Shown piece by piece: positions 1-64,000 of a stretch of DNA of 64,000 nucleotides (position 1 is the first letter of the stretch; each line of letters starts with the position of its first letter). The notes under the pieces are model-generated. The model was not told the origin of the DNA, ran no database searches, and worked only from the letters and a program-made list of their open reading frames with translations. The position numbers and the translations under genes were made by a program. The stretch comes from Tetrahymena thermophila SB210 (taxonomy: Eukaryota; Ciliophora; Oligohymenophorea; Hymenostomatida; Tetrahymenidae): the NCBI RefSeq assembly GCF_000189635.1, contig NW_002476013.1, forward strand, positions 558,001-622,000, read 5' to 3'.

Positions 1-1818
1 GCTCTGATTCAAGATTGTTCATATATTTATTTAGAAGATGACTCCATCAATTAAAATAGCTTAGATTTTCTTATTAATAAAGTCCAAGAAGTTTATGGTG
101 ATTAATTTACTACCTTCTTAAAAAAGATGCTATAACTAAATCCCAATAATCGTCCTGACATACACGAAATTTACTAATAGCAATTTAAAAGTGTTGATTA
201 AACAAACTAAAGTTAACTTTCTTTAAATCGCATGAGTGAAGTTGTTGGGGAAACTTCTCCTATCCCAAGAAGCATGAGGCTCAACTCTTCACTTATAAAT
301 CAAGGTAATTTCTTGAATAATCAGCCAAGTTAATAAAATAGTGTTGTTAATTCAAACAATACAAATGTTGTAAATAACTCCAACAATAATAACCATAGCA
401 GAATAAGTAGCTCAAGATATGTCATTTCTAAGACTAGCACTTTACAACAAATAGGAATAAATAACTAACCAAATAGTATCAATTAAAGCATAGCTAGCTT
501 ATAGAGTAAATCAAACATACCATAATTTGATAATAATCTGATCAAATCACCAATTAATTACTATATTAAAATGGAAAAAGCTACCCCTATCTAATCTGTT
601 TAAACTACTTAGAAAAACTCTCCAATTAAAGAGTAGATAAATACTAGTTTTAACTTCTAAGAAGCTAATAATAATTCACAGAAAGCGTTAAATTAGTCTG
701 TAATAAATGCGAATAATAATCCAAGTAGTGGTCATTATTTGCATAACTTCTAGTCTTTTTCAAATACTATGAATAATCCATAGGTTGAAAATAACGGAAA
801 TTCTGGTTTAAATAATAGTAATACTTCAATAGGTTAAAGCTGGTTAAAGTAGAACAATACTAATTACTATAGTTTTAACTAAACACAGCATTCTTTTAAT
901 TAGAATGAACAGTAGCACGGATAGCCTATTAAATATATTGAATCTAATAATAAAAATAGCTAGTATAGTAATTCACCTCCTAAGATGCTAGTCAATGCGT
1001 AGGAATTAAATTAAAACGCAGCTTAGCAGTAGATGTAAAATAGTATTAATTATAATTCAATAATTCCATTAAATCAATCTAATGTTTTAAGTAAAAATAA
1101 TGAAAGCAAGCAGTAATAATAATTCTATTAGAAGCAACCATCATAATTATATGATAAAGGTGATTCTAAATTAAATCAAAGCACAGTATCTACTTAAGGC
1201 TTGAAAGACTCTTATTTAATTTAGAACGGTCAATAACATTAGACTAATAACGAAGTAAGAGAAGGGTCAGTTTCCTAGTAATTTGTTTACTAAAACCCTG
1301 TGAATAATACAACAACAGTGTACAAAGTGCATTATTCAAGAGGTAGTAGTCCTTAGAATATAACCAAATAAAGCCCAAATTAATTCAGTGACAAAGTAAG
1401 CTTTGGTGAGCATGCAAAAGTGAATGATTTAAAAAATAGTAAAGTCTAAGGTGTTTAGAACTCATAATCTTAATAATCATCATCAATATCTCAACAAAAT
1501 AATATTCAAGAGATAAATAAAAAAATAAATAACTATTACTCCCAAACAAGCAATAGCCATTCTTAATTACAAAACTAATAAGCAGAGACATAAAAAAGCA
1601 TGCTTGCAGAATAATAGCTCAAAAGGAAATCTATAACACTAGAAAAAGATGAGAGTCTCTTGGATAAAAGTAAAAAATTTTTAAATATACTTTTTATTTA
1701 ATCACATAATAATTAAAAAGATGGAGTCGAAAGTTAGAACTAAAAAAAGTCAACGCAAATCAAAACCACATAAATAGTACATCCAAAACAGATAGCATTA
1801 AATATTACCCCTAAATGA
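1..1818 (+). CDS. Protein kinase, C-terminal part with Gln/Asn-rich tail (5' end outside window)
   Basis: Reading frame 1 is open from base 1 to TGA at 1816-1818 (605 residues) when TAA and TAG are read as Gln; many such codons occur in frame and no internal TGA was found. Residues about 39-56 read FLKKMLQLNPNNRPDIHEI, which fits subdomain XI at the end of a Ser/Thr kinase domain, including the invariant Arg before Pro-Asp. The catalytic core would lie upstream, so this is inferred from one conserved block. The remaining ~540 residues are low-complexity, dominated by Asn, Gln and Ser, with a more charged end (KRKSITLEKDESLLDKSKKF). Such tails are common in ciliate kinases. No intron is visible. 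The kinase subfamily cannot be told. Confidence 0.72.
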
Positions 1819-3228
1819 AGCAACCTCTAAATATTCATTATTTTTATATACATGTAAATAAATTGAAAAGTATATTCTGCATAAAATGGAAAAAATAACA
1901 AATTATATTATATTTTAATTGAATAAAATTTTTCTTTTTAGATTAAAATTGTTTGCCTTTTAGATTATATATGATGTTGTAAATTTACTTTATTGTTTGT
2001 ATCTTTTATTTAGCTGATTAAAATTTATTAACGATAATTATTTCTTTAATTTCAAATTCAAATTTAATTTCAATTTTTATTTTGTTTTTTTATTTATATC
2101 TTTATTTTCTTATTTAATTTATTAATATTTATATTTGTATTTTATTAATTTATCTCATATTTTATTTTAGATTTATTTTTTATATTTCATGTTATTTATT
2201 TTTATGTTAGAGAGATCTTGAGGAATTTAGTGTTTTGCACAGTTGAGTTTGCTTGCTTGTCTTGCTAAATTTATTAATTTCTAATTTTAAATAATATTTT
2301 TTATATTTTTTTAAGACTAAGAGAGAATTCGCTGAACTATTTTGAGTCAAATTCCTGAAGAAAACTTCTCTAGATTGGCATGACTTTAATACCTTTTAGA
2401 TATTAACGAAAGCTTTTCATGTGAGTAGTTTTTTATTTTATTTGCAAAACTATCAAATTTATTTTATCGCCGAACAATCAGTTTTAGAAATGATTGTCTA
2501 ATTAAAAACTTTAGTAAGGAATTTGAAAAACTATAGGGAAATGGCTCAGGGAATGATTTATTAATTTGTTGCTATAGTAAAAATTGTTATTGAGAGTTTA
2601 AGTTGCAAATAAATTTCAGAAGTAAAAAGGAATTTGATTCAGCTATAGATTGCAGCATTATTTAAGATATTTCTTATTTTGTTTATTTTTAAGAAAATTA
2701 GTTTTTAATTGTTTTTAATAATATTTATTTATTTGGGAGTGAGTTTATATGATTACTAAATTTAAAATTCAAAATTTAAATTAAAGATATTTATTTTTCA
2801 TAATCAAGAAAATATCTAAAAATTATGCTTACCTCCAAACAAAAAAATTATAAAAAAATATTCAATATTCTATTTAAATAGTTTTAAAAATATTCATTTT
2901 ATGACATTTAGGAAGGAAGGTAAAAAAAATCAAAAAAAGTATTCTATCAATAAAATTAAAAATTTTTAATAAATTAAATGAATGGGTAAAATACATGAAA
3001 AAAGTTTTATTAATCCCCCTTGTTAGATAACAGTACCAAATATCAAAAATATGAATGATAACCGATGTACCCATTTTTTAATACAAATTTTTGCTTTTTC
3101 ATAATGAAGGTAGATTGATTAATTATAGATATATATAATTAGAAATAAAAAGATAATACTTTATAATAGATGATTAATATTTATATTTTTTATTTAAAAA
3201 ATTATATATTAATATTTTAGTATTAATT
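1819..3228. other. AT-rich spacer between convergent genes
   Basis: No supportable gene. Most is A/T homopolymer-rich. Bases about 2200-2660 are less AT-biased than their surroundings and contain a perfect 7-bp inverted repeat (ACAATCA ... TGATTGT, about 2475-2498). Both reading senses are broken by TGA there. It holds the 3' ends of the flanking genes. Confidence 0.5.
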
Positions 3229-5304
3229 TCAATAGTAAAGGTCCCAAAAGTTTTAGCTGGATTTGTAAACAAGAAATTGTTCGATTAATTTTTAGTAAAC
3301 TATTTTTTACATGATAGCTAATTTTTTATCTTTGATGAATTACAAAAATTATTAATTATTTGTGGAAGGTTTGATATGAATTTCAGTTATATATTAAGAT
3401 TATAAGCATTCAGAATAATCAACAAAATCTTTCTATTAATAAACATTATAACCAAAATAACTAGATTTAAAAAGATGCAAATATTATAAATTTGGTAAAG
3501 ATTCACAAAAATCTCTTAGTTTTGGTTATAATTTTTTGCTGTTTGTTTAAGTACTTAAATATATAAGATTCTTACATTTTAAAATTTATTCAAATAGTTC
3601 TTGTTCTAGATCAACCATATTCTCTAAATGAGACAGAGTCTAAGAGGAGTTGCTAATTAGTTTTAATAATAGAATTAATTAACATTGTTCTACTTTAATT
3701 GTCTCTAAATTATTTAGATTAAGTAGGCTTTCCATATTCTATTAAAATTGTTAAGAAGAGCTATCTTAATAATTTGAATAATTAAGGCTAAGCTCCCTTA
3801 AAATTGTGGGATTCTAATATTTTAAAATATAACTGGCAGCCAATCTATTAAAACTATAATATCCTTTTAAATCATAGGTTGGATCGCAAAAGTTAAATTT
3901 TCTATATTAAAATATATTTTTTTGATCTGGCTCTACTGTTGTAAATACTATTTTATTTTTGATTTCTCTTCTATTCTTAAAGAAGATTGCAAAATTTTTT
4001 AATTGTTAAATTTATTCAATAGTTGTCATTATTTGAACAAAGCTATCTAAATCTATGTTTTTTAAACTAATTTATAGATCTTTTAGTTAATCTCTTTAAA
4101 TTTCTAAAAATTAAATGAAAAAAGTGGTGTATTTATTTGTAACTTTTAATGAAGAAGGAAATTAAAAATCAAAAAGCTGGAGTTAAATTTTACTCTATTT
4201 TAGAATTTAAATTGAATTTTCTAATTCCTAACCTTTTATATTGAATTCGCTCATATCTAAAGTAAGACTTACTAATTAATTTAAATTTTTAACAGTTTAG
4301 CATAAAATTTCTACGCAGCCACTTTCTAATTTAAAATTCTTTAGCTATAAAGACTGAAGATTTTTTAATTTAGATAATTCATCTGTAAATAAGCTTATAT
4401 TAGATGGATGAAAACCTTCTAAAAAACTTTCCTAGTACCCAAATTCCTCTAACTGGTCTTAGAGTCTTTAAAAAGTTTTGATACTTTAAATAGAATTATC
4501 AAAAGTTTGGTTTTCTTAACAAAAATCTAGATAAATACTCTTTAAGTTAGAATGTTAAAGTATCTCTTGATTTATCTATTAGAATTATTCAGATTTTAGC
4601 TCCAAATTATTTGCTATGAACTTTAATTTATTTAAAGACTTTATTTATCTTAAAGATTTCAATTAATCAAAAAGAAAAGAAATAAATTAAGGTGACTACT
4701 TTTTAGTTATTATATGTTAAAATTCATAAATATATCCAATTTCAAGTTCCTCAATACTTTAAAATATTTCAATATTACTCTAAACTAAATTGAAAAATCT
4801 CCTGCAAACACTATGTTCAGACAAATTCCTTTCTGACATCAAATCAACCACAGAAAAACTTCTTAAATTTTATAAATTATTAATTAGATCTAGAATATAT
4901 TTCTAGATTGGATCACAATCACTTTCCTACTCCAGCATATAAGAAAAGTTACATTTGTAAAGAGAAAGCTTATTTATACTGTGCTTAAATTTATCTATTA
5001 AGTTGTGTTAGATAAATTGAAGGATGGTAATTAGAATGTCATTATCTTCGCAAATGCTAATATCGATTTGAAGAATAAGCTCTTAAATATTGGTAACTTT
5101 TTAAAGCCTCTCATTATAATTTTGTATTATACTTTTAACAAATTCTTACTAAGGTTTTCTTCTATATCTTTTTACTCTCTGATTCAAGTCAAGGTTAAGA
5201 ATAATCTACTTAGGATTTGTAGGATCTTTCTCTTTATCATAATATTATTTTATTTTCGAGTTCAAAACTAAAGCATTACTGTGGTCTTGTTAACAAAAGT
5301 ACAT
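3229..5304 (-). CDS. Leucine-repeat-like protein of unknown function (691 aa)
   Basis: A single open frame runs from ATG at 5304 to TGA at 3231-3229, with TAA/TAG as Gln; an in-frame TGA lies a few codons upstream of the chosen ATG, which fixes the start within about 5 codons. The protein starts MYFCQQDHSNALVLNSKIK. It has repeated short hydrophobic periods such as ELSKLKNLQSLQLKNFKLES and QTVKNLNQLVSLT, spaced like irregular leucine-rich repeats. Ciliates carry many such degenerate LRR proteins, often related to kinase or F-box families, but no kinase or F-box motif was seen here. No signal peptide and no clear membrane segment. Role unknown; probably protein binding. Convergent with the kinase gene. 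Confidence 0.8.
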
Positions 5305-5668
5305 TTTAGCTCTTATCTGTCAAGTAGTTATTTGATATTTGTTTTTTTTTTAATAAAAATATTATACAAATTAAAAAAATAAGATAAGATCATAAAGTAA
5401 TATTTGAAATCTCAATTTTAAAGCGCAAAAAGTTATCAGATTTAGAAAGATGATCAAAAATTCTAAGTGTTATGAAGACGCAATAATAATTTAAATTATT
5501 AAAAGTAAAAAAAATAAAGTCAAATCTTTGTAATTATCTTATAAATTTATGGTATTAAATAATTAAACTTATTTATTCTCATTTAATTCTATAAAATAAT
5601 TTATTATTATTATAGTTAGTGAAAAATAATTAATTTTTAATTGCTTAAAATAAAGTTTTATAAAATTT
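5305..5668. other. AT-rich spacer
   Basis: Contains the 5' flank of the leucine-repeat gene and the 3' flank of the next minus-strand gene. Nothing recognisable. Confidence 0.5.
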
Positions 5669-6793
5669 TCAATCAAACAAATCATAAATAATATAATGAG
5701 GATTATATATTAAATACTATTATATGTGTTTATAATAAGCTATAATTTTTAAGTTTTGTGCTTCAAATTCATCAAAATAATTTAAATATTTTAATGCAAC
5801 TTTAAATTGATTTTCTCTTTAAGAGTTATACAATAAATCAAATTTTATTAAATTTCCTGTGGAACAAAGTGCAAGAGTAATTGAGTTAGCATTTTATTAT
5901 TACAGCATTAAATCTGTTTCTTTAACTAAAGGGGCAAAAGGTTTTTAATGAAGGAATGAAGTCAAATTGTTGATAATTTTTTTTTCATGTATATTAATTT
6001 GTTAATATCCTAAAAAATTTGAGCTTTTTTATCTTGTTATGAATTTAGAATAAACCTCGCAATTTCCAAAATTGTAAAAAAGTGACTGAGTAAGAAGTTT
6101 TAATTCATTTTAATTGATTTTTTCGCAATCAAAGCAAAAATATATTCTTTTTACATTTATTAATTTTTTTTCTAACTTTCCTTAGTTATCTAAATTAATT
6201 AAGTTTTTTAGGGTTTTAGTAGAATAAACATCAAGTTTTTACAACAAAATGTGATTATAGTACTGTTATCCTGCATAAATAGCAATACTTGCTATTGATA
6301 GGATTAAGGTTAATTGCTAGTTAAAAAGTTAAATTTCTTACTTATTTAAATATAAAATCACATAGATTATAGTGTTATATATCTAAATATTCATCAGCAT
6401 GGTGTTTTATATGTGAACAAATCTTAATCCAGTTTGAAGTATTAAATCATTTGAAGGCGATAATTCAGTGAGAATAGAAAAAGCATCAAAATGAATAAGT
6501 AGGCAGCAAAAGCTAATAGTTGAGATATCAAAGCTTTAGGTTAAGATATAATTAAATAACATGAATAGTATTATAGGAAGTAATAAGATTATCTCAATAA
6601 TATTTTCTTCTATGCCATCGTAAGAAATGATTGACTGATGTAAAAGACTATTAGCTGTAAAATGGAAGAATATGAAAATAAGACCTATTAAAAACTATTT
6701 ATATTACTTAGAATAGTAAAAATATTTGATAGTTTTTAAAAAATGCTAGCTTCTCAGCATCTGAGCAACTAAAATTATATAAATAAATTTCAT
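5669..6793 (-). CDS. Multi-span membrane protein, paralogue A (374 aa)
   Basis: Open from ATG at 6793 (context AAATATAATGAAA, A-rich as usual in ciliates) to TGA at 5671-5669. It begins MKFIYIILVAQMLRSQHFLK. The N-terminal half has about five to six hydrophobic segments, for example FLIGLIFIFFHF, IILLLPIILFMLFNYIL and TISFCCLLIHF. The C-terminal half is hydrophilic with a CxxC pair (RIYFCFDCEK) and ends in YIIYDLFD. It is clearly homologous along its length to the gene at 7631-8755 (shared NDLILQ, QNTML, NTIIYV, LKNLINLDNQ, KLEK, PLVKETDL, GNLIKFDL) and has the same length. No family is recognised. The hydrophilic C-terminal half could be a cytosolic domain. An upstream extension of the frame exists, so the start is likely but not certain. 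Confidence 0.82.
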
Positions 6794-7630
6794 TATATTT
6801 ATGTTCTACTTATAATTTTAAATTTTATGTAATTTAAAAATCTTATTGTTTTTATATTATTAATGTTTTTTTTTATTCTTCAATGTTAGTTTTAAATAAT
6901 AAGTTATATCAAATTAATTATTTTTAAATAAATTTTAGATATCATAAATATGATAAAAAAATAAAATTAGTTATATTTCACATTCCTATTTTTTAAAAAT
7001 AATATACATTAACAAATGGAGATAATGATAAAATATTAATTAATATGTCTTAAATATTTTAGATATTATTGTATTTTTTAGATTATAAACTTCTTGAAAA
7101 TTTTAGTACTATTTTTTTAGAAAAACGAAATAAGGTATTTTTTTTAATTTTTTAAATGGTGAGAGGAATTCATTAAATATGAGGATTCACAGTAAATTAA
7201 ATTAAATTTATATTTTTATCAAGCTAAAATATTTTTTTCATATTCAATTTAGTAATTAATATATTAGAGTTGTTTTAAAAAAGAATAATCAGAATTTTTT
7301 TTTAATTTACCTAAATTAAAAAAATAAAAATTATTTAGAAAATACAGTACCCATAAAGAGAAATTTTAGGAAGAAATACATAATATAGTTTTGAATTATT
7401 TTTTAATTTCAAATAACATTAAATAATAGATATATTTAATAATAACAAAAGATTTTTTTAATGACAAATTAAAAAAATTAAAATAAAGATATATCAATTA
7501 TTGATGTTAAAGAATGTTAGATGATATTAAAGAAATTTTTTTAAATTTTGTATATTACTTTTATTATTTACTATTTATTTTTCAATTTTATTGATAATTT
7601 TATTTATAAAAACATTACATTACTATTTAT
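6794..7630. other. AT-rich spacer between the tandem paralogues
   Basis: Very AT-rich, with many runs of T and A. No gene, and no obvious copy of either gene's ends. Confidence 0.5.
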
Positions 7631-8755
7631 TCAATCAAATAAATCATATAAAACTAAGTTAGGATTATTTAACATATGCATTTTAATGCATTTTTAATAA
7701 GCTAGAACACTTAAAAAATTGGCTTAATAATTTTCTACAAGTTCAAGATATTCGAGTGCTAACTTTACTCTGTGTTATTACTCTTCATCATAGCATAGAT
7801 CAAATTTAATAAAATTCCCACTTTTTGCAAAAGTAAGAGCTATTTCATTTGCATGCTTACCATAAACTTTTAAATCAGTTTCTTTGATTAAAGGAGCAAA
7901 TGCTCCTTTTATTATGGAAGGCTTTAATTTATCGATTAATGTATTTTTCATTATTTCAATTTTTTAATGAAATCCTGACTCTCTTACAAACAATCTCGTT
8001 ATAAAATTTGAATAAATTTCACAATATCCAAAATTATAGAAACATGCTTAAATGAGAAATTTTTAATCTTCTTGGCTGACTTCATCACACTAGAAACACA
8101 TATAAATCCTTTTTATATTTTTGAGATTCTTTTCTAATTTTCTTTAATTATCTAAATTTATTAATTTTTTAAGCTTCTTGCAAGAGAATATATCTAAAAA
8201 CTATGAATTTACATAATTTTTATATTACTAATAAATAAAAATTATACAACTCAGCAATGCAAGAGAAAAAATTGAAAACTTAAATATGTGCTTATCAGAA
8301 TTGTTTAGCCATAACCCAACATAAATAATAGTAGTATAGAGTTTCATGAAGAAGAGCATTGTGTTTTAAGCAAAGAAAAATCTTGATCCTACCTATAGTA
8401 TTAAGTCATTTTCAGGGTAAATATATATTGAGAACAAGGAAGAATCAAAGTGGACTAACTAAAGAAGGCAAAAACAGATAGAAAGGAATAATGATTTAAT
8501 CATAATATAGTTGTATATACAAAAGCAGACTAGAGGAAGCAGCTGTAATAAAGTTATTAAGTACTCCTAATTTGGGTGTAATTAATCTATAACTCTATTA
8601 AGTAAAATGTAAGAAACAAAATGAACAATAGCAGCTACTAATTAAAACAAATTTATCTTTTTGTATTGATTTTAATTTTTAATTCCTTGACAAAAATAGT
8701 AAAATGAAAAGCTAGATATCAAAGGTAGTAAAAACGCTAAATTTATATCGTACAT
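7631..8755 (-). CDS. Multi-span membrane protein, paralogue B (374 aa)
   Basis: Open from ATG at 8755 to TGA at 7633-7631; an in-frame TGA lies about 16 codons upstream of the ATG, supporting this start. Begins MYDINLAFLLPLISSFSFYF. Hydrophobic segments lie near residues 5-20, 36-52, 66-80, 85-100, 130-147 and 158-175. They are followed by a hydrophilic C-terminal region with a CxxC at 219 and 222 (RIYMCFQCDE), then a conserved stretch (FAPLIKETDL, GNFIKFDLCYD, LYDLFD at the end). Paralogue A lies 837 bases downstream on the same strand with identical length, indicating a tandem duplication now strongly diverged at the N-terminus. Family and function unknown; a ciliate-restricted membrane protein is the simplest reading. 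Confidence 0.84.
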
Positions 8756-9779
8756 TTCTTCTTTTTCAAGACTTCTACTTTTACTTTTGTTTGATCACCT
8801 ATTTATATGTTTTAGTATGTGTATACTTATATATTTTACATAATTATTAATATTAAATTTTCAAAAAAGAGATCTTCTATTAATATAAGGAATGTTTTTT
8901 TGCTTATAATTAGAACTTACAAAATCTTAATTGAAAATAATTATTTATTTACTTAAAATAAGGAGAATAAGTAAGTAACCTTTCTATGTAATAAATAAAA
9001 CTTGAATACAACAAAAGAATTTACTATTAACTTTTAATAATTTAAAATGAATGTAATATACTAAAATATTTCATATTTTTTTATTTAAATTTCATCTATT
9101 ACTTTTAAATTGAACTTTCTTTGTGTATTAAAATGAAATTATTAATTAAAATAAATATTTATTTACTTTTAACTATTTTACTAAAATATTATTTGTCATT
9201 CCTTGAAATAATATATTTAATTCTAAAATTTTGTAAACAAGCTTAAAATGTTATTTTTCCTTATTTAAAAGTTAATAAAAAAATAATATTTTACCAAGTA
9301 AGTATTTATGTACTGTTAATTATCATTTATTCTAACTTCACCTCCCAAATATTCAAAGACCCTATTGCTTTCTAATAGTAACTAGTAAATTTAAATTTTA
9401 TATTTAAGAAATATTTTACTTTCCCCTCCTTTATAAAAATTAAAATTAAATTTTTAATTAATGAGAAATATTATAATTGAATATTTTTAACAAATGCATA
9501 TTTTTACTGATATTTAAAATATATTAATACTTTAAAATTTGTTGAAATTAAAATAAAAATTAATTAAAGATTTAAATTTATTTAAATAAACAAATATTAA
9601 AAAACTTAATAAAGTAGTGACTACAAATAAAATAGACACTCTTATTTTAAATGATTTAAAGATTGATAAGTAGAAATAAAACTATTTCCTTTTTAAACTC
9701 ATATTATGCAAGTAATTTATTGATTTAGTAACAATCCAAAAGATTAATTTATCTTGTTAAATATAAAGTTCTTCAAAAT
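8756..9779. other. AT-rich divergent spacer
   Basis: Lies between a minus-strand and a plus-strand gene and so holds both 5' flanks. Very AT-rich. The frame of the downstream gene stays open for some codons before its proposed ATG at 9780. No other feature is recognised. Confidence 0.5.
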
Positions 9780-10955
9780 ATGGAAACAAATAATTAAAAA
9801 AACACAAAAGGTAAGGCTAAATAAACATTTCACTATGTTAGAAAGGATTCTAACAATGGTCATGAAACTAAATAGAGTATTGGAAATAATATTTTATAAT
9901 AGCCTTAGAATAAATTATAGAAAATATGTTAATTTTACTAGATTGGAACATGCAAATTTGGAACTGAATGTAGGAATAGTCACATAGATTAAAATAAAAA
10001 TGATTAAATGAAAAAAGAAAAGTAAAGAGTAGAAGTTCAAAATCCAATTGAGAAGTATAAAAATTATAAGAAAGAGTATGTCTTTGATCCAAATCTCACT
10101 TTGAGGTGCTAATAACTTGCTTAGATAGCTAGAGAAGAGAAAGAAAAAGGATATAAACTTTAAAAAGAAGATGAGCTAATAATACACAGTCCTTCAGAGC
10201 TTGGAGACTAATAAAATTGCAATATGGTTCTAATTAGACACGCTATGTCTGAATCGAATTACATATAATCTAAATACACCTAAGGTATTTAGAAAGAAAA
10301 GCTAAAAAAGTTTAAGTAGCACTTCAGATATTTCTTATATAAAGACAATAACCTATTTATGGATACTCCTCTGCATCCAATAGGTATTAAGCAATGTGAA
10401 GATATCTAAAAGCATAACTACCAAATAAACTACTAGACAGTTTATGTATCGCCTTTGAGGAGAACATTGTAAACTTGCATTGAACTATTTAAAAACCATC
10501 CACTTAGAGGGAATATTAATTTTATCATATATCCTGATATAGCTGAAATGCTCAAAAAGGATTCTGATATTTTCTTAGTAGACTAGTTTAATTAGCTAAT
10601 ATAAGAGGCAAAAGAAAAATATAATATGCATTTCGATACAGAAACATTCTTTGAGCCTGATTGGTAATTTAACCACATAAATACTAACTAGCATCTAAAA
10701 AATGTTACTTATACTCCTTAATTGCTTAAGAGCTTAATAGTCTAAGGTTTCCCCTAACCTTTAGAAAATTTTAATAAATTCTAAGAAAGAATAAAAAAGG
10801 CAACTCGAAGATTAAAACAAATATAAAAGGAAAAAAAAGAATTAACAGGTGTTATAACACATTCGCTTGTAGCTAGAGAATTTATCAGCAATGAGGATAT
10901 GGAAAATGATGAAGAAATAGAAAACTTAGCCTTTATTTATTTTAATAATAAATGA
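9780..10955 (+). CDS. CCCH zinc finger - histidine phosphatase fusion protein (391 aa)
   Basis: Open from ATG at 9780 to TGA at 10953-10955. The N-terminus is polar (METNNQKNTKGKAKQ). Residues 50-68 form a CCCH zinc finger of spacing C-x7-C-x5-C-x3-H (C50, C58, C64, H68; core ICQFYQIGTCKFGTECRNSH), a fold normally used to bind RNA. Residues about 148-391 form a histidine-phosphatase (phosphoglycerate-mutase-like) domain: RHAMSESN at 153-160 with the nucleophilic His154, SPLRRTLQT at 224-232, an acidic E256 after YPDIA, and the second catalytic-type His361 in VITHSLVARE. All key catalytic residues seem present, so phosphatase activity is plausible; the Gly of the usual RHG motif is Ala. The substrate is unknown. 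A second ATG at 10008 would remove the zinc finger but keep the phosphatase domain. Convergent with the desaturase gene. Confidence 0.9.
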
Positions 10956-11426
10956 TAGATGTAAATAATTGAGATAAACAAATAGTTTTAATTTAACTCA
11001 AGATTTTTGTATTTGTTTATGGATTCTTATGTTGATTTAGTTTTGTATTTTATTTGTTTGTGGTTTGTGGGACTTAGACTTTTTTAAATTAAATGAAGTA
11101 ATTATGGATTTTTCATTTTATAAAAATATTAATAGCATCTCTTTTAAAAACCAAAGTAAAATTTTAGTCTTTTCCATTAGTTTAATCAAAATAAAGTGAA
11201 GAAAAAATAGTTAATCCTTATCAAACATTGATATTTTTTTTTTTTGTGGTTAAATAAATTTAATTGATATTTTGGATTAATTATTTTTTGGATTTGTTTA
11301 AAATTAGGTAAGGCAAAACATGCGTAATTGGTGTAACTAAAAATATAGGTTATATAAATAATAAAATTTATATTTATGTAAATTTATATTATGAATTATG
11401 AAATATGCATTAAAATTTTAGTTTAT
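10956..11426. other. Spacer between convergent genes
   Basis: AT-rich DNA holding the two 3' ends. No gene is seen. Confidence 0.5.
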
Positions 11427-12674
11427 TCAAATATCTTTATGTCTTTTTTATACTGTGTTAGTATAGGGACCCCAAGTAATAGTCCTTAGCCTTGTTTTAA
11501 GTAATTCTTTTCTTTATTCTGTATTTAATTCTAATCTAAAGGCCATCTTTTGTGCCATAATGTCGTATCTTTTTGTAACTATTAGCAAAAATAGCTGATA
11601 AGACTCAATTGAGTTGAACATTGTGGCCTAGTTACCCTTATAGTATTCATCTTTATGCTTTTCAAATAATTCTTTATTTTTTGACCAGTGGAGACCAGGA
11701 TATTGATGATGGACAACATGATAACCTTCGTTGAGATCATTAAATTCTCCGTCAACGATGGTTACACTATTAATAAACTCGTTCTCAGGATCTTCAGGAT
11801 CAATGAATGCATGCCATCCCCAAGCGAAACCGCTAAATATAAAGTTTGTTTCTATCATAGGGTAGACTATGTATCCAATAGAGAATTTCCATCCAAATAT
11901 TTAACCAAATACAAGTATAATTCCAATCCAATATAAAGTTCCATATATAATTTTAAGGACCATGTCGTAGTGCTTTTCCTTATAGAACTAAATGATAGTG
12001 GTAGTATTAGTAGAATAACCTGAAAATCTAGGGATATAACGAAGGTAATTGAGCATAGAATCTCTTTCTCTGTCTGAGCAAGAAATTAAATCGTCTTGGC
12101 GATTATCATACTTATGGTGATTTAAGCAGTGTCCATAGTAAGTACTTTATGGAACCAACCCATAAAAAATGCCAATATACCAATTGTAAACATTGCCTAA
12201 TATGTTACCAAGTAAATTGTTTTTGTAGATTAAGCCACTCATATGACCTTCTTTATGAGCTAAAGCAAAAATGTAAGAAGCAAATATTTGATTTGGACCT
12301 AATCTAAATGAGTGATATGCTACCCATAATAAAATACTAAACTCACAGCAATATGAATGGTATGCTGCTATTATAAAGAATAATGGTACAATAACACCGG
12401 TTAATATAATCCAATTAACAAAATAATAGTCCTCTTTTATTTAAACTAATTTTTCAAAAGTCTTTTAGGTCTTGCAGTTGACAAATTCACCAATTCTCTT
12501 TGATAAAGGTTCTTTAGTTGAAGATAATTTTTGATCTAGCCAAGTTAGAGCATTAGATCCCATAACAGTAAGAACAATAGGAGTTGAAATTAAAGTTATA
12601 CATGCTCCCATAATAAGAAGGACCTGTTCCTTCACCTGATAAATAATTTAGTCTTTTAAGTTTTAGTCTATCAT
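11427..12674 (-). CDS. Membrane fatty-acid desaturase (415 aa)
   Basis: A single exon runs from ATG at 12674 to TGA at 11429-11427. The three iron-binding histidine boxes of membrane fatty-acid desaturases are present in order: HKEGH (140-144), HCLNHH (182-187) and HVVHH (319-323, followed by QYPGLHW). Hydrophobic stretches lie near 17-38, 86-104, 111-137, 158-173 and 242-288, fitting a multi-span ER enzyme. The length is normal for the family. It should introduce double bonds into acyl chains with di-iron, O2 and an electron donor; no cytochrome b5 domain is fused. The HVxHH third box resembles acyl-lipid desaturases, but regioselectivity cannot be read from sequence. The ~90-residue tail after the third box is polar apart from one short hydrophobic patch (YQLFLLIV). 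Confidence 0.93.
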
Positions 12675-12917
12675 TAGTTTATAATTGTTTTTTATTTTAA
12701 ATTTATATAAATTAAATCTGTGCCAAAACAGTTTTTAAAGATGAATATCAACTTACTATATATAGAAGTGGTTAGATGTAATTTTGAGTACATGTTGGTA
12801 AAATTAAGAAAGAAAAGTATTTTTGTTTATTAACAGTAAACTTTACCCAATCTAACATTTGATCAGATTAAATCAGAATTATTTGATTTCTGCTTTTTTT
12901 CCAAAAGAAAAAGAAAC

Positions 12918-13250
12918 AAGTAACTAATACATGAAATAAGGTTGATTATTTTTTAATTATTTTAGATGATGTAGTGAGTGTTAAAAAGTCGTAAGAATAA
13001 AGTCTTTTCTTTCGAATTAGAAAAAAATTTGAGTAAATTAATAATGAATATTAATTTGAATAAATAATATTTTTGATACACTTTTACAAATAAAAGTTAA
13101 TTTTGTTTCCTTATAGGATTCATATTTATAAAAATTATTACAGTCTAAAACATAATCAGATATTAAATTTGACTTTCATTTTTAATTATTAACAAAAGGA
13201 TCTATTTACATATTTCAAATAAAATAAAACAAAATGTAACTAGCTAGAAA
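12918..13250. repeat. Non-coding direct repeat, copy 1
   Basis: About 330 bases that recur, diverged, at 13383-13705 with an offset near 463. Shared landmarks include a TTTCTTTCG..TTAGAAAAAAATTTGAG block, ACACTTTTACA.ATAAAAGTTAATTTT, TTATAAAAATTATTACA and a GGATC.ATTTACATAT block. Both copies are AT-rich and broken by stops, so it is not a gene duplication. Function unknown. Confidence 0.8.
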
Positions 13251-13382
13251 TTAGTTAAAATTATTTAAATTTATTTACTAAACACTAGATTTTTTATACA
13301 TTTAAATAAAATATTATTAAAATTTTATACTTTATATCAAAAATTATAAAAATTTTTTAAAAACTTCATTAGAAAAATAAAA

Positions 13383-13705
13383 TAGTAGCAAATATACGAA
13401 ATAAAATTGATAAATTTAATTATTTCAAATGATGCAGTAAATTTTAAAAAGAGATTAGAATAAATTCTTTCTTTCGTATTAGAAAAAAATTTGAGTAAAT
13501 TAACAAAGAAAATTAATTAATATAAACAATATTTCTGCTACACTTTTACATATAAAAGTTAATTTTTTTTCCTAATAGGATTGATATTTATAAAAATTAT
13601 TACAATAGAAATCTTAATTAAATTTTAGATTTAACTTTCTTTTTAATTATTAACAAAGGATCCATTTACATATTCAAATAATAAAAAAATAAGATGTAGC
13701 TAAAA
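13383..13705. repeat. Non-coding direct repeat, copy 2
   Basis: Second copy of the element at 12918-13250, in the same orientation. Differences are scattered substitutions and short indels in A/T runs, while several 15-20 base blocks are kept exactly. Confidence 0.8.
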
Positions 13706-15031
13706 TATCAATAATTAATAAATTTTTAAAAACTTGCATTCAAAAATATGATTTTATGAATTCTTTTTGATTATTTAATTTTAGTAAATAAATTCTTTTA
13801 TAAATTTATAAATCTTAACTAATTTTATAGATTTTGGTTAATTAAAAAATAAATTCTTAATTCTAAAAAAACTACTAAATTAAATAGAAAAATTAATAAA
13901 TTGTTTTTTTAATGAGATTCAAGGTTTTCAATTTAATCCATATGATAAACAATAATATAATTAATAAAAATTATAATCTAAATAAATAATATTAATATAA
14001 GTTAATTAGATAATAAAATTTATCTAAAGAGAATTATTGATATATTATTATAAATATTTTTACTGTAGCATACATAAATATGATCAATATTTAAGAGAGA
14101 TTGTTATCTTGACATAAACCAATAGTTATTATTTTCTTAATTTATTTTAAATAATTATAAATAATTTTTTTATTTAATAAATTCGATTTTTTTGATAATT
14201 AGCCATCATAATTAATAGATCTTATCAAAAAAAATCAAACGAATTGGAATAGGAAAAAAAATTTCACTAATTTATTTTGAATTAAAAATAATTCATAAAA
14301 TAAAAATTTATATAAAATATAGTCTATGAATAACTATGTAAAATAAAATTCATTAGGATTTATTTAAAATCATATCACTTTAAGCTTAAAGATTATTATC
14401 CTGTTTTAGAATGATTTTAAATATTAAATATGATGTGATTGAATTCTAAATTTAAAGTTTATTATTAATCCTTTCGCTAAGTTAAAAAGTGATAGTAAGT
14501 AGTTTGAATATATAAAAATTTAATACTTATTTTATTAAAAATAACAAAGTAAAAGTTTTGAATAGTTTTTAGCAAAAAATGGATTTAAAATAAATATAAA
14601 GATTCATTTTTTGTTTTAATAATTCAGGGTATGACTTGGATGGATATTGTCATGTGAATAGAACTTTAGTTTTTATCATTTAAAATAGAATTTAAATTAT
14701 ATAGACATTGTTAAGATAAAATATTTTAAATTTTTAATGTAAAAATTCAATTAAATTTAAATGTCTTTAATTTTTTAGTAACAATTTATTTTTAAATTTA
14801 TTTGCATAGCATTTAATCATTGAAAGTATACATATTTTTTTAATTTGAAAAGTTGAAATTTAACTTACATCTAGAATAGGAATTCTGATCAATAAATAAT
14901 TATTAAATATTAGTAAAAGAATTACTTATATTTATTGTAATGAAAATCCTTGAAAAGATACAAAAGTATTAGTTATTATAATTATTAATTAATTAAATAT
15001 AAAGAAAAGCGATTCATCTAGAATAATAATA

Positions 15032-15388
15032 ATGAAAAATATTACCTTAATCGGGCTTTTAGCAGCTATTGCTTTAATCTCGGCTTCTACTTATATTATT
15101 GTTTCTAAAAAAAGTCATCCTATAGTACATCCTCCTGTACAAGAACCTGGAAATTTTGCCCTTTAATTAGATGTTTGCACATAAATTACTCAAAAAAATG
15201 ATAAAACTCGCACAGTTTATTATCTTAGAAACTAATGCTAAGATCCTCAAAACTACGACATAACTTATCAATTAGAAGATGGATCCTTAGAACACCAATA
15301 TCTTACTTGCTTACCTAAGAACGCCCTAGCAGCTTTGAGCATCTCAAGTACTCTTCAATTAAAGTCATTTGCTGCCTCCAAATGTTGA
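15032..15388 (+). CDS. Small putative secreted or membrane-anchored cysteine protein (118 aa)
   Basis: ATG at 15032 follows an A-rich context (AATAATAATG); TGA at 15386-15388. The protein starts MKNITLIGLLAAIALISAST, a good signal peptide or signal anchor ending near residue 25. A His/Pro-rich stretch (HPIVHPPVQEPG) comes next, then a compact domain with four cysteines (contexts DVCTQ, NQCQD, LTCLP, SKC at the C-terminus), enough for two disulfides. Codon choice is less AT-biased than in neighbouring genes (GCC, ACC, CTT, CTC), which in ciliates often goes with high expression. Four TAA codons are read as Gln. No family is recognised. Confidence 0.78.
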
Positions 15389-16527
15389 ATAAAAGAATTA
15401 TCCTATATAGAATTATAAAAATGATATATATGAAATTTTATACATAAAAAAACTAAAATTATACAAAATTTAAACAATAAATATATTTAAATTCTCTATA
15501 AAAATGAAATAAAGTAGAATTCATTTTATTTTATTATTTTTACATACTCAGTTTTAAAATAAATTATATAATATTTCTTCTATTTAAATATATTTGTATT
15601 ATTTTATTAATATTATTAATATATTAGTCAGATAGTTCTTTGCCTGAAATTACATATAAAAGCAAAAATAACTAAATTTTTAAATTATATTCCCATAAAA
15701 AACTAAAAAAAACCTTTAATTATTAATCTTTAAATAAGATAATGAACTAAAAGATTCATCCTTAACCCATTCTACCTATTATGCACAAATGTTAATTAGC
15801 AAATATCTTTCTTAAAAAATATAAAAGTAATGCAAAAATAAGTAGACCTATTAAAATCAATTATAATTTTTTATTATAGAAATTTAATTTGTAAAAATAA
15901 GAATAAAAAAATTTTAAAAATGTATTTTTATAAATAATCAATCATTGCTATTTAAAAAAATAGTTAAAAAAAATTTTAAAACTAATTACTTAATAAAAAA
16001 TGACAATAACGTAAATTTTCAACAAAATTCACAAATTAAATTGTAAAAATTATATTTAAAAGAAATAAAATTCTATTTTGAAAGATTATTGTTTATCCAT
16101 ATGGGATGTAAGTTACAGAGAGTTTTTTACCTTAGAATATCTAGTTTAAATATCAATAAAATAAATTAAATTATTTATATTAATTGATAATTTTTTTTCA
16201 TTAAAGTAATATTATCTGAAAATTATTGAAATTTTATGTATAAAGTAATATATATTTATTATGTTATTAAATAATTGCATTAGTTAATAAGTTAAAAAAT
16301 ATTAAAATTTTTTATTTGCACAAAAAAAATTTATTAATAATTAAAAATGAAATTGATCTTTTGATTATTTTAGAAATGAACACATGATTTTATTTTTTAA
16401 ATTCATAAAATAGTGTGAATGAATGCTTGATTTATATTTTATTTTGTTTTTATTTATATATATGAATATTATTTATAATTAATATAGAAATATAATATGA
16501 AATATTTATTTAGAAATATTATTTTAA
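15389..16527. other. AT-rich spacer between convergent genes
   Basis: Holds the 3' ends of the small secreted-protein gene and of the giant gene. No coding signal or RNA gene is recognised. Confidence 0.5.
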
Positions 16528-19500
16528 TCAAGAAACTATCATAATAATTAAAATCAGTTGAATGAATTATTTTGATATTCTCAATAAATTAGCTGAAACT
16601 GTTTCAGCTCTAAACCAAGAGGGTATTTTGATAGATTCTCTACTTGTAGAGAAAGGTATGGCTACTATCTAATTGTCTGACATTAAGTCTGGATTGACGA
16701 GTTGACTGTTTTCTCCAATGAAATAAGCTACATAATCAGAATGGTCAAGAAGTCCACTGAACTCAAATTTGTTGGTTATATTTTGTTAGTCTTATGGAGT
16801 TGATGAAGAGAAAACAAATGGAATTTTTTGGTATTGAGATTTTGGAAGTAAGAAGTTAGTTGAATTTAATCCATACTTTATTTATCTTGCAGTTGGCTAG
16901 GTAGCACTTGCTAGCTATACTATTCCATATCCAATACCACTGTATTTCAAAGAAACTATAAAGGATGCACTATCTTCTGTTGAATTTACTATCATTGGAG
17001 TATATTTAAATTCTTAAGGTATTACTATTAATTCATAAGCATGTTCTATGATACTATAAGTAGGATCAACTACATTAGTACTAAATCCAGTACTTAGTTA
17101 TGTTTGAAGCAAACTAAATTCATTTTATAATAGGTTAACTGTTTACAAAGGACGCACTTCATCTGCAGTTTTGTTTTAGAGTAAAATGAATGAGTAAACC
17201 ATTGGAACGGTACCAATTATATCTTTAACTTCAGTTTCTATTACTTCAGTAATTGTAAACTTGGAGGGTTTGCTTGTTATTTAGAAACGGCTAGCAGGAA
17301 GTGTAGTGATTAAACCAAAAGCACTAAATAGAGTACTATCTTAGATAGTTTAATTTACTCTTATAGAGAATGCACATGGATTTTATTTTTTCAAAGTTGT
17401 AAAATTGAAGCTCTAAACAGGACTTGCATTTCCAGATAGATCTTCCACATAGAAATATAATAAATATGAAGTCTATTCTTCAAGACCTGTAAAGTGTAAA
17501 TAGGAGTCATAATAAATAAAATTAGTTGTTACTGGGGCAACATAACTAGAATTGCGCATATATAACTCCATAACATCAGTCTAATTACCATCTGTAGCAC
17601 GAAGAGTACTGTTTTTAAGTTCAGCTGTAGTAGGCGTCAAAGTTCCTTAAAGTGTTAGCATACTATAAACATTAACGCTTTCATCACAAGAAATACGTAA
17701 GTAAATGTAAGTCCTATCCATACTCTCAATATAGTAGTTTCTTACTGTTGGAGGATTATTATCTATATCTAAAATTTCAAAGCTTAAAGTATTGTAAGGC
17801 ATAATATAAATGTTTTAATAGTATGAGTCTAATTAAAACATAATTTGCCCAGAAACTGCCCCATTTTTTGTAGTGTAAGTAAAGGTTTATGAGACTTAGC
17901 CTGGTACAAATACCATTTAAGGGGGATTGAATACAAGTAATGAGTCTTACTGATGGTTCTTTGTATACATAGAAATAGTCAGCACTTTACTTGCTGGTTA
18001 ATTTAAAATAACCTAAATAGGTAAAGAGGTAGCTAACAATGCAGCTCTAGAAACAGTAGTTTAAAGAACAGCTTTTAGAGAATTAGCATAGGGTTTAGCA
18101 ATCAGATTAAATGGTGTATCCTGAATGTCTGAGAATTGATTTGTAGCTTTAATATTTTTAAATAAAAAAATTTAAATTAATTATTTATTCCATTTAAGTG
18201 TTTAAATAAAATAAGTTAATATTTCAATAAATTAATGTATAATCACTTAATTAATTATTAAACTTAAATTAAAATATTTTTTTTTTTTTAATAAATTTTC
18301 ATAGTAAAATAAAATTATTTAATATTTTCAATTAGAATTCAATTACATGTTGCTTCTGATTTAGTCCATACAATGTTTTAAGGTCCAACAACAGCAGAAT
18401 CTAAGGGTTTAATTTTAAATGTTTGTTGTTTTCCTTATGTTGGGTCAAATGATATAACTGGAGGAATAAATTCAAAGTTTTTCAAGTAAGGAATAGCAGT
18501 TACAAAATAACTAACAGCAATTTCAAGTGTTATAGTAATGTCATTTGAAGAAGCACCTTTTGGTAAGTCAGGAATGCTACCAACAATAATTTAGAATCCT
18601 TTTCTATAGAAACTCAAAGTTGTTAAGGTGGAAATCAAACCTGAAGTTTAAGATTTTACTACCTATATTTTATTTTCTAAATAAGTTACATTTTAAATTT
18701 TAATTTAAATACATTGTTAGCAGGGTCATAGATTTATATTACAAAATTATCTGTAGTTCCAGGAATAGATGGATTTTCTATACCATTAATGTAATAGCAA
18801 AGTTAAGCTGTATTTGTATCCGTTTTGGCAGCAGTTTAGCCTGTAATTGAAATTTTCCTTTAATCATTATATGTTGTACATAAAGGAGAAGTTGATGTTT
18901 ATGCATAATTTAATTCATTATTATTGTGCTGAGGGGTAATGGCGCAGGTATAAACACCTTTTTTAAAAAATTAAAATTTATGAAAATAAAATCAACTAGC
19001 TTATTTAACTTACTTTTAAAAGAGTATTGCGATGGGAAGAAAATGAAAACTTAATCAGTAATTGCAATTTAATTTGAGGTTTATACACAGAAAGTGTACT
19101 GTGCTCTTGCAAGTAAAGCGTTGCTTGAAGTAGATAATTGAGTAAGTTAAAGATTATTAGGAGGTGAGGTTGTTTAAACTGGTCCAATATCTGGTTTGTA
19201 TTGAAGAATATTTCCTGCATATGAAACTTAACCTACTATTTTTGTAGATCCTTAGCTTGGGTTCATAATATTGTTTAGTTAGATTTATATTGGATTGTTT
19301 GCATTAAGAACTTAAGTAACGGGTATACTAACAACGCCATTCTATACTGTGCATGTAGTAGCTACTCCATTAAGAAGACAAGCAACCTATTATAAAATAT
19401 AAAAATATTATTTTAATAGTAGAAATAATTAAAGATTGATATTTTTTCAATAAATATTTTTCCTTAAAATTAAATAAATTATAGAATAAAATATGCAAAA

Positions 19501-22500
19501 AAGAGCATTATTGATTATAATTTACCTGTGAATTAGCTGATGAAAGACTTGAAGGATATAAAGAAGTATCAAATTAGAATTAAATTTAGGCTCCCACTGG
19601 AATATTTTAAGAAGGGGTTATTGATATTTAATAATTAGATAAAGAAGCTTCGTTTTTTGGGCTAAAACTAAAGGTCGCTGACATTGTGGCTGGTTATGGA
19701 GAGTAATTAAATAATAAAGAATTATCTGTTGGATCAGTTTAATCAACATTTTTTCCATCGTAAATAGTGGCGATTGAGAATAAATTTGTTTGAAGTGTGG
19801 TCATAGGATTTGGGAAGGCTTTGAAAGTAACAGTCATTGAAGATTTAGCAGGCCACATGAATGTTGGTATAATTGTTAAAGTATAGTAAGAACCAGTTGG
19901 ACCTGACCAGCTTGTTGAGTAAGTTAAAGAACTTGATGTCCACGAACCTAATTTTGTAAAAAAATAATAAATACTAAGTGAATAAGTAATTTTTATTTAG
20001 TCAACTTTAATAAAATTCGTTTTTAAATAAGATAAAATTTGTAAAGGTAGCAAAATTTATTAAAATAATAACCTATTATTTAAGTTGGAGTAGGTAGAGG
20101 AGGAAGAGTGAGAGCTCTTTCAAGGAAATTTGAAGGGAAATTCATCACTATATAACCTCCAATGGGTAAATCAGATGTAGATTGTATGACAAATGTATAG
20201 TCTGTGATAATATTCTAAAAGTAAGAAGTTCCACTCATTGTTAGATATAAAAAGGATGTACTACGTTTAGGGAGATAAGTAATTACTGGGAAATAACCAC
20301 TATTTATTAAATAGCCAAGTGGATGAGTTATAGAAACTTAGAAATCATTAGGAAGAGTTTACTAAGCATAGCTTGGATTGTTACGAGTACCAACAATTTA
20401 AACAGTTAAACTCGTTTATTCTGGAATATCTTTAAGAACTACTATACTAAAACCGTTTGGTGAAAATGTGGAAACACATGAACTTACACTCAGTGAAGTT
20501 GCATCACTGACTTAGCAAGTTTCTTAGGGAGAAGCCTAACCAAAGCTAGGGAAATTAAGAGCAGCACGATTTGGTAAGGTAATAGTTATCAAAGAACCTG
20601 GAGGAACATCATAAGAAGGAGTGAATCCGTATGTGTAAGTTACATAACGCTCATCAGCAAAATATTTAGATAGGTACATACTCAAGGAAACAAAGCTGCC
20701 TACTGCAGGATTACTTATGGGGGTGTAAAGGTAAGTACGAATTATAGTCCTTGAGGCAGCATCATAAGAGTCTATACGTATAGAATATGGTGTAGGGAAT
20801 CTGAATGCAGCGTTTCTAAGCTAATAAATTTAGAGGCTATTGATAACTCCTCCTGAACCACAAGGCGTATTTTAAGGAACTTTAACAAAAATTTAATTAG
20901 TGTCTTCATATATCCAAATTTTTGCTGGTATATTAGCAATAGTAGCTGAAATTTATCCATTATCTACTAAAACAAACTTTACATTAGGTATTTTCAAAAC
21001 TAAAATTGTGTTGGCCAAAAAGCTAAACATTGGATTTCCAGTTGCATCGAAACATCCTTGGTAGTTATTTTGATAATCATACATTTAATCAAAAAAGAAA
21101 GTCCAAGTTGAATAAGCACCAACTTAATTTGGAGTAACAGTAGCCATATTTGATGACCAATAATACCAGTTAATTAATTGTGCAGATTGACCAAGGGTAA
21201 ATTAGCTACTTCCTATGATATCGTTTTGAGATCCGTCACCGTTTTATTAGAAGACTCTTGTATTTATAAAGCCCTAATTATTATAGTAAGTTTGAGGAGG
21301 GCATGGTATATTTAGTAAATGAAGCTCAATGTAAGTATTTGCTGATATTGACTAGAAATTAGACACACGTACTATAACAGGGTTATAAATAGATTATTAA
21401 GTTGAGGGCATGATTGTACAAATAAGCTTTTATCCTGATTGAGGAATTAAACCTGCATAAGCTTTGCAAGCAAATGGATTAATAGGAGAAGCAGCTACTA
21501 GATTTAAATTCCATCCTGGGGAACCATAATATTCTATATAATCACGAGTATTAAACATTATATCAAGATAAGCTATTGGATTTTTTAAGCTTGGATCTGA
21601 AATACCAACAGAAGTATCATATCCAGGAGGGATATCACGTGGAGTATAGAATGAAAGAATTATTCTGGCTTCAATTTAGCTTTACATAACATTAGTAATA
21701 TATGAGTAAGAATTTCCAGCAGGATAAGCAGTCGTGCTTAAATAGCTTGGATTTGTAGTAGCTCCTTAGTTAGAATATTCTTATGACACATTTCCTGAAG
21801 TATCTTTAGATGTAATAAATACTTAGAACTAATCAGCTCCAGCAACGGGAGGCATTTTGACACCATTTTAATTATTTATAGAATCTATTTTGATTTAATT
21901 GTTAATTAAATAATCTTACAAAATAAAATTTTTTACTTTATGTAGTGAAAAACACAAGACCACACTTGTTGAATAAACCTACATTCCTATTAGTATTCAT
22001 AAAGATCTTACGATCAGAAGTAATCTAGCAGTATTATCCATCTATATCAGTATGATAAATATGGTCAACTGAGCAAACATCTGTACCACCATTAGGGATA
22101 TCATAAGCTTTATTTATTTAATAAGAAGATTTAAATAGGTTTATTAATTTAATTAAAGTTAAGACAATCTTTAGAAAAAAGATAAAAAAAAGAAGTAAAA
22201 GTTTTATTTTCTAAAAAAATTTAAAGATATTGTATTTTCATAATTAAGATTTAATAACTAATATAATTTAAATATTTGTTTATTTGCTTTTTTTTATATT
22301 GTAACTTATTAAATGTGGGAAGAAATACATTTTTTAGTAATTAGTTTTATTAAAATTTTAATTACTTAATGGCATCCAAACCTAAATTTAAGTTGACTAG
22401 GTGTCATCTGTTTCAGGGTGATAAGCTCTAGGTATAATACGCATATTCATTTCAGCATATTAGTTAATACCAGCTCTTCTATCTTAAAAACTGAATGTAT

Positions 22501-25500
22501 TTCTATAAACTCTGAATAAATTTGGGAAAGGAACAAATTTGCCAACCCATGTTTTGCCATTTGCATTATAATTGAGGTTATTTATTTGTAATGAGTTAGC
22601 AGAAAAAGTTCTACATACCCAATCTGTTGTCCATCCCGCATTATATGGATTGGTTATCATTAACTCAAGTATAATTAACCCATCTTCAAAATTTTCATTA
22701 TAATTGAAATTGGTTATTTCTATAAACCAATTCGTTGTCTAGTAAGATATTTTACACTGAATATCATTACTAATATTGTTAAAATCTACTAAAACAACCC
22801 CTTTCTTTATTTTACAGCTTCTTATATTCTAGAAAGAATTTGGAGCAAAAAGCCATATAGTTTTCATAGTACTCGTTCTTGTGTATATGTACAAACCTAT
22901 TCTATAGAGAACATCTCTATTTTCAGGATTATCAGCAGCTGTTGTTTCCATTACTACACCACAAGGCATCTATTAAGGAGTTATATATTGATTAGATCTC
23001 ATAATTACTGTCTTGTAACCATCATACACCCAGGCTCTAAGTAAGGATTAAGCATTAAGATAATTATAAGTAAACGGAGGATTCCTACGATTATATGGAT
23101 ACCCTGTACCTTCTACTTCTCTTGCCATATACTAATTAGTAACAGTATCTAAGTTATTAGAAAAGACTAGCCATCTAGATTGTGGTAAGAAAGTACACCC
23201 AACAGGCCCATGAGGAACAGGACAACTAGGGTTATAGTTGGAGCATTGGCCTTAATTTACCCATGCATCGTGCTACTTACAACCTGCATTATTGACCATT
23301 TGATATGGATATCCATATTAAATTACTACAGCGCTTTGATATTTGTTTAGTTAGATACCAAGAGGAATTATATTGACTGTTACATTTCTCAAGTCGAAAT
23401 TAACTCTTGTGTCATAGTGTTAAATTTAGAATTAACTAGAGCCCATGATAATAGGAGGTGTCGCATCATTCCATTATGGTACTATATAGTATCTCCATTA
23501 ACTATTTATTGCTATTTTGTAAAAAATATTTAAATTTTGAAGTTTTTTGTTAATGTTAAAATTTTTTATTTATTGAAATAGTATATTTAATCTAAAAATA
23601 GAATAAATATTGCCAAATTTAATCATATTTTATAGAGGTGATTTTATATAAAATAAAAATATATTTTAAATAAATTTACGATAAAATGTTCCATCTGGTT
23701 GTAACTGTTATATAATAATATTCATGTGAGCAGCAGTTTAATATCTGAAAGGTAGAGCATCATTATAAGTCTTTTTTCCGATTTAAGGATTGTTAAATAC
23801 AGTTCCATCTACAATTTTGTTAGGATTTTTTATTCTTCCTAATGCAATATTAAATGCCTTTCCAGCATTTATTGCAGGATGACCTTCCATTATTATGTAT
23901 GCTGGAGTAGTAGGAAGTTAACCTGAAGCAGGAATAATAGAGCACGACAATAAACTATAATTTAAAAATTTAATTAATGAAATTATTTATAATTAAATAT
24001 TTGTTACTTTTATCCTGCAGGTATAAAAGGTGTACCAAAAATTCCATTGTACATTCCACCACAACTAGCAGCTCCAGCTGTGGTTAGTTTTTAGCCTGTA
24101 GGATCTTCATCCCAACTTGGGAATATACCATTATGTGTCTAAAATTAAAATACAATTCTTGTCCTAGAAGTGGATGTTAATAGGCCAGATGCTATAGGAT
24201 TATTAACTGTAGCTAAAGTTACATTTATATAGGTATACAAGTATTATTCTGCAAAAGTTTATGCATCAATGTTATTGTTGTAACTATATGTATTAGCTTC
24301 GTGTGAGTAGGAATAAACTCTAAATACATTTGGATCAAATGGGCAAGGAGGAATATTTGCTTATATCCAAGCAACTAAAATAAAAAAATAAATGATAAAA
24401 ATTTAGATAAAAAATATCATATAATTAATTCTATTAAAAAGTAAATAAATAAAAATTTAATTACCTTCTTGATAATAATCATTTCCTTAATTTTCGTTGC
24501 TAGTTGATAATCTTGTCCATTAAATAGCAGAAGGACCATTCACTTGAATACCCCATGTATATACTAAGTTATAAAATAGTTTATAGAAAAATTATGTAAA
24601 TATTTTCAATATTACCATTGTTTGTTCTAACTGTAAGATAAAGCAAATACTCAGAGCCACTATTAACACTCGTTTCTTCTGGAATGAAAGCCCATATAAC
24701 ACCATTAGGACGGAGGTCGCATCTGAAAGTCTTAACAAAAATTAATTGTGCATTACCAGTATCAGCAAAATAACAAATAAGTTCCTCTCCAGCTAAAAGT
24801 TATTGAATTTAAGCAAAAAAGTTAATTTCAATATAATCAGAAGGGTAGCTATAATTCTTTCTAAATTAAAACTTGAGTACTATAGGTCCACGGTTACCAC
24901 CACAAACTGGTATAGGTTCCTGTACTCTATCTAATATATTTAACTAAAGCAATACAATAGATAATACATTAAAATTAGTATATGAGTTATCTTAATCAAT
25001 GATGTGGCTATAATTAGGATCATATCCTGGAACTTAAGGTCTGTTATTATAGCCAGTTAAATCCCAAAAAGTTGTTAAACTAAAATTCACTCTATTACCT
25101 GCATTTCCACTATTTTAAATTTGTAATACAAATTTAATAACACCTCCAACAACAGGATCATACTATGTATCCCAATCATAAAGATATATTCTTCTTTATG
25201 ATGAAACAACAATACATTAAGCATTTGATAAACCACTAAGGATAACACAATAGTTACTTAAGAATTACCAATCTGAATCAGCAGCTGCATTCAATGTTCC
25301 CCAATAAATAGAAATATATCCTCCTATGGGTATTTTATTGTAAGGCTAGTAAGTAAACTTTTTTATTTAAAGAAATTAAAATTAATAAACTATTTTATTA
25401 ACTAGCTAAATAATTAAAAAGTTAGTTTTAAATTAATAAAAAGATAAGTTTTTTAGCAAATTCTCAAATTAAAAAAAATTAACTAATTTAGACAAATTAA

Positions 25501-28500
25501 AAAAAAAGGATTTACTGTGACAGTATTTGGCTAGGATATGTATTGTACGGTAGTAGTAAACTTTTTGAAAAAAAGAGGATGAGGATTTGCAAAAGGTATA
25601 TTATTGTATGGTTAAACTAATCTTTCCTCTCCTTGTGAAAATGCATAAAGTTAATAATAAACTCCTCCAGTAATTTGATAAGGCATGTTTTTAAAATTAT
25701 AAGTAATGGCAGTTTTTGAATTTGAAGGCATATTAGTTGTAAATTCTATTTCAAGCCAGTTGATTAAGGGATATATTCTCACTAAATTTATAAATACTTT
25801 TTAATAATAAATTTAAAACAAACTTAAATTTACCTGTTCCAACATCAGCTGTTGTAGTAAGAGCTATAGAAGGATTTGTTGGTTATTCTATAATATTTGT
25901 TGCAGTTGTAGTTGTGATAACAATTCTATCTCTAGATAGCAGCGCTTGAGTTTGGGGTATATTGTAATTCCATGATACTTACATTGGATCACCAACACGA
26001 TGTCCTGCAGGGAAGCTTAGGCCTATTGAGCCTGCATTATTTATATTGTTTGGATTAGTGTAAAAAACAAAATCCATAAGCATTTCTAAGTATTCGTTTA
26101 CTACTTTATTTGTGCTGTCAAATTATATTGCTTTAAGGCCTATTCTTGCATAACTATTGTATTTTTAAAATAAAATTAATCAATCAAAAATTTTGGTTTA
26201 TGTATTTAAAAGTATACTTGTTGATATTGGGAGGTAAATTTATTTTGGGGAAAGAGAATATAAATGTTGTGCCAGGATTAGTAGTTTATTGAGGGTGAAT
26301 AGATATAGAAGCAGGTGCAGACTGTGCAGTACCACCATATTGAATGTAGCAGAGGAATTTCATATTACTATTACAATTAACACAAATACAGTCTATTTGT
26401 TACCCATCTTTAATAAAACGAGACTCTAAATTGTATGGGAAAAGTTATTAGTTAATTTCATTGTAAGTTTCAAGATATAAAATAAATTAGCCCCAGTTAG
26501 CCGTAGTAGGAAGAGCATCTGGGAAAGACATTGAGTTAGGTAATTAGAATCTAACTCTAATTATAGTAGGATTATTAATAGTTGTAGATATTGAGCAAGC
26601 AAAGGCGTAATTATTTCTATTAAAAGCTTAATTAACAAAAATCCAATTCTTCTTGAATATGTAAGATTAAGAAGCACCAGTATATTGATTTATTGGTACA
26701 TTTTAGAAGTTTGAGGGGGTAGTTTAATACTGAGTCCAAGTTGGTATCAATTAAAAATCTCGAATAGCATTTTGTGTTCCTTACCATCTTTAATCTCTCC
26801 ATGATCTAATATCGACATTCAATATTGCTAATAAAAAATGGAATTAATATTTTTTAATGTAAAAAAATTTTAAATTAACAAATAACCACCATAAATGACA
26901 AATATTTAAATAGAATGTTTAAATTTTTATTATTTTTTAGAATAAAAAAAAATTAATTACTTCCTGTAGCAAATGTGGTTTGAATAGGAGCAAAAATATA
27001 GATAATATTATTATTAATATAACAATTATAAGCTGCAAGCTCATTTATCCAACATTAAAGCTCTTTTGTTTAAGATTATAATTTAATGACCGTACCTATA
27101 TAGCTTGTTGCAATCTATAAACTATCTACACCCATATTTAAAGCATTTGTAAGTTTAGCTGTAAATTTGAGAGGGCAAGTATCTAGAGATTAGCAGAAAT
27201 ATACATTTGTATGGGGTTAGTACATTCTTGCAATTAAGATAAGCTAATTAATTATAGTAACTCCATTTACATTCTACTGGCCTTGTAGAGTAGCTAATGT
27301 GTTATCTGTGTAGAATTTCATTTAGAAGTTATTTGTCAAACCAACAGCTGTTGGATTGTTTACTACCATTTTAATAATATAGCTTGTTCCTGGTTTAAGA
27401 GCAGTAGAGAGTTAAATTACAAAACTATTAGATGAAGTATTACTGGAACACGTGCTTGAAATTGTAGCTAAACTATTTTTATCCTGAATAGTACATGTTA
27501 AACTGGCTGCTATGGTGTACTAAGCAGAAGGGAATATAACTTAGATAGTATTACCAGAAACTTAATTCTACATAAGATCATAAGTTAAATAATACCTTAC
27601 ATTAGTTTAACCAGCATTATATGAATTAGCAATGATTTACTAATTTTACACAAAGTTACCTCCTGCACTTAAAGCTTAATTCACGTTTCCTGTAAACACT
27701 TTTCTTACTTTCCTATTTCTTATTTCTGTAACTATATAACTACTATAAGTATATGTACCTGAATTATAGTTTTTAAAAAATTTTAATTAACTTATTCATG
27801 TTATCAAATAATAAAAATAAAAAATTAAAGTAATTTAAATAAGAAAACATTCCTCCCTTTATTAAATTTTTTATTAAGTTTTTTAACTTGTGATTTATTC
27901 CTTTAAAAAAGGAGGGGATTATGGAAAATCTTATTAATTCATTTTTTAATTATTTTTTTATATTTTAAAGTAAAACTAAAAATAGTTAAATATGATTTTA
28001 CCTATAATTGGAGGTGTGTAAATATTATTAATTGCCAAATTATAGTTGCTTGGCAAAGAAGCTGAAGTGATACAGAAATAGATCTACGAGACTGTTAAAA
28101 AATTTGGATTGGAATTAGAAGAGCTCATAGTTGAAGAATACTAAAGAGGATCATAACTAAATCTTAGAATTGAGCTTCCATCTATAGATAGGTTGTTTGT
28201 AAGTGATAGGCCATTGATATTAATTGTAACTAAAGTAGATGCAGTAGCTGGAGAGAATGAAGGGGTAGGTAGAGTAGCAGTGGCAGGACTATAAGAAAGA
28301 GTGTAAACTGCATATCTAAAGACTTGCATACTTGATAAGGCAGTTCCTGAACCAGCTTTTACTCTTATTCTAGTAGAAACATTAACAGTGCTAGGATTAA
28401 TTAAATTTTATATATTAATATTGATATTTCCACTAGCTGAATAAAGAATTCTAATTTTTGAGGAATTTTGTATAGTAGATTAACCATAAAAGAGGCGATA

Positions 28501-31500
28501 TTTGACATTAGTTCCTAAATTTCCTGCATTATCATTACAAGTAAAGGATTTTCCATTTAATAGTCCTGATCCTAAATCTTATGCAAACAAGCTTACTTAA
28601 GATGCTCCTTAGTCTTAATTAATAGGGAATTCTATATCAATATATCCAAAGCTGCCACCAGAGTTAAATTAAACATTGTAAAGTGTATTTTTACTGACTG
28701 ATCCATCATAATTTTAAAAGTATGCAGAGGGTGACACTTAAGAATATATTTCCATAATTATGGAGTCTGTGTGGGTGATTGTTGGAGCTGTTGTATCTTA
28801 TACGGCATGATAGTTAGTTTTATCAATAGTAAAATAGTATACCTAAGGACTTGAAGGCAAAGTCCACATGTATCTCTAAGAAGTAGTATCTCCTAAACGA
28901 ATTAATTCAATATCGTAGACAGTATTAGCACTAAATGCGTAACCTTAAATAACAAGATAAGTAGAAGTGAGTTATTGGAAGAAACACTTATATGTACGGT
29001 ATCTATTGTATGTTTAGTAGGGCATCTTAACATTGCATTTTAGTCTTATTTTATTACTATACATACTAGCAATATCTATGCTACTAGGGAAAGTAATCAT
29101 CAGTTAATCTGTAGTAGCTGATATAGCAGTTTTTAATTTTATTCTAAATGTTAGTAAAACATTATTTCCACCAACTGAAACACTACTATAGTATTATAAA
29201 GATTGTAGAGCAAGCCAGTTTTAAGCAATCATAAAAGTCCTTGCAGTTATCAAAGTTGAACTTCCTACGGTATCAACAACATCAAAGTATTAGCTTAAAG
29301 TATTGATATTTGCTATTTAACTTGGCATATTATTACTGAAGAACAATTTTATTTTAATAGAGCCAGCTGTGAAAGTTCCTATGTCTAATTAATAATTATG
29401 ATAAAAAATATATTTCTATTGATTTAAAAAAATTTACTTTTGATGTAAATGTATTGCGTTGATAATACAAACGTAGGCTGTAATGATATATTTGTAGAGT
29501 CTATGATCTAACCATTAAATGTAGTCGAAGTAATTGAAGATCCAAAATCTAATTGTATTTACCCATTAGTGAATGTGGTTTATGTTGTAAACTATATAAG
29601 TAATGTTTAGCTTTCTATAATTTATAAGCTATTGACTGTAATTGATCCAGGGCTTGAAGAAACACTACTTGTTTAAGTAACAGTTGATGTTTCAATTTTA
29701 AAACCATTTTGCATAGTATCTATTTAAGTTATTTATGGAACTTTGGTTTAATCCTAGAATGCAAAGTAAAGATTATAAGAACCAGCGCTCATTAAACTAA
29801 AGCCTATTTTATAAAATTATTAATTTTTATTGAAATAAAAAATATCATAAAAAATGCTATTGTATTCTATGTTTAATTACCTGAAATTGTTATTATATTT
29901 CCACTTAGATTAGCTGTATAAGAACCTGTAAAAAGGTTACCCGTTGTTGTATAAAATTAGAATGCAGTTCCTGGTGACGAATCTAAAGTTATATAAATTT
30001 AACCAGTTGCAGGGACTTGTAAATTTGTTGTAAATTAAAGCTAAATTTAATTGTTGGTAATTTTTGTAGATGAAACACTTCCAAGAGTAGATACAGTCAT
30101 TGATGTTTAAGGATAAAAAGTAATATATGAAAATGCTTTTTTAGTAGAGACTTAATAACCAATTATTTAATAAGTCACTGTAGTAGCAGTAGTGAAGTAA
30201 ACTGAAGGTAATAAAATACTATTCATGTTCAAATTAATCTAACTTGTTGCTGTTTATTAAACATCACATATAATAGCTAATGCAACTTAATCAAAAGTTG
30301 TACAAGAATTAGCATTAGATCCATCGTAATCAATTGTTGCAGACAAGGTGTTTACATTAGCTAAAGTATTAGAAGGGAAGTTATCAAAAAATAGAATAAT
30401 TTTAGTCCCTGCGACATATAAAGGCAAGTCTGATGATGTAATTTTAAATACAAGATTGCCTAAGGCTTATAAGGTAGTTATTGTATTAGCTACTGAAGAA
30501 GCAGAAGAATTAATAGTGTCAGCAGATAATGATACAGATATTGGACTAGTATATTTTATATATTTATTTACTCTATCAACAGCTGAAAAATTTATACTAA
30601 TAGAAGCACTACTAGCATACTCTTTAATGTTATATATTGTTAAAATTCTTGGTGTGGATGTTGTTGCATCATCCATGCCACTTATGATTATTGTAGGTGC
30701 AGAAATTGTTATTCCAAAATAGGTACCAGATGTAACTAATTAGCAGTAAACATCATCTGTCCCTGCAGAACATGGTAAACTCTATCCTATTCTAGGACTT
30801 ACAGGAGCAGTTAAAGGTGAATTTAATACAGCGAAATACACAGTGTTTACACCAATTAAATTTTATTAGGGTTTAAAAGTTATTTAAATTACTTAAGGAA
30901 CTACCTTTGAAGTGTAGTAAGGAAGAGCTAATGAGATAGAGGCAAACGTAGAAGTAGAAAGTGTAGGTGTAAATTAATATAAATAATTATAAACACCTCC
31001 AACAACAACATAAACATTCATCACTGGATTGCTTTAAGGAGTTGGTGGTGAAACTACATTATTTAATTGGAGTGCTTATATTCCTGAGTTTATAGTATTA
31101 GCTAAGCGCACAATCATGATATTTCCTATTCCTATGTACTCAGAAGCAGCGTATGATGCAAATGAAGCAGATGTAAGATCAAATCCAATGGGTAATTTAA
31201 CAACAATCCTATCATTATTTCCACTAAACATATTTGAACTTCCTAAATTTACAGTTGTAAAAGTAAGAGTCCCAGCACTAAACGTTACACCTGTATTTGC
31301 TGGATTTGTAGTTACTTGTGGGGCAGCAGAAGGAGCATATACAGATGGATTGTATGGAGTTAGTATATTCCTAAATATAAAGGCTTCAAGCATTGTGCCA
31401 TCTTAAGCAGTTGTATAAACCTCAATAGAAATTTATCCTGTAGAGGCTGTTTGAGCTGGAAGTGTGATATCATTTATCAAAAGTGAGTATGCTGAATTTA

Positions 31501-34500
31501 AACCAGAGCTTAAGCGCTATGAAACCATAACTTTTCTGAAATTAGAGTTGATAGTGCATTAGTAGCTAGTTGTTCCACTTGGTTTACCAGCACAGTTTAC
31601 AGTTGATCCAGGAACTAAGCCTGTTTTACCTAAATAGTCATCAAATAGAGTGGTTACACCATCTTCTGCAAGTTTAGGGAAAGCAACTACAATATATCCG
31701 TTATTTGGAACTTAAACTGTAGTTTATACAGTAACAATTAAATCTATTACAGAACCAGAATTTTCATAAGTTGTTTCTAAAGTTGCCAAAGTATTGAAAT
31801 TAGCAGTAGGGTAAATAGTGAAATATACATCTGTCAAAGTTCCTAAATTATTTGAATTAGTTACTTAAAATTTTGTTTCGCCCACTCCAGTAAACTGCAA
31901 TCCTTGTTGAGCTCCATTTTCTATTGTAACATAAACTAAGTATCTTTTTTTAATATTTTAAAAGATTAATTTAATATTTTTAAAAATTCATTTCTTTCTT
32001 TAAAATCATAATTAACCTTAAAGAAAATATTATTTTAAATAAAATTTTGTTTTGATAGATTTAAAAAAATATGAATAAAAATGTTACAGAGTATTAGCTG
32101 TTAACGGGCTATCTACAGGACCATAAATTCTTATTGTAAGAGGTAAAGATTAAGTAACTTTGCAGAGAGCTGACTCTATATTTATATTATTGTTGTTAAA
32201 ACCACAAACTAGATATGTTTATCCTTATGCCTTGACATCGCTATTTGGGAAAGAGAGTTAAATGTAGTCAGTTTCTGATAATGCCATTCCCGGTTAAAGA
32301 TAGAAATTAAATTCACCATAGCTGTTTTATTTAATTGAGTTAATGTACTCAGCCTAGTGTTTTGCAAAAACTGTAGAATCATATGCAGATATAGCTGGTC
32401 CAGTAGCACTAAATGTAGTAAGCTTCATAGTGCGACCTGCATCTTAATAAATATTGACTGTAAAAGTTGGTGTAGCAGTAGCAGTAGAAGGATTAGCTGC
32501 CCATGCTTCTATTTATATTATTTAGCCTACAGGTACATTACCAAATCCACTAATTGAAACTGCTTGAGCAACTTAGCTATTTACACATGTAATATAGTCT
32601 TAATATGCAGGGAAAGGATAGGCTAAAGTGTCTGAACAATAATTTTAAGTTGTATACCCAGAAGGGAATATAAAATCAATTACACCTTAATTAGCCTATA
32701 ATGCTATTGGCAACTTTAGTTAAAATATGTATCTAGTCATTTAATTCTAAGGAACCTATATTTAAAAAAAGAGTGAATTAATTTATAAATATTTGAAATT
32801 TTTTGATTGTTATGAAATAATATAATATGATTTTCATTATTTTTATTATTAAAAAGTAAATTTTTTTTATTGAAATTCTCAAAATTTAAAAAAAATTCAA
32901 AATATTTTTTAATTTATTTTTTGTATGTGTTAAATTTAAATTATTTATGGTTTATAAAATAATATTCAATATTAATTTATTTTAATCATTAATTTTTAAA
33001 TTATCAAAATAAAGAATTCTAAAACTAATTTGTTAAAAATTAATTTACTTTCAAAATATTTGTATAGTCTGGAGCTGTAATTGTAAAATCACCTGCTGAT
33101 GGTGAAATTGGAGTTACTTAATTTAAGGCTGTAAAGTATCTCTTATCAACAACTACTCTATTTTTTACTGTGTAACCTATTAATTAGACTGTCGTACTTG
33201 AAATTTTTACATTCTATAAACCTGAAACAGTTAAACTTATAGTTGCTCCAACACTATAATTAGAGTCATATTTCCAAATTACCCAATTCCATCCTTATAG
33301 TTATCTACAGCTTCCAGGACTACATGAAACTGTAAGAGGCTATTAATTAAAAGCGTAGAAAGGGAATTCTATAATAAAGTAATCATAATTTTCTGGATTA
33401 GATTGAGCAGCAAATACTTTTTATTAAATTGTAAACTGATAATTAATGTTAAATTCTTTTGGACCAGCACCTGTACCACCCATAACAACTGATCCATAAG
33501 CAGGTTGTGAAGCAACGTTAGTAGCTGCAGGACTATTTTTTAAATATAAATTTTTTAATTTTTATAAATAAATTTTTATAAAACTTACGTATTAACATAT
33601 TTAAATGTAAAGTCATAGTTGATATCTGAAGATTATATTGTACTACCAATAAAACCTTCTAAAATTAAATAAACATCCCTACCATCAACAAGGACATTTG
33701 GATTTTTAATTTGATCTATGGATATTAAATATGAAGTTCCTGCATTAAATGTTATGCCAGATATGGAAATTATAGCAGGTGTACCTAAACCTTTATCACC
33801 AAATTGTAGTGTACAAGTCAATGCTGCCTGTACAGCACCATTTTAATATTAACAGTTTATAGGAGTTCCTCCAGCTTATGATGTGAAGCCAGTTCCTAGA
33901 TCTTCATCAAATAAATCATTGTTGAATTAGTCTACAACTGGAACATATAATTTGAAATTATCGCAAGGAATGCTAGGCTAAACATAAATATCGATTACTG
34001 TTTTTTCATTTGGGTTGTTTATTATTGTTGTTGGTGCAAAGTAAGTAAAAGTTGGTTTAAGAGGTACATAAATTTTTTTAGTTGCAACATATGGTTGACT
34101 GGAGCCTGGGAAAGTTATAGTAAATGAATAAAAACCAGAAGTTGAAGGCATAACGATACCATTATTACCATTATATTGATCTATTGTACTGACTCCTATA
34201 ACCAAATAACTGTTTGCTGCTATTGGTTGACCCGCTGAACCTCCTTGGGCTACATTGTAAAGATCTATATAGGTTTACAATGGAGTTTCAATTGTCAGTA
34301 AATTCTATTTTATAATATTAAATAAATATCATTTAACTAATTATTAAGTTTTCAAATAAAATAAATTATTACTCCACCGCTTAATGTACAGGTGTGGGCA
34401 GGGTACTTTTGATTATAGTAGACTGTTAAATCCCAATAACAAAATAGCTACGAATCAGTTTGCTGAGTAAAGCCAGTAGGCATTTAAATTGTAACAGTTT

Positions 34501-37500
34501 ATCCAGCGTTAAGATTAACAGGAACTTATATCTTAAATTCTAAAACACCAAAATCTTAAGTATATAATTTAGTACGTGTTAAAAGGAGCTATTCCCAATA
34601 AGATATTGTAGGAGGAGCACTTAAAGCTGGAGAATTAGTGTTACCTACTGCAACTAACAAATTAAGAGGGCTCTCATTCTTGTACCATTACTTAATTGTC
34701 CATTATGAGGGGTTAGCAACAGCTGGATTTTAAACTCTAAAGTTAACCATTAATGTAGTACCATTTCTTTTTTAAGAAGGAAGGGCACCAAGATCTAATT
34801 TAAAAGGACCAAAATCATGAACCAAAAGATAATCATTAACAGTTGGACTAGGATCGATGACTAAGTTGCATTAAAACTGATATCCATAAGGATCAAAGTC
34901 AGATCCCTAAGTTATAGCATTTCTGCAAATATTTTCTTTTTATTTATTCTTAAATTCTATTGGAATAATTATTTAAATACAACCACCAGCTGGTATATCA
35001 CTAACTACAATATATGTTATAGTGTACTAAGCTAATTAACCTTATATTGTATCATCTGCAGTAACTTTCATATTTGCAGCTGGAATGGTCTTTGGGGTGA
35101 GTGTCTGAGTAAAATCTGGAATTTAAAATTTAGCTACTAATCTTGACCTCCAATATGAATATCCATAAATATGTTAAGCTGCAGGAATAAGCGCAACGTA
35201 TGGAGGTGTTTTCAATTTTATTGAACCTAAAAATTATGATGATATTATGGTTACTTAACTAAAATTTAAATAAATAATTACCTTTTAATATACTATTTTT
35301 GTTAACTGTACCTTTTGCTGGTGTTGAAAAAGCTAGTAGCACTTACTAGCTAGAAGGATAAGTATAGCAACTAGAATATGTTCCATAATCACTAGGATTT
35401 GGAGTGCAAGTAGCAATATCAGGTAAAATCCACATGCTTGGCAATTAAAAAAGAACATGATCTCCTCCTTACATATCAAAACCACCTGAATAAAAGCAAA
35501 GATTTAAATAATCCAATGTATCAATAGTTGTAGCTGTTTAAAATTTAGGTGTACAACCTACGTTACCAGTTAAATCTTAATTTATAGGTTATGAATGGAA
35601 TAAGTAAGATTAGATCACATTTGTCATATTAACGAGTTGATAGTAATTCTGATATATGGGAACTGTAGTACCAGTTGCTAAATTATTTTTTTAAAATTAA
35701 ATTGTTAATAATTTAATAAGCAGAAATTTTAATATATACATAAAGATGTAGTTTAAACTAGCACGTCCACTTAAAGTAAATCCTTTGGAATAGAAGGATT
35801 AAAAATGTTAGGAATGTGAATTTCATAACTACCAGCAGGTATAGTGTCAAATTATCTAATAATAATCTAAGCAGGATTGGGAGACGTTCCTAAATACAAT
35901 TAACAACTAAGAGTATCATATCCCGCTAAAACTGGTATATTCATGCCTTCGCAAGGGACATTTGATCTTTGTGGCAACCCAGTACCTAATTTATTTATTA
36001 AAAATTTTCATATGATATAAAAATATTAAGTTGAGGTGTTACCTAAATCTGAAGCGAATCCATTAGGGAAAGCTGTGCTAATGTATGTTGCAAATTCAAG
36101 AATAATGACAGTTTAAGATACTGTTGGGACTAAACTTGGTGGAATAGGATTTACGAGAGAGAATACAAAAGCAACAACAGTTCTACCACAAATAGTTAAA
36201 CCTCCTCCAAAACATTTGTTATCAGATGAATCAGTCACTAATTTGTTTATACTCCATACCCAAAAGTTTACAAAGGAAGGAGCCATTACATTGTATGCCT
36301 TTTATGTAGAAACTGTGTTAGAACCATCTGTAATTGAAGCCGACAAAATATAAGTTCCTGCTTAGCTCATAGCAAATCCATCTCTAGTAGAAGTGCTATC
36401 ATCATTGCCTCTAAAACCCATTTATAGATTATACTAAATATTTGCCTAAATTCCATTAATAGTACTAGTAAATGGAATAGTCATCGTTACAACTTGCTAG
36501 TTAATAGTACAATTTTCAGCAATTTCGCCATTTAGTGTACAATATAAATATCCTGTCATAGTTTAGAAATTAAAGTTATATATTGTGTTGTCAACTTAAG
36601 TTGGTTGATAAATGCCTCCTCCAAAATTAATAGTTAGTGTACTAGTTCCAGAATTAAATGATATTGGAGATGTAAATTACATGTAAAAATATCCTCTTTC
36701 ACCTTATCTTGCAGGTCTGTCTGTTATATAAAAGCTTTACCATAAAGCTTCCTAGGGAAATATGCTTGGTCCAGCTACTGGTAATGCAGGTAAAATATAG
36801 TTAGCACTGGTAAAATTGATAACATTCTAATATTTATATCAAAATTCATTTCATGAATTAAAAAAATAATAATAAAACTTACTCCACTAGAATCATTCGA
36901 AGTTATAGTGTAACTTCCAGGGTTCCAACTAGTAGGTTGTTTAACAGGGTTAGTTGCCCTAAATATAACAGATATAGCTGTTTACTAAGCAACATTTTAA
37001 AACTACGATAATTAGATTACATAGTTTCCTGAGTTGTTTATTACTTAGCAACTAATACTACTTTGAATGGTGAGTTAAGATATACCCACTAAACCTTATT
37101 AGACATTACAGTTTGAATTAATAGCTAAATAAGGAGGAGTTCCAGTAGGAATATTTATATTAAATTATCCACCTTGAGGAACAGGTCTGCAATTTGTGAA
37201 ATCAAGTCTAATATTTTAATTTTTCAAAAATATATAAATTAATTAGGATAAATAAAATAATTAATTTACTTGTAAACAACCTCAGCCTACCATTCCATAT
37301 CTGTTGCTACAGTACGAGTAGGTGCGGAAGGAGAGTTATTTGGTAATATGGATAAATTTGTAAACAAAATACCACCATCCATATATCCTGGTGACATTGC
37401 CCATGAAACATAACTAGTTTTAATTCCTTTTTACCAATATTTACCTGATAACTAGACTCCTTAAACTATATTTTGGTTATTATTAGGGCCAAAATCATGG

Positions 37501-40500
37501 ATATCATTAGCATTTTTTATGTTAATTAATTATAAATTATTTCCAACAGGAACATTGCCTGTCAATTAAATTAAATAGTAAGTCTGCTAAGTTGTATAAA
37601 AATTTATATATGTTACACTGCCACTTACTCCGTTCGCAAACTAATAAGTTATAGACTAAACATCGCTTTTCCAATATGTAAAACGATAACTTGGGAAGAT
37701 AATTATTATTGAATCACCTGTTGAGAAAGGTGTAGTGTAAAAACTGCTTCCCAAATCCCAAGTTGCATAGAGACATATTTCTTTGCTTTATCCAGCAGGA
37801 GTAGCAAAGCTAGGAGCTGGGCTATTAATTGTGTTAGATGCAGGAGTAATTGTAGAAGCTGGATTTATTGAATTTACTACTTTGACATATATTGTATTTA
37901 AAATATAAGGGTCTGATAAGTCTGCTGTGTAAGCTGAATTTATAGTTACAAAGCACTACTTTTAAACATCTTAACATAGTTATATATTTGGAACATAAAT
38001 TTTAAATGTAGAGCCTGCACCAATAGGGTATGCGAAACCTCTAACTTAAAGTATCACATTTTAAAGCTAAGAACCTTTGAAAACATAACATCTTGCATTA
38101 GGATGTTATGAATTTGAGAATCCAGATAAATCATTATTGATATATATACTGCAAGGGACGTTTATACTAGCCTAGGTAATACTCATAGTTTACCCTAGTT
38201 ATGTATCCCATTTAGAAGTGTTTTCAGAAAATATCGTTGTTGTAGTCATGTTAAAATTGATTGCTCCTTCAAATGGAATTTACATACCTTTAATTTAATT
38301 TAAAAGTATTTATTTGCAATTATTTTATTTTTGAAACTTAAAATTTTAAAATATTCTTCAATCAAAAAATATTTTTTTTATCATTAAAATTTTTTTTAAA
38401 TTGAAAATATTTTTATCAATTTAATTCAATGTAAAATCAAATTAAAAAAATACCTGTAACAAGGGTAGCAATAATGACATTATCTTGATCACCACTTTCA
38501 GTGCCTGTTGTTGTAACACTAGCTGAGTTAAAATTAGGAATAGCAATATCCATTGTATATAAGTCTTGTTCTAGAGGCTAGTTTACATAGTGAGTACCTC
38601 CATAAAAAGTAAGAACTCTGAATTGGTATTTTCCTCCAAAAGGTGGCATAATTACATTACTAATTGAAATAGGAAGATCACATTAACCAAGACCATACCC
38701 TGCAGGAAATTTAACATAATTTGTAGCACTTGGAGTCTTAAATTGATAAACTTGTAAATTATACTTTGCAGCCAAACTTGGATTACTATAGTATGCAGGT
38801 TCACTTCCAAATGTTACAGCTAAAATAAAATAAAAAACTAAAATAAAAATATTTGCTATTTTATATTAAATTACATGGCGAATTTCCTTATTAATAATAC
38901 ATCGTGAAATCAGCAGCTTTATTTCTCCAAAGAAGAGGAAGCTATAGTGAAATTTCATGCTATGTTATGCTATTTGAGAGAGGTAATTCGTTTCCTGGAT
39001 TAGGATAGAGTCTAAAATCAAGTGGGATATTTTATGAAAAAGTACCATTTTGCATAGTTGTGAAAAAATCAATTTAAACATATGTCAAACTATTTACTGA
39101 AGAGATAGACACACTACCAGCATTGGTATTTTCGTCTATAACATAGTACTAATTAGTAGGTTTATCAAATAAGAATGTTTGAATTATGAATGGAGTGTAT
39201 ATCGCTGCTCTTCCAGGATTTACAGCATAAATCAAAACTTAAATTTGCTAAGAGAAAAATGTTTAAAAGTTTTTTATCGTTAATACAGACCCACTACTAA
39301 GGCAATTTACGTTTTACTAGCCAGCTTAATATTTTAGAAATAATTAAATAATTGAAATTAATCATGAAGTATTATGCAAAAATTAATTACCAATTGGAGT
39401 TAAGCCAGAAGTTACTCTACAAGTTGAGTCTAATTAAAAAGATCTAGGATTTGGATCAGTAGCAGAAGGAGCTAAGGAGGGAAAAGTAATTTATATTTTG
39501 CCTCCTTAAGGCACTGTATTAGTAGGTGTGAATAAAATAGTATAATCTATTCTCAGATTCATATTTAAAGGATTACCAGAAATAGAAACAGATTTCACTT
39601 GTCCTGGATTAATAGTAATACCTGTCAGAGAGTTATAGAAAAGCATCAAAACATTATTTGTTCCTTAATTATTTTAAAAATAAAAAATATTAATTATTTA
39701 AGAATAGAAAAATGTATTTTTAATCTAAAGTTATAGTTTTATTCATATTTTTAAGAATTTACCTGGATAAAGACATTCTAAAACAAATTAGTTGAAAAAC
39801 CCTGTATAAGTAGGATTTGTAATATTTCTAACTTAGAGTGTGTATGTGTTTGGGCTTAAAGAATTAGATATTCCACTAAAAATGAGTACATTATCTCCAT
39901 TGTTCTAACAAGTTAGAGTTTGCTAGGTATCAACTTAAGAGCAAGTAGTGTCACCTAAAACATTAGCATAAGGAAATCTCATTCTAAACCAAGTATTTGC
40001 AGGGAGAGTTACTGTTGTACTAAAAGTAACTTTATAGTTTGTAACAAAACCACCTAAATTAGAGCCATCATTTGAAATGGTATTTTAATTGCTTAGGACA
40101 TATGGACTGCTAAAAGTTACTGTTCCAAAGCTTAAGTTTTCATCGATTTTCGTGCTGTTAATAAATGTCTGGATTTAGAAGTTACCAGATACAGTATTGG
40201 CACAGTTTACTGGATTACGTATAAATTTTATAGTAACCTGTAGTGAACCAGCATTGATTGCATCTGATATACTCGATATAAGAAGATATCTTCCTACTTA
40301 ATTCCAAGTAGCAGATAAGTAATTTGATGTGAGAGTACCATCTTAGTATTAATAAAGCTAATTCTGATACAAAGTTACTTGATTATTCTAAGTCTAGATG
40401 AATGAAAATTATCCAAAGTCACTTGAACTCAGAGTGGGATTCATGCTAGGATCCGTAAATGTCGATATAGGAAACATAATTTTTATTATACCGTAGTCTA

Positions 40501-41124
40501 ATAATTGTATAAGAAAAGTTTATTAAATATTTTTAATTTCTAAGACTTTTATCTAAATAAGAAAATATTTAAAACCTGATAATTAATTTTTAATATTTGA
40601 TTGATTTTTATTTATAAAACTTTGAATTTATTTTTATAATTTCCACTTTCAGCGCTAATTATTTTTAATACTTTTAAAAATTGAAGTAGAATTTAAGAAA
40701 ATAAAGGGATTATTGCTGATTGCATTTTATGGGTATTTATTGGTAAAGCCTTAGAACTGCAGAAATGAGGTAAATCAATATTTACTTGCTGGAAGTCTCG
40801 TTGAAAGACTCATATAGAAACTGTATGAAGATGTTGCACCATCGTTTGTTCTTTCCATTTGTACTGGATTTGCATTATCAGGATAGATTACTCCTAATAT
40901 CAAATATAAAACATTATTTATACTATATAAAAATAACTCAAGAAATATAATATTCAGGGAAGTAGGATATATATTTGTAAAATTAATTTAAGGTTAAATT
41001 TATTTGGATTAACTCTATTATTTATTATAACCCTTTGTTTTATTAAATCTATTAACTATTTACCTCCATATGCTAAAATGTGGTAAAAACAAAGCACAAA
41101 AAGAGATTTGAGGATTGCAATCAT
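16528..41124 (-). CDS. Giant modular extracellular protein 1, complete, about 6,960 codons, about 33 introns
   Basis: The ATG at 41124 opens a signal peptide (MIAILKSLFVLCFYHILAYG) split from the rest by an intron; TGA is at 16530-16528. The mature part is a string of beta-rich modules with a recurring pattern: hydrophobic strand ending in FP, one or two Cys, a Cys-containing strand, then (I/V)xNIxNP-like ends. Examples are GGKIQITFPS near 39500, WFRMRFP near 39990 and LNFPSFG..C near 20570. Near the C-terminus is YYIESMDRTYIYLRIS, conserved in the paralogue. The protein ends ISKQFIQLILIIMIVS, a short hydrophobic tail with no cytoplasmic residues, suggesting a GPI anchor signal or a terminal membrane anchor. 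It is homologous throughout to the gene at 43820-64000. I do not recognise the family; a cell-surface or adhesion role is inferred. My exon sum (20,888 bases) is not a multiple of three, so at least one boundary is off. Confidence 0.88.
16528..41124 (-). other. Intron map of giant gene 1 (33 introns)
   Basis: Introns placed by eye, listed 5' to 3' along the gene: 40894-41063, 40498-40785, 39664-39762, 39325-39390, 38820-38874, 38288-38453, 37208-37269, 36827-36882, 35986-36042, 35678-35739, 35227-35281, 34305-34372, 33533-33588, 32756-33048, 31944-32086, 29804-29880, 29385-29437, 27759-28001, 26828-26960, 26154-26217, 25792-25833, 25358-25515, 24564-24615, 24375-24464, 23955-24007, 23512-23679, 22108-22365, 21885-21936, 19948-20072, 19387-19525, 18958-19013, 18663-18712, 18147-18346. 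All show GT..AG on the minus strand and are richer in AT than the exons. The largest exons are about 29881-31943 and 20073-21884. Several boundaries were confirmed by alignment with the paralogue; the others could shift by a few bases. Confidence 0.7.
27850..27920. repeat. Imperfect inverted repeat inside an intron of giant gene 1
   Basis: Within the intron at 27759-28001, the pyrimidine-rich arm at about 27850-27867 (ATTCCTCCCTTTATTAAA) is complementary at about 14 of 19 positions to the purine-rich arm at about 27901-27920. The loop is about 35 bases. The GGAGGGG arm stands out in AT-rich intron DNA. Confidence 0.45.
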
Positions 41125-42079
41125 CTCAAATTCCTTAAAAATTTATTATCTAAATAATTTTCTTTCTTGATTATTTAAATGACTTTGAAATTGTATTATT
41201 TAAAGCTTAGAGCTATTGAAACCTTGTTGTTCTCCTTGATTTTATTAAATTAATTTTTATAAATCTATTTATTGTTTTTGATATTAATTACATAAGTAAA
41301 TGACTACTTATTATATCTTATCTTTTTTTCTAAAATTTAAGAGGTTCATTAATTAAGATAATGAATGAATTCAGTTTTGTGTTCTATATAAAAATAAAAA
41401 TCTTTTTCCATATAACTAAAAAAAATATAAACTTTTTTATATGTGTAGGTATTCATGCTTCTTAATCTTTTATGACTGCACAATTTGATAAATAACCTTA
41501 GCTTTAATTAAAAAATATATTCTTATTTAGATATTGCATCTTCTGGTGTTATCAGATAGACTATTTAATAAATTAAGATTATAAGGATTTCAATTTTTAC
41601 CTGAATTAAAAATAATTCTTCATGCTTTTTTTAAAAAACTAATCTTTGATAACAAACTTTTTTTTTCATTTGCTATAAATAAATAATATTATATATAGTA
41701 TTTTCCTCATCGATTAGAACTATTTTATACAAATTTATTCAGTATGAAAAACTCCTTATAAATGTAAATTTTAGTAAAAGGCAATGGATTTCTTATTCAG
41801 ACTTTAAATAAAATTAAATTAAAAAGTAGATTGGTCTAATTTGTTTTCAACTACCAGAATTATATAGTAATTACTCCACCAATCTTTTTTAAAAATCTGA
41901 AAACTTTTTGATAGAAAAATTAGCTTTTGTATTAATTATTATAATAATAATCAAATATTTTTTTAATTTATTGTTAAATGTGTAATCTCTGAAAATTTAT
42001 TTCAAACTATTTTATTTTATTATATAAAGTTATCATTTTTCATAAGCTAAAAAAGATAAAAAATATATATACGTTCAAA
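41125..42079. other. 5' flank of giant gene 1, AT-rich
   Basis: Upstream region of the complete giant gene. No gene is recognised. It should carry the promoter, but no motif can be assigned. Confidence 0.5.
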
Positions 42080-42950
42080 ATGTAGATTAGAAGTGTTTTT
42101 TTATAATTTTATCAAAAAATGGATTAAAATATACCCTTTCATGAAAATAATAAGAAACTAATTGAAAAATTGTACTATATAAGAAACTTAGAATGGGATG
42201 ACTATTAAAAGTCTATCTAGAACACAATTGAAGTTCTCTAAACTCTTCAAATAAGATTAAAAATATTAAACCTACTCTTTAACATATCTTACAAGATACT
42301 AATTATTATGAAACCATTATCGCATTTCACACCTAGCACATAAAAAAACTATATTAAAATATTTAAAAAAATAATATTAATAGAATCAATATCTTCAAAA
42401 AACACTATGACTACTTAAAACTAGCAGTTTTTGGTTTACCCTATGCTATTTTAGAGGGATTAGTTACTAAAATAATTAAATTATCACCTATAAAAATCTT
42501 AAATTAAAACATAAAATCATTTAAACCATAGAAAGGAAAAATAATATCCTATATTAATAGACCAAACAAATGCTAAAAATGATATTAAAAAAACAAATGA
42601 TTAACTCTACCAAAACTTTAGATTAAACATCATTAAAGAGTTGGGGTAATAATTCATTTTAAAATAAAATCCACCAATACTAATATAAGTAAAATAATAA
42701 ATAGAGTTTCTTAATCCAATACTAACATTTATTACATCTCTTGAATATTCCTATCGAAGTAAAAATATTCAGAAATACATTTAAAATATCTGGATTTAAA
42801 AGTAAACTATGATCTAATTTACAGTAAATATACTATTTAGCTAAAAAATATTATATGAAAATACTTATCCAAATATTTTCAAAATTAATGACTAAAACCT
42901 AAATTTGATTAAATATAACTTTAATGATATTCATATTTATTTACTTTTAT
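42080..42950 (+). pseudogene. Probable decayed gene between the giant paralogues
   Basis: Protein-like sequence appears in pieces in different frames of the plus strand. From ATG at 42119 (or 42080) one frame gives HENNKKLIEKLYYIRNLEWD. Around 42250-42580 a second frame, entered after an in-frame TGA, gives LQHILQDTNYYETIIAFHTQ and KLAVFGLPYAILEGLVTK. Around 42610-42730 another reading gives RVGVIIHFKIKSTNTNISK and then INRVSQSNTNIYYIS before a TGA, with HLKYLDLKVNYDLIYSKY beyond it. No splice sites that would join these were evident. One frame happens to be open for 334 codons, but its middle part has the composition of random AT-rich DNA. I do not recognise the protein. A spliced functional gene remains possible. 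Confidence 0.45.
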
Positions 42951-43819
42951 AAAAATATTAACACCTTTTGGACTTGAATAATTAAAAATATATTTAAAAA
43001 CTTATTTATTCCATTATACTTGTTTTGAATATTAATTCGAGATTATTTAAGCTTATTTATTTATATATTTTTGTTTGTTTATTTATTTAAGTTTAATAAT
43101 GTAATTATAGATTATTACTTTGATAATTAAACTAAATTCAAAAATTAATCTAAATAGTTTGAATTTTAGAATTCAGTCACCTTATAGAAAGAAATTTCAA
43201 AAATTTCTTCAAACCAAATTGCTTTATTCAAATGATATTTTGTGTATCAATAGATTTTAATATAATCTGATGGTTATAAATGCTTGATCTCAGAATATTT
43301 TTATTGAAAAAATTTTAATTTCTAAATTAAACAAACAAAATATTTGATTAAACACTAAAACTTATTTATTACTTTTAATTTAAATATAGGTTTTCTTTTT
43401 GATTATTAAGAAAAATGTTATTTACAAAAAAAAAATTATATTTAAAGAAAAAACAATAAATGTAATTACAAAAAATATGCTTGTCTTAAATTACTTTTCT
43501 AAAATTTGGATCTTTGAATTTAATTGTACTGGTGGTTGAAAAATAAATTAATTAAATTATATCAGTAAAAAAATTCAGGTAAAAATGAGAAATGAGTTTA
43601 TAAATTAATTTAATTTAAACCTGAAAAAAATTTATTTAGAATATAACATGAAGATAATTTAAAAAAGATTTGAGATAATATCTTTAAATTATTTTTATAA
43701 ATTATTGGCTTAAAAAAAAATAAGAATATTTATCAAAAATTAATAAGAAATTAGTTAATATTTATAAAAGATACATTTTTAATATTTATTTCTTTAATTT
43801 TACATATTTTAGATGTAAA
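42951..43819. other. AT-rich spacer, 3' flank of giant gene 2
   Basis: Extremely AT-rich, with TTTATTTATTTA-type runs near 43050-43090. No gene is recognised. Confidence 0.5.
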
Positions 43820-46800
43820 TCATATTACCAAAAAGAATATGATCGAAATAATTGCTGTAAGTACCTGTTTTGGAGTTAACAATTATGAATAAATGTAATT
43901 TGCTCTAAACCATTTTGGTATGGATATTTCCTCTCTTTTAGTTTTAAATTCTATTTTAATAATTTTAGAAGAATCCATTAGATCTGGATTTACTAATTAA
44001 TTATTTTCACCAACAAAGTAAGCTGTGTATTACGAGTTATCCATTAATTCAGTAAATTAAAATATATGAGTGATATTTTATTATTCTTCAGGAATGTTTT
44101 CTTTGAATTCGAATTTATATGAGTAAAAGTATGAATTTTAAAGTTTATAATTTGTTGAATTTAAACCATATTTAATTTATTGAGACAAGGGTGGTTTTAC
44201 ACTAGTCAATTACACAATAGCATATCCTATTCCTTTATATTTCAAAGATACCATGAATTAAGCAGAATCTTAGGTAATATTTAGAATTACAGGAGTATAT
44301 TTAAATTCTTATGGGATTACAATCATTTCATATGTATGCTTAATAATACTGAAATTCGGATCAAGAATTTACTTTTTACTACCTGAGCTTAATTCGTTTT
44401 ACAATAAATCAAATTAATTATCCAACATAAATATTTTTTATATCGGGCGAACTTCATTAGAGGTGCTATTTTATAATAAAATAAATTTGTACTCTATCGA
44501 AACATTTTCTATTAGATCAAGAATTTGTTTTTCAATAACACCATCAATCTTAAATTTAGTTGGTCTTTATTAAATCTAAAATCTTTCTGGAGGAAGTGAA
44601 GTGATCAGACCAAAGGCATTTAGGAGTTTGTCATCAGCTAAAATATCATTTACTCTCAGAGTGAATGATACTGGATTATGTTTCTTCAAAGTAGTAAATT
44701 AGAATTAAAGAACTGGACTTTAATTATTTGAGAGATCTTCAACAAAGAAATATAGAACATATTCTGTTTATTCTTGTAAACCAGTAAAGTGAAGATATGA
44801 ATCATAGTAAATATAATTTTTTGCTGCTGGAGCAATAAAACTAGTATTTTGCATGTAAAATTCCATCACATTTGTCTTTCTCTAATTATATTCTCTTAAA
44901 GTAGTATTTTTCAGTTCTGAGGAAGTCGGGTAGTCTGTACCAAGCAAACTGAGCATACTATAAACTGTAACACTCTCATCGCTTGATATACGTAAATACA
45001 TATAAGTTCTATCCATACTTTCAATATAATAATTTATAACTTAAGGAGTAGCTTTATCAATGTCTAAAATTTCAATACTAATAGTATCATAAGGCATAAC
45101 ATAAATATTTCTATAATACTTATCTAATTGAAGTTTTAGGTAACCAGATACTGACTTTTCTTTTGTAGTATAGCGAAATTTTTAGGATATTTCTCCTGGT
45201 TAGAATACTATTATAGGTGGATCAAAATCTATTTGATCATCTTACAAATGACCCTAAGTGAAAACACTAATACTTAGCACTTAACTGGCAGGCTAATTCA
45301 ACTTAATTTCTATAGGAAGAGAAGTTGAAAGCAAAGCAGTTCTGGAAACAGTTGTTTAAAGAATAGCTTTTAGAGAATTGGGATAGGGCTTATCAATTAA
45401 GTTGAATTAACTATCAGGGATGTCAGAGAATTTAATTTCAGCTTATTAAAAAAATAATATAAATTATTCAGTTTTTATTTAAAGTTTAAAAAATTTTTTC
45501 TTTTAAATAAAAAAACATTTAATTTTAAAATGAAAAGAAAAAGTAATTTTCAATATTTTTCAAATATTTTTAGAATAATTATAATTTACTTGTGTCCTCT
45601 TATTTAGTCCAAATAATTAATTTCTATCCTGCTACTGCTTAATTTAAAGGCTTTATTTTAAAATATTGCCTTTAACCTTTTGTGGGATCAAATAACACTA
45701 CAGGAGGTATGAATTCAAAGTTTTTTAAGAATGGTATTGCAGTAATTTTATAGCTCACTGAAATTTCGAGCTCAATTGATATGTCATTTGATACTACACC
45801 CTTTGGAAGATCTGGAATAGATCCTACAATAATTTAAAATCCTTTTCTGACAAACGAAAGTGTAGTCTATGTTGAAGTTAATCCAGAAGTTTCGCTTTTT
45901 ATCACCTATTTTATGATGAACGAGAATTAATTAAACTTATTAATAAAAATTTTAAAATTACTTATTTAGTTTGGTCATAAATTTATATCACAAAGTTATC
46001 AGTTTATCCAGGTATCGAAGGGTTTTCAATACCATCTACTCTGTAACATAATCTTGCTAAGTTAGAAGAAGTTTTTGCTGTTGTTTATCCAGTAATGGCA
46101 ATTCTTTTTTAGCTATTTTATGTAGCACAATTTGGTGAAGTTGAAGTTAAAGCATAGTTTAGCTCTTTTGTGTTATGCTCAGCAGTAATAGAGCAAATAT
46201 AAGTACCTATTTTTGATTAAAAAAATGTATTTATATAAAAAAATTATAAAAAATGAAATACTTTTGAATGGGAATTAGTTAGGGAAGTAAATGAAAACTG
46301 CATCATTTAGTGAGATTTAATCATATGTCTCAATACAAAATGTGTATTAAGCTCTAGCCTATAAAGCGTTTGAAGATGTTTCTAATCTAACAAGCTATAA
46401 ATTATTAGGAGTTTTTTGGGATTCAACAGGTCCAATGTCTGATTTGTATTGTATCACACTATCACCTGTAACAATTTAACCAACTATATTTGTTTTTCCT
46501 TATGGCGGGTTCATGATATTATTGAGTTTAATATCTAAAATAGTATTTGCTGAGTAAGATTGCTTGAGTGGAATGCTTATAACTCCATTCTATACAGTGC
46601 AAGTTGTGTCAATCCCATTAATGCTACAAGAAACCTTTAAAAATTATTTAAAATGTGTTAATTAATGTATTTTTTCTAGTTTAATCTACCTAAGAGCTTG
46701 CTGAAGATAAATTAGAAGGATATAAATTTGTATCAAATTTAAATTATAAAGTAGAATCATTAGGTATATTTTTAGAAGGTGTTATTTTCATTTAATAAGT

Positions 46801-49800
46801 TGAGAGAGAGCCTTCGTTTTAAGGATTAAAATCAAAACTACTTTTCATTAAATCAGGTTGAGGCTTATAAACAAATTTAAGAGAAGCATCATTTGGATCA
46901 GTAATATCAACGTTTTTGCTATCATAAACAGTATAAGCTGCGAAAAGCCCAGTTTAAATAGTTGTAATAGGATTCTAGAAGAATTTGAAATAAATAGAAA
47001 TTGAGTTTTTAGCTGGCCATGTGAACTATGGGGTAATAGTTAGTGTATAAAAGCTTGAAACTGGTCCTGACCAACTAGAAGAATATATTAACTAATTACT
47101 TGACCAAGATCCTATTTTTAATATAATTTAATTTATCAATAAATGAAAAACTTAATTCTCAAAAATTATAAGTTATTTATTTATTACCTGTTATTTAAGT
47201 TGGTTTAGGAAGAGATGGGAGTTGAAGAGCTTTTTCAAGATAATTTTAAGGGAATTTTAAATTAATAAACCCGCCTTAAGGCAAATCAGAAGTGGATTAA
47301 AGGGTAAATGTATAATCTGATGCTACATTTTAGAAGTAAGAAGTTCCTAACATTGATAGATATAAGTATGAAGGATCTCTTTTTTTCAAGAAAGTTATTT
47401 ATGGGAAGTAACCTTCATTAATTTTAAGTCCTTAAGGATTATTAATTGTTATCATAAAGTCAGTTGGTTGTGTAATTTGAGAGTATGTTGGGTGGTTTCT
47501 TGTACCAATTATTTATATTGATAAATTTGTGTTTTCAGAAATATTCTTTAATACTTGGATAGAAAAGCCAGAAGAACTGAGAGAAGATTAGCATGAAGAT
47601 TAACTTAAAAGCTATGAGTTACTTACTTAGCATACTTCTTGAGGTGAAGCTGAACCAAAATTAGGGTAAGATAGATCTGAGCGGTTTGGAAGCTTAATTT
47701 TAATTACAGAATTGATAGGTATATCATATGAAGGTGTAAATTAATAAGTATAAGTAACAAAACGTTCATCTGCAAATAACTTGGAAACTGTCATTCCAAG
47801 AAGGACAAATTAACCTACACTAGGATTATTGATAGGCCCAAACGAGTACTCACGAATAAATTTTCTTTGAGGTGAATATGTTTTGATTATTAAAGAGTAG
47901 GAATTCAAAAATTAGTAAGCGGAGTTTCTCATTTATGAAATACGTAAGGGGTTTAGTTTAGGAGTGACATCAAAGTAACCACAAGGTACAGTGTTTTAAT
48001 TGAGCATAAATATTTAATTGGTTTCTTCGTAAATCCAAATTTGCAATGGAAGCCCTCCAAGTGTTGCAGAAATAGATCCATTATCTTTAAGTTAGAAATC
48101 TTTGGGCATCTTCAAAACGAAGTAAGTTCCTGGAACAAAAGTTAAAAGTGGATTAAAAATCCCATCAAAGCAACCTCTAAAAGAAGATGATAAGTCATAA
48201 AGCATATCGAAATAGAAAATCCATTCAGAATAGGCTCCAACTATATTTGGTTTCACGTCTATCATAGTTGTTTTCCATGAATCATAAGAAAATACACTTA
48301 CAGAATTCAAGATATATTAGCTAGAGCCAATAATATCAAATTTTGTTCCATCACCATTTACTTAGAAAGCTAACACATACATTAATCCTTAATTAACTAC
48401 TCCTGGTCCAGGAATATTTAGCAAATGAATTTCTACTTGAGTTCCTACAGCTATCGCTTAGAAATTAGAAATTCTCACTGTTGCAGGATAAAATATATTA
48501 GGTGAACTGGATTATGAAGGTATAATTTAACAAATTAGTTTTTCGTTTTACTTTGCAACAACTCCATTGTAAGATTTACATGCAAATGGAGTTTAAGGAG
48601 TTGAATAAACTAAATTTTTACTCCAGCCAGGCCAGTAAGAAACCAGATAATCAAGGGTGTTAAATTATACATCAATATATCCTATCGGATTTTTTAAATT
48701 AGGATCTGTTATTCCTACTGATGTATCGTAACCAGCAGGAATATTCCTAGGAGAAATAAATTTAACTATTATACGAGCTTCCTAGCCCTACTCATGCTCT
48801 TAAGTAGTAATTTCAAATTTATCAGAAATTTAAGATAAAATAGCTGGTTTTGTGGTAGCATCTTAGTTCGAATATTCTTATGTAACTTTTCCATCTTTAT
48901 CTTTTGAAGTAATAAATACTTAGAATTAATCATTTCCTGCTGCAGGAGGCATTTTGATACCATTGTTATCGTTAATTGCGTCTATTTTTAAAAAATTAAA
49001 GTTCTTAATTTAATTTTTATTATTTTAAAATATCAAAAAATTTAAAATACGAACGAATTAACGATATTAAAAAATAAAATTATTTGATTAAAAATAAATT
49101 AAAGTAGTAATTTTAATTAAGCAAATTAATATAATAGGGAAAATGAATTTATTTTTTAAAATTTGTTTTACTTGTTGTAGTAAATGTTACTAAACCACAT
49201 GTTTTATCCAAACCATGGAATCTATTCGTGTTTACAAAAATCTTTCTATCTGATGTAACTTAACAATACTGTCCATCTACATCTTAGTGATAAATATGAT
49301 CCACCTAGCAAAGATTAGTTCCACCATTAGGGATATCATAGGCTATTTTTAAATTTAATTTTTAATTATTTAAATGATTTTTTTAAATTACTTAATGGCA
49401 TCCATATTTGAATTTAAGTAGATTGTAAATCATCTGTTTATGGATGGCTATTTCTTGGTATTATTCTCATATTAAATTCTGCATAGTCATTTATACCAGC
49501 TTTTCTGTCTTCAAAACTGATTGTGTTACGATATACTCTAAATAAATTAGGGTACGGAATATGCTATCCAACCCAAGTTCTTCCATTAGCTTATTAATTA
49601 TAATCATGAATCTCTAGGTCATTATGTGCAAAAGTTCTACATTACCATTAATTAGTCCATCCGGAATCATACGGATTGTGGATTAAAAATTCTAATATAA
49701 TCAAACCTAGAGCTTAAGAAGCTTTATATTTAAAGTTAGTAATATCAATAGTCCAATATTAAGCTAATTTAGTAACAGTGCATTTTACTTTATTTTAAAT

Positions 49801-52800
49801 ATCATTAAAATCAATTAGAACAACTCCTAGCTTAACTCTGCAATGTCTGATATCCTAAAACTCAGGTGGAGCTATCAAGCGAATATTTCTCATTTCATCT
49901 GTTTATGTTGTTAAATACAGTCCGACTCTGTAAATCACTTCTCTATTTTTAGGGTTATCATGAGCTGTAGTTTCTAAAACTACATTGCAAATTTGTTAAT
50001 AAGTTTGCTTAAAACCAGGAGTTCTTATTATAACTGTTCTTTTGTCATTATAAACCCAGCCTCTTAAGCGAGATTTTGGATTTCCATAATCGTATGTAAA
50101 TGGTGGGTTAACCCTTGAAGATGAAGTATCAACAGCATAAAATCTATTTATTGCAGGGATGGGATTAGGAGAACCTGGCTAGTCAGTTGTGTAAGTAAAA
50201 ATGTTGTTTGAAAAGACAACCCATCTAGATTACTATACTTGCATGCATCCTACTCTTCCATGTGGGATCTAAGGTATTTAATAGTTGTGCTAATAGCATT
50301 ACTACTTATAAGTAAGTACATATGGATAGGAGTATTATACAACAACTGCACTCCTTAATCTACTTAAAACCATATTCAATGGATAAATATTAACTGTCAT
50401 ATTTCCTATGCCAGTAGTAACAACATCAGAATTATGAAGAATTGAAAATGTAGAAGAATCAAATGGAGTAGGAGGAATAGGTTCTAAAAATTATGGTATC
50501 AAATAATATCTCCATTATTAATTAATTGCTTATTTGTTTATTTAAAAGATTTATATATTTAATTATTCATTTTTCAATTTAATTTGATAAATATTTTCAC
50601 ATTTAACTTTTTAAAATTTTTTTCCAAAATATTTCAAAAAATTTGTTCATTCAGTTAATAAAGAAATAATTAATATATTTATAAAATAAATTAATTACGA
50701 TAAAATGTTCCATCAGATTATTTTTGCTAAATTGTTATTCTAATATGAGCAGAGGTCTGATAAGGCTTGTTTTTACTGTATTTTTTATATCCATATTAAG
50801 TGAAAACAGTTCCATCAACTAGTTAATTTGGATTTCTAATTCTTGAAAGTCCTATATTGAAAATAGAATTTGGGGCAATGATTGGATGATTTTCCATTAT
50901 TATAATGCTTGGAGTGGTAAGAGATTAACCAGCAGCTGGAAGAATAGTACATTGAACAGCTCTTTTATATGATAATAAAATTATTAACTTTAAAATAAAA
51001 TAATTTTTATAAAATGTACACTGAATCTGCTGGTGTGAAATAATTGACGCCATTATACATACCGCCACATCCAGCTGGCTAAGCTGTAGTATATTTGTTG
51101 CCAGTGACATCTTCATCCCAGCTTGCAAATATCTCGTTGTGAGTCATGAATTCAAAAATTATACGAGTTCTCTTATTATTTGATAATGAACCTGATTCAA
51201 TTGGATTATTAGCTGATAGAGTAACATTAATGAAGTTATACAAATAATCTTCAGCATTTTACTATGCTGCAGCTTAAGTAGAGTAATCAAGAGTATTATA
51301 TTCATGGCTCATAGCGTAAACTCTGAAGTTGTTAGGGTCAAAAGTGCAAGGAGGAATTTTAGCCTCAATCCAAGCAACTATTTCAAAAAAAAAATGCTTA
51401 TTCATTAATATATTAAATATGATTACCTTCATTATAAATGCCTGTCTATTCATTCATAGTTTGAATTCTTGTCCATTTAATTCCAGAAGGAGAGCCAATT
51501 TAAACTCCCCAATTAATTACTAATTATAACATTAATTTATTATGTAATAAGTTTAATTTATAAATTTGCTTTACATAAACTAGACCTAGCTGTAATGTAA
51601 AGAATATAAGGTCTGTCAGATTTAAGATCAGTTTCTTCTGGTACGAAGGCATCTATTTATCCTAGTGAATTTAAATCACATCTAAAGGTTTTAACATAAT
51701 TCAATTTTGGATTAGTTGTATCAATAAAGTAGCAGATTAACTCTTCTCCTACGCCTAAAGGAAGGATTTATTTAAAAAAATCTATCCTTATAAAATCAAA
51801 TGGATATTTATAATCTTTTCTGAATTAAAATTTGAGTTAAATAGGCCCTCTACTTCCACCACAAACAGGAATAGGCTCTTGATATCTTTCTAATAAATTT
51901 AATTTAAGAAGTATTGTATATAAAATATTTAAATCAGTATAAGCTAAGTCCTCATCGATAATATGTCTATCTTTAGGTAATGTAGAAGGTAGTTATTATC
52001 TATTATTAAATCCAGATTAATCCCAATAAATTGTTAACTAAAAGTTTTATCTGTTACCAGCTGAACCACTATTTTAAACTTGCAAGTCAAACTTAATCAT
52101 TCCATCTCTACTTGGATCATATTCACGGGTGAATCCATAAATTTATATTCTCATATCCTAAGGAATAATATTGCATGAAGCATCCTGTAATCCACTTATT
52201 ATCCTACAGTAAGTATTAAGGAAAACCCAATCGGTTTCAGTAGGACTAGAAGGATTTATTTTACCCCAATAAATTGAAATATAACCTCCAATAGGAATTT
52301 TGTTATAAGGTCTAAAAGTGAACTATAAATTTAAAATAAATTAAATATTTTTAGAATATTTAAAAATTTTGAGTTTAATTTAATATAAAATAGTTATAAA
52401 TATTAATTTGTGAAAAATTTTAATTTATGATTATAAACATAAGCTAAAATTTATTTGAGTAGAAAACTGTAATTTAAGTTTGATTACTGTGAGAGTATTA
52501 GGTTAAGATATATATAAAACTGTAAACTAGAAAGCTTTTGCATATAAAGGATGAGGGGCTGCGTAAGGTATATTGTTATATTATTAGATGTTTCTAGTTT
52601 CACCATCTGCATAAGTGTAAAGCTCATAGTCAACGCCATTTGTAATTTAATAAGGCATATTTTTAAAGTTGAAAGTTGTAACTGTTTTAGTACCAACAGA
52701 CAAATTCGTAGTTAACTCAATTTCAAGCCATTTTACCAGAGGATAAATCCAAACTTTTTATTCAAATTATAAAGATTCAAATTAATTAAACTGTTTATTT

Positions 52801-55800
52801 TTATATGTTAGTTAAATAACTCTTTTTTTTCTAAAATAAATTTTTTATCTTAGTAATCTTTTCAAAAAAGTTTATTTAAAAATAAATTATAATTTCTCTA
52901 AAATTGATATCACATCCCAACCCATTTCATTTTAAATTTATTCTTAAATGTATAAATTGAAATTTTTTTTGAATTTAGGTACAACAAGATAAAAATATTA
53001 GAAAATACATTATTTAATAAATTTTAATACCTTTTCCTTCTGACGATGTAGTAAATAAAGGACCACCAGGATTGTGGGGATGCTCAATAATCATGTCTTG
53101 AGTGGTAGTAGTTATTATAACTCTGTCTCTTGTTTTTTATAACTACTATTAAGGAATATTATATTGCCATGTTACTGTTAGAGGATCACCAACTCTATGG
53201 CCAGATGGATATGATAAATTAATTTTAGGATCAACTGATGGAGGAGGTAAAGTTGTATATAAAATGTATTAATTAAGGTATTCTAATACAGTTATTGATC
53301 TTTTTTTGCTGCTATCATACTAAAGTGCTTTAATACCCATTCTTACATATCTTAATTTTAATAAAATTAAATCAAAAATAAAAAAACTGAAGTCATTTTA
53401 AATTATAATTCTAATTTAGTTAAGCTATTTTATACCTTTTGTCTACAGGTGGAAGTTTAATTTTTGGGAAATAAAATTAAAATACAGACTAACCAATAAT
53501 ATTTTGTTAAGGCTATATTGTAATTGAAACTGGTGAAGTGATATCGTTACCACCATACTAAATATAGCAAAGGAAACTACCATAACTACATGAGTCACAA
53601 ATACAATCAATTTACTATCCGTCTTTAACAAATCTACTTTCTAAATTGAAAGGTATTAAACTTTCTTTTATTTCATTACTTGTTTCTAAATAGATGACAA
53701 TACGTCCCCAGTTAGGTTCTGTTACTAATGCACTATTTATTCCTATACTAGGAGGGAATTAAAACCTAGCTTTTAGAATTGTTTCTTTATCTGTAGTAGT
53801 TGTGTAAGAGCAAATGTATGCAGGATTATCTGAATAAAAAGCCTTGTTTACAAATTACCAATTCTTTTTAATTGGTGTTTAACTAGTTCCATGTTATTCG
53901 TAAACAATTACGTCTTTAAAAATAGAAGAATTATCTAAAAAGTCAATGTAAGAAGGTAGTAAAATAAAATCTCTGTTTGTATTAGAGTATTTAGGATCTC
54001 TCCATGATTAAATTAAAATGTGAAGCACCACTTTTTTAGTTTAAAAGAAAAATTTTTAATAAATTTAAATTCAAATTCTATTTATTAAATAAAAATCAAA
54101 TTTTTAATCAATAAAATAGAATTAAATGAATTCAATTTTTATAATTACCTCCTGATGTAACATCTGTATTAGCTGGAGCTAATACAATAATTTAATTTGT
54201 TGAGACATCTTGGTAGCAAAAGTAAGATGCATAATCATTTATCCAACAAGCTAGTTCTTTGATACTATTTTACAGAGAAACCATTTTGTTGATATAATTA
54301 TTTGTATTTATTACAATTGAGTCACTCTATTTCACTAGATTTGACCCTAATTAAATAGTGAATCTCAAAGGACAAGTCTCATCTTTCTAACAAAACTTAA
54401 TTGGTGAAAATGGTTAAAGCAACCTAATTTAAAGTTCTGCTTCATTAACAATATTTACTCCATTAATTATTTCTGTGTGTTATTTTTGTGATTTAGTGAT
54501 ATCAGTATATAAATCGATTGTAAACTATCCAGTCATTCCAACTGTAGATGGGTTAATTGTATAAAATAGTATTTAAAATGTTTATACACTAATTAAGTCT
54601 TATTATAGCTAGATAATAAAGCTATTATTAGGAACATCAGCTGTGCATGTTGATTATATTGTTCCTTTATTTGAATACTACTAGAGTTTGCATGTAGAAG
54701 TCGAAAGAACAGTATACTAAAATGGCAGTTTTAAATTAATCACATTTCCTTTAAATTAGTCTTATTATAAATCATATTTAATTTAATAAAGTGTATTAGG
54801 ATATTAAATTTTAAGGTTTGAAGCAGAAATTGAAGCATTGTCAATAAACTTTCCTCCTGGAGTCAAATTCACTGATGAAGATAAGCTAAAAACTTATCTA
54901 ACTTTTCTGTTTCTAATTTCACTTACTTTATATTTGTAGCTAAAAGAGCCTATAATTAAATAATATGAGAAGAATTGGTTTTGTTAATTAAATATTTGAA
55001 ATTTAATTAAAAGAAAACTAATCAACATAATAGAAATTTTTTATTTTAAAATTTGGTTTGGGTAGTGCTATATCATTGAAATTTTAAAATTGAATAAGTT
55101 TTTACATAAATCATTTAATTGAGAAATATTAATTAAATTTACCTATTATAGGAGGAGTTTTAATTTACATAACATTCATAGAATAAGGTGTAAAGGCATT
55201 CGTTTTAAATGAAAAGAATGCAGATTTTTTAGTTTAAAAGTCTGTTTATGTGTTAGCAACATTCATGAGAGGGGAATATTAATAATCTTCAAATTCAAAT
55301 TTCAAAGAAGATTGGCTGCTAACAGTCATTTGCTTTAGTAAAGGTAAACTGTTAATTGAAATAGTAATAACTGAAGATGCCTAAGATGGAGAAAAAGTGG
55401 GAGTTGGGAGTACTTAATTAACTGGGTTATTTGCTAATGTAAAAACTGCATAAGGTAAGTAAAGTACATTTCCTAGCCTACCATCTACGTATCCTGTTTT
55501 TACTCTTAAATAGACATATTAATTTAATAATGATGGATTTAATAAAGTTGCTATATTGATATTCACTGTACTTGACGAAGTTTAAAGGATTCTTATTTTT
55601 GATGGATTTTACAAAATACTTTAGCCATAAAATAAGCGATATTTCACATTAGTTCCAAGGTTATTTGCTTTATCTTCACAGGGGAAAGAAAAACCATTAT
55701 TTATTGTTGACACTCCAAGATTTTGGTTGAAAATCGTTAATTGTGAGGTTCCCTAGTCTACTAATAGAGGAAATTCAATGTCAATGAAATCATATCCAGA

Positions 55801-58800
55801 GCTTAGTGCAAACTGAATGTTATAAAGAGTCGAAGCACTAACTGTTCCATCAAAGTTACGGAAATATGCATTTTTAGCAACTTATGAAAATATCTCCATT
55901 TAAATTGAATCAGTAGAATAAATAGTTGGGATTGTTGATTAACTTATAGATTTTAGTTCTGTTTTATCAATTAAAAAGTAGTAAATCATCGCTGTTGATG
56001 GTAACTGCCATTAATATTTAGTATCTCCAATTTTTATTATAGAAATATCAAAAACATCATTTGTGTTAAAGTTAAAGTCTTAAATTATTAAAAATATATC
56101 AGAATATTTCTGTAAATAGCATCTTCTTGCACGATAGTTTTAATTTTTCTAGAAAGCCTTTTTAATGTTGCACTTAAATCTAATTTAGCTGCTCATCAAA
56201 GCTATTAGATTTGTTTGCATTTATTATGGGAAAGTAATAAATAATTGCTCTGCTGCAGGATTAAACGATGATTGCAATTTTATACGAAATTTTATTGCCT
56301 AATAGGCTCCACCAATTGTATGGTAATCAATATAATTTAAAGATCTTAAAGGAGATACAGTATTTTAATTGAAGAAAGTGTTAGATTAAATTGTTTACAG
56401 GGATGTTATTTTGTCAACTATATTAAAAGTTTTATCGAAACTGATTATTGAAATTATTTTGCTTGGGGTACTTCCTCCTTTGAAATAAATCCTTAATTAA
56501 ATTAATCCAGCTGAAATAGTGTTAAAATCTAAATTTATTTAGTTAAAAAATAAAAATTATTTTATATTAAATTTATTTTTTTAATTACTTTTGATGTAAA
56601 GAGTGTCAGCATTTACTGTAAATTAAGGTAAATTTAAGAAATTTATGTAGTTTACTACCATAGTGTTAAATATAAGAGATTAAATATTAATGTCGAATTT
56701 GATGGCAATAAAGCCTGGAGATTATACAACATTTGTTGTGGTAAAATCAAATACTATAACTTCACTGTCTGCTTTAAACAACTTATTAATAACAATTGTA
56801 TCCCCAATTGGAGAATAGCTGCTAGTAGACTGAATTACAGTTTAGCTCTCTATCAATTGTTAATTACACTTAGTATTAATTTTATTTACTTATGGTAATG
56901 GTTATTCTTCAAAATAAATACTAAATTTATATGTTCCTGCCTTCATTTAATAAAAATCTATTTTCCATTAAAATATTTCATTAATTTTATTTATAAATTA
57001 TTTTAAAATATTAATTTATCAATTTCTTAAAATCTTCTTTGATTTGTTTAAAATTATTTTTTTGAACATATATTAACTTAACTTAAAAATTATATCTAGG
57101 AAGATTATAAATATTTCTTATGGGGTCTAATTTATGTGGCTTTTCAAAAATATATGGGATTTTTATGTGTGACTTAAATATATAAACATAATATAAAACC
57201 ACACATATTAACTCCCCTATGGAATATTATTTTGGAGATTTTAATCCCTTTCTATTTCTTTTTATTAGCTTAATAAATTTTTTATATCTTTTTTGACTAT
57301 TTTTATGATACAAATTAAAAATAATGTTTACCTTTAATAATTACTTTAGAGCCAGCTAAGGATATTGTAGGCTGATTGATAAAAAGAGAAAGAGTCGAAG
57401 GTGGAATAGAATAATAAAATCCTGTTTTTACAGGTGTAGAAGCAAGCTCTAATTCAACTTAACCTAAAGCAGGAACAATATATTATGTTTTAAATTAGAT
57501 ATCTATCTATTGATCTGATATTTGAACAGAAGAAACACTTTAGAGAGTTGATGAAGCTGCAAAATTAGAAAATTAAATGTTGGTAAATTAGAATACATTT
57601 TTTGTAGTTGCACCTTCATAGCCTATCAAATTGAAAGCTCTTTAGGTTTACAATATGCTAGTTGTTGGAACAGGATAGTTTTTGAGTTCTAAGTCAAAAG
57701 GTATACTTATATCTGAAGCTAATGTGCAAGTAACTACAAAGTCATTACTATTAATATTACAAGATGAAGATGATCCTTTAATTGATGCAGTTGGGGTATA
57801 AGATAAAGAATTCATAGGTAAAGTATCACTCATAAAAACTATTTTAGTTCCAGCTATGAATAAAGGATTAGTTTATGTTAATGTAATAGTTGTTTAATCT
57901 TAAATTGATCCTGTGGTAGATAAAACAACTACATCATTTTTGACTGTCTTTGCAGAAGTACCAATATTGATTGGACTTAAATTATTGAGATATGTTACTT
58001 AATTAGTGTTAATATCTATAGCACCAAAATCAACTGTTATTTAAGATTTACCGATATATTCTTAAATATTATAGATAGTTATGCTTAAAGGACTAGAAGG
58101 AGTAGAATCAGGAGCTTAATAAATGTAGATTACAGGATTTGAATCAATATATCCATAAGATGCACTTGAGTTTATTTAACAATATACTGGCTCACTACTA
58201 CTTTCACAGGGCAAGCTTAAGCCATTTCTAATAGAGCTAACAGATAATGAGTTCTTTAGAGAAACAAAATAAACTGTGTTAGGTCCATAAATTGTTTCAG
58301 TAGGAGTAGCTATAATTTATATTCCGATGGGATGCTAGTTTGAACTGTGAGTTGGAAGACTCAATGATGGTGATGTGAATTTTTTTATTGAAACTGAAGG
58401 AATTGTGGAGGTATAAACACTTGTATAAACATATCCTATAACAACATAGGTATAGATTATTTGGCTTGCTGGTTAAATTTTAGGGTTTTTGACATTCGAT
58501 AATACAATATTATTTATTATGTCAGTGTTCCAGCTAGAGTCTAATCTAATTATTAAAACATTTCCTATTGCAATAAATTCAGAAGCAGCATAATTTTTTG
58601 TCCCTACTTTTAATAATATCATACTCAAATCATAGCCAATTGGGAATTTTACTACTATTCTGTCATTTAGAGGACTATAAGAGTTTACTGAAATACCAAT
58701 ATTTATATTTTAAATAGTGTATTAATCTTAGTTAACAGTTATTGATGCTGTTTAAGGAGTAGGATCATTAGAAACTAAAAATGGTGTTAAAAATTCATCA

Positions 58801-61800
58801 AATACCTAAGCTTCAAGAATATTTCCCATACTATCTTAAGTATAGAGTTCTATAGGAATTTATCCTGTCCCTCCGCTGCTTGAAGGTAGAAGAATATCAT
58901 TTATTAGTAAAGTAGCCTATCCATTAAGGGAATTAGTTAATTTAAATGATACTGAAACCTTATTAAAATCTGAATCAATTGTGCATCCATTCAACGAAGA
59001 GACTGATTAAATAAATGTGCAATCAATTATAGAGCCAGGAGTTAACCCTGTCTTACCTAAGTACATATCAAAAATTTGTATTGAACGATCTTCAGAATAA
59101 ATTGGGAAAGAAACGACAATCCTTCCGTTAGCTGGAACATTCACTGAAGTGGAGAAGTTAATAATTAAATCTGCCAATTTATTTGCATTCTCATAAGTTA
59201 TTTGCAGTTGTGCTAAATTAGGGAAATTCTCTTATGGATAAATTGTAAAGAAGGTTGTGGTAAAGTCACTTGGATTAGGAGAGGAGCTTGCAGATACTTT
59301 AAAGAATGTTAATCCACTTTTTGTATATTACAACCCCATTTAAGCTCCATTTTAAACAGTTACAAAAATGGTATAGCTATTTTTAAAGTTTAAAATATTT
59401 AATAAAAAATTTATGGGGAAAATTAAAAAACTTATTTATTTCCAAAGTGAAAATTTACTAATTATTTGCATATAATTCAAAATATTATTTATTCATTTAT
59501 TTTTCAAAGAATATTGCTTATATTTACCAAATTTAAAACTTTATGCAAGTTTAAAAATAAAGTTTTTTTTTCATTTTAAAAATTATTTCAAGTATTCCTT
59601 GTTGAGTTGAAATAAAATCAAAAAAATTGTTAAAAACAAACTAAAAATATTTTTATATTAAAATTTATCAAAAGTACCTAGTTGATGCAGCTAAAGGATT
59701 TTCTACAGGCCCAAATATTTAAATTGTAAGTGGGGACTATTACTAAACTATACACATTGAGGCTTCAAAATTATTAAATCCACATTATAGGTTAGTTTAT
59801 CCTAAAGCAGAAACATCATTGTTAGGGAAGACTAACGTAAGGTAATCATTTTCAGTCAATGTAACTCCAGAAATAATGAATCTAAAATCTCCAAAAGATC
59901 CTTTACTGATGAATGTGTTATACTCTGATAAATATTTGGCTGTACTGAAAGGAGTGTAATCCCAAATCTAAGGTCCATTTGCATTGAATGATGTTAGTAT
60001 TAATTGTCTTTATGAATCTTGATAAATATCAACATTAAATGTGGGAGTTGTAACTTATGAATTAGGATTTGTTATCCAAGCTTCAACTTAAATAATAGTT
60101 CCTGTAGGAATATTATCATAACCACTGATAGTATATCCATTAATTGATGGAGTTAAAGAGCAACTTATGTAATCATATGAATAAACAAAAGGATATGCTA
60201 AATGATCCTAGCAGTAAGGCTCTGGTGTAAAACCTGAGGGTATCTTTATGTCTATCAATCCTTTATCTTTTTCCAGTTATATTGGTAATTTTATTTTAAA
60301 TAAGTATCTCATCATTTTGTTTTTAGGTACCTATTTTCATTTTTATTTTAATAAATTTTTACAAAGAGCATTAATTTTTTCGCGCAAATAAATAAATTTA
60401 AAAAATTTATCTTAAATTTTTTTACAAAAAGTTATTTTTATAAACAAATCATAATAAATATTTCAAAACAAATTTTTTACTCTTTTCTTGAAAATATAAT
60501 CAAAACAAATATTTAGTTTTTTTTGAAAATTCTAATTTACCTTATTTTTATTAGGATAATCTGGAACATCAATAGTAAAATCTCCTACAGAAGGAGTAAT
60601 AGGAGTAACAGGGTCTAAAGGCTAAAAATATTGCTTATTTATTAAAACTCTATTTTTTACAGTATATCCAATTAAATGCACAGTTTTGCTTGAGATTTTA
60701 ACATTTTCGAGTCCTTATATTTTCATAGTAATAGTAGAGCCTTTTGAAGTAATTGAGTTAAATTTCCAAATAACCCAGTTCCAACCTCTGAGTAACTTGC
60801 AAAATGATAATGTACAACTTACAGTTATTGGCTATTTGTTGAAAGCATATTAAGGGAATTCAATGATAAAGTAATCATAATATTCGTTTCCTCCTTTCAT
60901 TAAATCTTTAGTATCCCAGGTTACTTCATAAATAATATTTGACTCATTAGGCCCTGCTCCTGTACCTCCCATGATAACTTTTGGATATTTTTGAGAACCA
61001 GGAACTGCAGTGGGATCAGGGTTGAATGAAATAACTTCTGGGCTAAATTTTATTTTGTTAAAAAGTTAAAATGAAAATATGATTTGAATTAATTTGCTTA
61101 CGTAGATATATATTTGAAAGAAAAATCATAATTAATTTATGAAGTCACCAAATTTGTTGATTAATACCCTTCTAAAATCATGTAAACATGTCTGTCATCA
61201 GTTAGAATGTTAGGATTAGTAATTTCATCAATTTAAATTGAGTATGTTGTCCCTGAATTAAAAGAAATACCTGATATCTGTATCTAAGCATGCATTTTTG
61301 TGGCTTTTACACCTCTAATTAATTAGCAATTTAAGCTAGTTGAAGGACCACTAGGATAAATATGATACTAGCAATTGATATTATTAATTCCAGGACCTTT
61401 TATTTTTTCTAGTCCCAAATCTTCATCAAATAAGTCATTTCCTTCTTAATCTACAACAGGCACATATAAAATGAGTGTACTAGCAGAAACTTTTGGTTAA
61501 ACGATCAACTCAATCACAGTTTTTTCATTAGGATTGTTTATCAAAGTTGTAGGTTCAAATATTGTAAAATAATTTTTATGTGGTATATATATTGTTCTAG
61601 TTGCAGTTGCTTAAGTTGAGCCTGGGAATGTTATCTAAAAATCATAAAACCCAGACTAAGTTGGCATTATAATACCATTTTGTCCATAATAATTATCTAA
61701 AGTGGTTATAACTATCATCAATTTTGTGTTTGCTGGAATAGATCCTCCTGCTGCAGCCAAGTATGGATCTAAATACAATTAATCTGGAGTCTAGATAGTT

Positions 61801-64000
61801 ACTAAATTATTCTTTAAATTAAAACAAAAAATTCTGATTAAATTTGTATAAAATTATATTTTTTTACTGTGTCAATTTTGCATGTTTTAGATGGAAGTTA
61901 ATTATTGTAGTAAACTGAAAGGTCGAAATAACAATAGAGTTGTGAATCTGTTTATTTTTTAAAACTAGGTGGCATTTAAACAGTAATAAAAGAGCCAGCA
62001 GGAAGGCTTGAGGGAGTTGTTATTAAAAATTCCAAAGGACCTATGTCTTCAGTATATAATTTATTTCTAGTTTACAATAACTTTTCCCACAACTAAATTT
62101 TAACAGGTGGCTATAAAGATGGAGAGTCAGTTTTTCCTGTAGCTACAAGATAGTTCAAAGGAACTTCTTTTAAGTACCATTGCTTAATTTCCCACTAACT
62201 TGGCTTTGCAACCATAGGGTTTTGAACTCTAAAGTTAACTACTAATGTTGTTCCATTTCTTTTCTAGAATCCATTTATGGGGTCAGTGAAATCAAGTTTA
62301 AAAGGTCCAAAAGAATGAACTAAAAGATAATTGGGTGAACCTGCAATATAATCACATTTAAATTAATAACCATAAGGATCAAAATCGGATGATTATAAAA
62401 TAGCATTTCTACAAATGGTTTCTTTATTTAAACCTTAGAAATCTGATGGTATGATGATTTATATACATCCTCCATTTGGAATATCTCTCAAAACATCGTA
62501 ACGTATCGTATACTCAGATATTTCACCTTAAACTGTTGATGAAGCAGTTACCAACATTTGTGGATTTGGAATAGTTAGAGGAGTTAATGTTTAAACAAAA
62601 TTGCCAAGTTGAAACCAAGAAATTATACGTGATCTCCAATAGGTATATCCTTAAATTTGTTAAGGTGTTGGATTTAATGCAGCATAAGGAGGAGTATTCA
62701 TATTAATATATCCTATTATAATAAAAAAGTAAATATTTTACTATAATCATGATATTAAATCATATTTCTTATATAAATGAGTTTATTAAGTTTATTAGAT
62801 ATGAACTTAAACTTTTATTTTTTATAAAATTTAGAATAAAAACCTGATATCATAGTGCCTGGATTTACTGGTCCATTGATGTGTATTAGAATTTATTTAG
62901 CTGAGTCATAACTATCGCATTTTACAGCAGAAGGAAAGCTAAATAATGAGCAGAGATCTATCCTTGGCATAATCCAAGTTTAAGGGAATTAATACAAAAT
63001 GTGGTCTCCTGGTTAAAGTTTATGAGGCCCTGTTTAGAAACAAACATAGAGCTTACTTGGTGTGTCAATTATAGTTTGTGAGAAGGTAGGAGTGCATGAT
63101 GAAGTAAGGTCAACAAAAACAGGCTTTTAGTGAAATGGTACTGAAAGAATTTAGTTTGTCATGTTAACTAAAATATAGCTGTTTTCATAAATGGGTCTAG
63201 TTATACCTATTTGATGATTTTTAAGTTAACTACTATTTGTATCAAATTAAAATAAAAATACCATTAGAAAAAAATGTGGTTTCAATTCTCATATTGACTT
63301 AAAGAACTTCTTTAACAGCTGAAGGATTAAAGACGTTTGGGATATGAATTTCATAGTCATCAGTAAATTTTGGGTCTAAATTGCTTATTATTTCATCAAA
63401 ATTTGTTATTATTATTTAAGCTGGGTTTGGTTTTGTTCCTAAATACAACTAGCAGCTTAACTTATCAAAACCAGATAAAATACTTATCTTTTTGCCTTCA
63501 CAAGGAACTTCGGTTCTTTGAGGTAATCCCTTTCCTTTTTTAATAAAGTAATAAAATTATAAATAAATGAGAATTAAATTTTTTAATTTTCTATTTTTTT
63601 TCATATTTAAAATTAATTTTTAAGGTTTTTAGAATGAATAAAACAGTTTTTTTCAATAAATAAAATTTATTTCATTAAAAATTTTAAGTTTAGTTTAAAT
63701 TAAATTTACCTAGAGCAGAATCAAAACCATTCTAAAAAATAGTATCAATCTGAGTAGAGAATTCCAAAATTATTTTTGTGCTTTGGCTACCAGCAATGTA
63801 TGATTTTGGAATACCAAAGTGGTTAAAGTAGAAGATAAAAACGCTCATTCCGCATATGTTAGTACCACCATTAAAGCATCTTACATCTGTAATGTCAGTA
63901 TTCATCTTGTTTACACTATAAACCCAAAAATTACGGAAAGATGGAGGCAAATTTCTGTATGCTTTTTAAGCACTAACCTATTTTGAACCATCAGATATGT
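43820..64000 (-). CDS. Giant modular extracellular protein 2, 5' end outside window (about 5,650 codons present)
   Basis: Tandem paralogue of the gene at 16528-41124, same strand. TGA at 43822-43820. By alignment, base 64000 corresponds to about 36300 in gene 1, so roughly the first 5 kb, including any signal peptide, is missing. Conserved landmarks include WFRA and a hydrophobic C-terminus (VLTAIISIIFFLVI), the block YYIESMDRTYMYLRIS, and FYQMKAGTYKFSIYFEEQP opposite FSLMSAGSYNLYFAFQDQT in gene 1. The same repeated Cys/FP/NP modules occur. The tail again lacks cytoplasmic residues, consistent with a GPI signal. About 25 introns interrupt it at positions matching gene 1. Protein divergence is substantial, so the duplication is not recent, and both copies look intact. 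Family unrecognised; surface role inferred. Confidence 0.87.
43820..64000 (-). other. Intron map of giant gene 2 (25 introns in window)
   Basis: Introns placed by eye, 5' to 3': 63535-63709, 63207-63261, 62713-62843, 61812-61867, 61043-61101, 60331-60540, 59377-59677, 56958-57331, 56529-56588, 54950-55142, 54031-54148, 53351-53435, 52754-53030, 52324-52487, 51520-51574, 51378-51426, 50962-51019, 50529-50697, 49343-49391, 48982-49171, 47112-47187, 46635-46689, 46207-46261, 45906-45961, 45442-45589. In order they pair one-to-one with introns 9-33 of giant gene 1. GT..AG on the minus strand. Lengths differ freely between pairs (for example 374 against 77, and 210 against 293). Individual boundaries may be off by a few bases. 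Confidence 0.7.
57107..57231. repeat. Inverted repeat within an enlarged intron of giant gene 2
   Basis: The intron 56958-57331 is 374 bases, against 77 for its counterpart in gene 1. Inside it, the arm at about 57107-57139 (core TTATGGGGTCTAATTTATG) is an imperfect inverted copy of about 57199-57231 (reverse complement core TAGGGGAGTTAATATGTG). A perfect inner pair TATGTGTG/CACACATA is nested within it. The result would be a long hairpin, reminiscent of a small non-autonomous element or a structured intronic RNA. No target-site duplication was identified. Confidence 0.5.

Follow-up and report, generated by a model that had tools for sequence, protein, structure and literature searches.

Several described systems share features with the pair of giant genes, A and B, that we analysed in a stretch of 64,000 nucleotides (hereafter the window) from Tetrahymena thermophila. 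The giant adhesin of Mobiluncus mulieris has 7,651 residues and 51 Ig-like domains, and it resembles A and B in size, in a long array of Ig-like domains (a predicted one in A and B) and in cross-links inside domains; the bonds described for it are ester, isopeptide, disulfide and thioester, whereas A and B have paired cysteines as putative bonds (PMC10619420). The likeness is one of features; the adhesin is bacterial, and A and B have strongly diverged repeats and C-termini resembling GPI signals. Apilactobacillus kunkeei is described as carrying five consecutive genes (Giant1-5) for surface proteins of 3,000-8,000 residues (PMC12863079); these too are adjacent giant surface-protein genes, although bacterial and five in number rather than two.

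Among ciliates, the Paramecium surface antigens are reported at 250-300 kDa, with a GPI anchor shown (PMC12113882). The immobilization antigens of Paramecium and Tetrahymena share with A and B a ciliate surface, a cysteine periodicity and, if our reading of the giants' tails is right, a GPI anchor. A and B nevertheless differ from them in mass (about 770 kDa), in cysteine content (1.3-1.4%) and in that none of the surface-antigen domains listed in Pfam matched across 32 of A's 34 exons and eight of B's 35. Oxytricha Jotin, described as a 64,614-bp open reading frame with four short predicted introns, for which titin-like genes are the best BLAST hits (PMC3558436), is another giant ciliate protein, about three times longer. 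Gene models of T. thermophila are given as reaching 47,333 bp at the longest (PMC3341644). The initial annotation had suggested that proteins of this size would be exceptional at a ciliate surface; Jotin and the 47,333-bp model moderate this, as giant proteins have precedents in ciliates. No account in the literature, as represented in the portions available to us, was recognised as describing either gene.

The mating-type recognition complex of Tetrahymena (MTA, MTB and MRC1-6) also consists of large membrane proteins of the ciliate surface, but these are described as 92-212 kDa with membrane helices and other domains (PMC10901506). None of its known members is as large as A or B, whose mass and hydropathy do not fit 92-212 kDa proteins with internal membrane helices. 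It is quite unlikely, in our view, that A and B belong to the cell-pairing machinery, even though a 2022 review describes Tetrahymena's membrane adhesion proteins as unknown and reports that a green alga relies for gamete adhesion on a protein that has seven Ig-like domains (PMC8777248).

Two adjacent giant genes

Under the ciliate code (Table 6, with TGA as the sole stop) the minus strand of the window stays open over long stretches; under the standard stops, neither strand has a frame that reaches 150 codons. The gene finder returned A as one chain and the in-window part of B as one chain, giving the following computed models.

16528..41124, minus strand: gene A in full; about 6,958 residues (770 kDa) in 34 exons
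43820..64000, minus strand: in-window part of gene B, which ends at 43820
41125..43819, no strand: AT-rich gap of 2.7 kb between the stop of B and the start of A

Gene B was traced 5,685 bases beyond the window to a start at 69685 on the window scale, for a whole modelled gene of 35 exons, 6,806 residues and 766.5 kDa. Gene A has 6,927 residues as modelled and 6,958 once one donor is shifted to fit B, with splice sites uncertain at four of its introns. All modelled introns are GT-AG (33 of 33 in A, 34 of 34 in B), as the finder demanded, and have a GC content of 12.5-14%. The spliced sequences contain 1, 84 and 177 TGA codons in the three frames of A and 1, 103 and 272 in those of B, the lone in-frame TGA being the stop in each case. 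Since the finder bars other in-frame TGAs, what counts is how the in-frame number compares with those of the other two frames, together with the alignment of A with B.

This alignment runs end to end at 54.6% identity (3,663 of 6,713 aligned residues). Of A's 33 introns, 29 fall in the same column (within 1) and phase in B, compared with a mean of 0.15 matches and a maximum of 3 in 2,000 trials of random placement. The dN/dS ratio is about 0.23 (dN 0.41, dS 1.8, with dS near saturation), 558 of 1,369 four-fold sites are identical, and there is no sign of gene conversion between the two genes, the peak DNA identity over 100 codons being 73%. At the sequence level these patterns support A and B as intact, old paralogues under purifying selection.

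A gene-model error, in which the finder fused several smaller adjacent genes, is very improbable given an unbroken co-linear alignment over 6,700 residues, the 29 common introns, the lack of an in-frame stop, and a single leader and single tail per gene. The concern has some basis in that both structures rest on computation, one finder run fused A with B, and the finder over-joined genes on the upstream side of B and on the downstream side of C162, a relative described below. The observation of twin giant genes is confirmed: the gene models uphold the head-to-tail order, coordinates, 34 exons in A, leader, hydrophobic tail and size first reported for the pair, and the purifying selection and the frames free of TGA before the stop agree with the suggestion that both genes are probably functional despite their divergence.

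Termini and relatives of the giants

Pairing A with B revealed the leader exons (41124-41064 in A, 69685-69625 in B); both are 61 nt long and share the same intron phase. Hydropathy picks out both ends of each protein.

41064..41124, minus strand: exon 1 of gene A (61 nt), signal-peptide-like leader, from the A/B pairing and hydropathy
16528..16590, minus strand: hydrophobic C-terminus and stop of gene A, GPI-signal-like by hydropathy
43820..43882, minus strand: hydrophobic C-terminus and stop of gene B, GPI-signal-like by hydropathy

The top 19-residue hydropathy windows are the leader and the tail in both A (1.89 and 1.79) and B (2.25 and 2.03). No other window exceeds 1.6 in B, while three interior places in A reach 1.61-1.68, near the value of A's own tail. 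Both C-termini are short, hydrophobic and without a cytoplasmic tail. Given two giant intact paralogues, each with a secretory leader and a hydrophobic tail, A and B are very probably surface or extracellular proteins.

At least four further genes of the same genome, modelled at 2,060 to 4,564 residues (C31, C91, C162 and C328), match both ends of A and B. Kinship at the N-terminal end surfaced first in a search with exon 3.

39089..41124, minus strand: N-terminal part of gene A, about residues 1-471, common to the four relatives by blastp
16528..21543, minus strand: C-terminal part of gene A, about 1,480 residues, common to relatives by blastp

Residues 1-471 of A were matched by C31 (1e-9), C328 (4e-13), C162 (7e-14) and C91 (8e-15), these E-values being for a two-sequence database. 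At the other end, C162 696-2139 aligned with A 5478-6947 at 2e-32 (2e-34 against B), followed by C328 869-1969 (5e-30), C91 1216-2138 (3e-26) and C31 4041-4532 (2e-6). Reversed A and B gave no match to the relatives at E<=1e-3. When eight of the 34 A exons were searched against the organism's own genome, at an E limit of 0.001 in one search and 10 in the remainder, nothing but A and B came back for seven of them, and exon 3 was the sole one to bring up other loci. The C-terminal exon search missed C91, C162 and C328, yet blastp matched them at 3e-26 or better, which shows that the exon search was insensitive and makes six genes a lower bound. Two weaker candidates were set aside as members: C368 (E 0.019), a 432-residue model with no family match by blastp at E<=0.001, and C209 (E 0.089), whose models were too short for comparison.

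In C91 an EGF_2 domain scores 23.1 bits, above the Pfam cut-off of 22.1. After it come a hydrophobic helix and then a charged tail, the layout of a type I membrane protein, with the helix lying near the place that matches the C-terminus of A and B. This bears on whether the giants are instead secreted matrix or granule proteins, released for example from mucocysts, with a tail that is no anchor. A and B do lack a membrane helix with a cytoplasmic tail, but both retain a hydrophobic C-terminal end, which C162 apparently has as well (at its in-frame end), even as the tail letters diverge. Together with the helix of C91, this makes secretion an unlikely account.

Judged by sequence comparison, A, B, C31, C91, C162 and C328 are a family unnamed in the protein libraries searched, in which the giants look like the four shorter members plus about 5,000 extra middle residues. 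The earlier view that no known family could be assigned thus stands as far as Pfam names are concerned, but a family of at least four further genes sharing both ends does exist.

Domains, repeats and fold

Across 32 of A's 34 exons (all except 1 and 24) and eight of B's 35, no Pfam match rose above cut-off, nor did any for C-terminal pieces or single repeats. Scattered weaker Pfam matches (best E 0.0089) were set aside as below cut-off; they include the Ig-like MOV-10 (E 0.019) and Pom152 (E 0.041), DUF2808 in two A exons (E 0.0089 and 0.043), and DUF7035 in the C-terminus of B (E 0.034 to 0.1), which was not found in A. NCBIfam returned nothing above cut-off for five A and three B exons, and sequence searches of the PDB returned nothing for A exon 16 or the C-terminal profile and one chance match for exon 29. 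No relative was found in a scan of bacterial and archaeal genomes with query A2 or of viral contigs with query A1.

17362..17760, minus strand: weakly supported fibronectin-III-like domain in gene A, from a five-member profile
44657..45055, minus strand: weakly supported fibronectin-III-like domain in gene B, from the profile
21544..39088, minus strand: middle region of gene A, about 5,000 residues of diverged beta repeats, from the repeat HMM, an anchor motif, cysteine pairs and the relatives' alignments
20236..20706, minus strand: modelled repeat of gene A, mean pLDDT 71.9, pTM 0.69

The best PDB match of the five-member profile was fibronectin at a whole-sequence E of 0.003, with a best single stretch of 29 positions at i-E 4.2. 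No fn3 match exceeded the curated cut-off, the best being E 0.056 for fn3 (one of five members) and E 0.022 for fn3_6 (an exon of C162). The segment before this domain has what we take, by eye, to be a Calx-beta-like look.

Relatives match the middle region of A in short stretches only (E 1e-3 to 3e-5). Interior repeats of both giants are diverged, with a spacing of about 130-150 residues where neighbours could be measured. The repeat HMM found eight copies in A and nine in B at E<=0.1, compared with none in 20 shuffles and none in reversed sequence (two reversed at E<=1). Profile-profile comparison of 220-column A/B slices, run without a control, put 14 of 1,953 pairs over 50% probability but not one over 90%. 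The conserved cysteines group into 32 clusters of at least two against 17.7 expected, and 84 of 93 aligned A cysteines (90%) are retained in B, compared with 54.6% identity overall.

AlphaFold gave a pLDDT of 38 for a 603-residue exon with a two-sequence alignment, and an internal-repeat alignment did better. With the latter, the predicted structure of one repeat is all-beta, a beta-sandwich of the common Ig-like class. Structures close to it include integrin alphaIIb, SdrE, GspB, Bap, BcpA and FimA, as well as ClfA, ClfB, Bbp, FnBPA and Als9-2, along with many non-adhesins; the likeness to bacterial adhesins is a fold comparison of a single repeat.

Conservation between A and B is uneven. Cysteine, tryptophan, proline and glycine are retained at 68-90%, and serine, glutamine, threonine and alanine at 30-45%, as would be expected were only the fold important. 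Such a pattern suits a passive coat, with A and B as spacer fibres that have no specific partner, like the immobilization antigens; high-mass GPI-anchored antigens are reported to cover the Paramecium surface (PMC12113882). However, identity is 59-67% over the initial 800 columns and 33% over columns 3,000-3,400, and this N-terminal end, one of the better conserved parts and shared with the relatives, suggests a specific tip. Given also that 32 of the 34 A exons lack a listed surface-antigen domain, we regard a purely passive coat as possible but rather unlikely.

A candidate surface rod

We consider it probable, with some reserve, that A and B are long, anchored, rod-like surface proteins of Ig-like modules, serving in a coat, in adhesion or in both. 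This model builds on the computed gene structures, the A/B conservation, the repeats and cysteine clustering, the hydropathy of leader and tail, the relatives, and the EGF-like domain and helix of C91; the anchor type, extended shape and contact role are what we infer. The leader would direct the chain into the secretory pathway. Small beta-sandwich modules of Ig-like type, many with a cysteine pair, may line up into a long, extended ectodomain. The hydrophobic C-terminus, adjoining the possible fibronectin-III-like stalk, would be swapped for a GPI lipid anchor, and anchoring at this end would place the N-terminal end far from the membrane. With some 45 modules, each about 4 nm long, the reach might be perhaps 150-200 nm. 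Contact would then fall to the conserved N-terminal modules at the tip, with those of the middle acting as a spacer, in a mode of action like that of giant multi-Ig bacterial adhesins, whether as coat fibre, adhesin or both.

A broader and more speculative proposal, to which we give only a small chance, is a modular ciliate surface-rod family of about 2,000 to 7,000 residues whose length is tuned by modules inserted between a conserved tip and base. Members with an EGF domain and membrane helix would signal, lipid-anchored members would give reach, and the giants would be the adhesion filaments of Tetrahymena, used in pairing, food capture or both. Set against the statement of the 2022 review, A, B and their relatives are concrete candidates for adhesion proteins in a genetically tractable type of organism. 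The family also suggests that a giant eukaryotic surface protein may be related to one of 2,000 residues through the number of its middle modules.

Proposed architecture and gene models

The best-supported reading of genes A and B, head-to-tail paralogs encoding giant putative surface proteins, is that their products are anchored, extended surface rods that act like the giant multi-Ig adhesins of bacteria. A surface or extracellular location is well supported by the leader, the cysteines, the hydrophobic tail and a shorter relative in the same genome (C91). The anchor is likely GPI; that the proteins are adhesive, beyond mere coating, is our guess.

Both models come from a gene finder written for the purpose, with GT-AG introns, the ciliate code and the window as training set, which predicted two long genes in the window:

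41124-16528, minus strand: gene A, 34 exons (computed model)
69685-43820, minus strand: gene B, 35 exons (computed model), its start given on the window scale and the gene extending 5,685 bases past the window

Their frames are open only under a code in which TAA and TAG specify glutamine and TGA terminates. In the coding frame TGA is confined to the final codon of each gene; the two non-coding forward frames of the spliced sequence hold 84 and 177 in A, 103 and 272 in B. Exon 1, located by comparing both upstream regions, is 61 nt long in A and B, encodes a hydrophobic leader and ends in the identical intron phase. The modeled B protein has 6,806 residues, and the A protein has 6,958 once the donor of intron 10 is shifted to match B (6,927 without the shift). 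As counted in these two genes only, introns are most often in phase 1 (22/33 in A, 21/34 in B), an excess typical of extracellular modular proteins.

The window spans positions 558001-622000 of contig C398, in an assembly that comprises 101 Mb in 445 contigs. The telomere-type repeat CCCCAA has thousands of (overlapping) matches across the genome; among the matches listed, such repeats lie at the start of another contig, C4, and a second time around position 465,600 of that contig. Together with the 101-Mb assembly, these repeats point to the macronuclear genome of a Tetrahymena-like ciliate.

Conservation and modular structure

End to end, A and B are 54.6% identical (3,663 of 6,713 residues), and 29 of the 33 introns of A match B in position and phase, with 0.15 expected. 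The non-matching introns coincide with uncertain splice sites, several of which have alternatives that fit the other protein better; B also has one intron absent from A. With dN at 0.41, dS near saturation at about 1.8 and four-fold sites agreeing at 41%, against 35% chance agreement at third positions, the sequences show an old duplication under purifying selection. No gene conversion tract was seen between the two genes. Identity is 59-67% over the first 800 alignment columns, falls to a minimum of 33% mid-protein (columns 3,000-3,400) and reaches 70% near the C-terminus.

The best-kept residue is cysteine (84 of 93). Gaps of 5-22 residues between conserved cysteines number 34; 15.5 were expected, and none of 2,000 trials exceeded 27. 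Clusters of at least two conserved cysteines number 32 versus 17.7 expected. Each protein has 37 copies of a hydrophobic anchor with a terminal proline; 200 shuffles gave 16.7 for A (maximum 28) and 19.3 for B (maximum 30). In an iterated repeat search, three of ten starting segments reached further copies, whereas 50 shuffled controls and 10 reversed ones yielded no extra matches. An HMM built on the best of these segments, and trained on these same copies, finds eight copies in A and nine in B at E ≤ 0.1; at this threshold it matched nothing in 20 shuffles or in reversed sequence, and at E ≤ 1 it had two matches in reversed sequence. Adjacent copies are spaced 146-148 residues near the C-terminus and 131 for two near the N-terminus. 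We estimate about 47 modules from length and about 32 from cysteine clusters. N-glycosylation sequons are depleted relative to composition (42 versus 109 expected in A, 39 versus 83 in B), to about 39-47% of expectation in both.

Two weak Pfam matches, both below cut-off, may perhaps be a remote hint to the class of the repeat:

26962-27756, minus strand: DUF2808, A exon 19, E 0.0089
19015-19386, minus strand: DUF2808, A exon 31, E 0.043

Relatives in the same genome

When eight A exons were searched against their own genome, seven matched A and B alone, and exon 3 (residues 58-301) also matched contigs C91, C162 and C31; C328 was reached next, with one C162 exon and one C91 exon as queries. 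This search is insensitive, so the family of six is a lower bound: it has at least six members. Novelty is judged from scans of Pfam (32 of 34 exons in A, 8 of 35 in B) and NCBIfam (eight exons) and from literature searches, short of a full survey.

The computed models of the relatives have 2,273 (C91), about 2,142 (C162, trimmed by hand ahead of the finder's join to the next gene), 4,564 (C31) and 2,060 residues (C328). Each matches A at the N-terminal as well as at the C-terminal part; the E-values refer to a two-sequence database, and reversed controls gave zero matches. C162 residues 1-441 align with B 1-468, and 691-2114 with B 5346-6767; thus counterparts of the giants' two ends make up about 1,865 residues of C162 out of 2,142. 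Over the intervening region of roughly 5,000 residues the relatives match short stretches only, and this region was either gained in the giants or lost from the short relatives.

The models of C31, C162 and C328 begin with a leader-like N-terminus. In C91 a hydrophobic stretch sits at residue 52, and the start of this model is therefore probably wrong. At its C-terminus (5674-6066 of the C91 locus, L025), an EGF_2 domain just over the Pfam cut-off precedes a hydrophobic membrane helix, after which comes a charged tail. An in-frame reading suggests that C162 too has a hydrophobic C-terminus like that of A and B. A domain close to the C-terminal end in A, B, C91, C162 and C328 shows a weak fibronectin III resemblance, below cut-off in Pfam; against fibronectin chains its profile gave a whole-sequence E of 0.003 and an i-E of 4.2 for the best single stretch. 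This arrangement suggests an orientation from leader through outward modules and a membrane-proximal FN3-like stalk to the anchor.

Neighboring genes

At lower window coordinates than the giant pair lie three further frames:

9621-10952, plus strand: one open frame with a histidine phosphatase domain (PF00300, E 2e-9) joined to a CCCH zinc finger (PF18345, E 2e-5, under its cut-off)
11454-12611, minus strand: fatty acid desaturase gene adjoining the pair (PF00487, E 4e-22)
15032-15388, plus strand: short 118-residue open frame, hydrophobic at its N-terminus, for which Pfam gave nothing at E 0.001

At the C162 locus (L028), the gene finder merged C162 with the downstream gene at 3854-6507, which by eye has a histone deacetylase-like part followed by a kinase-like part.
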